From a virus, in the IMG/VR virus record IMGVR_UViG_3300032282_003810, positions 1 through 37,189 of that record: a DNA stretch of 37,189 nt, one strand, 5' to 3'. The notes beneath the pieces were generated by a model. That model made no database searches, was not told the DNA's origin, and saw only the letters and a program-made list of their open reading frames with translations. Numbering within the stretch: the first letter of the stretch is position 1; the number at the start of each line of letters is the position of its first letter. Made by a program: the position numbers and the translations under genes. Below are positions 1 to 37,189 of the stretch, one piece after another.

Positions 1-59
1 AAATTAAGTCCTGGAGCACCAGTATCTCCTTTTAATCCTTTTGCAGCAAACTTAGCCAT
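1..59 (-). CDS. Collagen-like phage tail/fibre protein, N-terminus only
   Basis: Partial gene running off the left edge. It starts with ATG at 59, one base after the stop of the upstream gene. The 19 visible residues contain Gly-X-Y triplets (GLKGDTGAPGL), the collagen-like repeat common in phage tail fibres and fibre-associated proteins. A GGGAG Shine-Dalgarno-like sequence lies in the end of the upstream gene. The assignment to a tail protein is inference from the repeat and the neighbouring small virion-type proteins. Confidence 0.6.
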   Translation of the reverse strand, partial: MAKFAAKGLKGDTGAPGLN

Positions 60-60
60 A

Positions 61-339
61 TTAGGCTCCCTGCTCTAAACCAAATTTCAATATTGCAATT
101 TTACTTGCATTAATTGTTGAAAGAGCATAAAGAGCATCTGCTCCAGGAAGTTCTGCCGAAAAAACTTCTAAAGGATTAAGTTTAAAACCATAACTGTTAG
201 AAGTAACACCTTCTCCACCAAGATACACAATGGCTGTTTCATCAACATTTTGAATGGTTATGTCCATTCCTGAATGAATTCCATTTGGTGTAATTCTTGT
301 GGCTGAGGTAGTAAGTGATGCAAGTGCATGAGTTGTCAT
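61..339 (-). CDS. Small phage protein, probably virion/tail associated
   Basis: A 92-residue protein with no Cys and a beta-rich composition (IHSGMDITIQNVD, YLGGEGVTS, LPGADALYAL). It sits immediately upstream of the collagen-like gene, so the two are probably one transcript. I recall similar small proteins next to phage tail genes but cannot name a family. The start is supported by a -10 hexamer (346-351) six bases upstream. Confidence 0.65.
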   Translation of the reverse strand: MTTHALASLTTSATRITPNGIHSGMDITIQNVDETAIVYLGGEGVTSNSYGFKLNPLEVFSAELPGADALYALSTINASKIAILKFGLEQGA

Positions 340-351
340 AAAGAAATTATA
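340..351 (-). promoter_or_regulatory. Leaderless-type -10 box of the 61-339 gene
   Basis: Read on the minus strand, TATAAT ends exactly 6 nt before the ATG at 339, so transcription should begin at or next to the start codon. Confidence 0.6.
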
Positions 352-377
352 CCATTATTTTGAGTGGTATCACTATA

Positions 378-464
378 TTATTTATTAACTTTAAAAGTTT
401 TATTTTTAATTCTAATAACTGATGGTAATTCAGGTCTTGGTGATGTGACTTTAATAACTGCCAT
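378..464 (-). CDS. 28-residue hypothetical protein
   Basis: A tiny basic ORF (starts MAVIKVTSPRPELP, ends FKVNK) whose ATG overlaps the stop of the upstream 464-844 gene in a TAATG junction. That coupling is the main reason to believe it is real. No function is recognised. Its position between two probable virion genes suggests a structural or assembly accessory. Confidence 0.45.
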   Translation of the reverse strand: MAVIKVTSPRPELPSVIRIKNKTFKVNK

Positions 465-844
465 TATAATGTACCAGAGACATCCCCGATAACATGAATA
501 GTTCCAATAACTGGAGTCCATGTAGTATCGCCATCAATAATTATTTGTAAATCAAATATTAATTCAGCTACTGCTGTTTTATATCCAGTTCCCCAATATT
601 CTGTAATTGAAGCTGGAGCAGTAATGTCGACATATCCGCTATGGGGAACTACCTCAAGTTCATCAATAATATCACCTTTAGGATCATAGCTTGAAGCCTT
701 GTAATCCCAATCAGATGTATTAAAATAAGTAGTCTCATCATCTTCTAAGAATTCAATACGCAAAGGCGCAGTATCTCCTCTAACCACGTTCCACTTAATT
801 CTAACGGGATCAGCACCAAAAATCTCAGGACCACATGTACTCAT
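464..844 (-). CDS. Phage hypothetical protein, possibly baseplate/tail
   Basis: A 126-residue acidic protein starting MSTCGPEIFGADP. A longer in-frame start at 880 exists, but the -10 box at 852-857 lies between the two ATGs, which favours 844. The composition is beta-rich with alternating hydrophobic residues (WNVVRGDTAPLRIEFLEDD). I associate the 'RGDTxPLxVxF' opening with small phage tail-associated proteins, but this is a weak recollection. It is probably co-transcribed with the 28-residue ORF. Confidence 0.65.
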   Translation of the reverse strand: MSTCGPEIFGADPVRIKWNVVRGDTAPLRIEFLEDDETTYFNTSDWDYKASSYDPKGDIIDELEVVPHSGYVDITAPASITEYWGTGYKTAVAELIFDLQIIIDGDTTWTPVIGTIHVIGDVSGTL

Positions 845-857
845 AATCTTGATTATA
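845..857 (-). promoter_or_regulatory. Leaderless-type -10 box of the 464-844 gene
   Basis: TATAAT on the minus strand ends 7 nt before the ATG at 844. It selects the internal start over the upstream ATG at 880. Confidence 0.6.
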
Positions 858-861
858 CCAT

Positions 862-913
862 AAAAAATGACTAATACCAAGGTGGTGGGTATAAGACAAC
901 CAAGGTATTAGTC
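862..913 (-). terminator. Probable Rho-independent terminator
   Basis: The arms GACTAATACC (869-878) and GGTATTAGTC (904-913) form a 10-bp stem, extendable to about 15 bp with two mismatches. On the minus strand it is followed by a run of six T. It would end transcripts arriving from the 1132-1383 gene before the 464-844 promoter. The rest of the 914-1131 gap is AT-rich, with three GTTATAA repeats between about 962 and 1010 and no convincing ORF. Confidence 0.6.
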
Positions 914-1131
914 AATCTAAATTATATCATATCGGACATCATGTATATTAAAGTAACAAAACGTTATAATAATAGATAACAAAAAGTTATAAAGTAAATT
1001 GTTATAAGATTGTTATTTGTCAAGGTGTAAAAAATAAGAAATCAGGACTGTAATAGTGTATACTAAATATATATAAGAAAAAAGAACTATTTTTAAAGGT
1101 TTATATATAGAAGATATCTTATATATAGTAG

Positions 1132-1383
1132 TTATTTAGATTTTGCAATATAGTCTAAAAGTATATCGTACATATGGTCTAATTTTTTATTCATATCTGA
1201 TCTTTTTACATCAGCTTCGTTAATACGCTGTTCAAGTCTTGAAATTTGGTCTTTCATTGATGAGCCTGAATTGGGTTTAAGTTCGATGAGATAATGTTTT
1301 ACAAGAAATTTAATTCCAGCAGCCATTATACCGACTATGGTCAATACACTCAAAATTAATGCTGCCCAGTCTTGTACGCTCAT
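1132..1383 (-). CDS. Small membrane protein with coiled coil (holin-like or tail-associated)
   Basis: An 83-residue protein. Residues about 7-27 form one hydrophobic transmembrane helix (LILSVLTIVGIMAAGI). A basic segment and a polar heptad-rich coiled coil follow (about residues 43-75). This architecture is common in phage membrane proteins encoded among structural or lysis genes. A holin or antiholin role is possible but not shown. Start supported by a -10 box 7 nt upstream. Confidence 0.6.
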   Translation of the reverse strand: MSVQDWAALILSVLTIVGIMAAGIKFLVKHYLIELKPNSGSSMKDQISRLEQRINEADVKRSDMNKKLDHMYDILLDYIAKSK

Positions 1384-1396
1384 AAGTTTTATTATA
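1384..1396 (-). promoter_or_regulatory. Leaderless-type -10 box of the 1132-1383 gene
   Basis: Minus-strand TATAAT (1391-1396) lies 7 nt before the ATG at 1383. Confidence 0.55.
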
Positions 1397-1434
1397 CTAT
1401 TAATTTATTAAAATACGACGGGATATAAGTTCGC

Positions 1435-1519
1435 CCGATTTAAATTCGCCGAAATAGAGGATATACAAACCCCCTATAGACAATCTATGGGAGAAACTCC
1501 CAAACATGTCTTAAATCGG
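1435..1519 (+). ncRNA. Candidate structured element, copy 1 of 2
   Basis: CCGATTTAA (1435-1443) and TTAAATCGG (1511-1519) make a perfect 9-bp closing stem. Inside are a helix ATAG(A)GG/CCCTAT and a GGGAG-AAA-CTCCC hairpin. A core block (TTCGCCGAAATAGAGG, then ACAAACC and CCCTAT) recurs at 19012-19078 on the minus strand, where the closing stem has a different sequence. Both copies lie just upstream of a gene in the same orientation. It could be an ncRNA, a leader element or a structured DNA site. The strand is inferred from that shared orientation. Confidence 0.5.
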
Positions 1520-1538
1520 TTGCTATAGCCTTATACGC

Positions 1539-1550
1539 TATAATAGAAGT
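1539..1550 (+). promoter_or_regulatory. Leaderless-type -10 box of the 1551 gene
   Basis: TATAAT (1539-1544) is followed by exactly 6 nt and then the ATG. Confidence 0.6.
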
Positions 1551-1751
1551 ATGTCTGATGATGTAAAATTTAGTGATTTATTTGATCCTTTGCAACCAAG
1601 GAGTGATAGAGAACTAATTGAACATAGATTAGCAATTTGTAACGAATGTCCATTTTTTAATAAACGCCTGGTTAAGTGTAAACAATGTGGATGTTTTATG
1701 AAATTAAAATCAACTTTAAAACAAGCTAAGTGTCCGATTGGAAAATGGTAA
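1551..1751 (+). CDS. Zinc-ribbon protein, DUF6171-like
   Basis: A 66-residue protein with Cys pairs in the pattern CNECPFF-x7-CKQCGC followed by a late CPIGKW. Four or more Cys suggest a structural zinc site. The pattern matches small zinc-ribbon proteins (DUF6171-like) that I associate with tailed phages. It is first in a three-gene plus-strand unit with an oxygenase and a methyltransferase. Molecular role unknown. Confidence 0.7.
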   Translation: MSDDVKFSDLFDPLQPRSDRELIEHRLAICNECPFFNKRLVKCKQCGCFMKLKSTLKQAKCPIGKW

Positions 1752-1752
1752 T

Positions 1753-2340
1753 ATGAAAATTAATTTAATTTCTCCTGATCTATATGAGATAGAAGATTTT
1801 ATTACTATCGAGCAACAAAAAGAAGTTTTAGATTTTGCATCTAATATGGATGAAGAGTTATGGTGGTTATCTCCTGATGATGACTATAAAAATGGATTTT
1901 TCTATGGAAAACAATATAACGGTGAGAAGCCAGAAGTATTTAAAGAAATAGATAGTCAGATAAATAACTTATTTGAATCATTATTGTATGTAGGCTCAGT
2001 TGCGCTTCAGAGATATAGAGAAGGTGCTGCTATTCAAGAGCACAGGGATTATTGGCTAAAGGATGAGCCATATCACATCAGATACGGTATATGTCTATAC
2101 TATAATGACGATTATGCTGGAGGAGAACTTGAGTATTCAGAGTTAGGTATTATACATAAGCCTAAAGCTAGATCTTTAGTTATGCATGGTGGGAATATCC
2201 TGCATAAGTCATTAGCTGTTACTAATGATCTCCCCCGATATTTTTCAACATGCTTTGTAAGAGGATCAAAAGAAAGTCCAGTTCTTTTAAATAAAGAACT
2301 CTTTAGCGAAATAGAGGAACCAGATGGAACAACTTATTAA
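1753..2340 (+). CDS. 2OG-Fe(II) oxygenase
   Basis: A 195-residue protein starting MKINLISPD at the TAATATG junction with the previous gene. It carries the facial triad of 2-oxoglutarate/Fe(II) dioxygenases: H97-x-D99 (QEHRDYW), distal H151 (GNILHKSL) and the 2OG-anchoring R162 (LPRYFST). The fold resembles prolyl-4-hydroxylase-type phage oxygenases. The substrate cannot be read from sequence; protein hydroxylation or glycan modification are possibilities. The gene overlaps the next one by 17 bases. A second unrelated-looking member is at 34385-35008. Confidence 0.85.
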   Translation: MKINLISPDLYEIEDFITIEQQKEVLDFASNMDEELWWLSPDDDYKNGFFYGKQYNGEKPEVFKEIDSQINNLFESLLYVGSVALQRYREGAAIQEHRDYWLKDEPYHIRYGICLYYNDDYAGGELEYSELGIIHKPKARSLVMHGGNILHKSLAVTNDLPRYFSTCFVRGSKESPVLLNKELFSEIEEPDGTTY

Positions 2341-2974
2341 TAAAATTAATAATATGACTAGACCAGAACTTGAAATTCATATGAGACAAAAAAATGAAGC
2401 TATGAGATCTTCTGACTCATTTGCTTTAGATATCCTAGATTATAAAAAGAATGGATACTATGTAGAAATGGGATCAGCTGGTCCTATTAATGGTAATACA
2501 ACTTATAAGATGGAAAGTGAATATGATTGGATAGGTGTTGGTTTTGATTTAGATCAGAAAAATGTTGATGATTACAATGCCGTTCGCAAAAACCCTTGCT
2601 TAATGCAAGATGCTACTACATTTGATTATCTAAAATATTTTGAAGAAAATAACTTTCCAAAACAAATTGACTATCTTCAAATTGATATTGAATCTCCTAT
2701 GGATAAAGGTGGAAGACCTATTGCTCCTATTGGAACACCATTGAATGGTTTAATTGCCCTGCCATTATCACGATATCGCTTTACCGTCATATCTTTTGAA
2801 CATGAGTTTATGATCCATTATAAAAATGCTTCGCTACGTGATGCTCAAAGAGAAATTTTAAATAACCTTGGATATTCTTTAGTTGCAAAGCTAGGACATG
2901 AAGACTGGTGGGTTGATTCTACCGTTATTCCATATGAGGTTTATAAATATTATGGAAAGTATGAATCACCTTAA
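2324..2974 (+). CDS. FkbM-like SAM-dependent methyltransferase
   Basis: A 216-residue protein. The glycine-rich motif I region (YYVEMGSAGPINGNTTY, from about residue 45) and the later acidic strand LQIDIES fit FkbM-family Rossmann methyltransferases, which often O-methylate glycans. It has a paralogue at 22090-22758 sharing the layout: VE-x-G, YxxE, GVG, D-strand, RYRF, EDWW-DS. An alternative start is ATG at 2354. It ends tail-to-tail with a small minus-strand ORF. Confidence 0.8.
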   Translation: MEQLINKINNMTRPELEIHMRQKNEAMRSSDSFALDILDYKKNGYYVEMGSAGPINGNTTYKMESEYDWIGVGFDLDQKNVDDYNAVRKNPCLMQDATTFDYLKYFEENNFPKQIDYLQIDIESPMDKGGRPIAPIGTPLNGLIALPLSRYRFTVISFEHEFMIHYKNASLRDAQREILNNLGYSLVAKLGHEDWWVDSTVIPYEVYKYYGKYESP

Positions 2975-3108
2975 GCGTCAGTAGGTCTTCCTAGATCTCC
3001 CCAAAAAATTTCTCTACCCATAGCATCTGTAACTTGCATAAGTTTAGATTCACACTCTGCACAAACAGTTTCTGAAAATAATTTTGCTGTTAGGTTAGGA
3101 TAATCCAT
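2971..3108 (-). CDS. 45-residue hypothetical protein with CxxC
   Basis: A small ORF starting MDYPNLTAKLF with a CAEC motif near the middle. It ends convergently with the methyltransferase gene, the two stops overlapping by two bases. It is believable because a TATAAT lies exactly 6 nt before its ATG, the architecture seen at many genes here. Only one CxxC is present, so a zinc site would need a partner. Confidence 0.55.
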   Translation of the reverse strand: MDYPNLTAKLFSETVCAECESKLMQVTDAMGREIFWGDLGRPTDA

Positions 3109-3120
3109 GTTTTCATTATA
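3109..3120 (-). promoter_or_regulatory. Leaderless-type -10 box of the 2971-3108 gene
   Basis: Minus-strand TATAAT (3115-3120) is followed by 6 nt and the ATG at 3108. Confidence 0.55.
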
Positions 3121-3190
3121 CACCAAAATCTGAAAAATTTTAAAAATTGAGTTTACCTAAAATCTGAATATTTTGTCTAGATGTATGATA

Positions 3191-3277
3191 CGTGTTATAA
3201 AATAAACAACACGCAAACAATAGTGTGCCCATAATTTGGTTAAATATTTATAGTAATAGGTACTAAATGTTTTAGTA
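3191..3277. repeat. Two short inverted repeats between genes
   Basis: CGTGTT/AACACG (3191-3196 with 3208-3213) and TACTAAA/TTTAGTA (3261-3267 with 3271-3277) could form hairpins downstream of the minus-strand gene ending at 3288. No strong T-run follows, so a terminator role is only possible. The rest of 3121-3287 is AT-rich without an ORF. Confidence 0.35.
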
Positions 3278-3287
3278 TGGTAGGCGG

Positions 3288-3476
3288 TTAAATTTTTTTA
3301 GCCTTGCCCTGTATCCACCCCGAATGGATTCCAGCAAGAGGGGCATCAATATTAACTGCTGTGCCCAATGGTAATGTATCACTAAATAATTCTATAAACT
3401 GTAATAGATTTTCTTTAGTTTCAAATTTCATTCCCTTAGTAGATCCGCTTACTGTAGTTAGTTTTGCGTTTATCAT
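3288..3476 (-). CDS. Hypothetical protein
   Basis: A 62-residue ORF starting MINAKLTTVSGS directly after the TAA of the upstream gene, with no gap, so it is probably translationally coupled. No cysteines or membrane segment and no family recognised. It is the last of three small minus-strand genes read from the TGTCAG-type promoter at 3823-3844. Confidence 0.6.
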   Translation of the reverse strand: MINAKLTTVSGSTKGMKFETKENLLQFIELFSDTLPLGTAVNIDAPLAGIHSGWIQGKAKKI

Positions 3477-3653
3477 TTATTCACACTCTCCGCAAGGGCA
3501 TTGAGGAAATTCTACCTTTTGCTTAATTCGATTAGCCATACGCTCAACCTTCATATATGTATCGGCTGAAGCACCTCTAAAGGATACTACCTGTCCATTG
3601 GCTATCATATGGGCAGCCTTAGAAATCTTTTGTTCTAATGTCAATGTATTCAT
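3477..3653 (-). CDS. Hypothetical protein with C-terminal CPCGEC
   Basis: A 58-residue ORF. I prefer MNTLTLEQKI (ATG at 3653) over an upstream in-frame start because it follows the preceding stop by only two bases. Helical N-terminal half, basic middle, and a C-terminal Cys cluster (CPCGECE) that could bind a metal. No function recognised. Confidence 0.6.
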   Translation of the reverse strand: MNTLTLEQKISKAAHMIANGQVVSFRGASADTYMKVERMANRIKQKVEFPQCPCGECE

Positions 3654-3655
3654 AA

Positions 3656-3772
3656 TTAGGCTCCAAGCGTAAAGCATAGAATAACTGCTACTGCTAAGCC
3701 TATAAAGGCACCTATAGGAGCATAGTCTGCGTTCTCGTCTAACCAGTCAATTAGTGCTGTAAATGGGTTCAT
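3656..3772 (-). CDS. 38-residue single-pass membrane protein
   Basis: Starts MNPFTALIDWLDENAD and continues into a hydrophobic helix (IGAFIGLAVAVILCFTLG) reaching the C-terminus. A GAAAGG ribosome-binding site lies 8-9 bases upstream of the ATG. First gene of the small minus-strand operon. Role unknown; the size and topology resemble phage-encoded membrane peptides. Confidence 0.6.
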   Translation of the reverse strand: MNPFTALIDWLDENADYAPIGAFIGLAVAVILCFTLGA

Positions 3773-3822
3773 TTTTATTTACCTTTCGTTTAGTAGTTAT
3801 ATTTTAACTATCTAATACTGGA

Positions 3823-3844
3823 AGTATAGCAGATAGTACTGACA
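3823..3844 (-). promoter_or_regulatory. TGTCAG-N10-TATACT promoter
   Basis: On the minus strand TGTCAG (3844-3839) is followed by 10 nt and TATACT (3828-3823) with a TGC extended -10. It drives the 3288-3772 operon. Confidence 0.65.
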
Positions 3845-3882
3845 AAATCAAGCCGACACGCCGTACAAATCCCCCTTTTCTA

Positions 3883-3898
3883 TGTGATATACACCACA
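3883..3898. promoter_or_regulatory. CRP/GlxR-like half-conserved palindrome
   Basis: TGTGA-TATACA-CCACA; one mismatch to TGTGA-N6-TCACA. Its centre is about 74 bp upstream of the predicted minus-strand start. Confidence 0.45.
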
Positions 3899-3915
3899 GG
3901 CGCCCTAGGAAAAAG

Positions 3916-3924
3916 TTATCCACA
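3916..3924 (+). promoter_or_regulatory. DnaA box TTATCCACA
   Basis: Exact match to the consensus DnaA box in intergenic DNA. Confidence 0.6.
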
Positions 3925-3940
3925 GGGTGAGTTAAGAGGG

Positions 3941-3949
3941 TGTGGATAA
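3941..3949 (-). promoter_or_regulatory. DnaA box, inverted
   Basis: TGTGGATAA, the reverse complement of TTATCCACA, 17 nt from the forward box at 3916. Confidence 0.6.
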
Positions 3950-4021
3950 ACCCTGTCAAATTGACACGCCCGTATAATTATAACAATTGTATAACGATTT
4001 ATATATGTGATGTATAACACT

Positions 4022-4037
4022 TGTGAGGTATATCACA
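4022..4037. promoter_or_regulatory. CRP/GlxR-like operator, perfect
   Basis: TGTGA-GGTATA-TCACA, a full match to the CRP-family palindrome, about 70 bp upstream of the predicted start from the 4071-4092 promoter. Confidence 0.6.
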
Positions 4038-4070
4038 ATGTCCGTTTTATTCTATTTGTACCCCTCAATT

Positions 4071-4092
4071 TGTCAGACCCCTGTGTTAGACT
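4071..4092 (+). promoter_or_regulatory. TGTCAG-N10-TAGACT promoter
   Basis: TGTCAG, 10 nt, TAGACT with TGT extended -10. It precedes the 4127 gene, which has an AAAGGTGG ribosome-binding site. An alternative reading is TTGTCA-N17-TACAGT. Confidence 0.6.
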
Positions 4093-4126
4093 TACAGTAT
4101 AAAGAAATTAAAGAAAGGTGGTCAAA

Positions 4127-4309
4127 ATGACTACATTAGAAAAAATGACAGTATGCCTTGAGCATAACCCTATGAAATCCGCTATCTCAGAGGTAGCAGA
4201 TACAGAATATACTTTCTGCCAAAATTGTGAGCAGAATATTGAGCGTTGGTATAACGATACCGACCCTGAGCGTCTACCTATGTGGACAGATTGGAAGGTA
4301 TCTCAATGA
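4127..4309 (+). CDS. Small Cys-containing hypothetical protein
   Basis: A 60-residue ORF starting MTTLEKMTVCLEHNPMK. A GTG nine bases upstream lies inside the AAAGGTGG ribosome-binding site and is unlikely to be used. It contains C-x-E-H near the N-terminus and CQNCEQN in the middle, a possible zinc ribbon. The next gene overlaps its stop in an ATGA junction. Function unknown. Confidence 0.65.
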   Translation: MTTLEKMTVCLEHNPMKSAISEVADTEYTFCQNCEQNIERWYNDTDPERLPMWTDWKVSQ

Positions 4310-4506
4310 TAGCCCTCTCTCATAATCTATCTAAGTGCCTGTCTTGTAATTGGACAGGCGACGCTTGGGATAACTTCTGCTCAGTAGATAAATCTCACCC
4401 TACCGTTGAGGCTTGGGCTTGGTTAAACAAACCGAGTGAGGACTATCACACTTGGTTTTATACTTATTCGTCTGATTTGTCAGACCCCTCTGCTAAACTT
4501 GCTTAA
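4306..4506 (+). CDS. Small Trp-rich hypothetical protein
   Basis: A 66-residue ORF starting MIALSHNLSKCLSCNW, coupled to the previous gene by ATGA with a GGAAGG sequence upstream. One CxxC and several Trp (AWAWLNKP). A TGTCAG-type promoter for the next gene lies within its last 30 bases. No function recognised. Confidence 0.6.
   Translation: MIALSHNLSKCLSCNWTGDAWDNFCSVDKSHPTVEAWAWLNKPSEDYHTWFYTYSSDLSDPSAKLA
4478..4499 (+). promoter_or_regulatory. TGTCAG-N10-TAAACT promoter, intragenic
   Basis: TGTCAG, 10 nt, TAAACT with TGC extended -10, inside the end of the preceding gene and upstream of the 4532 ATG. Confidence 0.55.
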
Positions 4507-4531
4507 TAACAACAAGAAAGGTGGTCATAAT

Positions 4532-4711
4532 ATGACTATACTAAAAACACAAGAGGTTATAGATAACGCCCTGTTATCCGTATCAGAGCCTCATCTATAC
4601 CGCCGTGCTACTACCGCACTTGTCGCTTGCTTAATTTGTGATAATAATTTTTTAGAGGTATTTGCTAAAGATAAGCATTTCACTAAGTTCACCTGTGAGG
4701 AGTGTAAGTAA
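4532..4711 (+). CDS. Small zinc-ribbon-like protein
   Basis: A 59-residue ORF starting MTILKTQEVIDNALL with an AAAGGTGG ribosome-binding site, nearly identical to that of the 4127 gene. C-x2-C pairs (CLIC and CEEC) separated by about 20 residues could bind zinc. It ends in a TAATG junction with the next gene. Confidence 0.65.
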   Translation: MTILKTQEVIDNALLSVSEPHLYRRATTALVACLICDNNFLEVFAKDKHFTKFTCEECK

Positions 4712-4857
4712 TGGATAAATATGACAAAAGACAATTAGCCTATGATTTAGCAAAAGAAAAATATGGCATACACGCTCACTCTGCCCTATGGGGTAGTGCT
4801 GCTGTATTGCTTACCGAAAAAGATTTAGATACCGTCATCAGAGTAATGGAGAAATAA
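4711..4857 (+). CDS. 48-residue hypothetical protein
   Basis: Starts MDKYDKRQLAYDLAKEK at a TAATG overlap. Mostly helical and charged, ending DTVIRVMEK. No family recognised. Coupling and uninterrupted phasing with both neighbours support it. Confidence 0.55.
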   Translation: MDKYDKRQLAYDLAKEKYGIHAHSALWGSAAVLLTEKDLDTVIRVMEK

Positions 4858-4859
4858 AA

Positions 4860-5036
4860 ATGATAACACTTACACTTACATCTTATAATGGCAATACTAA
4901 AAAAATGCCTTTCATAACTGAGTCAAAATTGCGTGAGTTTATTTCTGCGCTACCTTCACAATTAAATAAAAGCACATCCTTAAAAGTAGAGTGCGATTTA
5001 TTAGCAATTAACGGAACTATTAGAGGAGAAAAATAA
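4860..5036 (+). CDS. 58-residue hypothetical protein
   Basis: Starts MITLTLTSYNGNTKKM two bases after the preceding stop and ends in a TAATG overlap with the next gene. A GAGGAG sequence near its end provides the next gene's ribosome-binding site. No recognised domain. Confidence 0.55.
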   Translation: MITLTLTSYNGNTKKMPFITESKLREFISALPSQLNKSTSLKVECDLLAINGTIRGEK

Positions 5037-5227
5037 TGTTAGATTTTGATGTTGCTTTTGAAATTAAAACTTGGTTTGATGATATGCTTGACGAATCGTA
5101 CAAGCCTTTTGTAATTGGTAATTTATCTTTTACCGCTTCACAGATTTTGCGAGAGTGCGATCCTGTTGCTTATCACCAATCGCTTTTAGATTTTGAAGAC
5201 GCTATTAGAGAAAATGAAGAGGTGTGA
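5036..5227 (+). CDS. Acidic hypothetical protein
   Basis: A 63-residue acidic ORF (MLDFDVAFEIKTWFDD, ending ENEEV) preceded by GAGGAG. Helical with aromatic residues. No family recognised; part of the 4127-5333 run of coupled mini-genes. Confidence 0.6.
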   Translation: MLDFDVAFEIKTWFDDMLDESYKPFVIGNLSFTASQILRECDPVAYHQSLLDFEDAIRENEEV

Positions 5228-5228
5228 T

Positions 5229-5333
5229 GTGAATAATTTTTATCAAACTTTTTTTGTAAGTGGTAACGCACTTTTCTTTTTTTCTTTTAGCTGTTTATTT
5301 TATGGCTTCTATTTATTCGTGAAAGGCGAATAA
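5229..5333 (+). CDS. 34-residue membrane peptide (GTG start)
   Basis: GTG one base after the preceding stop. Phe-rich and almost entirely hydrophobic (ALFFFSFSCLFYGFYLF) with a charged tail VKGE. A single-pass membrane peptide is predicted. The GTG start and small size make it tentative. Confidence 0.4.
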   Translation: MNNFYQTFFVSGNALFFFSFSCLFYGFYLFVKGE

Positions 5334-5352
5334 TTTTTCCTAGGGGAAAAAG

Positions 5353-5361
5353 TTATCCACA
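5353..5361 (+). promoter_or_regulatory. DnaA box TTATCCACA
   Basis: Exact consensus DnaA box, 16 nt before a CRP-like palindrome. Confidence 0.6.
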
Positions 5362-5377
5362 GGCTGTGTATAAATAA

Positions 5378-5393
5378 TGTGAGATTAATCACC
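5378..5393. promoter_or_regulatory. CRP/GlxR-like operator
   Basis: TGTGA-GATTAA-TCACC, one mismatch. Its centre is about 64 bp upstream of the start predicted from the 5415-5443 promoter. Confidence 0.55.
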
Positions 5394-5414
5394 TACGACA
5401 CGCCGTGTTATAAC

Positions 5415-5443
5415 TTGACTTTTTGACATTTTTTTGATAAGAT
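5415..5443 (+). promoter_or_regulatory. Sigma70-like promoter TTGACT-N17-TAAGAT
   Basis: Good -35 and -10 with a 17-bp spacer. No start codon lies at the usual 6-nt spacing; the transcript would lead into the 5594 gene or be a short RNA. Confidence 0.5.
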
Positions 5444-5480
5444 TCTCTTATACAATTAAATAAAAAACAATTTAGCCAAT

Positions 5481-5531
5481 GAGCCTAAGCAAATAAATGT
5501 GATGAGTATCACAGTGAGCCTTAGCAAATAA
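5481..5531. repeat. Direct repeats flanking a CRP-like site
   Basis: GAGCCTAAGCAAATAA (5481-5496) and GAGCCTTAGCAAATAA (5516-5531) differ at one base and bracket the palindrome at 5498-5513. Confidence 0.6.
5498..5513. promoter_or_regulatory. CRP/GlxR-like operator, perfect
   Basis: TGTGA-TGAGTA-TCACA, centred about 64 bp upstream of the start predicted from the 5542-5563 promoter. Confidence 0.6.
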
Positions 5532-5541
5532 GTGGTAAAAA

Positions 5542-5563
5542 TGTCAGTGCCCCCTAATATAAT
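5542..5563 (+). promoter_or_regulatory. TGTCAG-N10-TATAAT promoter
   Basis: TGTCAG (5542-5547), 10 nt, consensus TATAAT (5558-5563). The next gene starts at 5594 with an AAAGG ribosome-binding site. Confidence 0.65.
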
Positions 5564-5593
5564 TATTTTATAAACGAAACGAAAGGTCAAAAA

Positions 5594-5746
5594 ATGACAC
5601 TTGATGAATATAAGCAAATGGTGGAAGCGCAACGCCTATCCTCTTTAGGTATAGGCTTAGAAGCCCTACTGAAATCTAAAGCAATACAAGAAAAAATGTC
5701 AGTGCCATCTGATACAGTTAAAGAATTAAAGAAAGGTGACAACTAA
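5594..5746 (+). CDS. 50-residue hypothetical protein
   Basis: Starts MTLDEYKQMVEAQRL behind a GAAAGG ribosome-binding site and ends in a TAATG junction. Helical and charged. A second TGTCAG-type promoter is embedded in its 3' third. No function recognised. Confidence 0.6.
   Translation: MTLDEYKQMVEAQRLSSLGIGLEALLKSKAIQEKMSVPSDTVKELKKGDN
5697..5718 (+). promoter_or_regulatory. TGTCAG-N10-TACAGT promoter, intragenic
   Basis: TGTCAG, 10 nt, TACAGT with TGA before the -10, inside the 5594 gene and upstream of the 5746 ATG. Confidence 0.45.
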
Positions 5747-5946
5747 TGTCAGCAAATATATATACAATAGAGGACTTGCTAATCGGCAAGACCTATCGCT
5801 CACGCACCCTAACAGGTGAAATCATCTCAGCACAGATACACCCTAAAGCCGTATGGTATGAAGGCGCAGAGTCTTACTTAGTAGAGGTTCGCAATTCTAA
5901 TGGCGGTTACTCTCACCGTACTTTAGCCGTAAAGGTAGGTAACTAA
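5746..5946 (+). CDS. Small beta-rich hypothetical protein
   Basis: A 66-residue ORF (MSANIYTIEDLLIGKTYRS, ending LAVKVGN) coupled by TAATG on both sides, with a GAAAGGTG ribosome-binding site. The composition suggests a small beta-barrel or SH3-like fold. No named family. Confidence 0.65.
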   Translation: MSANIYTIEDLLIGKTYRSRTLTGEIISAQIHPKAVWYEGAESYLVEVRNSNGGYSHRTLAVKVGN

Positions 5947-6089
5947 TGATTAACTCAGTTTTAACTATCCCCTGCGATGAGTGCGACTCAACAGGTTTAA
6001 TATTTTTCGGAAACGGAAACGATTTCGATGTCGAAATTTGCCAATGCGATTTTGGTATTGAGCAAGACCTAACTCAATTTAATAACTAA
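5946..6089 (+). CDS. 47-residue Cys-rich protein
   Basis: Starts MINSVLTIPCDECDSTG and has a second pair CQCDFG, spaced like a zinc knuckle. TAATG-coupled to the previous gene. Function unknown. Confidence 0.6.
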   Translation: MINSVLTIPCDECDSTGLIFFGNGNDFDVEICQCDFGIEQDLTQFNN

Positions 6090-6107
6090 AGAATAGGAAA
6101 TAAATAA

Positions 6108-6314
6108 ATGATAAAAGTAGAACACAAACTCCGTTTCGTAACTGAATTTGATGAAACTCACCCAGTAGCGCAAGAATTTTTGCGACTTGATGAAGTTTCG
6201 CAAGTCTATATGCTTGAAAGTATGTTAAAGAATTTACTTTCGCCTGCTATCAAACCAGTGCTTGATAAAATAAATGCTAATGGCACTTACGCAATTCTAA
6301 AGGTGGCCGAATAA
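6108..6314 (+). CDS. Hypothetical protein
   Basis: A 68-residue ORF starting MIKVEHKLRFVTEFDETH, beta strand then helix. It ends at a TAATG junction with the 6314 gene. No family recognised. Confidence 0.6.
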   Translation: MIKVEHKLRFVTEFDETHPVAQEFLRLDEVSQVYMLESMLKNLLSPAIKPVLDKINANGTYAILKVAE

Positions 6315-6502
6315 TGATGACTCGTAAAGACTACGTAATTGTTGCTCAGATTCTTTCATCTTATAAAGATTTAATCGGTGATGAGTTTACTTATCACGAT
6401 TTAGTTGATGAGTTTGCGGGATACTTCGCAGAGGATAATCCAAGATTTGATTTTAATAGATTCATAACTGCTTGTAATCGTGATGAAATGGCGGGTGTGT
6501 AA
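6314..6502 (+). CDS. Small phage protein of the FTYHDLVDEFA type
   Basis: A 62-residue acidic protein; two adjacent ATGs (6314, 6317) are possible starts. The segment FTYHDLVDEFAGYFAEDNP followed by FDFNRFITAC is a pattern I associate with small conserved phage proteins of unknown function. Coupled by TAATG to both neighbours. Confidence 0.65.
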   Translation: MMTRKDYVIVAQILSSYKDLIGDEFTYHDLVDEFAGYFAEDNPRFDFNRFITACNRDEMAGV

Positions 6503-6654
6503 TGATTTTAGATAACGGAACACTAATCGCAATTATAATTGCTTTAACTGGATCGCTTGGAATGATGATTGCTTTTTGGCAACGCAATATCCAATTAGAA
6601 AAAGAAATTCGCAGATTACAGGTTGCTTTGCGAACTGAACGACTTAAAAAATAA
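6502..6654 (+). CDS. 50-residue membrane protein with coiled-coil tail
   Basis: Starts MILDNGTLIAIIIALTGS. One transmembrane helix (about residues 7-25) is followed by a basic amphipathic helix (EIRRLQVALRTERLKK). This resembles small phage membrane-anchored accessory proteins. Its stop is six bases before the first pseudoknot. Confidence 0.6.
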   Translation: MILDNGTLIAIIIALTGSLGMMIAFWQRNIQLEKEIRRLQVALRTERLKK

Positions 6655-6659
6655 AATAA

Positions 6660-6688
6660 AAATCCTTAGCAAGATTTAAAACTGCTAA
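6660..6688 (+). ncRNA. H-type RNA pseudoknot, copy 1 of 7
   Basis: Stem 1 is AAATC/GATTT around an 8-nt loop CTTAGCAA; the loop's TTAGCA pairs with TGCTAA downstream after an AAAAC linker. Relative to other copies (TGAGCA with TGCTCA) both sides of stem 2 changed together, a compensatory change. It lies just after the 6654 stop. Confidence 0.75.
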
Positions 6689-6708
6689 TTTTTCCTAGCG
6701 TGTCGAGC

Positions 6709-6724
6709 TGTGAGATTAATCACT
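6709..6724. promoter_or_regulatory. CRP/GlxR-like operator
   Basis: TGTGA-GATTAA-TCACT, one mismatch, centred about 54 bp upstream of the 6771 start. Confidence 0.55.
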
Positions 6725-6734
6725 TTAAGAGGAT

Positions 6735-6770
6735 TTGACATTTTTTCCCTAAGTGTGCTAAGATTATTTT
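6735..6770 (+). promoter_or_regulatory. Leaderless promoter of the 6771 gene
   Basis: TTGACA-N18-TAAGAT with TGC extended -10, then 6 nt to ATG. Confidence 0.7.
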
Positions 6771-6920
6771 ATGTCAACTAAGAAAACAACTGAGGAATTA
6801 CGCAGGCTTATGGAATTACGCCGTAGCAATGCTGCCTCTGCTGTTCCTTCTAAAAAAGTCTACTCTCGCAAGGGTAGAAAATGTCAGTCCGAAATGCTAC
6901 AATTAAAAAATAACAACTAA
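6771..6920 (+). CDS. 49-residue basic hypothetical protein
   Basis: Starts MSTKKTTEELRRLMELRRS; Arg/Lys-rich, probably nucleic-acid binding by charge alone. It has its own leaderless promoter, and its 3' end contains the TGTCAG-type promoter of the next gene. No family recognised. Confidence 0.6.
   Translation: MSTKKTTEELRRLMELRRSNAASAVPSKKVYSRKGRKCQSEMLQLKNNN
6882..6903 (+). promoter_or_regulatory. TGTCAG-N10-TACAAT promoter, intragenic
   Basis: TGTCAG, 10 nt ending TGC, TACAAT; precedes the 6937 ATG with a GAAAGG ribosome-binding site. Confidence 0.55.
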
Positions 6921-6936
6921 GAAAGGTCGCCCCACT

Positions 6937-7116
6937 ATGACATTCGAAAACGATGAATTCTATGATGAGTTCTACTCTACTACCTGCCCTAAGTGTAATG
7001 AAAATGCTGTTGATGAATATATGCCAGTGTGTGATTCTTGCTGGTTAAATGAATTGGCTGATTCTGTTACTAATGAGGATCTTGCCTTAGAAATGAGTCT
7101 TTCACTTGACTGCTGA
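6937..7116 (+). CDS. Acidic zinc-ribbon protein
   Basis: A 59-residue protein starting MTFENDEFYDEFYST with CPKC and CDSC pairs 16 residues apart, a probable zinc ribbon. Strongly acidic otherwise. Ends four bases before the GP88-like gene. Function unknown. Confidence 0.65.
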   Translation: MTFENDEFYDEFYSTTCPKCNENAVDEYMPVCDSCWLNELADSVTNEDLALEMSLSLDC

Positions 7117-7120
7117 TATA

Positions 7121-7840
7121 ATGAAACTAAAACGATCTAATGATAGAAAGGTGGCTAACCTTGTCACAAAAAATGGAAAGCAAGCCGCAATTGCGAACAC
7201 TTTCGGTTTACCTGCTGGAAAGGCTTACTCGTGCCCTGGTGCTACCTCTGTATGTGAGTCAGTCTGCTATGCGGGAAAACTCGAAAAGGTCTTCCCCTCA
7301 GTAAGAGTTAACTTACTTCATAATTGGTCCCTGCTAAAAGACGCTGATTACTTAACTATGCTTAATCTAATCGGTGAAATGATTGCTGATTTCAAAGCTG
7401 ATTGTCTTAAGAAAGACGCTCTAATGTTATTTCGTATCCATTGGGACGGCGATTTCTTTAATGATACTTATACTACGGCCTGGTCCGATGTAATTAAACT
7501 TAATCCTGATGTACAGTTTTGGGTTTATACTCGTGTAAAGTCTGCTGCTCTAATTCTTAAAGGTATTGAAAACCTTTCACTTTATTTTTCTGCTGATAGT
7601 GAAAATGTTAAAACTGCTGTTGATTTAAAAATTAATAGTGGTGTAAGAATGGCATACCTTGCTAAGAATTTTGCTATTGGTCAAGCAGATGTTAAAGAAA
7701 TGATTGGGCGCCCTGCTGCTAAGTGTCCTGAGAATAATAAACAAATTCCATTGATTAGCACTGCTGGATCTGCTTGTGTTTCTTGTAAATTATGTGTATA
7801 CTCTAAGAGTGACATAATTTTTTCTGCGACTAAGAAATGA
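7121..7840 (+). CDS. GP88-like phage protein
   Basis: A 239-residue protein. I take MKLKRSNDRK as the start because an earlier in-frame start would overlap the upstream gene. The order of motifs (GKAYSCPGA, SVCESVCYAGK, the LFRIHWDGDFFN strand, FWVYTR, and late cysteines CVSCKLC) matches the gene product 88 family seen in phages and plasmids. Conserved Cys pairs suggest metal binding. The biochemical role of the family is not known to me. Confidence 0.75.
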   Translation: MKLKRSNDRKVANLVTKNGKQAAIANTFGLPAGKAYSCPGATSVCESVCYAGKLEKVFPSVRVNLLHNWSLLKDADYLTMLNLIGEMIADFKADCLKKDALMLFRIHWDGDFFNDTYTTAWSDVIKLNPDVQFWVYTRVKSAALILKGIENLSLYFSADSENVKTAVDLKINSGVRMAYLAKNFAIGQADVKEMIGRPAAKCPENNKQIPLISTAGSACVSCKLCVYSKSDIIFSATKK

Positions 7841-7848
7841 TATAATTA

Positions 7849-7917
7849 ATGTTAAAAATAATTGTAATTTTTATTACTGTAATTTTCTTTTATGTACTTT
7901 TTGATTCCCCTCATTAG
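7849..7917 (+). CDS. 22-residue hydrophobic peptide, doubtful
   Basis: MLKIIVIFITVIFFYVLFDSPH, a possible membrane peptide just after the GP88 gene. TATAAT at 7841 is only two bases from the ATG, so it may be fortuitous. Confidence 0.25.
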   Translation: MLKIIVIFITVIFFYVLFDSPH

Positions 7918-7950
7918 GGATTTAAAAAACCCTAGCGTGTCGTCCACAGG

Positions 7951-7959
7951 TTATCCACA
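7951..7959 (+). promoter_or_regulatory. DnaA box TTATCCACA
   Basis: Exact box preceded by a near-match (TCGTCCACA, 7940-7948) and a GCGTGTCG motif (7935-7942). Confidence 0.6.
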
Positions 7960-7969
7960 AGCTTTAAGA

Positions 7970-7985
7970 TGTGAGATTAAACACA
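7970..7985. promoter_or_regulatory. CRP/GlxR-like site, degenerate
   Basis: TGTGA-GATTAA-ACACA, one mismatch; shares the GATTAA core with the sites at 5378 and 6709. Confidence 0.45.
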
Positions 7986-8022
7986 CCCAGATTTTGGTGG
8001 ATTAAGATAAAATATAGAAAAA

Positions 8023-8044
8023 TGTCAGTCGCTTATGGTAGGCT
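8023..8044 (+). promoter_or_regulatory. TGTCAG-N10-TAGGCT promoter
   Basis: TGTCAG, 10 nt ending TGG, TAGGCT, followed by TTACAGTATAAA as at the 4071 promoter. Confidence 0.55.
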
Positions 8045-8079
8045 TACAGTATAAATAAAAAGAAAGAAGGTTGCCCCCT

Positions 8080-8286
8080 ATGGCTACAGTTATAGATAAG
8101 ACAGATCACTATTTAATTTGGGACATATCTCATATCCATTGTGATGAAATACAATTTAAGTACCAGTGCCGTGTATGCGATGAGTTTATGGATTGCTACT
8201 ATTGTTCGTTTGACTATGATGAACCCTGCGATTGTCAGTCCGATATGGTAGGCTCAGTATTATTCACAACGAAAGAAGGAAACTAA
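8080..8286 (+). CDS. Cys-rich acidic protein
   Basis: A 68-residue protein starting MATVIDKTDHYLIWD; a TTG nine bases upstream in frame is less likely because AGAAGG sits before the ATG at a suitable distance. Seven Cys (CRVC, CYYC, CDC) suggest one or two zinc sites. The promoter of the next gene is inside its 3' end. Confidence 0.65.
   Translation: MATVIDKTDHYLIWDISHIHCDEIQFKYQCRVCDEFMDCYYCSFDYDEPCDCQSDMVGSVLFTTKEGN
8233..8254 (+). promoter_or_regulatory. TGTCAG-N10-TAGGCT promoter, intragenic
   Basis: Same hexamers as at 8023, inside the 8080 gene and upstream of the 8286 ATG. Confidence 0.5.
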
Positions 8287-8492
8287 TGTATAAGATAACT
8301 GTCGCCTATGATAACAATGCCCCACACTGGCAAAAAGATTATCCTGATGAAATGAAAGCGTGGCAAGCATTTTTTCAGTTTACCGATTGGGGAACGGCTA
8401 ACGAATACTCAACTGTCAATATTTACACTCCCGAATTGGTTTGCTACACAAAAGTATTTTATCGTGAAGGCAGAAGGGTAGTGAGTAAGTAA
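8286..8492 (+). CDS. Hypothetical protein
   Basis: A 68-residue protein starting MYKITVAYDNNAPHWQ, aromatic-rich, with the look of a small alpha/beta fold. TAATG overlaps at both ends. No family recognised. Confidence 0.6.
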   Translation: MYKITVAYDNNAPHWQKDYPDEMKAWQAFFQFTDWGTANEYSTVNIYTPELVCYTKVFYREGRRVVSK

Positions 8493-8620
8493 TGGCACTA
8501 TTTGAGTTTACCACTTTCATAACTATTGAGGCTGATAATGAAGAAGATGCCGTTCGTTGGTTTGACTATAAAACAGAAGATTTAGAAACATATGTCGCAG
8601 ATATAGAGGAGAAAATATAA
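8492..8620 (+). CDS. 42-residue beta-alpha protein
   Basis: MALFEFTTFITIEADNEEDA followed by VRWFDYKTED. The strand-loop-helix pattern (hydrophobic strand, A/T-D-x-E-E-D/E-A helix cap) recurs in the proteins at 8913, 11195 (C-terminus) and 17885. TAATG at both ends. Confidence 0.6.
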   Translation: MALFEFTTFITIEADNEEDAVRWFDYKTEDLETYVADIEEKI

Positions 8621-8913
8621 TGGGATCAGTTACAGCAATTGGATTAGCAGATACAGCGTTAGACTTAGAAACACAATTACTTTATCACCTTAAAGGTAAT
8701 CACTATCCACCAGTCCCCGCAGAAATGGTTGCCCCTTGTATTGAGGCAATTGACGCTGCCTATGATGAGGACTATGAGCGCATAATTGATATGCCTATGG
8801 TTGGCGACTTTCAGATACGCTGGCGTGGATTGACTCAAGCACCTGCGTGGGCTATCATTGAACAACACCACCTTAATTGGTTTATTGACCCAGTAGATGA
8901 GGATAACGAATAA
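8620..8913 (+). CDS. Hypothetical protein
   Basis: A 97-residue, mostly helical acidic protein (MGSVTAIGLADTALDLETQ, ending DPVDEDNE) behind a GAGGAG ribosome-binding site. TAATG coupling on both sides. No family recognised. Confidence 0.65.
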   Translation: MGSVTAIGLADTALDLETQLLYHLKGNHYPPVPAEMVAPCIEAIDAAYDEDYERIIDMPMVGDFQIRWRGLTQAPAWAIIEQHHLNWFIDPVDEDNE

Positions 8914-9110
8914 TGGCTAATACCTATAAACTAACTATGACTCACGAGTTTTACATTGAAACTAATGACATTGAGGAAGTCGTACGCAATTACCAATTCC
9001 CTGATTTTTCTGATTGCGAGTCTATTGTTGGCGAGCCAGAATATTTAATGGGTGGCAACGAATGGGCAGAGATGTCAAAAGCAGAATTAGATGCGGAGTT
9101 CGCAGGATGA
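8913..9110 (+). CDS. Small beta-alpha protein
   Basis: A 65-residue protein, MANTYKLTMTHEFYIETND then IEEVVRNYQ. It shares the strand plus acidic helix-cap layout of the 8492 protein and may be a distant paralogue. It overlaps the next gene (ATGA). Confidence 0.6.
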   Translation: MANTYKLTMTHEFYIETNDIEEVVRNYQFPDFSDCESIVGEPEYLMGGNEWAEMSKAELDAEFAG

Positions 9111-9223
9111 CAATAAATAAATGTGATTGCGTTGAACACGATTGTAATATTCAAGATGACTATACAATAGATGGCTATACTTGCGAGGAATGTTTTATGG
9201 ACTGCGTAGAAATGGATAACTAA
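9107..9223 (+). CDS. 38-residue Cys-rich protein
   Basis: MTINKCDCVEHDCNIQDD, then CEECFMDC: seven Cys and one His in 38 residues. Probable zinc-binding miniprotein. ATGA overlap with the previous gene. Confidence 0.6.
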   Translation: MTINKCDCVEHDCNIQDDYTIDGYTCEECFMDCVEMDN

Positions 9224-9466
9224 ATGTCTGCTACAATAAAAACTATGGAACTAATCTTTGCTGATCGTTTAATGCCAAATCAGCTAATGCTAAATGATTT
9301 AATCGGTATCTCAGATGAGGTTGTTGAAGTAACAGGCATTAGCGATAGCAACAATGGCGATGACTATCATATTGAGTTCATTGATGAGTTTGGTGAGAAA
9401 GATGTTATCACTTTCAAACATGATGAGATGATTTCTCTATATGTATATGTTGATAGTGATGAATAA
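9224..9466 (+). CDS. Acidic beta-rich hypothetical protein
   Basis: An 80-residue acidic protein beginning directly after the previous stop (MSATIKTMELIFADRLMP). Segments GISDEVVEVTGI and YHIEFIDEFG suggest a small beta-barrel. A hairpin terminator follows. Confidence 0.65.
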   Translation: MSATIKTMELIFADRLMPNQLMLNDLIGISDEVVEVTGISDSNNGDDYHIEFIDEFGEKDVITFKHDEMISLYVYVDSDE

Positions 9467-9476
9467 GTAATAAGTT

Positions 9477-9506
9477 AATTTCTGTGCTTCCCCGCAGAAA
9501 TTTTCT
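9477..9506 (+). terminator. Probable terminator hairpin
   Basis: AATTTCTG (9477-9484) pairs with CAGAAATT (9495-9502), followed by TTC. Ends the 8080-9466 run. Confidence 0.55.
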
Positions 9507-9511
9507 AGGGA

Positions 9512-9527
9512 TGTGAGATTTATCACA
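9512..9527. promoter_or_regulatory. CRP/GlxR-like operator, perfect
   Basis: TGTGA-GATTTA-TCACA, centred about 62 bp before the 9582 start, the classical spacing for CRP class I activation. Confidence 0.65.
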
Positions 9528-9546
9528 TTGTTATATTAAGGTTAAT

Positions 9547-9581
9547 TTGATATTTTTCCCCAAACCTGCTAAACTTAATTT
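9547..9581 (+). promoter_or_regulatory. Leaderless promoter of the 9582 gene
   Basis: TTGATA-N17-TAAACT with TGC extended -10, 6 nt, ATG. Confidence 0.7.
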
Positions 9582-9812
9582 ATGACTCAAACAATAACAG
9601 ACCCAATGCTGCAACCCTACTACTCTTGCGATCTTAGTATTTCTATTGTAAATATTGACGCAAAAAATAGACACCACGCAGAAGCAGTTATGCAAACTTT
9701 TATAGATGAAATTGCCAAAGTAATGGATAATGAAGTCCGTTGGGATGAGGCTAATTGGGAGATTATAGAAAATATATATGTTCCTGAATTGCAAAGTTGG
9801 GTTGAACAATGA
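9582..9812 (+). CDS. Hypothetical protein
   Basis: A 76-residue protein starting MTQTITDPMLQPYYSCDLS. Mixed alpha/beta. Expressed from a leaderless promoter under a perfect CRP-like site and overlapping the next ORF (ATGA). No family recognised. Confidence 0.65.
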   Translation: MTQTITDPMLQPYYSCDLSISIVNIDAKNRHHAEAVMQTFIDEIAKVMDNEVRWDEANWEIIENIYVPELQSWVEQ

Positions 9813-9913
9813 GTTTGCAAGAGTGCTGGATGTGCGGAAGTGAGCCGACTCATATGTCGGTGACTGAACTGAAAGATGTTTGCTGTAATTGTTGGGGCGA
9901 CTGTGATGATTAA
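9809..9913 (+). CDS. 34-residue Cys-rich protein
   Basis: MSLQECWMCGSEPTHMS, then CCNCWGDCDD: six Cys, probable zinc ribbon. ATGA overlap. Confidence 0.55.
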   Translation: MSLQECWMCGSEPTHMSVTELKDVCCNCWGDCDD

Positions 9914-9962
9914 AACAAAAATGCCTAGCGCAAATTTTAGCAAATGTCAAATAAGTTTAAGA

Positions 9963-9978
9963 TGTGATATTTATCACC
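9963..9978. promoter_or_regulatory. CRP/GlxR-like operator
   Basis: TGTGA-TATTTA-TCACC, one mismatch, centred about 62 bp upstream of the start predicted from 9998-10026. Confidence 0.55.
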
Positions 9979-9997
9979 CCCGAATTACGAGCAAGAT

Positions 9998-10026
9998 TTG
10001 ACATTTCTTAGATTTTCTGTCATACT
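9998..10026 (+). promoter_or_regulatory. Sigma70-like promoter TTGACA-N17-CATACT
   Basis: Consensus -35, TGT extended -10, and CATACT. With the TGTCAG promoter at 10086 it forms a tandem pair before the 10141 gene. Confidence 0.5.
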
Positions 10027-10085
10027 TAGGTATAACCAAATAACAATTCCATATAGTGAGATTTTTCAGATAACGATTTGGAAAA

Positions 10086-10107
10086 TGTCAGTAGGAAATG
10101 TTATACT
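10086..10107 (+). promoter_or_regulatory. TGTCAG-N10-TATACT promoter
   Basis: TGTCAG, 10 nt ending TGT, TATACT; about 34 nt upstream of the ATG with an AAAAGG ribosome-binding site. Confidence 0.65.
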
Positions 10108-10140
10108 TAATACACAACCCAAACAGAAAAGGAAAAAAAT

Positions 10141-10305
10141 ATGTCAGTAGCAACAGCAACTTACAAGGTAGGCGATACCTACACAACACAAAAAAACAAG
10201 GTAACTGGAACAATTTCAGAAATCACTCCACTTGCCAATGGTAATGTCCGTGTAAAACTTGATGTTAATGGTGTACCTCGTTACACTACTTGGACAGCAA
10301 AGTAA
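10141..10305 (+). CDS. 54-residue beta-rich protein
   Basis: Starts MSVATATYKVGDTYTTQ and continues with KVTGTISEITPLANGNVRV. The alternating pattern fits a small SH3-like or OB-like barrel. No family named. A monocistronic unit between a tandem promoter and a pseudoknot. Confidence 0.65.
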   Translation: MSVATATYKVGDTYTTQKNKVTGTISEITPLANGNVRVKLDVNGVPRYTTWTAK

Positions 10306-10320
10306 TTCCTTAAAAGAAAA

Positions 10321-10350
10321 TGTCCTGAGTATGACAACTAAAACTGCTCA
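10321..10350 (+). ncRNA. H-type RNA pseudoknot, copy 2 of 7
   Basis: Stem 1 TGTC/GACA around loop CTGAGTAT; TGAGTA pairs with TGCTCA (one G-U) after linker ACTAAAAC. Confidence 0.75.
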
Positions 10351-10357
10351 CTTAAAA

Positions 10358-10379
10358 TGTCAGACCCTCCCCCTATAAT
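10358..10379 (+). promoter_or_regulatory. TGTCAG-N10-TATAAT promoter
   Basis: TGTCAG, 10 nt (C-rich), consensus TATAAT. Drives the 10415 gene. Confidence 0.65.
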
Positions 10380-10414
10380 AGATAGATACCCCACAAACAG
10401 AAAAGAGAAACACA

Positions 10415-10837
10415 ATGGCACGAAGCAAAGCAATAAATGTAAAAGTACCAACACTTAAAATCATCAAGGCACTCGAAGCCGCACTTGCTAAGTTAGAAGC
10501 AGACTACGCAACACAAGAAGCCAACGAAGCAAAATATCTAAAAGCAGTAGAAAAGTGGAAAGCAGAAGTCTTTGAGTTTGCTATGGCAAATGTCAAGAAG
10601 TCTTTTAACCTTCGCACTAACTATCGCTCATACAACAACACGCTCAACATTGACTTTGACTTGACAGTATCAGAAAAAGAAATGCCAGCAGAGCCAGAAC
10701 GCACTTTCGAGTTTATTCACGCAAGCACTTATCGTGAGTCTAAGAAAGAATTGTCAAACGCAATTCGTATTCTAAAGATGACAGACGAGGAAGTAGTTAG
10801 CACCAGCACCTACAATGCGGTAGCCGAATACCTATAA
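10415..10837 (+). CDS. Coiled-coil phage protein
   Basis: A 140-residue protein starting MARSKAINVKVPTLKI. Residues about 15-55 form a charged coiled coil rich in Ala, Glu and Lys, followed by a beta-containing segment (NNTLNIDFDLTVSE) and a helical end. I do not recognise a named domain. Codon use is unusually C-ending compared with neighbours, hinting at good expression. Confidence 0.7.
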   Translation: MARSKAINVKVPTLKIIKALEAALAKLEADYATQEANEAKYLKAVEKWKAEVFEFAMANVKKSFNLRTNYRSYNNTLNIDFDLTVSEKEMPAEPERTFEFIHASTYRESKKELSNAIRILKMTDEEVVSTSTYNAVAEYL

Positions 10838-10872
10838 ATAATTTAGGGGGCAATTAAAGTCCTAAACCTAAA

Positions 10873-10900
10873 CGACCTGAGTAAGTCGCAAAACTGCTCA
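10873..10900 (+). ncRNA. H-type RNA pseudoknot, copy 3 of 7
   Basis: Stem 1 CGAC/GTCG around loop CTGAGTAA; TGAGTA pairs with TGCTCA after CAAAAC. It lies 26 nt upstream of the 10927 ATG, so it may also act as a leader. A TTAGG/CCTAA hairpin precedes it. Confidence 0.75.
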
Positions 10901-10926
10901 ACACAAAACTTTAGAAAGGTAGCCCA

Positions 10927-11190
10927 ATGATTAGCACAATGTTACAGATTAGAGAAGCAACAGAGGAAGCCTTAATGGATCCTGAACTAATGGATTTAGC
11001 TGGATTTATTTTTCAGAACCATAAGTTTATTGAGGATGAGCAATTGGCTCAGTTATTATTTAAGTATAGCGCTTCGCTATCAGCACTAACAGCAACTTAT
11101 GTTTCACAGGTTTGTTTGTCACACTCAGATTTGTCAGATATGGTTGCTACAATTAAAGAAATGAATCAACTAACACAGGAAATAGGGTAG
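10927..11190 (+). CDS. Helical hypothetical protein
   Basis: An 87-residue, all-helical protein (MISTMLQIREATEEALMDP). Ribosome-binding site AAAGG followed by TAGCCCA before the ATG, the same TAGCCCA spacing as the next gene. No promoter is evident between the pseudoknot and the start, so it is probably co-transcribed with the 10415 gene. Confidence 0.65.
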   Translation: MISTMLQIREATEEALMDPELMDLAGFIFQNHKFIEDEQLAQLLFKYSASLSALTATYVSQVCLSHSDLSDMVATIKEMNQLTQEIG

Positions 11191-11194
11191 CCCA

Positions 11195-11602
11195 ATGGAT
11201 ACAACACTAATAGCAACAGAAACATTCTTGCGAGATGGACTGGCTAAGGCCACATTGCGAATAGCAGAACTAACAGAACACATTCAAAAAGTAACTCAGC
11301 GCTCATATTCTGATTCTGCAGAACGCAATCGTATGGTTGAAGCAATGCAGGAATGGACTCTTTGTGAATTAGAAAATAAAGATATAACAGAGGAGCAAGC
11401 AGAGGCCATTGCAGAAATAATGGGCTTTGAGTTAACAAAAGAATTCGAAGTTGAAGTTACAGTTATGTATTCTATTACTGTTAATGCTCGCACTGAAGAG
11501 GATGCACAAAATGCAATTCACGATATTGATTTTGATACCGTTGATTATAACTCAGACTCAATTCAATATTTATCATCATCAATTGATAGGATAGATATTT
11601 AG
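11195..11602 (+). CDS. Helical protein with C-terminal beta-alpha domain
   Basis: A 135-residue protein. Residues about 1-80 are helical (DTTLIATETFLRDGLAKA). The C-terminal third (FEVEVTVMYSITVNARTEED then AQNAIHDIDFD) repeats the strand plus acidic-cap helix unit of the small proteins at 8492, 8913 and 17885. No named family. Confidence 0.7.
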   Translation: MDTTLIATETFLRDGLAKATLRIAELTEHIQKVTQRSYSDSAERNRMVEAMQEWTLCELENKDITEEQAEAIAEIMGFELTKEFEVEVTVMYSITVNARTEEDAQNAIHDIDFDTVDYNSDSIQYLSSSIDRIDI

Positions 11603-11620
11603 TAGGGGGCTACTAATAAT

Positions 11621-11649
11621 GGACCTGAGCACAGTCTAAAAACTGCTCA
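11621..11649 (+). ncRNA. H-type RNA pseudoknot, copy 4 of 7
   Basis: Stem 1 GGAC/GTCT (one G-U) around loop CTGAGCACA; TGAGCA pairs with TGCTCA after AAAAAC. Just downstream of the 11602 stop and followed by TTTTCCTAGG. Confidence 0.75.
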
Positions 11650-11694
11650 AGATTTTCCTAGGGGGATTTTTTATATTTTGTCAAGTTTATAAGC

Positions 11695-11710
11695 TGTGAT
11701 TAAGATTACA
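11695..11710. promoter_or_regulatory. CRP/GlxR-like site
   Basis: TGTGA-TTAAGA-TTACA, one mismatch, centred about 83 bp upstream of the predicted start for the DUF932 gene. Confidence 0.45.
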
Positions 11711-11749
11711 TAAAAAATGTCCAGATTGTCCTATGTCTACCTATACGAT

Positions 11750-11779
11750 TTGACTTTTGTCGGTGGGCGGGTGTATGAT
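11750..11779 (+). promoter_or_regulatory. Promoter TTGACT-N18-TATGAT of the DUF932 gene
   Basis: Standard spacing, leaving a leader of about 24 nt with an AGAAGGA ribosome-binding site. Confidence 0.6.
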
Positions 11780-11809
11780 TAGATTATCAACAACAGAAAG
11801 AAGGAAATC

Positions 11810-12832
11810 GTGGCTCACGACTTAGAAACACAAAATGGTAAAACCTCATTCGCCTCATTCAGAGAACCTGCTTGGCACGGATTGGGAACTGTATTCACAG
11901 AAGAAAAAACTACATCAGAAATGCTTTCATTAGCAAATCTTAATGGGTGGAATGTTCGTTTAGAGGATTTAGAAACTCCCGCACATCTTACAAGCGACAA
12001 GGCATACCAATATGTTTTGCGTACTAATCCTACCGATAACACTCAAACAGATGTTTTGGGTGTAGTTGGTGAGCGTTATCACCCGTTACAAAATGAGGAT
12101 TTATTTTCATTCGGTGATAATATTCTTGACGGTGGTGGTCGTTGGGAAACTGCTGGCTCAATTAAAGGTGGGCGTGTAGTATTTGGCGCACTTGCCTTAG
12201 AGCGTGAAACAATTCTTGACCCTAATGGTGTAAATGATAAGGTAAAAACTTATTTGCTTATTAACACATCACACGATGGCTCGATTGCGATTCAAGCCTC
12301 AATTACTCCTGTTCGTGTAGTGTGCGCTAATACTCTTAACCTTGCTCTTAGTGGTGTAGGTCGTAAGAAAAATAAGGGTATCAAGCAATCTTTCAAGATT
12401 CGCCATACTCAAACTGCTAATGGCAAAGTACAAATCGCTCGTGAGACTCTTGGTCTTGCTAATGCTTATATGGACGAATTCGATATTATGGCTAAGGCTA
12501 TGATTGAAAAAGAAGTTTCTGCTAAGTCATTCAATGACATCATTCTTGCTGCTTATCCTAAGCCAGACAAGGATTCTAAGGGTTCACTAAAAAAGTGGGA
12601 AAATAAAGTTGATGTTATCAACGATATTTATACAGGCGAGTTTAATGGTATGATTGCTGGTAATGCGTGGGGTGCGTTTAATGCGCTAACCGAACGCCTT
12701 GATTGGTATCGTTCTGCTCGTGGCGGGAATAATGAATCTATTCTCGCAAGCGCAAGTGGTTTTGACCCTGCTATTAACGCAGAAAAAAATCGTTTGCTAA
12801 AAGTAGTTCAAAATGTTATGTCTTTAGCATAA
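11810..12832 (+). CDS. DUF932 phage/plasmid-like protein
   Basis: A 340-residue protein with a GTG start 6 bases after AAGGA. The N-terminal PAWHGLG, the central VGERYHPLQNED, and TPVRVVCANTL followed by HT-x-NGKVQIARE are the hallmark order of DUF932 (TIGR03299), a family widespread on phages and plasmids with no settled function. Length is normal. It is the largest protein of the accessory region and a stand-alone transcription unit ending in a pseudoknot and tRNA-Asp. Confidence 0.9.
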   Translation: MAHDLETQNGKTSFASFREPAWHGLGTVFTEEKTTSEMLSLANLNGWNVRLEDLETPAHLTSDKAYQYVLRTNPTDNTQTDVLGVVGERYHPLQNEDLFSFGDNILDGGGRWETAGSIKGGRVVFGALALERETILDPNGVNDKVKTYLLINTSHDGSIAIQASITPVRVVCANTLNLALSGVGRKKNKGIKQSFKIRHTQTANGKVQIARETLGLANAYMDEFDIMAKAMIEKEVSAKSFNDIILAAYPKPDKDSKGSLKKWENKVDVINDIYTGEFNGMIAGNAWGAFNALTERLDWYRSARGGNNESILASASGFDPAINAEKNRLLKVVQNVMSLA

Positions 12833-12837
12833 CAAAA

Positions 12838-12866
12838 AAATCCTGAGCAAGATTTAAAACTGCTCA
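12838..12866 (+). ncRNA. H-type RNA pseudoknot, copy 5 of 7
   Basis: Stem 1 AAATC/GATTT around loop CTGAGCAA; TGAGCA pairs with TGCTCA after AAAAC. It lies between the DUF932 stop (12832) and tRNA-Asp (12874). Confidence 0.75.
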
Positions 12867-12873
12867 CCTTATT

Positions 12874-12947
12874 GGTCTGTTAGCTCAGTTGGTTAGAGCG
12901 CTACCCTGTCACGGTAGAGGTCGTCGGTTCAAGTCCGATACAGATCG
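12874..12947 (+). tRNA. tRNA-Asp (GTC)
   Basis: A 74-nt cloverleaf: acceptor GGTCTGT/ACAGATC with one G-U, discriminator G as expected for Asp, anticodon loop CTGTCAC, T-loop GGTTCAAGTCC. CCA is not encoded. It sits alone, 7 nt after the pseudoknot, probably on the DUF932 transcript. Confidence 0.93.
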
Positions 12948-13021
12948 CAAAATCCCCTAGAAAAATTATATTTTTGCCAAATCATTATTAAGATGAACAT
13001 AACATTTTCCCAGAATTTCGA

Positions 13022-13029
13022 TTACGATG
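13022..13029 (+). repeat. TTACGATG motif
   Basis: One of several copies of this octamer near promoters (also 16888, 16998, 17258); here it abuts the -35 at 13031. Confidence 0.4.
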
Positions 13030-13030
13030 T

Positions 13031-13065
13031 TTGACTTTTTTCCCCTGAAATGCTAAAATTAATCT
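13031..13065 (+). promoter_or_regulatory. Leaderless promoter of the 13066 gene
   Basis: TTGACT-N17-TAAAAT with TGC extended -10, 6 nt, ATG. The spacer begins with a T-run then CCCC, like the 9547 promoter. Confidence 0.7.
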
Positions 13066-13284
13066 ATGACCCAACAAGTTGCAATATATGAAATGAACTA
13101 CTCCTGCTCTCCTGGTGGCGTTGACTGCTGGGAAGCAACTATTCAAGGATATGGGGAGAGCACTACTGCCTCTGACTTTAAGACTGCTGGACAGGCTCTT
13201 AATTGGGTACTTGACAGATACCCTGACGAAATATTAGAATTGGTAGTAACATCACTACCTGCCTATGAAAAGGAATATGTATGA
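13066..13284 (+). CDS. Hypothetical protein
   Basis: A 72-residue protein, MTQQVAIYEMNYSCSPGGVD, with a strand-helix layout (ASDFKTAGQALNWVLDRYP). Leaderless start, ATGA overlap with the next gene. No family recognised. Confidence 0.65.
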   Translation: MTQQVAIYEMNYSCSPGGVDCWEATIQGYGESTTASDFKTAGQALNWVLDRYPDEILELVVTSLPAYEKEYV

Positions 13285-13508
13285 CCCAAACAATAGAACC
13301 ATTTACAGATACATTAGGCGAACACATAGTTGGAGCAATTCAAACAGATATTGAGCAAGAACTCTTTGAGCAATGGAATGATAACAATTTAGATGAGGGT
13401 AGTGAGTATGCTGAATGGCGATTTATGTCATACGCTCCTGATACACTAAAACAATCATATAACGAATACTATGGATATAAGGAAGAGGATGAATTTTACC
13501 TATGTTAG
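13281..13508 (+). CDS. Acidic hypothetical protein
   Basis: A 75-residue acidic protein (MTQTIEPFTDTLGEHIVGA). Helical with several Tyr/Trp. Overlaps both neighbours. Its N-terminus resembles the 9582 protein (MTQTI) but the rest does not. Confidence 0.6.
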   Translation: MTQTIEPFTDTLGEHIVGAIQTDIEQELFEQWNDNNLDEGSEYAEWRFMSYAPDTLKQSYNEYYGYKEEDEFYLC

Positions 13509-13660
13509 GATATTCTAATAAAGATTTAGATGAAATGGTTAGTGCTATTCAGTCTGCTCTAACTACCGTGAATTCTGACGATGACCCTTGGCTATACAAT
13601 AATCTTTGGAAGGCTCAGGAGTTTCTCCAAGGCCTATGGGCAGAAGGGTACTTTGACTAA
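13502..13660 (+). CDS. 52-residue hypothetical protein
   Basis: Starts MLGYSNKDLDEMVSAI, inside the end of the previous gene, and ends with a TAATG junction. Helical, Trp-containing. No family recognised. Confidence 0.55.
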   Translation: MLGYSNKDLDEMVSAIQSALTTVNSDDDPWLYNNLWKAQEFLQGLWAEGYFD

Positions 13661-13755
13661 TGAACTGTGATCTAAACTCTGATTGGTGTCAGTGGTGTTC
13701 TGTAGAATCTATATGTTGTATAGAAGGTCTATGCGATATTTGTAAGGAGAATTAA
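13660..13755 (+). CDS. 31-residue Cys-rich protein
   Basis: MNCDLNSDWCQWCSVES, then CCIEGLCDICKEN: eight Cys in 31 residues. Probable zinc-binding miniprotein. TAATG at both ends. Confidence 0.55.
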   Translation: MNCDLNSDWCQWCSVESICCIEGLCDICKEN

Positions 13756-13997
13756 TGTTTTCAAACCACTGGACTAAGCATGAGTTTCTTTGTACTGAGT
13801 GTGATACTCTTATGGAGATTACTACTTATTGGAAAGATGAATATATTGCTACCCCGATTTGCCCGTGCCCTCACCAGGCCATTATTAAATTAAACACACA
13901 TGTCCTACCAGGTTCTATCTTTGCCTCATCCCATAGTGATGTGACCAGTATCACACCTGCTCCTCTTGTAAAAATCAATTCAAACCCCTATAATTAA
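13755..13997 (+). CDS. Zinc-ribbon protein
   Basis: An 80-residue protein, MFSNHWTKHEFLCTECD, with a second cluster CPCPH about 23 residues later. Zinc ribbon likely. A perfect CRP-like palindrome and a -35 element for the next gene lie in its 3' end. Confidence 0.65.
   Translation: MFSNHWTKHEFLCTECDTLMEITTYWKDEYIATPICPCPHQAIIKLNTHVLPGSIFASSHSDVTSITPAPLVKINSNPYN
13940..13955. promoter_or_regulatory. CRP/GlxR-like operator, perfect and intragenic
   Basis: TGTGA-CCAGTA-TCACA inside the coding region of the 13755 gene, centred about 53 bp upstream of the leaderless start at 14001. Confidence 0.55.
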
Positions 13998-14000
13998 TAT
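13966..14000 (+). promoter_or_regulatory. Leaderless promoter of the 14001 gene
   Basis: TTGTAA-N17-TATAAT, 6 nt, ATG; overlaps the end of the preceding gene. Confidence 0.65.
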
Positions 14001-14177
14001 ATGGACCTAAAAACACTAACCGAATACATTCGTATTCATAAGATATCTTTAGAACAAGATATGGCAGACGCACAAGAGGGTATTGAGATTCCCGATGATG
14101 AGTACTTTGAATCAGACTCTTTTTATATGGGAGCAATAGATACCTGTGATCACCTATTGGAGTATATTAATGAATAG
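14001..14177 (+). CDS. 58-residue acidic protein
   Basis: Starts MDLKTLTEYIRIHKISLE; helical, acidic. It overlaps the next gene by 8 bases. No family recognised. Its promoter makes it an entry point for the 14001-16015 run. Confidence 0.6.
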   Translation: MDLKTLTEYIRIHKISLEQDMADAQEGIEIPDDEYFESDSFYMGAIDTCDHLLEYINE

Positions 14178-14430
14178 TTTAGATAGCACTATCTTGCCGC
14201 TTCACCTTCAAAAGTTAATTGACTTAGGTGAATCTGGTACAAACATTATGCACGGTGAACTAAAAAACTTAATGTATGAATGTGAACAAGAATTAGAAAA
14301 CTTATCTGAACTACAAGATGTCTCTGAATATCAGTATGTATCAGGTAAGTTAGACGCCTTTGTAAAAGTATATCAATTAACATATGCATTAGCCTTTGCC
14401 ATTAGCGACAGGATAAAGAACAATGGATAA
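14170..14430 (+). CDS. Helical hypothetical protein
   Basis: An 86-residue protein. I choose MNSLDSTILPLHLQ over an ATG at 14146 because the latter would overlap the upstream gene by 32 bases. Helical with a Tyr-rich hydrophobic segment (VYQLTYALAFAI). No family recognised. Confidence 0.6.
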   Translation: MNSLDSTILPLHLQKLIDLGESGTNIMHGELKNLMYECEQELENLSELQDVSEYQYVSGKLDAFVKVYQLTYALAFAISDRIKNNG

Positions 14431-14860
14431 CTTTATTGAGATGACTGATGATGAATGGTGTGCTACATATAAACCAATCAAAAACCATATAGACACAAAC
14501 TCCTCTTTTAATGGAGAGATGTTTGAGACATATGGCGATGAGGTAGAGTTTATCAAAAGCTATCCTAATCCTGAATGTATTTGGACCTATGGTGATGGAG
14601 ATGATGGCGGTACCTATATATGGAATGGTTGGTCATTTGTAAATAGATTGGGATACTTCATTACTGAGGTACCCTGCCCTCCTAACACTACTATTCAAGT
14701 ACAGATAAGCGCTAATTACTTTTACTGTGAAACCTGCAATGCTGAGATAGAGGATCCTGATAACCTTATTAATGATAAGTTTGCAGATTTGCTATTCTGT
14801 CCAGAATGTGCTACGATTAAAGACTTACAACAATTAGAAAAGGAACCCCACAATGACTGA
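14423..14860 (+). CDS. Protein with C-terminal zinc ribbon
   Basis: A 145-residue protein. N-terminal acidic alpha/beta part with a Gly/Asp-rich turn (YGDGDDGGTYIWNGWSF); C-terminal CETC and CPEC pairs about 25 residues apart form a probable zinc ribbon. Overlaps both neighbours. Confidence 0.65.
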   Translation: MDNFIEMTDDEWCATYKPIKNHIDTNSSFNGEMFETYGDEVEFIKSYPNPECIWTYGDGDDGGTYIWNGWSFVNRLGYFITEVPCPPNTTIQVQISANYFYCETCNAEIEDPDNLINDKFADLLFCPECATIKDLQQLEKEPHND

Positions 14861-15173
14861 AAAAATGATTGGCTTATTCACTGTTGACTCAGGTCAAGCA
14901 ATGATTGGCGACCCTTGTTACCTTGAAGGCTGGAAGGCTTGGGATGACAAGATAGATAAGTTTGAGTCTCATACTGAACACAAAGGCGAGTATGGATACT
15001 TAGGTGCTTGTAATGCTACACTTGAAGGCGCCTATGGTGACTTAGGTATGGGTAAAGCAATTGTATTTAATACTGGCTGGGGTGACGGAGTTTACCCTGT
15101 CTATGCTGAAATTAATGAGGATGACAGAGTAGTATCAATCACTGTTAAATTTATTGATGAGGATGACGAATGA
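14853..15173 (+). CDS. DUF4241-like protein
   Basis: A 106-residue protein with the segment VDSGQAMIGDPCYLEGW near the N-terminus and GWGDGVYPVYAEINED near the end. The 'VDSG...IGDPCY ... GDG-Y-V' pattern is characteristic of DUF4241-type proteins. No enzymatic role known. Overlaps both neighbours. Confidence 0.65.
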   Translation: MTEKMIGLFTVDSGQAMIGDPCYLEGWKAWDDKIDKFESHTEHKGEYGYLGACNATLEGAYGDLGMGKAIVFNTGWGDGVYPVYAEINEDDRVVSITVKFIDEDDE

Positions 15174-15478
15174 AACCAGATGACAAAGATAAATTAAATA
15201 AGTGTTTAGAGATTCTTGATACCACGGACCTTGGTCTGTCATTAGTCTGGCTATGGACTTGGTCTACAATTGGCAATATCTTAGATGATGAAACATACAA
15301 GGCTAAGGTAACTAAAGATCAAATGTGGGAGCACCTCTGCGAGGCTGTTTCTGCTGGCCAAGGCTTCTCTTTAGAGTATGGAGCAGAGCAACATCAAGAC
15401 GATGTACTGGAGTGGATGACTAACCGTGACTACATAGTTGACACAATGTTTGAAGATGATGACGATACAGACGAATAG
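15170..15478 (+). CDS. Hypothetical protein
   Basis: A 102-residue acidic, Trp-containing protein (SLVWLWTWSTIGNILDD) ending in a run of Asp. ATGA overlap with the DUF4241-like gene. No family recognised. Confidence 0.6.
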   Translation: MKPDDKDKLNKCLEILDTTDLGLSLVWLWTWSTIGNILDDETYKAKVTKDQMWEHLCEAVSAGQGFSLEYGAEQHQDDVLEWMTNRDYIVDTMFEDDDDTDE

Positions 15479-15653
15479 ATTAGATAAGCGCTTATCTGAG
15501 TATACATTTGATGAACTATGCGTTGCCATATGTGAATGGTGCAAGGACCCTGATATGAATATGTCAGAGTATATGTGCCCTAACTGCTACAAAGATGACG
15601 AACAGATCTGCGTTGAATGCTGCGGATGTTATGACGAAGAGGGTGGACAATAA
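15459..15653 (+). CDS. Cys-rich protein
   Basis: A 64-residue protein. I prefer MTIQTNRLDKRLSEY, which reduces overlap with the previous gene to 20 bases; an ATG at 15438 is possible. Nine Cys (CEWC, CPNC, CVECCGC) imply one or two zinc sites. Confidence 0.55.
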   Translation: MTIQTNRLDKRLSEYTFDELCVAICEWCKDPDMNMSEYMCPNCYKDDEQICVECCGCYDEEGGQ

Positions 15654-16015
15654 TGGGAGCAAGAATTCATTATGTATTTAAAGACACAGAAGACACTGGA
15701 TATGTGGTCCTCTATAGCCATTGGGGAGAAGGAGAGTGGCAGCGAGATATTGCTATGGCCCTTGAACACTCAAAGCCCCGCTGGAGTGACATGAGTTATT
15801 TTACCCGCATGATGATTAGTTATCTTATTCAGGATTCATTGCTTGATTCAACAGGGTTTGGTATTTATGCTATTAATGATATATATCAGGACCTTGGCGA
15901 TACAACCGTGATTATTGATATGGGTAGGGAAACTATTATTGATGACAATAAAAATGTTATCGGATGGCAAGAATTTATTAATGCATACAAACCTACACTA
16001 ACACTAACTAACTAA
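15653..16015 (+). CDS. Conserved-type phage hypothetical protein
   Basis: A 120-residue protein starting MGARIHYVFKDTEDTGYVVL with YSHWGEGEWQRDIA. I recall 'MGARI-x-VF ... LYSHWG' openings in other phage hypotheticals. Alpha/beta, no catalytic motif evident. TAATG with the previous gene; AAGGAG of the next gene follows its stop. Confidence 0.65.
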   Translation: MGARIHYVFKDTEDTGYVVLYSHWGEGEWQRDIAMALEHSKPRWSDMSYFTRMMISYLIQDSLLDSTGFGIYAINDIYQDLGDTTVIIDMGRETIIDDNKNVIGWQEFINAYKPTLTLTN

Positions 16016-16026
16016 GGAGTAATATA

Positions 16027-16185
16027 ATGGCCAAGAAATCTAAAGCAAAGACCGTCCCATACCTTGAGACATGGGATACTCGTTACGGTAAATCACAACG
16101 ACTTGTACTTCGTAAGAATGGTAAGTTTGTCGATAATACCAGTCTTACCGCACTGAAGCAAGGGGAACGGGTCACCTCTCGCTAA
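16027..16185 (+). CDS. 52-residue basic protein
   Basis: Starts MAKKSKAKTVPYLETWD behind AAGGAG; Lys/Arg-rich, ending GERVTSR. Possibly nucleic-acid binding by charge. Followed immediately by a strong terminator. Confidence 0.65.
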   Translation: MAKKSKAKTVPYLETWDTRYGKSQRLVLRKNGKFVDNTSLTALKQGERVTSR

Positions 16186-16192
16186 TAGGACA

Positions 16193-16230
16193 GGGGGAGC
16201 AGGCGTGGGGTTTGCTCTCCCTTCCTTTTT
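16193..16230 (+). terminator. Rho-independent terminator
   Basis: GGGGGAGCA pairs with TGCTCTCCC (9 bp, one G-U) and is followed by TTCCTTTTT. Confidence 0.85.
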
Positions 16231-16234
16231 CGGG

Positions 16235-16257
16235 TATAATGAAAGAGAGGAGTAACT
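16235..16257 (+). promoter_or_regulatory. -10 box and ribosome-binding site of the 16258 gene
   Basis: TATAAT (16235-16240) just after the terminator T-run, then GAGAGGAG; a leadered start, unlike most in this window. Confidence 0.55.
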
Positions 16258-16479
16258 ATGGCTTATAGTATAAGACGACCACCAATAAATACTAAAGAAC
16301 AAAAGCAAGCAGCAAAGATTGGCAAACTATTAACTGAGGACTTCTCTATGGACTTAGAGTCAGTTGGTTTTCATTTAGTTCGTAACTTACCCGTTATTGT
16401 TTATCATAGATTTGAGGTTGTTGGTTTGACAGCAATGGAAGAGTATGATAAACTTATGTTAGAACTCAGAGGAGAATAA
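16258..16479 (+). CDS. Hypothetical protein
   Basis: A 73-residue basic protein (MAYSIRRPPINTKEQK) with a helical C-terminus (AMEEYDKLMLELRGE). It forms a two-gene operon with the 16482 gene between two terminators. No family recognised. Confidence 0.65.
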   Translation: MAYSIRRPPINTKEQKQAAKIGKLLTEDFSMDLESVGFHLVRNLPVIVYHRFEVVGLTAMEEYDKLMLELRGE

Positions 16480-16481
16480 AT

Positions 16482-16781
16482 ATGGCAATACCTTTCGCAG
16501 ACAGATGTGGAATACTTGGTCAGTTTTGGATTGACTTCAGAGATGATGAAGACCTAAAAACATTTGTAGAATATAATGATGTCGGATTGCCTTTAGCATA
16601 TTTTATTGCTGAAGGTTTGGTAACTGGAACTCCAATGTCAGAGGAATATATCAACGAAACATTTGAGATTTTTCTTAAAGCACTTATGGTTTCAGAAGAG
16701 GATATCGAAGGAGCAGATAATCTAACTGCTGTTTTGGATATTGCTTATGAAAAGAAATTAGACGACCCAAATCAAGAGTAG
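16482..16781 (+). CDS. Acidic hypothetical protein
   Basis: A 99-residue acidic helical protein (MAIPFADRCGILGQFWIDF), with AGAGGAG upstream in the end of the preceding gene. No family recognised. A terminator follows. Confidence 0.65.
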   Translation: MAIPFADRCGILGQFWIDFRDDEDLKTFVEYNDVGLPLAYFIAEGLVTGTPMSEEYINETFEIFLKALMVSEEDIEGADNLTAVLDIAYEKKLDDPNQE

Positions 16782-16787
16782 TTAATT

Positions 16788-16818
16788 GGGAGGGGCAGCT
16801 GCAATGCCTCTCCCTTTT
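16788..16818 (+). terminator. Rho-independent terminator
   Basis: GGGAGGGGCA pairs with TGCCTCTCCC (10 bp, one G-U), then TTTT. Confidence 0.85.
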
Positions 16819-16887
16819 GCATGCCTAAAATGCCTAGGAAATCATATCAAACCATATCAAATTGGACAAACATTTTTCCAAACAACA

Positions 16888-17005
16888 TTACGATGATCTC
16901 TAAAAAATCGCTGGAATCTTTTTAAATATAAGATTACGATCAAACAATGTTTTTCCCCAAACCTTATATCATATAAAACCTTGTTTGTCAAACAACTTTA
17001 CGATG
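16888..17005. repeat. TTACGATG repeats
   Basis: TTACGATG at 16888-16895 and 16998-17005 with a variant TTACGATC at 16934; each is close to AAACAA and TTTTTCC strings. A further copy at 17258 shares the flank AAAAAATC-CTGGAAT with the 16888 copy. Confidence 0.5.
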
Positions 17006-17018
17006 GTATAATAAGTAT
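16985..17018 (+). promoter_or_regulatory. Leaderless promoter of the 17019 gene
   Basis: TTGTCA-N16-TATAAT, 6 nt, ATG; a TTACGATG octamer lies inside the spacer. Confidence 0.65.
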
Positions 17019-17219
17019 ATGGCAAGAAACCATTTCTCAAAAGCTGGTGGACCTTATTTTCTTAATAATGGTACAACAAGCCATAAAGAACATCATAATC
17101 ATGATGACTCTCATACTCATGAGCATATGAACAAACCTTTTAAACCTTTACATATTGTTTTATCTTGTATTATACCTATGGTGTTTGTTATAGCTATAGC
17201 TATGCTTGCTCTTCACTAA
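17019..17219 (+). CDS. His-rich single-pass membrane protein
   Basis: A 66-residue protein. Residues 22-36 are rich in His and Asp (HKEHHNHDDSHTHEH), a probable metal-binding patch. Residues about 44-64 form one transmembrane helix (IVLSCIIPMVFVIAIAM). No family recognised; metal binding at the membrane is inference. Confidence 0.65.
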   Translation: MARNHFSKAGGPYFLNNGTTSHKEHHNHDDSHTHEHMNKPFKPLHIVLSCIIPMVFVIAIAMLALH

Positions 17220-17457
17220 TCCCCCGCCCTAGCGGTGTCAAATAATCCTGTAAAACATTACGATGGCGGTAAAAAAATCCCTGGAATTTGCAGGGGATCA
17301 AACCATCTGATACCAAATCCCTATAGTAAAACACCCATATATAAAACAATAACTTTCTTGATTCTTTTTAAAACTTTATAAAACATTTATATATTTTTAT
17401 TACGAAATATCGACAAATTTGCCAGAAATTGTCATAGTATTTTGGTACAAAATATAC

Positions 17458-17486
17458 TTGACAAACACTAATGTTTGGTATATAAT
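17458..17486 (+). promoter_or_regulatory. Consensus promoter TTGACA-N17-TATAAT without an ORF
   Basis: A perfect -35, -10 and spacer. The transcript would start near 17493 and run into the iterated repeats; only a 15-codon TTG-initiated frame follows. Confidence 0.6.
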
Positions 17487-17509
17487 GCGCTATTGGGCTA
17501 TGGGGATAT

Positions 17510-17557
17510 AAGGTTTGACAAAGGTTTGGATATGTGGTAGGAAGGTTTGAAGGTTTG
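17510..17557 (+). repeat. Four AAGGTTTG iterons
   Basis: Copies at 17510, 17521, 17542 and 17550. Confidence 0.65.
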
Positions 17558-17592
17558 GATGTTTTACGACGCCCTCTTAAAAATGCTCTATA

Positions 17593-17619
17593 CTCCACTA
17601 TCCTCCACTTCACTCCACT
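17593..17619 (+). repeat. Three CTCCACT iterons at 10-bp period
   Basis: Copies at 17593, 17603 and 17613, one helical turn apart. Confidence 0.65.
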
Positions 17620-17656
17620 TTAACCCTATCTAATTAAACAATCAGTAACATTTATC

Positions 17657-17665
17657 TGTGGATAA
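17657..17665 (-). promoter_or_regulatory. DnaA box, inverted
   Basis: TGTGGATAA, exact; overlaps the -35 region of the 17698 gene. Confidence 0.6.
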
Positions 17666-17668
17666 ACA

Positions 17669-17677
17669 TGTGGATAA
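17669..17677 (-). promoter_or_regulatory. DnaA box, inverted
   Basis: TGTGGATAA, exact; 12 bp from the previous box and inside the promoter spacer of the 17698 gene. Confidence 0.6.
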
Positions 17678-17685
17678 CTATTTGA

Positions 17686-17697
17686 TATACTTGGTAT
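17686..17697 (+). promoter_or_regulatory. Leaderless -10 of the 17698 gene
   Basis: TATACT, 6 nt, ATG; immediately downstream of two DnaA boxes, so DnaA binding would be expected to affect it. Confidence 0.6.
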
Positions 17698-17817
17698 ATG
17701 ACAGAACAAACCGAAGAAAAGATCCCAGGATATAAGCAAATTCCTCCTGATTGGTGTGATGATTGTACTATCCAAGACAGTGTTTGTACAATATGTGGCT
17801 GTAGCCATAACTGCTAA
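17698..17817 (+). CDS. 39-residue Cys-rich protein
   Basis: MTEQTEEKIPGYKQIPPD followed by CDDC and CTICGCSHNC. Zinc-ribbon-like miniprotein, bracketed by DnaA boxes on both sides. Function unknown. Confidence 0.6.
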   Translation: MTEQTEEKIPGYKQIPPDWCDDCTIQDSVCTICGCSHNC

Positions 17818-17820
17818 ACC

Positions 17821-17829
17821 TGTGGATAA
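17821..17829 (-). promoter_or_regulatory. DnaA box, inverted
   Basis: TGTGGATAA, exact; four bases after the 17817 stop and 21 bp upstream of the next -35. Confidence 0.6.
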
Positions 17830-17849
17830 CTTTTTGCACGGAACCTATA

Positions 17850-17884
17850 TTGACAAACAATCCTATCTCCGCTATAATTAGATT
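17850..17884 (+). promoter_or_regulatory. Leaderless promoter TTGACA-N17-TATAAT
   Basis: Fully consensus promoter, 6 nt, ATG at 17885. Confidence 0.75.
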
Positions 17885-18028
17885 ATGAACATATACAAAA
17901 TATCCCTATTGGACTATGCCAGAGCATTTGATCTTGAGATCTTTGCCACATCAGAAGAAGAAGCTAAAGCTATAGCCATGCGTGAAGAACCTAATATGAA
18001 CATTACGAAGGTAATCTGTTTGACATGA
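17885..18028 (+). CDS. 47-residue beta-alpha protein
   Basis: MNIYKISLLDYARAFDLEIF then ATSEEEAKAIAMREEP. Same strand plus acidic-cap helix layout as the 8492, 8913 and 11195 C-terminal units. ATGA overlap with the next gene. Confidence 0.6.
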   Translation: MNIYKISLLDYARAFDLEIFATSEEEAKAIAMREEPNMNITKVICLT

Positions 18029-18144
18029 CACACGAATGTAACTATGAATTAGACCTTGATGGTTCTATCACATGCACAGTATGTGGGGCTATGGATGATG
18101 ATATGGACAATAGTATCTTTGAGACTCAAGTAGACTTTGAATAG
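18025..18144 (+). CDS. 39-residue acidic CxxC protein
   Basis: MTHECNYELDLDGSITC followed by TVCGAMDDDMD. Three Cys and one His could bind zinc. Acidic tail. Coupled to the previous gene. Confidence 0.55.
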   Translation: MTHECNYELDLDGSITCTVCGAMDDDMDNSIFETQVDFE

Positions 18145-18174
18145 GTGTTTACTATAGGAGTAATTGGTTTTTCT

Positions 18175-18966
18175 TTACTTACCCTGCAAATTTATGATCA
18201 GGTTTATTGCCTCTATGAGTAGATGTCTATTCTCATTAAGCATCAAGGTCCCACCAAGTCTTGGATTTACCTCAAAGATTATAGCTTTACCATCAAACAT
18301 CTTATAGTTAACAGTAATAGGACCGCTATAGTTAGATATCTTTACTATTTTTTTAAATAGGGCTATGGTTTCTTCATCAGGATTATACTCAATACCCCCT
18401 GTTTCAGCACCAAGTTTAATGATTGGGCTATTTTCCTTTGACCATTGTAAAGATTTATTCCATAAAACCTCTCCATCTTTACAAATCATCCAAGTCACAG
18501 GCTCAAAATCTGTAGGTATATACTTTTCAATTATATATTCTTGATTTTTAAATATTGCTTTGGATAGGTTTAACTTTAATTCTTCCATATCATTTATTAA
18601 AAATACGCCTTTGCCCTTTACCAAATCAGTTCTTTTTAAGATTACTGGGAACTCAATATTATCAACAGTATAGTCTTGTGGATAGTTGTTTATGTTATTT
18701 GTTCTTAAAAACTCTTTAAATTGTTTTTTATTCTTAAAAATCTTAATAGTTTCATTATCAGGCTTAAGACACTCAAATGGACAATTGAGGATGTCATTTT
18801 CTTGTAAAGGGATTACGATCTTATCTTTAATGCTTTTTATTTTATCATTATTTGTGGTAATTAAAGATCTATGCTCTCCATCTATGTTAGACCAAAGGTT
18901 AGAGTGTTTTGTTAATGCCTCTAACCAATGTGCTATAGGGTTTCCATATAGTATTATAGTGCTCAT
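18175..18966 (-). CDS. ATP-grasp ligase
   Basis: A 263-residue protein. The central FPVILKR (K111) and KGKGVF (about 117-122) form the nucleotide-binding strand and loop; EKY (147-149) is the second ATP contact; EVNPRLGG (232-239) carries the metal-binding E and N of the ATP-grasp fold. It would join a carboxylate to an amine or thiol through an acyl-phosphate. The substrate is unknown; carbamoyl-phosphate-synthase-like and peptide ligases share this core. It is the only minus-strand gene between plus blocks and is more AT-rich than its neighbours, which suggests separate acquisition. Confidence 0.8.
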   Translation of the reverse strand: MSTIILYGNPIAHWLEALTKHSNLWSNIDGEHRSLITTNNDKIKSIKDKIVIPLQENDILNCPFECLKPDNETIKIFKNKKQFKEFLRTNNINNYPQDYTVDNIEFPVILKRTDLVKGKGVFLINDMEELKLNLSKAIFKNQEYIIEKYIPTDFEPVTWMICKDGEVLWNKSLQWSKENSPIIKLGAETGGIEYNPDEETIALFKKIVKISNYSGPITVNYKMFDGKAIIFEVNPRLGGTLMLNENRHLLIEAINLIINLQGK

Positions 18967-18979
18967 CTTTTTAATTATA
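18967..18979 (-). promoter_or_regulatory. Leaderless-type -10 box of the ATP-grasp gene
   Basis: Minus-strand TATAAT (18974-18979), 7 nt before the ATG. Confidence 0.55.
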
Positions 18980-19011
18980 CAGTAGATTTCTATCCCCTGG
19001 AATATTAACCG

Positions 19012-19078
19012 ATATTGCCCGTGTAGGGCATAGGGTGGTTTGTTTGCCTCTATTTTCGCCGAACTTTAAGGACAATAT
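19012..19078 (-). ncRNA. Candidate structured element, copy 2 of 2
   Basis: Read on the minus strand, ATATTGTCC and GGGCAATAT form a 9-bp closing stem (one G-U). Inside is the block TTCGGCGAAAATAGAGG, ACAAACC, CCCTAT that matches 1446-1484. The closing stems of the two copies differ in sequence but both pair, which supports structure. It lies 45 bases upstream of the ATP-grasp start. Confidence 0.5.
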
Positions 19079-19080
19079 GC

Positions 19081-19092
19081 TACAATGGATCT
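19081..19092 (+). promoter_or_regulatory. Leaderless -10 of the 19093 gene
   Basis: TACAAT, 6 nt, ATG. Confidence 0.55.
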
Positions 19093-19221
19093 ATGACAAC
19101 AAATGACAAATGTTTTTACTGTGATAGGCCATCACTCTATGATCAATTAGTAAGTCTTGGTGCTACCTACATTATGTCAAGTGTATGTAAAATTCATCTA
19201 AAGATGGATCTATCCTCATGA
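19093..19221 (+). CDS. 42-residue hypothetical protein
   Basis: MTTNDKCFYCDRPSLYDQ, then SSVCKIHLKMD: CxxC plus C-x2-H, a possible zinc finger. ATGA overlap with the next ORF. Confidence 0.6.
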   Translation: MTTNDKCFYCDRPSLYDQLVSLGATYIMSSVCKIHLKMDLSS

Positions 19222-19349
19222 GCCTTATAGGTCTATTATGTTCTATAGTTGTTATAGGGAGTATGGGGATATTCTTTTTATACCCCGCTAAATCTCCAAA
19301 TCCTATAAAGTCTAAACCTCAAGTTCACACTGATATAAATAAAGAATAG
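19218..19349 (+). CDS. 43-residue membrane protein
   Basis: One N-terminal transmembrane helix (MSLIGLLCSIVVIGSMGIFF) then a polar Pro/Lys-rich tail. ATGA coupling. Function unknown. Confidence 0.55.
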   Translation: MSLIGLLCSIVVIGSMGIFFLYPAKSPNPIKSKPQVHTDINKE

Positions 19350-19356
19350 GACAAAA

Positions 19357-19500
19357 ATGAAACAAACATATCCTTCTGGCGTACCATGTACTATTTGTAA
19401 GAAACCAAATAGCACTCATGTACTTCCTAACTCTACCTATTGTGTAGATTGTTATAAAATGTTTATTATGAGATCCCAGCCAAAAAGAAATAGTGCTTGA
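19357..19500 (+). CDS. 47-residue zinc-ribbon protein
   Basis: MKQTYPSGVPCTICKKP with a second pair CVDC 16 residues later; basic C-terminus. Its stop codon overlaps the -35 element of the next gene's promoter. Confidence 0.6.
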   Translation: MKQTYPSGVPCTICKKPNSTHVLPNSTYCVDCYKMFIMRSQPKRNSA

Positions 19501-19531
19501 CATACCATTAGCAATAGTGTAATATTGGTAT
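19497..19531 (+). promoter_or_regulatory. Leaderless promoter TTGACA-N17-TAATAT
   Basis: Consensus -35, 17-bp spacer, TAATAT, 6 nt, ATG at 19532. Confidence 0.7.
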
Positions 19532-19774
19532 ATGAAGTGTTCAGCTATTACGAAGAAACAAAAACCATGTCCATTTATAGTAGAGTCATGGAGAACTAGT
19601 GGTCTTTGTCATCTTCATGATCCAAATGGAAAATTTAGACAACAAACTAAGAAAAAAGGTTATAAGACTCATACCTACCAGTTAGATTGTGACCATAAAT
19701 GGTATATGCGAGAGCCAGGAATTCAGTGTACAAAGTGTTTCACTATTTGGGATAAAAGTATGGATATTAATTAA
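19532..19774 (+). CDS. Cys/His phage protein with two zinc sites
   Basis: An 80-residue protein. The N-terminal part (MKCSAITKKQKPCPF, then GLCHLHDPNGKFR) is the 'CSA-TKKG-PC...CHLHDP' pattern of small phage proteins. The C-terminal part adds C-D-H-KW and CTKC, a second probable zinc site. Possibly DNA-binding; not demonstrated. Confidence 0.7.
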   Translation: MKCSAITKKQKPCPFIVESWRTSGLCHLHDPNGKFRQQTKKKGYKTHTYQLDCDHKWYMREPGIQCTKCFTIWDKSMDIN

Positions 19775-19811
19775 TAATATTTTTATGCTAAAAACTTTTT
19801 ACAATGTGTGT

Positions 19812-19823
19812 TATAATATTCAT
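19812..19823 (+). promoter_or_regulatory. Leaderless -10 of the GPx-like gene
   Basis: TATAAT, 6 nt, ATG at 19824; argues against longer upstream in-frame starts. Confidence 0.65.
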
Positions 19824-20600
19824 ATGAAACCTATTTATGATATCCCGCTTCTTTCGGCTGATGAGGCCCCTAATTTCTTAGATCAATTTAAAGGCAAGGT
19901 TGGTCTATTAGTGAACACAACAGTAGGTTGTGGTAACGCAAATCAAATGGAAATCCTGCAACGTCTTCAAGATAAGTATGGAGGAGATGACTTTCAAATT
20001 ATTGCTATTCCTACTAACGATTATTGCGGTCCAGGAATTACTCATGGAAAGTGGTCACAAGGAATTACTTGTGGTGCTGATTCACAAAATTATGGTAGAG
20101 ATGTTTATGGAACAACCTTTCAATTTTCAGAGATGGTAGCATCAAATCCTAATATTTCTGTTAACGAAATTAGTCCTCACAATGGAGATGCAACAGTAAA
20201 TGGTTTGGGTCAACCAAGAAAAGAAACTCACGATCTCTATAAGCAAGTTGCAGAGCAAATGATAAATATAGCTAATAAAGAAAAAGAATTAGGCATTGAA
20301 AATAAAAAAGAATATTATTCATATTGGCTAAATATGGATACTGGTGGAGCTGAACAGGGTGGAAACTTTGAAAAGTATCTAATTGATAAAGATGGCTATA
20401 TTGCTAAATGGTATCAATGCACAGTATTAAATTATGATTCAGAAAAAGGCGTTAAAGAGGCAGCAGAGCGAGAAGGAAGACCAATTGGCATTGGCCATGG
20501 AAGATCTCAAAAGATTTTTGAAGAAGAATATGCTGTAATTTGTAACCTTATTGAAGAGCTAATTTCTGGTAAAAAGTCTATCATTAATCCAAACGCATAA
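19824..20600 (+). CDS. Glutathione-peroxidase-like thioredoxin-fold protein
   Basis: A 258-residue protein. FKGKVGLLVNTTVGCGN (about 22-38) matches the GPx strand and active-site loop with C36 at the peroxidatic position. IIAIPTNDYCGP (59-70) corresponds to the GPx 'FPCNQF-G' segment. NFEKYLIDKDGYIAKWY (from 181) matches the C-terminal GPx strand. Length exceeds a usual GPx (about 160-200) because of an insertion around residues 100-180. It would reduce peroxides using thioredoxin or glutathione; additional Cys at 68 and 83 could be resolving. Cytoplasmic, no signal peptide. Confidence 0.75.
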   Translation: MKPIYDIPLLSADEAPNFLDQFKGKVGLLVNTTVGCGNANQMEILQRLQDKYGGDDFQIIAIPTNDYCGPGITHGKWSQGITCGADSQNYGRDVYGTTFQFSEMVASNPNISVNEISPHNGDATVNGLGQPRKETHDLYKQVAEQMINIANKEKELGIENKKEYYSYWLNMDTGGAEQGGNFEKYLIDKDGYIAKWYQCTVLNYDSEKGVKEAAEREGRPIGIGHGRSQKIFEEEYAVICNLIEELISGKKSIINPNA

Positions 20601-20607
20601 TTTGTAT

Positions 20608-20642
20608 TTGACTTAAACTTTATAAACTGCTACACTTGTAGT
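20608..20642 (+). promoter_or_regulatory. Leaderless promoter TTGACT-N17-TACACT
   Basis: TGC extended -10, 6 nt, ATG at 20643. Confidence 0.7.
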
Positions 20643-20765
20643 ATGAAAGAATCAAGCATACTTCGCATGGACTGGAAATCTTTAGGCTATTGGCCTGTCT
20701 ATAAAGACGGCAGATTGGTGTGGGAAAAAGATGTTAAATCATATAACGAAACATCAGAAGACTAA
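20643..20765 (+). CDS. 40-residue hypothetical protein
   Basis: MKESSILRMDWKSLGYWP, then VYKDGRLVWEKD. Small beta hairpin-like, no family recognised. It overlaps the next ORF by 35 bases. Confidence 0.5.
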   Translation: MKESSILRMDWKSLGYWPVYKDGRLVWEKDVKSYNETSED

Positions 20766-21033
20766 AATATTTCCATTACGATGGATAGGTAATTTTCTTG
20801 GAGGTTTAGCTGGTAATCATTTAGTTAAAGCTTTTAATTACGATGATGAATTAGATGCTAATTTAGGATTTAGATATAAATACCACGCAAAAATGTGGGT
20901 AATTTTAAATAAGCCTTATCAATGGTGGGGAACATACTACGAAATTGATATTGAAGAAATGAAAAAAGATTTAGAGGGATCATCTTGGGACGATTACGAT
21001 GAAGATGGTATACCATATTGGGAAAAAGAATAG
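20731..21033 (+). CDS. Acidic hypothetical protein
   Basis: A 100-residue protein (MLNHITKHQKTKIFPLRW) with aromatic-rich middle and acidic C-terminus (WDDYDEDGIPYWEKE). The 35-base overlap with the previous ORF is unusual; a later start cannot be excluded. No family recognised. Confidence 0.6.
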   Translation: MLNHITKHQKTKIFPLRWIGNFLGGLAGNHLVKAFNYDDELDANLGFRYKYHAKMWVILNKPYQWWGTYYEIDIEEMKKDLEGSSWDDYDEDGIPYWEKE

Positions 21034-21068
21034 TTGAATAAGTACTTAACATATGATATGATTAATAC

Positions 21069-21218
21069 ATGAGAAAATCAAATAACAAGGTATCCCAGCA
21101 TAAAGCTAAAAGAGCCTTAAAAAATAAAAAAAGAATCAAAGCCAAACCTTATAAAAGTAAGCATGAAACTAAGCTTGAAAAAATAAGGGAAGAAATCATG
21201 ATGGGGGTTTACCGATGA
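21069..21218 (+). CDS. 49-residue highly basic protein
   Basis: MRKSNNKVSQHKAKRALKNK; about a third Lys/Arg in the first 40 residues. Probably binds nucleic acid by charge. A TATGAT -10-like hexamer is close upstream. ATGA overlap with the next gene. Confidence 0.55.
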   Translation: MRKSNNKVSQHKAKRALKNKKRIKAKPYKSKHETKLEKIREEIMMGVYR

Positions 21219-21337
21219 AAAAGATTTATCAATGTGAAGATTGCAGCACTATTATTACAATTGAAACAGAGGTACATGAGTTACCTGAATCTATTATCTG
21301 CCCATGTGATTTATCTATGAAAAATATTGGTGCATAA
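21215..21337 (+). CDS. 40-residue zinc-ribbon protein
   Basis: MKKIYQCEDCSTIITIET with a second pair CPCD; probable zinc ribbon. Ends directly before the 21338 ATG. Confidence 0.6.
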   Translation: MKKIYQCEDCSTIITIETEVHELPESIICPCDLSMKNIGA

Positions 21338-21544
21338 ATGTGGTCATGGGTATTAGCAACAATTGGCGTTACAGGTATCTACTTTGTAGGTCGTAAAAAG
21401 AAATGGGCATGGTTATGGCTCATATTCAACGAATGCTTGTGGATTATCTACGCAGTGACCACTGATCAATACGGATTTATATTTGCAGCTGTTGCATACA
21501 CAGTTGTCTACATCAAATCATTTATGCATTGGAGAAAAGGTTGA
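21338..21544 (+). CDS. Small multi-pass membrane protein
   Basis: A 68-residue protein with about two to three transmembrane segments (WVLATIGVTGIYFVG, WLWLIFNECLWIIYAVT, FIFAAVAYTVVYI). The pattern resembles half of a PnuC-type vitamin transporter, as seen in small phage membrane proteins. Transport is not demonstrated. Confidence 0.65.
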   Translation: MWSWVLATIGVTGIYFVGRKKKWAWLWLIFNECLWIIYAVTTDQYGFIFAAVAYTVVYIKSFMHWRKG

Positions 21545-21912
21545 GCGTTATTGTAGATATTGATGATACCCTACTAAGAAATGGTACTCAACCGATTCAG
21601 CGTGTTATTGATTATGTAAATGCCCTGCCTGGAATAAAAATTATCGTAACAGGTAGAAATAAATCTCAAAGAGCTGAAACAGTTAGATCTTTACATGCTG
21701 CTGGTGTTAAATATAGTAGGCTTATTATGAATCCTGGAAGTTATAAAGATTCGCATAAATTTAAAGAAGAAGTTGGTGCCAAACTTGCTTCAAGAGTTAC
21801 TCTCGCCATAGAAAACAATGCAGATGCTCGTGCTGCATATGCAAAATCTGGTATTAAAACTTTAGATCCCGCAGATATTCCAGATCAAAAAAAGTTTTGG
21901 AGCCTTTCTTAA
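21529..21912 (+). CDS. HAD-superfamily phosphatase
   Basis: A 127-residue protein (ATG 21529; a TTG at 21541 with AGAAAAGG upstream is the alternative start). Motif I is VDIDDT (D10, D12), motif II VTGR (T41), a Lys follows in the SYKDSHKFK segment, and motif IV is IENNADAR (D99). Compact, without a cap domain, like polynucleotide 3'-phosphatase-type or nucleotide-phosphate HADs of phages. Substrate unknown. Confidence 0.8.
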   Translation: MEKRLSVIVDIDDTLLRNGTQPIQRVIDYVNALPGIKIIVTGRNKSQRAETVRSLHAAGVKYSRLIMNPGSYKDSHKFKEEVGAKLASRVTLAIENNADARAAYAKSGIKTLDPADIPDQKKFWSLS

Positions 21913-21913
21913 A

Positions 21914-22090
21914 GTGCGTAATAGTTTTGAGTTTGAAGAACTAGATGAACCTGTAGACTTACAAGTGCATACTCGTGTACCAGCAAAGTGGTTGTTATTA
22001 GATAGCGAAACAGGACAGGTATATGTTGGTAATAAAGGTGGATATTGGGATAGGTTAGACCCAGTCATAAAAACAAAGGAAAAAGAGTAA
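21914..22090 (+). CDS. 58-residue hypothetical protein (GTG start)
   Basis: VRNSFEFEELDEPVDLQVH; later KWLLLDSETGQVYVGNKGGY, beta-rich. GTG one base after the HAD stop and a TAATG junction with the methyltransferase gene support translation. Confidence 0.55.
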   Translation: MRNSFEFEELDEPVDLQVHTRVPAKWLLLDSETGQVYVGNKGGYWDRLDPVIKTKEKE

Positions 22091-22758
22091 TGAATATAAA
22101 AAAATCAACTCAGCAAGAAATGATAGATTATGCAACTGGTAAATCTGTTTCTACTAAAAAAATTATGACAGAAGACTTAATCCTTCCTTATGAACATTCT
22201 ACAAGAACTGCAGCTTTTGCTTTAAGAATTTTAGATGAAAAAAGAGATGGAACTTTTATTGAGGTTGGTGCATCACACTGGCGTGATGGGAATCAAACAT
22301 ATATGTTAGAAAAAGAATTTAATTGGAAGGGTGTAGGAATTGAAATACAAGATCATTTTGTAAAAGATTATAAAGAAAATAGAATTAGTGATTGTATTGC
22401 AGGAAATGCCCTTACTTTTAACTGGGATGAATATTTAGAAAAAAATAATTTTCCTAAAAGAATAGATTTTTTACAGGTTGATGTAGATGATGTTATTCCT
22501 CATTCAAATCTTCTTGCTCTTATTAATATTCCACTTGGAAGATATAGATTTAGTACCATGTCTATAGAACATCTTGGTCATTTTGATAAAAACTATGAAA
22601 AAGATAGAGATGCTCAAAGACAAATTTTATATTCATATGGATATACACTTGTTGCTTCATTATTTACAGAAGACTGGTGGATAGACTCTCAGCTTAATAT
22701 TTCTCCAAATACTTATGATCAATTAACTTCAGATTCTTGGTTACGAAGACTATACTAA
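22090..22758 (+). CDS. FkbM-like SAM-dependent methyltransferase
   Basis: A 222-residue protein. Motif I TFIEVGASHWRDGNQTY (about 55-71), then WKGVGIEI and FLQVDVDD give the Rossmann methyltransferase order of the FkbM family. Paralogous to the 2324-2974 gene: both have NNFPK-IDFLQ, LGRYRF and EDWW-DS. Coupled by TAATG to the nuclease that follows. Probable O-methylation of a glycan or lipid head group; acceptor unknown. Confidence 0.8.
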   Translation: MNIKKSTQQEMIDYATGKSVSTKKIMTEDLILPYEHSTRTAAFALRILDEKRDGTFIEVGASHWRDGNQTYMLEKEFNWKGVGIEIQDHFVKDYKENRISDCIAGNALTFNWDEYLEKNNFPKRIDFLQVDVDDVIPHSNLLALINIPLGRYRFSTMSIEHLGHFDKNYEKDRDAQRQILYSYGYTLVASLFTEDWWIDSQLNISPNTYDQLTSDSWLRRLY

Positions 22759-23177
22759 TGAATTTTCAATCAGAATCTAAAAAGTCAGGAGATGCTTTTG
22801 AAGAACTTGTATATCAAGATTTGGTTAATAGGGGTTTTAGTGATATTCAGTCAAATGTTTATATTGAAAATGCTGGTTGTGAGATAGACTTTCTTGCTAC
22901 CCAACATCCTTGGGATAAGATTGAGTATGTAGAAGCAAAAGGTGGGCTTGATGGCGAAGGCAAAAGGCCAGGAGCTAAAAGAACTGATAATGTAAAAAAA
23001 GCTATTGCTAATGGATCATTAATAAAATCATTACATCCAGAAGTTTATTATGTAGTTTATTTTTCATCTACTCCAAGCGAAGGCTACGCTACTGAAATGA
23101 TTAACACTGCTTTAAAATATTATATTATTGATGAAGTTAGATATCTTCTTCCAATACAACTTGACTTTCAATCTTAA
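22758..23177 (+). CDS. PD-(D/E)XK-family nuclease
   Basis: A 139-residue protein starting MNFQSESKKSGDAFEE at the TAATG junction. E15 in the first helix, D44 in CEIDFLA, and E59-A-K61 in YVEAKGG form the PD-(D/E)XK active-site pattern. Size fits a minimal nuclease domain as in Holliday-junction resolvases, VRR-Nuc or Mrr-like restriction folds. DNA cleavage or repair is likely; specificity unknown. Confidence 0.75.
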   Translation: MNFQSESKKSGDAFEELVYQDLVNRGFSDIQSNVYIENAGCEIDFLATQHPWDKIEYVEAKGGLDGEGKRPGAKRTDNVKKAIANGSLIKSLHPEVYYVVYFSSTPSEGYATEMINTALKYYIIDEVRYLLPIQLDFQS

Positions 23178-23195
23178 AAAGAGTATACTTAAGAT
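23161..23195 (+). promoter_or_regulatory. Leaderless promoter TTGACT-N17-TATACT
   Basis: 6 nt to the ATG at 23196; the -35 lies within the end of the nuclease gene. Confidence 0.7.
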
Positions 23196-23405
23196 ATGAT
23201 CAACATGGAAATCCCTGACCCATTTACTGTTTTTCGCATAGCTAAATATGCTAAACAAAAATATGGTGCTAGATATGACTTCTTTTCTGGTGAATGGGAT
23301 GTTAACTGTGGTGCTTGTGGAGAACTTATTAATGCCAATACCCGCAAACTTTTAATGAAAATACGTTTATATCATACAAGAAATGAATGTTTAGGAGGTT
23401 ACTAG
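23196..23405 (+). CDS. Hypothetical protein with CGAC
   Basis: A 69-residue protein (MINMEIPDPFTVFRIAKYA) with CGAC and a late Cys. The layout 'W-V-C-ACG-L...R-H' resembles small C2HC-type phage zinc proteins. TAG/GTG overlap with the next ORF. Confidence 0.6.
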   Translation: MINMEIPDPFTVFRIAKYAKQKYGARYDFFSGEWDVNCGACGELINANTRKLLMKIRLYHTRNECLGGY

Positions 23406-23494
23406 TGAAAGTATTATTTCCATTATTTACGTTTGCTTGTGGTTGGATAGTCTGTTATATTCAGATGACATATGGAGTTGATCAAGGTGAATAG
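23405..23494 (+). CDS. 29-residue membrane peptide (GTG start)
   Basis: VKVLFPLFTFACGWIVCYIQ, one hydrophobic helix. Overlaps both neighbours. Tentative because of size. Confidence 0.4.
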   Translation: MKVLFPLFTFACGWIVCYIQMTYGVDQGE

Positions 23495-23591
23495 AATTGT
23501 TATTTGTCCAGTATGTAAAAAAGAATTAGAAGTTAGAAAAGGAATTTTTGCACATGATACATTATATAGACATTCTAAGGAGCATAAATGA
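23487..23591 (+). CDS. 34-residue C2H2-type zinc-finger protein (GTG start)
   Basis: VNRIVICPVCKKELEVRKG, then HDTLYRHSKEH: CxxC and H-x-x-x-H elements like a single zinc finger. Overlaps both neighbours by ATGA-type junctions. Confidence 0.5.
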   Translation: MNRIVICPVCKKELEVRKGIFAHDTLYRHSKEHK

Positions 23592-23752
23592 ATAAGTATT
23601 TACTTGATCTTGGAGATAATAAGTTTATTGAAGTTCCAAAAGATATTCAATATAAAATAATTCAAGATAAGTTAATATCTACATATTATTGGTCGGTTGG
23701 TTTTCTTTCCACTATAGTTGGTTTTTTATTAGGAATTATTGCAGCAAAATAA
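23588..23752 (+). CDS. 54-residue membrane protein
   Basis: MNKYLLDLGDNKFIEVPK, then a C-terminal transmembrane helix (SVGFLSTIVGFLLGIIAA). ATGA overlap with the previous ORF. Ends 12 bases before the tRNA cluster. Confidence 0.6.
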   Translation: MNKYLLDLGDNKFIEVPKDIQYKIIQDKLISTYYWSVGFLSTIVGFLLGIIAAK

Positions 23753-23764
23753 TTAAATAAATTA

Positions 23765-23837
23765 CCCTCTGTAGTTCAGTGGATAGAACAATGGACTTCT
23801 AAGCCATGTGTCGCAAGTTCGATTCTTGCCAGGGGGA
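23765..23837 (+). tRNA. tRNA-Arg (TCT)
   Basis: A 73-nt cloverleaf: acceptor CCCTCTG/CAGGGGG with one wobble, anticodon loop CTTCTAA, T-arm GCAAG-TTCGATT-CTTGC, discriminator A. First of three adjacent tRNAs. Reads AGA, a codon common in this AT-rich genome. Confidence 0.92.
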
Positions 23838-23842
23838 CACGG

Positions 23843-23916
23843 GCACCAGTAGCCAAGTTGGTTAAGGCACCGAACTCATAATTCGGCTATCATAGGTTCA
23901 AGTCCTATCTGGTGTA
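23843..23916 (+). tRNA. tRNA with CAT anticodon (Met or Ile2)
   Basis: A 74-nt cloverleaf: acceptor GCACCAG/CTGGTGT with a G1-U72 pair, anticodon loop CTCATAA, T-arm ATAGG/CCTAT. The G1-U72 pair excludes a canonical initiator C1-A72. Elongator Met or lysidine-modified Ile both remain possible. Confidence 0.85.
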
Positions 23917-23920
23917 CTAA

Positions 23921-23991
23921 GCGAGTGTTGCATAATGGTAGTGCACCATCCTTCCAAGTTGGTTGTGCCAGTTCGATTCTGGTCACTCGCT
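23921..23991 (+). tRNA. tRNA-Gly (TCC)
   Basis: A 71-nt cloverleaf: acceptor GCGAGTG/CACTCGC, anticodon loop CTTCCAA, T-loop TTCGATT, discriminator T. The anticodon stem CCATC/GTTGG contains a U-U mismatch. Confidence 0.88.
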
Positions 23992-24009
23992 CTAGTTAGG
24001 CTAAGTGGC

Positions 24010-24044
24010 TTGACTTTTAACAATGAAAGGTATATAATATAACT
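24010..24044 (+). promoter_or_regulatory. Leaderless promoter TTGACT-N17-TATAAT
   Basis: 6 nt to the ATG at 24045. Confidence 0.7.
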
Positions 24045-24233
24045 ATGGATAAAAACAATGCACTAACAATTATGCTAGATTCAATCAACGCTGATAATAA
24101 AGAATTTTGCTTACAGTCTGGAATGTCTGAAGCAGAAGCTGACAAGAATATAGAGCAAAGTCAAATGAGTCTTGGTTTAATGATGTCTAATATTTATGAC
24201 AAATTGGTAGAAGCTAAAATTATAGTTGAATAA
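24045..24233 (+). CDS. Helical hypothetical protein
   Basis: A 62-residue, mostly helical protein (MDKNNALTIMLDSINADN). Last plus-strand gene, abutting a convergent minus gene with no gap. No family recognised. Confidence 0.6.
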   Translation: MDKNNALTIMLDSINADNKEFCLQSGMSEAEADKNIEQSQMSLGLMMSNIYDKLVEAKIIVE

Positions 24234-24365
24234 TTATTTTTTCTTTGGGTGATTTGGTTCATATAAAGCTATTTTAGCTTTAATTCTGCCATCTTTATAT
24301 AGTCTAACAATCCATCCATCTTTGATTTGTGTTGCATTAAATGATTGAGACTTCTTTTTTGGCAT
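24234..24365 (-). CDS. 43-residue basic protein
   Basis: MPKKKSQSFNATQIKDGW, then VRLYKDGRIKAKIALYEP; TAATG overlap with the upstream gene. Small beta-rich basic protein, no family recognised. Confidence 0.55.
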   Translation of the reverse strand: MPKKKSQSFNATQIKDGWIVRLYKDGRIKAKIALYEPNHPKKK

Positions 24366-25525
24366 TATCGGAACAACCTGTCTGTTCTGGTATCTCTTGT
24401 AAAATCTTTTCCAAAATCAGCAAATAAAGCTTTGTCTTTTTCACGATTAACAATTCCTCTTGACCAAGAGAATCCAGCATCTCCGCCCCATGCTAACCAC
24501 ATAATATAACCATTAGATGGGTTTGCTGTATTGCCCCAGTCTTTACCCTTCTTATCTACTTCATGGCGTGAGAAGTATGAGTACATTCTTTTAACAGTAC
24601 TAAGAGATAAAGTTTCTCCTCTTGCTAACTGCCCTGCACGAGTCCAACCAACTGCTGTTCCTGCACCAGTAGCCTTTCCATCTTCTTTAAATTTAATTGC
24701 TCTACGAGCAGCAGATCTTGCCCCTGCGGGTGGCGAGTATCCATCAGCTTTAGATACTTTAATTTCATCTTCATAATCTTCTAAACTAATATTTGGCATA
24801 TCAATTCTGGCAATATCAGACATCAATGCTCCGATTGAATAAGGTGTGTAATAATATACACCATCATCTTCTTCTAACATTCTTACAGCAACTGCTGGAT
24901 TTTCTGGTGTAGACTCAACTGCGTATGGATTTCCTGGTTGACCATAAGTTCCACCTTCAAGCATTACATGTTCAACTTGACCAATAACAGGTCCTTCAGT
25001 TGTCATGGCAATAACAAAATCACCTTCTACAATTGGATTATCCATTTTGGCTACTGGAATACAGTTAGGAACCATGCGACCATTATCTCCTGGCTTCATA
25101 CCACGCTGAGTGTATCCATCCCAACATGGTGCTTGCTTTTCTATATCTGGACAATATTCTGATTTACCCATTTGTGAATCAAACATGGCCATTTGGGTTT
25201 CTGCGTCTAAACCACTACATAGTGGACAACTTGCACAAGAAATTTGTTGCTCTTCACACATAGCACAGTCACAGCCTTGGTAAGTATTTGTAGGCATTAT
25301 AGGATTTTCTGGCAATGATGCTTCTGCTTTTCCAAATGCTGATCCAGCCCAAATATCTACACCAGGTTTATTATGAATACCAGAACCAGTTGGTCTACCA
25401 GAATTAGTTGTCATATATTGTGGCTTCTTCATTCCAACAGATGGATTGATGTGAGGTGATGGGTTTGCTGGAGTTGGATCTGTTACGATTGCATTGTAAG
25501 AAACATCCATTGGTGTTTCAGACAT
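24365..25525 (-). CDS. Phage protein with prohead-associated C-terminal domain
   Basis: A 386-residue protein; MSETPMDVSYN at 25525 is chosen because it forms TAATG with the dps stop. Residues about 95-130 contain a Cys cluster (CDCAMCEEQ, CASCPLC) suited to metal binding. The centre has a beta-rich part (EGDFVIAMTTEGPVIG). The C-terminal about 115 residues (YSPPAGARSAARRAIKF, TAVGWTRAGQLARGE, SRHEVDKKG, WLAWGGDAGFSWSR) match a domain I associate with phage head-protease or portal-linked proteins. Probably virion or head-maturation related. Confidence 0.6.
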   Translation of the reverse strand: MSETPMDVSYNAIVTDPTPANPSPHINPSVGMKKPQYMTTNSGRPTGSGIHNKPGVDIWAGSAFGKAEASLPENPIMPTNTYQGCDCAMCEEQQISCASCPLCSGLDAETQMAMFDSQMGKSEYCPDIEKQAPCWDGYTQRGMKPGDNGRMVPNCIPVAKMDNPIVEGDFVIAMTTEGPVIGQVEHVMLEGGTYGQPGNPYAVESTPENPAVAVRMLEEDDGVYYYTPYSIGALMSDIARIDMPNISLEDYEDEIKVSKADGYSPPAGARSAARRAIKFKEDGKATGAGTAVGWTRAGQLARGETLSLSTVKRMYSYFSRHEVDKKGKDWGNTANPSNGYIMWLAWGGDAGFSWSRGIVNREKDKALFADFGKDFTRDTRTDRLFR

Positions 25526-25974
25526 TAGTCCATTTCCACTTCTTTTACTGATGCTGATAGCATCCAATGCCAACGTTGATGTTGGTCCATACGCTCTGCA
25601 AAGAAATTTGCAAGAGCATGTTGTCTATTTGCTGTGGCCATATCACAAGCATCTACTAATTTAGCAAGAACCATATCATTACACATAAGCAAATCAGCAG
25701 ACATAACCATTGGATCAGAAGAAACATCAGGCTCGCCAACTTCATTTAATTGCATAAATCTTGATAGTTTAAATGGTGCATAAGCATCTAACTTGCGAAG
25801 CCATTCCGCATATGTATCTGTTGCTTCTTCATAGTCTGCATAAATATCTCCAAAAAATGAGTGGAATTGAGGGAAATCGTCACCTTCTACATTCCAATGA
25901 TATCCATGAGCTTTTAGCTTAAGAGTAATATTATCTGCAAGCAGCACTTTTAATAGATTAATTAATTCTTCCAT
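25525..25974 (-). CDS. dps: Dps/ferritin-like protein
   Basis: A 149-residue protein. The inter-subunit ferroxidase ligands of Dps are present with canonical spacing: H26 (HWN), H38, D53 and E57. Length and helical pattern fit a four-helix bundle that forms dodecamers, oxidises Fe(II) with peroxide and can protect DNA. It lacks the Lys-rich N-terminal tail of DNA-binding Dps. Its leaderless start is preceded by a pseudoknot and lies downstream of pstS. Confidence 0.88.
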   Translation of the reverse strand: MEELINLLKVLLADNITLKLKAHGYHWNVEGDDFPQFHSFFGDIYADYEEATDTYAEWLRKLDAYAPFKLSRFMQLNEVGEPDVSSDPMVMSADLLMCNDMVLAKLVDACDMATANRQHALANFFAERMDQHQRWHWMLSASVKEVEMD

Positions 25975-25987
25975 AACTATTATTATA
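25975..25987 (-). promoter_or_regulatory. Leaderless-type -10 box of dps
   Basis: Minus-strand TATAAT (25982-25987), 7 nt before ATG; just downstream of a pseudoknot. Confidence 0.55.
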
Positions 25988-25997
25988 GCATAAGAAA

Positions 25998-26029
25998 TGA
26001 GCAGTTTATAGACGACTGCTCAGGTCTAT
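25998..26029 (-). ncRNA. H-type RNA pseudoknot, copy 6 of 7
   Basis: Minus strand: stem 1 ATAGAC/GTCTAT (6 bp) around CTGAGCAGTC; TGAGCAGT pairs with ACTGCTCA (8 bp). The strongest copy. A TGCTC further upstream (26067-26071) could compete for GAGCA, and GTCAGC/GCTGA hairpin arms lie between, so the pstS-dps spacer may switch structures. Confidence 0.75.
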
Positions 26030-26122
26030 CAGCCACGGGTTTCAGCCTGCTGACTCTCTTTTCATCGAGCATCCGTTGTAAAACCTCTTCAAGTCTTAAT
26101 CGGAATGTTATATATTATACTA

Positions 26123-27169
26123 CTATTTTGAACTTATTTCTGCTACCCTTGCCTTTGAAAACTTAAGCATAGCGCTTCTGATTGGAGAGTATCCAAGGTC
26201 TTCAGCTTTCTTGCCACAAGTATCAAGCATAAAGTTAAAGAACTTTTTAACTGAATCATTCTTTGAGTTCTTTTCTTTGTATGCTACTCCATAAGTAAAG
26301 GTAGATATGTTATAGGATAGTTTATTAGGGTTCTTATAGTTTATCTTAACTACCCCGCTTTTATCTGGAACAAAATCTCCAAGGAATACTGATGCTGCGG
26401 AAATAGTTGGCTGCATAAACCTTCCAGCCTCATTCTCAACAGACACCGTTTTAAGTCCCCTTGCGTATGATATCTCATTGTATCCAATAGATCCGTTTGT
26501 ACTTCCTTGAACCATTGCAACCCCTTGTGATCCTGAAGCACTATTCATATAAACGCTCTTTGAAATATCAGTAGGAAATGCATTAGCAAAATTTTTATTT
26601 CCTGGCTTTGTCCAGATTGTTGGAGCAACAGCATTAAGGTATGAAGTAAAAACTTCTGAGGTTCCAGATCCATCAATGCGATAGACAACCCTAATCTTTG
26701 TTTCTGGTATCTTAGGTACTCTTGTTCCTATTAGGTTTTCTTTTAGTATTTGTGGATCATTCCACATTGTTATTTGTCCCGCAAAAACTTTGGCTAATGT
26801 ATCTCTGCTCATCTTAATATTAATTTTATATCCATCAAGTCTATAGATAATCCCAACTGGACCTGCAACCAATGGAACGTATACAAATTCTTTTGATGGT
26901 TTAATTTCTGATGCTGAGTATGGAACATCTGACATAGCAAAATCCATTACACCGTTTGTAAGCATGTTCTTTCCAGCACCAGATCCAATGGCATTATAGC
27001 CAACAGAGTCTGCTCCAGACTTAGTAAATTCAATCCTACATCTGTCTATAAAGTTAGCAGCAAATGAGGATCCAGCACCTTGTAGGTTATCGGCATGTGA
27101 AGTAGTAATAAAAAAAGCATTGGATATTATTGCCAATGCTATGGGTAAAACAATGAATTTAGATTTCAT
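26123..27169 (-). CDS. pstS: PstS phosphate-binding protein
   Basis: A 348-residue protein. Residues 1-26 form a signal peptide ending TSHA. GAGSSFAANFIDRC, then YNAIGSGAGKNML, DFAMSDVPY and RIDGSGTSEVFTSYL are the phosphate-contacting PstS motifs. No lipobox Cys at the cleavage site, unlike many Gram-positive PstS. It would capture phosphate for the host Pst ABC transporter during infection. Normal length. Flanked on both sides by pseudoknots. Confidence 0.92.
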   Translation of the reverse strand: MKSKFIVLPIALAIISNAFFITTSHADNLQGAGSSFAANFIDRCRIEFTKSGADSVGYNAIGSGAGKNMLTNGVMDFAMSDVPYSASEIKPSKEFVYVPLVAGPVGIIYRLDGYKINIKMSRDTLAKVFAGQITMWNDPQILKENLIGTRVPKIPETKIRVVYRIDGSGTSEVFTSYLNAVAPTIWTKPGNKNFANAFPTDISKSVYMNSASGSQGVAMVQGSTNGSIGYNEISYARGLKTVSVENEAGRFMQPTISAASVFLGDFVPDKSGVVKINYKNPNKLSYNISTFTYGVAYKEKNSKNDSVKKFFNFMLDTCGKKAEDLGYSPIRSAMLKFSKARVAEISSK

Positions 27170-27181
27170 AATTATATTGTA
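27170..27181 (-). promoter_or_regulatory. Leaderless-type -10 box of pstS
   Basis: Minus-strand TACAAT (27176-27181), 6 nt before ATG. No obvious Pho box was seen upstream. Confidence 0.5.
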
Positions 27182-27243
27182 TCGTGTTCAAGTCTATATT
27201 CTTAGTAAAATTGGTTAACGCAATCATAACTTTGAGTGAATAA

Positions 27244-27271
27244 TGAGCCTTTTAAACACATGCTCAGGTGT
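27244..27271 (-). ncRNA. H-type RNA pseudoknot, copy 7 of 7
   Basis: Minus strand: stem 1 ACAC/GTGT around CTGAGCAT; TGAGC pairs with GCTCA after TTAAAAG. Preceded by an 8-bp hairpin CTTGTGTG/CACACAAG (about 27272-27320). Between hsp20 and pstS. Confidence 0.7.
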
Positions 27272-27322
27272 ATCTTGTGTGCTTCCTACACTTTCCCAAA
27301 TGTCCACCGACACACAAGAATG

Positions 27323-27739
27323 TTAGTTGATAGTGATAGTTTTAGGCTTCTTATCTTCAGGAACAATACGGTCTACATTAATATGTAGCATACCATCCTT
27401 CATTTCAGCCCCAGTTACTTCCATATACTCTCCAAGAGCAAATGATCGTACAAATTTACGACCAGCAATACCCTTGTGAACTATTTCAGCATCTGTTACT
27501 TCTACAATCTCACCCTTGATAATGAGAGTTCCATTATCTACTGAGACATCAATATCTTCCCTGGAAAATCCAGCAATAGCTAATGAAATTCTGTATGTAT
27601 CTTCATCTAATTTAAGAAGATCATAAGGTGGATATGAGTGTGAATTTGTCTTATGTGCTGTATTAAGACGGCTTAACTCTCTGTTAAAGCCAATAAAAAA
27701 AGGATCATTAAATAGATCCATAGCAAATTGTGTTACCAT
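27323..27739 (-). CDS. Hsp20 small heat-shock protein (IbpA-like)
   Basis: A 138-residue protein. YPPYDLLKLDEDTYRISLAI opens an alpha-crystallin domain (about 36-130) with AGFSREDIDVSV, then HKGIAGRKFVRSF, and the closing KPKTITIN. This is the IbpA class seen in many phages. It would hold unfolding proteins, perhaps virion components. AAAGGGG ribosome-binding site and a TTGACT-N17-TATAAT promoter. Confidence 0.9.
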   Translation of the reverse strand: MVTQFAMDLFNDPFFIGFNRELSRLNTAHKTNSHSYPPYDLLKLDEDTYRISLAIAGFSREDIDVSVDNGTLIIKGEIVEVTDAEIVHKGIAGRKFVRSFALGEYMEVTGAEMKDGMLHINVDRIVPEDKKPKTITIN

Positions 27740-27794
27740 GTTATTCCCCTTTCAAGCGAATAAATTAATGTACCCCCGTAGGCAGTACAATAAT

Positions 27795-27823
27795 ATTATA
27801 GCATAGAAAAACAGGCCAGTCAA
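27795..27823 (-). promoter_or_regulatory. Promoter TTGACT-N17-TATAAT of hsp20
   Basis: On the minus strand, overlapping the terminator of the upstream gene; leader of about 50 nt. Confidence 0.65.
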
Positions 27824-27838
27824 GTGCCCTGACCTGTT
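27806..27838 (-). terminator. Rho-independent terminator
   Basis: Minus strand AACAGGTCAG pairs with CTGGCCTGTT (10 bp, one G-U), followed by a short T-run; ends the 27855 transcript. Confidence 0.75.
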
Positions 27839-27854
27839 AATCTTATTTTATATT

Positions 27855-28157
27855 TTATAGAGTTTTGCTTGCTGGCTTAGAGCCACCAGATGACTTCTTA
27901 GCTGCTGGCTTCTTCTTAGCAGCTTTCTTAACAACCTTGGCAGCCTTTAGTACAGAATCTACTTCTGCTACTGCAGGAAGGCGTCCAAAAGCCTTATCGT
28001 TAGGGTTAATTGCTCTTAATGCTACGGGCGCTACAGCTGCCAATAGTGAGTATGCAAGAGTCTTAGGATCTGTAACCCCAGACATGTATAGTGCGATTCC
28101 TGCACCAAGTACAGATCTTGCGTATGATGCTAGTAGTGCTTTAATTTGTTCATTCAT
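27855..28157 (-). CDS. Membrane protein with Lys-rich tail (holin-like)
   Basis: A 100-residue protein. Two short hydrophobic stretches (SVLGAGIALYMSG and LAYSLLAAVAPVALRA) followed by a Lys/Ala/Pro-rich basic tail. The arrangement resembles phage holins, though no lysin is adjacent (nearest at 33135). TAGGAGG ribosome-binding site overlaps the upstream stop. Confidence 0.6.
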   Translation of the reverse strand: MNEQIKALLASYARSVLGAGIALYMSGVTDPKTLAYSLLAAVAPVALRAINPNDKAFGRLPAVAEVDSVLKAAKVVKKAAKKKPAAKKSSGGSKPASKTL

Positions 28158-28167
28158 AATTTTCCTC

Positions 28168-28326
28168 CTAGGATATGAAATTGGTTAGTAACGTAAAACC
28201 AATCCATAGACCAATAATTCCTGCGACTCCCGCAAAAACTGGTGGTGCTGGGACTGGCAATTTGAATGCAGCAAAAACAATGCCACATCCAAAACCTGTT
28301 AGTGTTGATAATATAATATCTTTCAT
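28168..28326 (-). CDS. XapX-like membrane protein
   Basis: A 52-residue protein: two transmembrane helices joined by FKLPVPAPPVFAGVAGIIG. The LPVPAPP hinge is the signature of the XapX (DUF1427) family, small bacterial inner-membrane proteins of unknown function. ATGA overlap with the upstream gene. Confidence 0.75.
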   Translation of the reverse strand: MKDIILSTLTGFGCGIVFAAFKLPVPAPPVFAGVAGIIGLWIGFTLLTNFIS

Positions 28327-28487
28327 TTATAATCTCTTTCCGTTAGTTCTTGATGATGATATTTGCAAACATCTATAATTCTTGTTTCTATTGCATAGAT
28401 TTTTTCTGATTCAAGATTGCAACCTACAACATGGCATGAAAAAAAGGCATCATATGCCAAATCTTGATAGGACTTGAAAGTTATCAT
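28323..28487 (-). CDS. 54-residue hypothetical protein
   Basis: MITFKSYQDLAYDAFFSC, later CKYHHQELTERDYK. Three Cys and three His could bind a metal. ATGA overlaps with both neighbours. Confidence 0.6.
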   Translation of the reverse strand: MITFKSYQDLAYDAFFSCHVVGCNLESEKIYAIETRIIDVCKYHHQELTERDYK

Positions 28488-28921
28488 GTATCTAGTTTAC
28501 CATAGTCCTCTGGCAATATAGATTTGATAGTTTTATACCCCTCAATTATGCTTAATCTTTGTTCTTCAAGCAGAATTGGTGGAGCATATTGTTCTAAATA
28601 ATCAATAGTTGGACCAACATTATTAATAAAACTATTAATCTGAGCCTGTGTTATTTCAATATAATCAAAAGCCCAATCACGAGATTGAGAAATGAAAACT
28701 AAAAAGTCATCCCTTGACTTAGATTCTTCATCTACTTTATTTTCAAGGGATAGCCTAAGTTCTTCAGAAATAATATTTTTATCAATGTATGCTTGTAGAA
28801 TTTCATGCGTTAATGAAAGATTTTTTATTCTTAATTTAAAAGAATTAATCGTTAGGTAAGTAAAAGCTGTAATCAAAATAATAAATACAAAAAAATCAAA
28901 CACTTTCTTTTCCTCCTTCAC
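28484..28921 (-). CDS. Membrane-anchored helical protein
   Basis: A 145-residue protein with one N-terminal transmembrane helix (about 9-26, FDFFVFIILITAFTYLTI) and a helical body predicted outside or along the membrane. No family recognised. ATGA with the next gene; overlaps the upstream gene. Confidence 0.65.
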   Translation of the reverse strand: MKEEKKVFDFFVFIILITAFTYLTINSFKLRIKNLSLTHEILQAYIDKNIISEELRLSLENKVDEESKSRDDFLVFISQSRDWAFDYIEITQAQINSFINNVGPTIDYLEQYAPPILLEEQRLSIIEGYKTIKSILPEDYGKLDT

Positions 28922-29135
28922 GAACTAACATGACTATTGCTCCATTCATTTCTAAAGCTTTTTTAACTTTAATCATATATTCAACAGCAATTCTTTTATC
29001 TTCACTATTTAAAGAAAAAAAATCTTTTTCACTTGCTTTAACAGTAATAAAATGATCGTGGTCTACTAAAGTTACTTTAAAATTTTTAGGTGGATCAATT
29101 GATCTAAATGCTCTTTTCATTTCATTTGTATACAT
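28896..29135 (-). CDS. Hypothetical protein
   Basis: A 79-residue protein; MYTNEMKRAFRSIDPPKN is chosen because it forms TAATG with the WhiB stop (an earlier ATG at 29162 lies inside that gene). Beta strands FKVTLVDHDHFITVKA then helix. The VDHDHFITV segment resembles small phage proteins of unknown function. Confidence 0.6.
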   Translation of the reverse strand: MYTNEMKRAFRSIDPPKNFKVTLVDHDHFITVKASEKDFFSLNSEDKRIAVEYMIKVKKALEMNGAIVMLVREGGKESV

Positions 29136-29419
29136 TATTGTTCCGTTGTTAATGATTTCCAAATGTTTGCCCAGTCTTTTTTAGTTTTATGAAGATTAAA
29201 CTCTTTAGAAATGTTTCCATTTTCTAAAAATATTCCACCCCAAACTCCCCATTCTTTTTGAGAAACACCAACGGCAAAACATTGTTTTTTAACTGGACAG
29301 CCAGCGCATAAAACATCAATAGCTAGTCTTAAATCAACCTCTTCTTCATACTTTTCAAAAAATAAATTTGTATCGTATTCAAAACAAGATGCGCTATCTT
29401 TCCATTTATGTTTAGACAT
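29135..29419 (-). CDS. WhiB-family iron-sulfur regulator
   Basis: A 94-residue protein from MSKHKWKDSASC. Four conserved Cys (C12, C38, C41, C47 in CAGCPVKKQC) ligate a [4Fe-4S] cluster, and GVWGG (58-62) is the WhiB turn that contacts sigma factor region 4. WhiB proteins are confined to actinobacteria and their phages. The basic DNA-binding tail is modest. It may redirect host sigma-A promoters or sense oxidative state. Overlaps the upstream gene. Confidence 0.92.
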   Translation of the reverse strand: MSKHKWKDSASCFEYDTNLFFEKYEEEVDLRLAIDVLCAGCPVKKQCFAVGVSQKEWGVWGGIFLENGNISKEFNLHKTKKDWANIWKSLTTEQ

Positions 29420-29630
29420 TATTCTTAACAAACTTATCTGGAATATTCCATCCAGCTTCAGTTACTGGAAACTTTTTTTGTAAAAACCATCTACCTTTTG
29501 AAAAAACACCGTCTTTTGATGTTCTTGCACTTTCAGATTGGTATCTATTTACTACATCCCAACCATCCCAAAATAAACTTTTGTTAGATGCAACGATTGA
29601 TTCCATTTTTTCTAATGATTTAATATTCAT
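29412..29630 (-). CDS. Hypothetical protein upstream of whiB
   Basis: A 72-residue protein (MNIKSLEKMESIVASNK, then LFWDGWDVVNRYQSES and GRWFLQKKFPVTEAGW). I recall similar 'FWDGWDVV ... W-L-K' proteins in actinophages without function. AAGGAATAAA precedes the ATG. Confidence 0.65.
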   Translation of the reverse strand: MNIKSLEKMESIVASNKSLFWDGWDVVNRYQSESARTSKDGVFSKGRWFLQKKFPVTEAGWNIPDKFVKNNV

Positions 29631-29639
29631 TTTATTCCT

Positions 29640-29990
29640 TTAGTGACGATATATTCCAACATCAATATTTTTGTGTTGAGCTACTGCTACCAGTTTAGAT
29701 ACTGGTTCTTTTGGATTACTTAAAAAAGCAAAATGATTAATTGAATCAAAGTTTTCTTCAATCCAACTTGGTGCAACATTGTAAAACTTAATCTTTTTAC
29801 CTCTTGCTTTTAATCCTCTTTCAGATAAATTAGAGAACTCTGAAACCATAGCATTAATTTTTGCTGGTCCAGCAGAGTATATATAAAAATAAGGATCTTC
29901 ATGAGGAATTCCAGACATAGCTACTGCCATTGCCCTCAAGAATATATTATAGTCGTCAAAACCAGTAGTACCTTGAACCCCAATTATCAC
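29640..29990 (-). CDS. Rossmann-like protein (DprA/SLOG-like shape)
   Basis: A 116-residue protein with a GTG start behind GACGGGAAA. N-terminal IIGVQGTTGFDDYNIFLRAM resembles the strand-loop-helix of SLOG/DUF2493 proteins ('GSR-F-DY...L'), and YIYSAGPAKINAMVSEF the second strand. Nucleotide binding is plausible; catalytic residues are not clear. Confidence 0.5.
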   Translation of the reverse strand: MIIGVQGTTGFDDYNIFLRAMAVAMSGIPHEDPYFYIYSAGPAKINAMVSEFSNLSERGLKARGKKIKFYNVAPSWIEENFDSINHFAFLSNPKEPVSKLVAVAQHKNIDVGIYRH

Positions 29991-29991
29991 T

Positions 29992-30396
29992 TTATTTCCC
30001 GTCTCTTAGCTTATCTACGATAAACATTATCTTATCTAATTGTACCCTATCCATGTTTATGATGTCAAGTACCTGTGCATTATTTTTATCAAAACCATTT
30101 TCATTAATATCTGCTACATAGAAAATATTATCTATTACCCAATAGGCTTTATCTTCAAGAATAATAACCTTAACATTGGTTCTTTCTTCATGATTTCTTG
30201 ACTGACGATTTATTTTCTTTTTTTCAAATTTTACAGAAGAAAGTAGTGGTTTAATTATTTCGTGTATATGACTTTGACTATAGGTAAAATTATTTTTTGG
30301 TTGATTTATATTTTCATTTTTAAAAAAAAATTTAGCTACGACAAATAATACTATTAAAGTAGATAAAGATCCAGTTAAATATTCCACAGCAATCAC
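29992..30396 (-). CDS. Membrane-anchored hypothetical protein (GTG start)
   Basis: A 134-residue protein. N-terminal helix (LSTLIVLFVVAKFFF) is a membrane anchor; the C-terminal half is a beta-alpha domain (VKVIILEDKAYWVIDNIFY). The GTG start is supported by a TATAAT exactly 6 nt upstream, so leaderless GTG initiation is likely. Confidence 0.65.
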   Translation of the reverse strand: MIAVEYLTGSLSTLIVLFVVAKFFFKNENINQPKNNFTYSQSHIHEIIKPLLSSVKFEKKKINRQSRNHEERTNVKVIILEDKAYWVIDNIFYVADINENGFDKNNAQVLDIINMDRVQLDKIMFIVDKLRDGK

Positions 30397-30408
30397 TGTT
30401 TCATTATA
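30397..30408 (-). promoter_or_regulatory. Leaderless -10 box before a GTG start
   Basis: Minus-strand TATAAT (30403-30408), 6 nt, GTG at 30396; overlaps the stop of the upstream gene. Confidence 0.55.
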
Positions 30409-30733
30409 CCACTAAGAGCCTAATTATTTCTTTTAAAGTATGCTGATGGTTTTTATTTAATTTAGACACTTCATCAACATCAAAAGCTTTAGGTAAAAGT
30501 TTAACAATTGGATTTTTTTCTGTTACATCCATAGAAATAAATCCATATTGCCATAATGCCATAGTCTCCATAGAAAAATTTGCAGCAACTTCATTATGAA
30601 GTTTTGGATCTACTTCTATAAGTTTTTCAGTAAAATTATATAATAGCTCTCCAGTTTCCATGTCAACTCCAGCAACCTCAAGTGCTCCATTAAGAATTAA
30701 ATCTTTAATGATCTCATCTTCGCTATTTTGCAT
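30404..30733 (-). CDS. Helical hypothetical protein
   Basis: A 109-residue acidic helical protein (MQNSEDEIIKDLILNGALE). GGAGTAAATA before the ATG. It lies directly downstream of the glycosyltransferase. No family recognised. Confidence 0.65.
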   Translation of the reverse strand: MQNSEDEIIKDLILNGALEVAGVDMETGELLYNFTEKLIEVDPKLHNEVAANFSMETMALWQYGFISMDVTEKNPIVKLLPKAFDVDEVSKLNKNHQHTLKEIIRLLVV

Positions 30734-30736
30734 TAT

Positions 30737-31807
30737 TTACTCCTCAAATCCCATTTTTTCTTTTGCTTCTAATAAAGAATTTTTATCTGGGGCGCCCCAA
30801 TATCCTAAATATTCTCCATTAAAAATTTTTTTATAATTAATTTCTGACATTTTATTGCTATATTCTAAATATTTCCAGCCAGATTCTGTATTACAATCAG
30901 AGGGGCTTCGATAGTTCCATTCTGGATCTGTTAGCTTTGGCTGACTGCTGTATGGTTCATCATTTGGTTCGGTTTTACCATAAACCAATAATAGTGGATC
31001 TTGCATTGAAAAAATTTTATAACCTCTAGATATTAATCTTAAACTTTGATTAATTTGATCACCATGAAAAGTGTCCGCAGGATCGTGCATAACTTCCCTA
31101 ATTACGGAATATTTAAAAAATACTAATGAAGCATGTATACAATTAACTTCAGGATATTTTTCATCACCAAATTCATGACGTCCATATGTAATTGGTCTAC
31201 CTACATCAAGTGGACTAAAACTATTTCCTTGCCAACCATTAAGTATTATTTCTGGTCTTGAAAGTTTATAGTTTGGTAGCTCATGATAATTATTATTATA
31301 AGGATCTATTTCTTTAATACCACTCTTTTCAAAGATTTCATCATAAGATAAAAGAGTATCTCTATCATTAACATTATAATACAAATTTCCTCTTGGAATA
31401 GCACTTAAAATTATTTTATCTGTTTGTGCAATTTCCTTAACTTTATTAAAATTTTCTATTAATTTTAAATCCCAATCTTTTGTAAAAACTGTATGAGAAT
31501 CTATTTGTAAAACATAGTCATAATCTTTATTTGCTAAAAGAGATGCGTTCATTCTTCCAAAACCTGTTCCCATTGGCGCAGGCGTAAGTATCTCAGTATA
31601 AAAAATTTGAGGATTATTTGTAAAAAATTCATCATCCCACAAAGATTTTTCTTTCTGTAATATATTATTAAACACTCCAAAGAATACTCTACTTTGATTG
31701 CCAGACTGTAAAATTGCGCTTTTGATTGTATGTTTAATTAAATATTCATTACATGCTGCTATTGTAACAAAAATAGTTTTATCTATAGGATCTTTATTGA
31801 TCTCCAT
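30737..31807 (-). CDS. GlcNAc-type GT-A glycosyltransferase
   Basis: A 356-residue protein. N-terminal TIFVTIAACNEYLIKHTIKS and VFFGVFNNI form the nucleotide-sugar Rossmann half; YVLQIDSHTVFTKDWD (about 98-113) holds the D-x-H metal motif. The order matches the GlcNAc glycosyltransferase family (PF11397, Skp1-type). It overlaps the thioredoxin gene by 14 bases. Could modify host surface glycans or virion proteins. Confidence 0.75.
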   Translation of the reverse strand: MEINKDPIDKTIFVTIAACNEYLIKHTIKSAILQSGNQSRVFFGVFNNILQKEKSLWDDEFFTNNPQIFYTEILTPAPMGTGFGRMNASLLANKDYDYVLQIDSHTVFTKDWDLKLIENFNKVKEIAQTDKIILSAIPRGNLYYNVNDRDTLLSYDEIFEKSGIKEIDPYNNNYHELPNYKLSRPEIILNGWQGNSFSPLDVGRPITYGRHEFGDEKYPEVNCIHASLVFFKYSVIREVMHDPADTFHGDQINQSLRLISRGYKIFSMQDPLLLVYGKTEPNDEPYSSQPKLTDPEWNYRSPSDCNTESGWKYLEYSNKMSEINYKKIFNGEYLGYWGAPDKNSLLEAKEKMGFEE

Positions 31808-32057
31808 AGTTAATTAGCTCCTCTAGTTGGACCTTTGTTTTGGCACCAGTTGTCCTATGAATCTCCTGATTATTATTAATTACAACAAATGTTGGCACAG
31901 ACTTTATATTAAAATCGCTTGCCATTTCCATCTCAATATCAACATCAATGATATAAAACCTTGTTTCAGACTGATCTTTATTTAGTTCTTCTACAAGTGG
32001 TCTTGTCCTCTTACAAGGATTACACCATTCTGCTGTAAAATATAATACAGTATTCAA
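31794..32057 (-). CDS. Thioredoxin-like protein (TTG start)
   Basis: An 87-residue minimal thioredoxin. Active site WCNPC (C12, C15) and the cis-Pro loop VPTF (about 54). The usual WCGPC is altered to CNPC, which would shift redox potential. TTG start directly after the SNase stop; GGTAAG upstream is a weak ribosome-binding site. Could recycle the GPx-like protein or serve a ribonucleotide reductase. Confidence 0.88.
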   Translation of the reverse strand: MNTVLYFTAEWCNPCKRTRPLVEELNKDQSETRFYIIDVDIEMEMASDFNIKSVPTFVVINNNQEIHRTTGAKTKVQLEELINYGDQ

Positions 32058-32465
32058 TTACTTACCAGACTTTTTTCTTGCTTTAGCAAGTGCCTCAAAA
32101 TCTTTTACCTTTGTGTCTCCAAGGTAACCCCAAGCATATCCATCATTAATCATCATGTCATTAAGGGATACTGTGTCTCCATTGATATATACCCAGCCCA
32201 AAATGCGACCATACTTCTCAGATGAATCCATCTTTTCAGTCTTAATTACAACAGATTTGGCATCCTTTAGAGCTTTCTTTAGATACTCTTTAGCTTCAAG
32301 ACCAAGAGCTTTTTCTTTTAGATCCTTTGTGCGAGATTCGGGTGTATCAATACCAGCTAATCTAACACGAGATGCAAATAGGATATCAAACCCTAAATCA
32401 ATAAGAACATCAATGGTATCTCCATCTACGACATTCTCTACTTTTCTTACATAGTATTCATACAT
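32058..32465 (-). CDS. Thermonuclease (SNase) family nuclease
   Basis: A 135-residue protein. VVDGDTIDV, RLAGIDTPE (R35, D40, E43) and YGR (R87) reproduce the Ca2+ site and catalytic residues of staphylococcal nuclease. No signal peptide, so it acts in the cytoplasm or after lysis. Likely degrades host DNA or RNA. Overlaps the upstream gene by one base. Confidence 0.9.
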   Translation of the reverse strand: MYEYYVRKVENVVDGDTIDVLIDLGFDILFASRVRLAGIDTPESRTKDLKEKALGLEAKEYLKKALKDAKSVVIKTEKMDSSEKYGRILGWVYINGDTVSLNDMMINDGYAWGYLGDTKVKDFEALAKARKKSGK

Positions 32466-32719
32466 TAGTAGTCTTTACCTTTCGCTTTATCTTCAATAAG
32501 TTTATCTCGTTCATCTATAATGGTAATAGCAAAGCCCATCATTTTTTTATATCCATCTGAATCATTCATTATTTTATTATAATGATGTCCACAAAATAAC
32601 AATTCTCCATTTAAGCCAGTAACTTTAGTTAAAGCTTCCGCACCGCAAGAATCACAGCGATCTAATGGTGATAGCAACCATTTAATTTTTTCGTCTAAGG
32701 CTTCTAACATGGTATTCAT
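32465..32719 (-). CDS. DUF7455-like zinc protein
   Basis: An 84-residue protein with DRCDSCGAEALTKV, GELLFCGHHYNK: two CxxC/CxHH halves of a zinc ribbon, the layout of actinobacterial DUF7455 proteins. N-terminal MLEALDEKIKWLLSP is helical. The family is another actinobacterial indicator. Confidence 0.7.
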   Translation of the reverse strand: MNTMLEALDEKIKWLLSPLDRCDSCGAEALTKVTGLNGELLFCGHHYNKIMNDSDGYKKMMGFAITIIDERDKLIEDKAKGKDY

Positions 32720-32725
32720 AGTATA

Positions 32726-32914
32726 CTACTTCTTTCTATTATCAGTGGAATAAAATCCACTACCGTTAAAAACTGCTCCTATATTAGAGTATACACGTTC
32801 CAATGGTAGATTGCAAGTTTCGCAATCATAACCTGGATCGTCTTCTTTAATTGAACGAACTTTTAAAATTGTATCTTCACAAAATCCAGTACATCTATAT
32901 TCATATGCTGGCAT
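32726..32914 (-). CDS. FmdB-type zinc-ribbon protein
   Basis: A 62-residue protein starting MPAYEYRCTGFCEDTI with CETCNLPLERVYS and FNGSGFYSTD. This is the FmdB regulatory-protein zinc ribbon with its typical 'F-G-GFY-TD' end. Role unknown. One-base overlap with the upstream gene. Confidence 0.82.
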   Translation of the reverse strand: MPAYEYRCTGFCEDTILKVRSIKEDDPGYDCETCNLPLERVYSNIGAVFNGSGFYSTDNRKK

Positions 32915-33132
32915 TAGTCTATCTTTTTTCCAAACTTAGCCCAAACTCTTTCATGTAGAAAATATCCAAACATTTCGCATCCTGTGTATATGATTGCAAA
33001 TGTAGAGGCATACTCCCAATGAGCTTCTCCAGTAATAGCTTTTTCAAAGAAATAAACTAGTGTACCAACAAATCCAATATGAACTGCTGGCCAAGTAATT
33101 GATTTATAGAAACTTCTCTTGTTTGATTCCAT
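32914..33132 (-). CDS. DUF2061 membrane protein
   Basis: A 72-residue protein: KRSFYKSITWPAVHIG, two membrane segments (IGFVGTLVYFF and TFAIIYTGCEMFGYF), ending HERVW. The KSITW and HERVW ends are diagnostic of DUF2061. Sits between lysin and FmdB genes. Function unknown. Confidence 0.8.
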   Translation of the reverse strand: MESNKRSFYKSITWPAVHIGFVGTLVYFFEKAITGEAHWEYASTFAIIYTGCEMFGYFLHERVWAKFGKKID

Positions 33133-33134
33133 GA

Positions 33135-33932
33135 TTATCCCTTAAGTGCTTTAAAGGTTTTAGGACCAACAATACCATCTGCTGCACCTAACTTTGGATT
33201 CTTTTTTTGCCACGCAATTACAGCTTTTTTAGTTCCTTCGCCAAATTCGCCATCAACGGTCACTCCAAGGGCAGTCTGAATTACCTTAACATCTGCGCCC
33301 TTAGAACCAATCTTAAGAGCTTTAAAGGCTACTGGAGCCTTTGTAGCCACCTTCTTAACCACTGGAGTAGCAACTACATCTGTAGACCCTACCTTAGACA
33401 ATAAGGGTGCATTTTCTTCCCCCAAATATACTGGGCGACCCCAACCAACAACAGCATTTACAATCTTTAGCTTATTATCTTTAACATATGCACGAGTTTT
33501 TTCTACGCACATACCGCCATTTCTTTGATCTCCCTTTGCAGTTCCCGAAGTATTGCCTTCAATAACTTGAATCGTTCCGTTTCCATTGTTTTTAATACAC
33601 AGACCAACATGTGAAATACGATTTACACCATCATCTGGAAAATCAAAATAAATCCAGTCTCCTGGAGTTGGATCATCATTACGAGCATCTGCCCAACGAT
33701 TATTCTTTTTAAACCAGTCTGATGCAGCAATTGTTGCTGCTGACTTTGGATATTTCTTTGGATCTAATCCTGAAGTATATGCACACCAAGAAACAAATGA
33801 CTGACACCAAGGAAGGAAGTTTGCTCCAGTCCATTTACCATATTTTGTTTCATTATCCTTTGGACCTTCAATAGTCCCAATCTCTGCTTTTGCAACCTCA
33901 ATGATTGCTTCTAATGATCCTTTTGCTGCCAT
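33135..33932 (-). CDS. Endolysin: CHAP amidase plus peptidoglycan-binding domain
   Basis: A 265-residue protein. Residues about 5-155 are a CHAP domain with catalytic C43 (LPWCQSFVSWCAY), H108 (ISHVGLC) and the EGNTSG segment (E125/N127). A linker rich in Ala, Val, Thr and Lys leads to a PG_binding_1 domain (about 205-265: LKIGSKGADVKVIQTAL, VDGEFGEGTKKAV). It cleaves cell-wall cross-links at lysis and needs a holin since no signal peptide is visible. Strong AAGGAG ribosome-binding site. Confidence 0.9.
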   Translation of the reverse strand: MAAKGSLEAIIEVAKAEIGTIEGPKDNETKYGKWTGANFLPWCQSFVSWCAYTSGLDPKKYPKSAATIAASDWFKKNNRWADARNDDPTPGDWIYFDFPDDGVNRISHVGLCIKNNGNGTIQVIEGNTSGTAKGDQRNGGMCVEKTRAYVKDNKLKIVNAVVGWGRPVYLGEENAPLLSKVGSTDVVATPVVKKVATKAPVAFKALKIGSKGADVKVIQTALGVTVDGEFGEGTKKAVIAWQKKNPKLGAADGIVGPKTFKALKG

Positions 33933-33969
33933 GCTAAATCTCCTTTGTATAGTCTTTAAGACTTACTCT

Positions 33970-33999
33970 ATTATATCAGAATTGAGACTACCCTGTCAA
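33970..33999 (-). promoter_or_regulatory. Promoter TTGACA-N18-TATAAT of the endolysin
   Basis: On the minus strand; the leader begins with an AGTCTT/AAGACT inverted repeat before AAGGAG. Confidence 0.65.
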
Positions 34000-34254
34000 C
34001 CTTATATGTGTTCTTATCCTATGACAATTGGCACACACTACTTCACATTTTGCAATCTCTTTTTTTATTGCTGCCCAAGAAAATCCATCGTGAATCATTC
34101 TTGAAATATTATATTTTTTATCTCTAAGGTGATCAAAGTCTAAAACTATATGATTTGTTATTCCACAATCAACGCATCCAGACAGTTGTTTAATCTCCAC
34201 CAGTCTTTTTTTAAACTGTTGCTTGTTATAAACTACCAACTCTTTGTCAGTCAT
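33988..34254 (-). CDS. HNH endonuclease
   Basis: An 88-residue protein: C27-x2-C30, DFDH (D41, H42), C74ANCH78 and H83 give the zinc-bound HNH nuclease core. Size fits free-standing phage HNH proteins, some of which act in DNA packaging and others in homing. Placement between lysin and an oxygenase gives no hint. Confidence 0.85.
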   Translation of the reverse strand: MTDKELVVYNKQQFKKRLVEIKQLSGCVDCGITNHIVLDFDHLRDKKYNISRMIHDGFSWAAIKKEIAKCEVVCANCHRIRTHIRLTG

Positions 34255-34267
34255 TAAAATTATTATA
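34255..34267 (-). promoter_or_regulatory. Leaderless-type -10 box of the HNH gene
   Basis: Minus-strand TATAAT (34262-34267), 7 nt before ATG. Confidence 0.55.
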
Positions 34268-34283
34268 CCGCTAAATGTTAAAG

Positions 34284-34364
34284 CCCTATACAGGCAATTC
34301 AGGCACGAAGGCCAGGTCGTATAAATGGGTAACTAAATCCATCTCTAAGGTCCTGTATAGGGAC
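34284..34364 (-). ncRNA. Candidate structured small RNA
   Basis: CCCTATACAGG (34284-34294) and CCTGTATAGGG (34352-34362) close an 11-bp perfect stem. Inside, on the minus strand, are GGC-CTTCGT-GCC and ATGG/CCAT hairpins, suggesting a multi-branched fold of about 80 nt. A TATAAT (34371-34376) ends 6 nt before the predicted 5' end at 34364, so transcription would begin at the base of the closing stem. No ORF inside. Confidence 0.55.
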
Positions 34365-34384
34365 TAATTAATTATACTGTTATT

Positions 34385-35008
34385 TTATAAAGGCATTATT
34401 TTATAATTATCCCAAAATTCTTTTGCTATTTGAGCATCTGACTCTTTTACATGCTCAACTAAATATGGTGCCATAGAATATCTAATTCCATCAATTACAG
34501 GTTTTACTCCATGTTTACAATATTTATTTGTGGAATGTATAATCATATCACCAGGTTCTGGGGTAAATACAACATTTTGATTTGGATAATATATCTCTCC
34601 GCCAGTAAATTGACTAAAGTAAATCACTACTCCATATTTAACACATCTCTTTAAAATTTTTTCTGGAAAATCTAAAGTTGGATCTTTTATTTTTTTACAA
34701 TGCCAACAATCATCGGAATGCTCTGACATTCCCGTACCAGGTTTAACTCTAGTAATGCTTGGGGTGTCTTCTAAAAATAATCCATCTGGAACTATTTCAT
34801 CTTGCATTTTTTTTAAAATATTACCAAATACTTTATCTGAAAATGTATCACTTCCAGGTTTTTCAAACTGCACCCCATCAATCCAACGCTCTGGATTAAT
34901 ATTTTTTATAATATCTAAATATTTTTTTACTTCTTCTTTTGATAGAAAAGATTTATATACATATATCTGATCTCCAATTTCATCTGATTTTTCAAAATGA
35001 TAGCTCAT
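34385..35008 (-). CDS. 2OG-Fe(II) oxygenase
   Basis: A 207-residue protein. Iron ligands H97 and D99 (SEHSDDC) and H166 (CKHGV), with R176 (GIRYSM) for 2-oxoglutarate. Prolyl-hydroxylase-like fold with a short Cys/His insertion (CWHCKK) after the first ligands. Different from the 1753-2340 oxygenase in detail. Substrate unknown. Confidence 0.87.
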   Translation of the reverse strand: MSYHFEKSDEIGDQIYVYKSFLSKEEVKKYLDIIKNINPERWIDGVQFEKPGSDTFSDKVFGNILKKMQDEIVPDGLFLEDTPSITRVKPGTGMSEHSDDCWHCKKIKDPTLDFPEKILKRCVKYGVVIYFSQFTGGEIYYPNQNVVFTPEPGDMIIHSTNKYCKHGVKPVIDGIRYSMAPYLVEHVKESDAQIAKEFWDNYKIMPL

Positions 35009-35020
35009 TCTAATATTATA
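35009..35020 (-). promoter_or_regulatory. Leaderless-type -10 box of the oxygenase gene
   Basis: Minus-strand TATAAT (35015-35020), 6 nt before ATG. Confidence 0.6.
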
Positions 35021-35030
35021 CCTGCCTTTG

Positions 35031-35103
35031 CTGCCTCACCTGGCCTCGATCCAGGGACATCCGAATTAACAGTTCGGCGCTCTACCAACTGAGCTATGAG
35101 GCA
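35031..35103 (-). tRNA. tRNA-Asn (GTT)
   Basis: A 73-nt minus-strand cloverleaf: acceptor TGCCTCA/TGAGGCA, anticodon loop CTGTTAA, discriminator G. Between the oxygenase and the subtilase-like gene. Confidence 0.93.
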
Positions 35104-35109
35104 AATCCT

Positions 35110-35889
35110 TTATGAGTAAATCTCTACTAACTTTGTAGGAAGATTACTTAGGCTTACCCAACGTGCAGCAACTGCTGCTGTAGCAGAAGAAGTAGTTAAA
35201 GGGATAAGACCAAATACATTAGAAATGAAGTTTGCTCCATTAGTTCTTTGAAGATCTACAGAAAAATCAGTATTAATATCAGATATGTTTCCTGGGCTTG
35301 TAACTGAATTTGTATCAGTAATACATGCTGGATAATCAACTGTCTTTTTGGGAGCATTACCAGTTGAAATAAATACTGGAATACCCTTAGATTTTAACAA
35401 AGTTATTAGATTTCTAATTTCTTTATCTGCTACATCTACTGTATATGGTGCTGAGGCACTTGGCATACATGCTCGTGAAGGATGATTAAAAAATCTTGAA
35501 AATGATACAGCAACAACTTTTGAAGAGTTGGCATCTACCCAACGCAAAGCATCAATAAATGTTGCTGAAGTTACATCTGATTGTGGGCTTGGTGAAGATC
35601 TTAAAGCAATAATCTTTAAGCTTGTATTTTGCTTTTTAGCAACTTCAACCATGGCATTTCCATGATTTAAATTATCTGATAAAGAGCTTGGAAACTTTTT
35701 GACAACGTCTGTACAAGGTGCTTTTGTTTCAACAACAATACATGATACATTTGGAGATGCTACTCTTGAATCAAAATACGAATCAACAATAACTAAAGAC
35801 TTTGTATCTGCTGCATTAACTGCAACTGGTACTGGGATTATAAATAATACTGCAAATAAAATAGATGATAATTTAATTACTTTTTTCAT
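35110..35889 (-). CDS. Secreted subtilisin-like (S8) peptidase homologue
   Basis: A 259-residue protein. Residues 1-26 form a signal peptide (ending VNA-A). D36 in VIVDSYFD, H76 in LNHGNAM, N178 in STGNAP and S234 in TTSSATAAVAA align with the D, H, oxyanion-N and S positions of S8 proteases. GTS is changed to TTS and it is short for the family (usually about 270 or more in the catalytic part), so activity is uncertain. Exported by the infected cell or carried on the virion. Confidence 0.7.
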   Translation of the reverse strand: MKKVIKLSSILFAVLFIIPVPVAVNAADTKSLVIVDSYFDSRVASPNVSCIVVETKAPCTDVVKKFPSSLSDNLNHGNAMVEVAKKQNTSLKIIALRSSPSPQSDVTSATFIDALRWVDANSSKVVAVSFSRFFNHPSRACMPSASAPYTVDVADKEIRNLITLLKSKGIPVFISTGNAPKKTVDYPACITDTNSVTSPGNISDINTDFSVDLQRTNGANFISNVFGLIPLTTSSATAAVAARWVSLSNLPTKLVEIYS

Positions 35890-35890
35890 G

Positions 35891-36073
35891 TTATTCCTTT
35901 ATTCTAATTACTACCTGACATGGGTCGCCACCTTGGTCCCACTCTTCTATTTCTTCTTCACTCATATATGGATCGCCATCATGAGTATTGCAGAACGGTT
36001 CTGTTATCCATCCCCGCTCAATTCCATTAGTTAGCCAGATGTTAAATTCATCATAGTCTTGATCAATAGTCAT
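35891..36073 (-). CDS. Acidic phage hypothetical protein
   Basis: A 60-residue acidic protein with FNIWLTNGIERGWITEP, FCNTHDGDPYMSEEE and GGDPCQVVIRI. I recall this 'W-x-G-W-x-...C-THDG-P-T/S-EE' pattern from other actinophages; function unknown. One base upstream of the subtilase-like gene start. Confidence 0.7.
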   Translation of the reverse strand: MTIDQDYDEFNIWLTNGIERGWITEPFCNTHDGDPYMSEEEIEEWDQGGDPCQVVIRIKE

Positions 36074-36085
36074 ACTTTAAGTATA
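36074..36085 (-). promoter_or_regulatory. Leaderless-type -10 box of the 35891-36073 gene
   Basis: Minus-strand TATACT (36080-36085), 6 nt before ATG. Confidence 0.55.
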
Positions 36086-36088
36086 GTC

Positions 36089-36613
36089 CTAAACACTGAC
36101 AATGTCAACTGGGCCAGCACAAGATGGTGAAAACTTAATTGCTGCTCCAACTGCTAATTGTAAACGTCTGCGTGGGTCTCTAGATTTTTCAGTTGCGTGA
36201 AGGGCACCATAGGCATACTCAGCACCAGAACCCATTGCTAAATAATCTAAATCATATTTTGATAAAGACATATCTGCGGAACTGTGTTCATAAATTTGTC
36301 CTTTAATAGCAATAATTAAACCAAAATCTGAATCTTTGCCTGTATCAACCCACCAGTCTGTATAAAACTTTTTGAGTTGTTTGATAAACTTAGTTTGCAT
36401 AAACTTATCTGTATCACGAATATCTGGTATGTCTGGATTAAAATTATAACGAAGTCTTTCGCCATCCATAGAACCAGCATATCCAATTAGATATGGACCA
36501 AGCTTCCAAACTTTTGGGGCAGTAAGTGATAGAATAGTTCCATCATCTGAAGCACCACGATCACCAGCTAAATAAATTTTACTTTCATGTCTTACTACAG
36601 CAATACAAGTCAT
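36089..36613 (-). CDS. Proteasome beta/HslV-like Ntn hydrolase
   Basis: A 174-residue protein. MTCIAVVRHESKIYLAGDRG places T2 as the N-terminal nucleophile after Met removal, with D18 and K34 (TAPKVWKL) at the catalytic positions and GYAGSMDG as the next loop. Start at 36613 is required for an exposed Thr and has GGAGAGGG upstream; an in-frame ATG at 36655 would bury it. The fold is that of proteasome beta or HslV subunits. Could self-assemble and degrade host or phage proteins. Confidence 0.8.
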   Translation of the reverse strand: MTCIAVVRHESKIYLAGDRGASDDGTILSLTAPKVWKLGPYLIGYAGSMDGERLRYNFNPDIPDIRDTDKFMQTKFIKQLKKFYTDWWVDTGKDSDFGLIIAIKGQIYEHSSADMSLSKYDLDYLAMGSGAEYAYGALHATEKSRDPRRRLQLAVGAAIKFSPSCAGPVDIVSV

Positions 36614-36619
36614 GGCTAA

Positions 36620-36669
36620 AGCCCTCTCCAGATAGGTTATATTTAAGTATACCATCCCTGGAAAGGGCT
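36620..36669. repeat. Inverted repeat around the Ntn-hydrolase promoter
   Basis: AGCCCTCTCCAG (36620-36631) and CTGGAAAGGGCT (36658-36669), 12-nt arms with one mismatch, flank the -10 and abut the -35. A possible operator. Confidence 0.5.
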
Positions 36670-36674
36670 GTCAA
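36646..36674 (-). promoter_or_regulatory. Promoter TTGACA-N17-TATACT of the Ntn-hydrolase gene
   Basis: Near-consensus on the minus strand, with a leader of about 25 nt containing the ribosome-binding site. Confidence 0.7.
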
Positions 36675-36690
36675 ACATGCTTAATTATGA

Positions 36691-36975
36691 CTAATTAGCC
36701 TTTTTATCTACTGTTTTAAAAGCTTCATTAATTTCTGCTAATGTTAGCTTTCCATCGTCCAAAAAAGCTCTTGCCAGTCTTTCAATAACTGTGGCTACGC
36801 CTAATAGTCCTGCTAAGAATACAGCCTGCATAGTATCAATTCCTACTACTGCTCCTGCTCCCAAGACTGATAGTCCTGATGCTGCAAATACCGCCAGAAT
36901 TCTCATAAGAATATTTGTTATTGCTTTTTGTGGGTGTTCTTTCTTTGGGGGTTCTATTACTTTTTTAGTTGCCAT
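36691..36975 (-). CDS. Holin
   Basis: A 94-residue protein. Basic N-terminus, then two hydrophobic segments (ILAVFAASGLSVLGAGA and AVFLAGLLGVATVIERL), ending DDGKLTLAEINEAF. This order is typical of actinophage holins. It would permeabilise the membrane for the CHAP endolysin. GGAGATAAATA precedes the ATG, and the upstream small membrane gene abuts it. Confidence 0.75.
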   Translation of the reverse strand: MATKKVIEPPKKEHPQKAITNILMRILAVFAASGLSVLGAGAVVGIDTMQAVFLAGLLGVATVIERLARAFLDDGKLTLAEINEAFKTVDKKAN

Positions 36976-37187
36976 TATTTATCTCCTTTTCCTGCAAAGT
37001 ATCCACCAATAATTCCTATTAGCCCTACTAATGCATTTTGAACTAATGCTATTGCATCTGAGTTAGTTCCAAATTTTTCACCTGTTGTAGACTGTTGTAA
37101 TAGCATTGAAGCATATTCTCCAATCACTACAAGCCCAATGAAACCTAAAATACCTAGGGTAATTACCCACATTAATTTATCTTTCAT
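36975..37187 (-). CDS. Small membrane protein next to holin
   Basis: A 70-residue protein with two transmembrane helices (MWVITLGILGFIGLVVIG and ALVGLIGIIGGYFAG) and a short polar loop. Possible second holin or antiholin. Its ATG overlaps the stop of a further upstream gene that lies outside the window (TAA at 37187-37189). Confidence 0.65.
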   Translation of the reverse strand: MKDKLMWVITLGILGFIGLVVIGEYASMLLQQSTTGEKFGTNSDAIALVQNALVGLIGIIGGYFAGKGDK

Positions 37188-37189
37188 TA

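Follow-up and report, generated by a model that had tools for sequence, protein, structure and literature searches.

A compact RNA pseudoknot anchored to stop codons in phage genomes and its possible role at mRNA 3' ends

The DNA analysed is a viral stretch of 37,189 nucleotides (IMG/VR virus record IMGVR_UViG_3300032282_003810, positions 1 to 37,189), referred to below as the window. Between its genes lie copies of a short element in which a first stem (S1) is interleaved with a second stem (S2) formed by the S1 loop and a downstream strand (Table 1). The initial annotation had listed seven copies; all seven are present, but only six are canonical. In copies 1-6, every S2 pair forms and AAAC is present, with copy 1 carrying a double change in S2 relative to TGAGCA/TGCTCA, whereas copy 7 is degenerate and not a clean member, because S2 pairs at only 5/6 positions and AAAAG replaces AAAC. 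The third S1 pair is located 7 nt past the upstream stop codon both in copy 1 (TAA at 6652-6654) and in copy 5 (stop of the DUF932 gene). A tRNA-Asp gene begins 7 nt further downstream of copy 5, and RNase P cutting at this tRNA would turn copy 5 into the 3' end of the upstream mRNA. Copy 2 is followed by a promoter-like TATAAT sequence, and an ATG at 10927 lies 26 nt past the end of copy 3. A conserved non-coding RNA has copy 6 as its 3' end, and a TATAAT sequence comes next; the region encoding this RNA has homologues at L007, L008, L044, L054, L060, L085 and L096 and had no match in Rfam. DUF932 and Hsp20 genes, which precede copies 5 and 7, are also the commonest genes directly upstream of copies in other phages.

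Table 1 Positions of the pseudoknot copies and adjacent features in the window.
Feature	Positions	Strand	Characteristics
Pseudoknot copy 1	6660..6688	+	S1 AAATC/GATTT; S2 TTAGCA/TGCTAA; linker TAAAAC
Pseudoknot copy 2	10321..10350	+	S1 TGTC/GACA; S2 TGAGTA/TGCTCA; linker end AAAAC
Pseudoknot copy 3	10873..10900	+	S1 CGAC/GTCG; S2 TGAGTA/TGCTCA
Pseudoknot copy 4	11620..11649	+	S1 TGGAC/GTCTA; junction of 2 nt; S2 TGAGCA/TGCTCA
DUF932 gene (phrog_1221)	11810..12832	+	upstream of copy 5
Pseudoknot copy 5	12838..12866	+	S1 AAATC/GATTT; S2 TGAGCA/TGCTCA
tRNA-Asp (GTC)	12874..12948	+	immediately 3' of copy 5
Conserved non-coding RNA region	25998..26125	-	own TATAAT; variable hairpin; copy 6 at its end
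Pseudoknot copy 6	25998..26029	-	S1 ATAGAC/GTCTAT; junction of 3 nt; S2 TGAGCA/TGCTCA
Pseudoknot copy 7, degenerate	27244..27271	-	S1 ACAC/GTGT; S2 TGAGCA/GGCTCA; downstream of Hsp20 gene
Hsp20 gene	27323..27739	-	upstream of copy 7

In a relaxed scan of both strands of the window, these seven copies obtained the best scores (17.0-17.5 for six of them and 15.0 for copy 7), and the remaining matches scored 14.5 or less. Since low-scoring matches were equally common, by number, in shuffled sequence, the top seven are distinguished by their score and their shared sequence. The core pattern CTGAGYA-N-AACTGCTCA was found five times in the window compared to zero times for a reversed-pattern control. 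A broad scan for any H-type pseudoknot returned 119 matches, barely above the 71-112 obtained in shuffled sequence, so the signal lies in the shared sequence and not in the fold alone.

Based on its sequence, the element is predicted to be a compact H-type RNA pseudoknot of about 28 nt, in which an S1 of 3-4 bp and an S2 of 6 bp are connected by a 1-nt loop C, a single junction nucleotide (hardly ever G) and a linker of 7 nt with AAAC at its end. The loop C and AAAC were each present in 67/67 copies from a search that left the linker free and required neither of them; the U after AAAC and the U at loop position 2 were fixed in the family search patterns. A free-form scan of 239 loci recovered 254 copies versus one in reversed sequence. 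When the variable S2 positions were left free in viral scans, 105/107, 102/108 and 86/92 distinct matches were complementary there, and S1, constrained only at its closing C-G, paired in nearly all of them. For 347 copies without a shared flanking 12-mer, the top seven column pairs by APC-corrected mutual information were exactly the S1 and S2 pairs. In a covariation count over 51 sequences, 97.1% of cells were paired and 103 cells carried double changes, compared to 37.6 in shuffled controls, with a covariation score of 0.519 versus 0.157 for shuffled and at most 0.142 for slid controls. The H-type assignment is in line with two interleaved helices that both covary, and the covarying pseudoknot first proposed from the window is thus borne out in copies beyond it. 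Its absence from named RNA families held as well: Rfam 15 covariance models, riboswitches such as preQ1 included, gave no meaningful match at E-values up to 10, whether applied to the whole window or to short stretches around copies 2 and 6, and open-literature searches yielded no report describing the element. The pseudoknot is a new RNA family, putatively of the already known decay-barrier kind.

A search for further copies in other phages revealed a family far larger than the seven copies of the window. Hundreds of viral contigs that are unrelated to one another contain related pseudoknots, as do isolate phages, including S. aureus, Lactobacillus, Bacillus, Rhizobium, roseobacter, Arthrobacter, Mycobacterium, cyanobacterial and crAss-like phages. 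Phage genomes carry several copies each, next to diverse genes; in several Gram-positive phages, scaffold and capsid genes are located downstream of the element. In two large samples of bacterial genomes, the strict pattern matched the seed genomes alone, which indicates that the element is mainly viral. In a cellular sub-group, the pseudoknot is located between a mini-ORF, whose stop codon is part of the pseudoknot or directly adjoins it, and, at several loci, a terminator-like hairpin. E. coli genomes gave nothing beyond 19-nt partial matches within genes, gammaproteobacterial phages gave no full-length match and one phage query gave no match. Two genome matches, in G010 and G013, were judged to be due to chance, and matches in Synechococcus phage ACG-2014a, which fall within CDSs and span 72% of the query, were not counted.

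Among 550 non-redundant viral copies, 423 had an ORF stop at most 78 nt upstream. The gap between stop and pseudoknot was 0-5 nt in 7 copies, 6 nt in 109, 7 nt in 51 and 8 nt in 21; S1 typically begins 6-7 nt past the stop and almost never nearer, independently of the distance to the next gene. Within long intergenic regions, 69/167 copies were located within 15 nt of the stop, whereas only 23/167 had the next start at a distance of up to 35 nt. It is the preceding stop, and not the gene that follows, to which the copies are anchored. The stops in front of them have a strong termination context (TAA in 70%, a following T in 50%), and the spacers are poor in G. The location after stop codons and ahead of promoters or tRNAs that had been noted for the window is borne out.

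A tRNA was found within 60 nt downstream of 33/550 viral copies, on the same strand in all 33 cases, and 30 of these tRNAs begin 2-13 nt after the copy (mode 3-4). Counted from the side of the tRNAs, 42 of 249 first-of-cluster tRNAs in the loci had a copy within 20 nt upstream, and the annotated isolates Nostoc phage NMeng1, Arthrobacter phage Molivia and Synechococcus phage S-CRM01 agree with this adjacency. Seven of the twelve hammerhead-III-like ribozymes in 12.3 Mb had a copy whose end lies 5-20 nt upstream of the cleavage site, the expected adjacency being 0.7% per ribozyme; the hammerhead at L129 exceeds the Rfam threshold for RF00008, and those at L695 and L392 reach E-values of 4e-7 and 8e-4, respectively. 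Predicted cleavage elements are thereby located 2-20 nt downstream of the pseudoknot in a subset of copies.

Since the upstream RNA would have the pseudoknot as its 3' end after a cut by RNase P or a ribozyme at these sites, we favour, with confidence about evenly balanced, the reading that the pseudoknot caps phage mRNA 3' ends against 3'-to-5' exonucleases, just clear of the terminating ribosome. At the observed spacing, the pseudoknot would be encoded just past the footprint of this ribosome, and translation to the stop would, presumably for steric reasons, leave the fold unmelted. The 3' end would be cut a few nucleotides downstream, by RNase P at the adjacent tRNA or, in some phages, by the adjacent hammerhead, and copies with neither would presumably have their end cut by an endonuclease. 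The resulting end of the upstream mRNA would consist of the stop codon, 6 nt, the pseudoknot and a short tail, and exonucleases of the PNPase, RNase R and RNase II type would probably find no toehold and a mechanically stable block. In densely packed operons, the pseudoknot would substitute for a terminator hairpin as mRNA end-protector. Among the roles suggested in the initial annotation, 3'-end stabilisation coupled to RNA processing is best supported, because the copies are stop-anchored and have RNase P or hammerhead sites a few nucleotides downstream; nothing supports ligand sensing, because the surrounding genes are diverse and without a regulated partner. Copy 6 speaks for a cap, as it ends a non-coding RNA that has a promoter-like sequence of its own. 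Counting against it, the majority of copies precede a CDS from which no known cleavage signal separates them, a cap seems redundant in the cellular sub-group with its terminator-like hairpin, and the apparent absence from gammaproteobacterial phages is unpredicted, as those hosts also have 3'-to-5' exonucleases. The invariant C, AAAC and spacing also resemble a motif that blocks 5'-to-3' enzymes, and the position ahead of scaffold and capsid genes in Gram-positive phages suits protection of downstream RNA.

More tentatively, all copies may belong to a single ancient and horizontally spread family that serves tailed phages of hosts across many phyla as a general mRNA-end device, coupling termination (by the 6-nt spacing), 3'-end formation by RNase P or ribozymes, and exonuclease resistance. 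This device would be a prokaryotic counterpart of xrRNAs, with a cellular branch attached to a conserved gene for an HCxxGC mini-protein.

The main rival, which rests on the likeness of the core to coremin, an xrRNA of plant viruses, is a prokaryotic xrRNA that would halt 5'-to-3' exonucleases such as RNase J after decay of the upstream gene, so that the downstream cistron, tRNA or non-coding RNA survives, by analogy with coremin and Xrn1; we consider it rather unlikely. The core shared with coremin (GUCCGAAGACGUUAAACUAC) comprises an S1 of 3-4 bp with C-G as its closing pair, a loop that begins with C and ends with A plus one nucleotide before S1 closes, and a spacer of exactly 7 nt ending in AAAC and followed by U, this U being preset by our search pattern (PMC10520033). 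This likeness keeps RNase stalling from the 5' side among the candidates, all the more as the loop C and AAAC are invariant without having been required. In vitro, a flaviviral xrRNA stops RNase J1 of bacteria (PMC5760640). The hosts of good isolate-phage matches are almost all from groups expected to have RNase J, and RNase J is encoded in 11/15 pattern-match genomes versus 0/20 Bacteroidia and 1/20 of the class Gammaproteobacteria; the scaffold and capsid genes behind the element would be plausible beneficiaries. However, the anchoring is to the upstream stop, a hammerhead or RNase P cut would part the pseudoknot from the very RNA whose survival it should ensure, and hp2 and loop G2 of coremin are missing. 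Moreover, crAss-like phages and a Flavobacterium contig carry genuine copies, and no RNase J was found there.

We regard as improbable a ribosome-linked role, in which the pseudoknot abuts the ribosome at the stop codon and blocks post-termination sliding or re-initiation, or stalls or aids termination. The sharp edge at 6 nt equals the distance that brings a downstream pseudoknot into contact with the ribosome, as in frameshift spacers, and the stop position in the cellular mini-ORF group would fit as well. In addition, coremin slows scanning eukaryotic ribosomes (PMC10520033). On the other hand, tRNAs directly follow pseudoknots, copies also cap a non-coding RNA, a generic ribosome block would not need strict sequence conservation, and readthrough is unsupported, as the reading frame is not kept open beyond the stop any more than the other frames and the stop context is strong. 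It is highly doubtful that the element regulates several genes together as an aptamer or as the target of an RNA-binding protein from phage or host: the invariant unpaired C and AAAC could serve as recognition positions in the multiple copies per phage genome, but the 1-nt loop and A-rich linker are needed for the compact pseudoknot's own fold, the neighbouring genes are diverse, and a single protein partner is unlikely because the hosts span many phyla.

A stimulator of readthrough or frameshifting was rejected, since frame 0 past the pseudoknot is no more open and the gaps are not limited to one frame, as was an intrinsic terminator, with T at only 28-43% in columns +25 to +31 and an S1 of just 3-4 bp. 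An anti-Rho role is not favoured: the element is carried by phages of cyanobacteria, which to our knowledge lack Rho, and gave no full-length match in phages of gammaproteobacteria, which have it.

The analysis describes a 28-nt RNA with a near-invariant core and covariation in two helices that is found in a great many phages, laboratory models among them. Should it be an mRNA-end cap, it would illustrate a way in which compact, terminator-free phage operons delimit their individual messages and protect them, the ends being made by RNase P and hammerheads. Should it block RNase J, bacteria would have a natural xrRNA, RNase J1 never being naturally met by the viral xrRNAs tested in published work (PMC5760640). 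The pseudoknot could also be used as a small portable RNA-stability part.

Several known systems invite comparison. Intrinsic terminator hairpins and REP elements stabilise mRNA 3' ends close behind the stop codon and are, like the proposed cap, 3'-end structures, but the pseudoknot lacks a U tract and its 3' end apparently results from cleavage by RNase P or a hammerhead. Luteovirus-type frameshift pseudoknots are also H-type, with a short loop 1, an A-rich loop along stem 1 and a distance of ~6 nt from the decoding codon; unlike them, the phage pseudoknot has no slippery site or open extension, is followed by tRNAs and ribozymes and is strongly conserved in sequence. Flaviviral and luteoviral/tombusviral xrRNAs are compact pseudoknotted RNAs, too, and are considered mechanical exonuclease barriers, whereas the pseudoknot is smaller (~28 nt) and without a three-way junction or ring of that type. 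Phage hammerhead and HDV-like theta ribozymes are RNA cleavage elements between genes or near tRNAs (RF00008; PMC10879173); hammerheads occur directly 3' of the pseudoknot, which is their upstream partner and has no ribozyme core. In its core, the pseudoknot resembles coremin (xrRNA_C), which occurs in RNA viruses such as benyviruses and cucumoviruses and is often located where the 3' UTR begins or near a stop codon (PMC10520033), comparable to the pseudoknot. The coremin loop (YGAD or YGNNAD) needs G at position 2, whereas the loop C-UGAGYA-N has a U there that is part of S2. Unlike in coremin, the six central loop nucleotides pair with the six nucleotides after AAAC to form a true covarying pseudoknot, and the position of hp2 is occupied by the 3' strand of S2 pairing with the hp1 loop; moreover, coremin belongs to eukaryotic RNA viruses, and the pseudoknot to the DNA genomes of phages and bacteria.

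The seven copies that the initial annotation had described as an H-type pseudoknot family between genes were all recovered in the window (the entire virus record, 37,189 bases), which carries phage genes (DUF932, gp88-like, endolysin, Hsp20) and five tRNAs. In a relaxed scan of both strands they took the best seven scores, copies 1-6 near-identically at the top and copy 7 below; copy 7 pairs at 5/6 positions of stem 2 and has AAAAG in place of the AAAC of all good copies. Since a generic search of the window for any pseudoknot of such shape found barely more than in shuffled sequence, the signal is carried by the shared sequence.

A viral collection searched with CCTGAGYA-N(2-20)-AAACTGCTCA and a bacterial genome collection searched with a stricter pattern each gave at least one full list of matches, the fetched loci being among the matches listed. 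A scan of 239 loci allowing any stem-2 sequence found 254 copies, compared to 1 in reversed sequence. In three scans, chosen stem-2 positions were left free and stem 1 was fixed only at its closing C-G pair; among the distinct hits, the free positions were complementary in 105/107, 102/108 and 86/92 (e.g. TGGGCA/TGCCCA, TGGACA/TGTCCA, TAAGCA/TGCTTA, TTAGCA/TGCTAA, TGAGTA/TACTCA). The top APC-corrected mutual information fell exactly on the stem-1 and stem-2 pairs (347 copies, flanks without a common 12-mer), and in a formal count 97.1% of cells were paired and 103 carried a double change vs 37.6 in shuffles, so that the covariation first noted within one genome holds in both stems. With only the stems fixed (GTC/GAC, TGAGCA/TGCTCA) and loop 1, junction and entire linker free, loop 1 was C and the linker ended in AAAC in 67/67 non-redundant new loci each; the junction position holds T or A, seldom C and hardly ever G. 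The consensus fold is therefore a stem 1 of 3-4 bp with a closing C-G pair, a loop 1 of C, a stem 2 of 6 bp, a 1-nt junction and a 7-nt linker ending in AAAC.

Positions of features in the window and at pattern-matched loci
Feature	Sequence	Position	Strand	Detail
Copy 1	window	6660	+	
Copy 2	window	10321	+	
Copy 3	window	10873	+	
Copy 4	window	11620	+	
Copy 5	window	12838	+	third stem-1 pair 7 nt past DUF932 stop; tRNA-Asp 7 nt downstream
Copy 6	window	25998-26029	-	
Copy 7	window	27244-27271	-	
Non-coding RNA region ending in copy 6	window	25998-26125	-	own TATAAT
Ferritin-like and PstS-like phosphate-binding protein genes	window	25528-25974 and 26126-27169	-	
Stretch free of annotated genes	L246	1960-2640		
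Type III hammerheads	L129	7270-7680	-	intergenic
Mini-ORF loci	L133, L134, L140, L142, L150, L162, L164, L166, L184, L191, L199, L201, L207, L211, L213, L216, L225, L232, L235, L236	at pattern match		

An ORF stop lies ≤78 nt upstream in 423/550 non-redundant viral copies. From the stop to the third stem-1 pair, the gap measures 6 nt in 109 copies and 7 nt in 51, with just 7 copies below 6 nt; such an edge would be expected of a pseudoknot that has to remain folded beside a ribosome with the stop codon in its A site. The peak at 6-7 nt persists where the next start is distant, and in long intergenic regions 69/167 copies are close to the stop vs 23/167 close to the next start. At the pattern match of L220, L240, L161 and L177, a hairpin (e.g. 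CTCGAcTGAgtTCGAG) with a stop codon (TGA, TAA or TAG) in its loop precedes the pseudoknot.

A tRNA follows within 60 nt in 33/550 copies, always on the same strand and in 30 of these at 2-13 nt (mode 3-4), and 7/12 hammerhead-III-like ribozymes (all loci) cut 5-20 nt past a pseudoknot (chance expectation 0.7%); every locus having been fetched for its pseudoknot, these figures tell what lies next to pseudoknots, and not how often tRNAs or ribozymes in general have one. L129 passes the Rfam threshold for the hammerhead family RF00008, L695 and L392 reach 45.9 and 34.2 bits, and the pseudoknot-hammerhead loci form about five independent groups. Type III hammerheads lie between genes in L129, L009, L012, L392, L695 and L167, and most of them follow immediately after a pseudoknot; in L129 two pseudoknot-hammerhead units are arranged in tandem, and the single contig of L167 carries four hammerhead-like sequences.

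The proteins that recurred upstream were DUF932 and Hsp20 (8 of 107 each) and, in 5 cases, ribonucleotide reductase; those encoded downstream were more mixed (PhoH, 4). The ferritin-like and PstS-like genes of the window phage are probable auxiliary metabolic genes. Copy 6 forms the 3' terminus of a roughly 105-nt non-coding RNA, which matches no Rfam family and is conserved in phages (L007, L008, L044, L054, L060, L085, L096), its hairpin stem varying in sequence with complementarity kept. In crAss-like phage cr7_1 (L246), the pseudoknot lies within roughly 600 nt free of annotated genes, where a sequence resembling a tRNA T arm also occurs and an unannotated structured RNA may be encoded. 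At 20 bacterial-genome loci, none viral, the pseudoknot overlaps or abuts the 3' end of a conserved ORF of roughly 20 codons with the motif HCxxGC or HCxxCG (e.g. MKKYAVPRIAHCSEGCRPQS*), a strong ribosome-binding site, in several a terminator-like hairpin directly after, and ordinary chromosomal neighbours (seryl-tRNA synthetase, DUF72, others).

Full-length matches among isolates comprised phages of S. aureus (e.g. B166, 80, phiETA3), Lactobacillus (KC5a, phi jlb1, phiEF-1.1) and Latilactobacillus (TMW 1.1365 P1), the Bacillus phage Page group, thermophilic phage D6E, Rhizobium RHph_TM phages, Paracoccus ParMal1, roseophage SIO1, CRP-13, Lentibacter and Celeribacter phages, Arthrobacter phage Molivia, Mycobacterium phage Labelle, Nostoc NMeng1, Synechococcus S-EIVl, Microcystis Mwe-JY13, Acaryochloris A-HIS1 and crAss-like cr7_1. 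Synechococcus S-CRM01 has an exact 24-nt match at a gene end with a tRNA 7 nt downstream. Erwinia, Vibrio, Pseudomonas and E. coli records gave only 16-19-nt partials, nearly all within genes. RNase J (TIGR00649) was strong in 11/15 genomes with a pattern match, 0/20 Bacteroidia and 1/20 Gammaproteobacteria class genomes. Hosts thus lean towards RNase J carriers, the exceptions being crAss-like phages and one contig each of Flavobacterium and Polynucleobacter, in a picture drawn from a handful of BLAST queries and assembled genomes possibly holding stray phage contigs.

Cleavage by RNase P or a hammerhead a few nucleotides past the pseudoknot would make it the last structure of the upstream RNA. 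Because of this, and of the anchoring to the stop codon, we favour a role as 3'-end cap, to which we give an even chance; the RNA that ends in copy 6 also fits. Against it, the RNA ends of pseudoknot transcripts are themselves deduced, many copies precede ordinary genes, and the cellular sub-group has terminator-like hairpins after the pseudoknot. The main rival is a barrier to 5'-to-3' exonucleases. Spacing and invariant nucleotides agree with the coremin core of plant-virus exoribonuclease-resistant RNAs (xrRNAs), GUC-CGAA-GAC-GUU-AAAC-U (PMC10520033), and an xrRNA from a flavivirus blocks RNase J1 in vitro (PMC5760640), but the loop G2 and second hairpin that coremin requires are both absent from the phage pseudoknot. 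The 6-nt edge would follow from a ribosome-linked role, although readthrough is unsupported. The pseudoknot could also be bifunctional.

The initial annotation could not match the pseudoknot to a named RNA family; no Rfam family matches it, and no description of it was found in the open papers searched. Membership in coremin is ruled out by the two missing features, and the pseudoknot may at most function like it. A structured RNA controlling decay at message ends is an already known kind; what is new is how this RNA folds, how strictly it is spaced from stop codons and cleavage sites, and how widely it occurs among phages.
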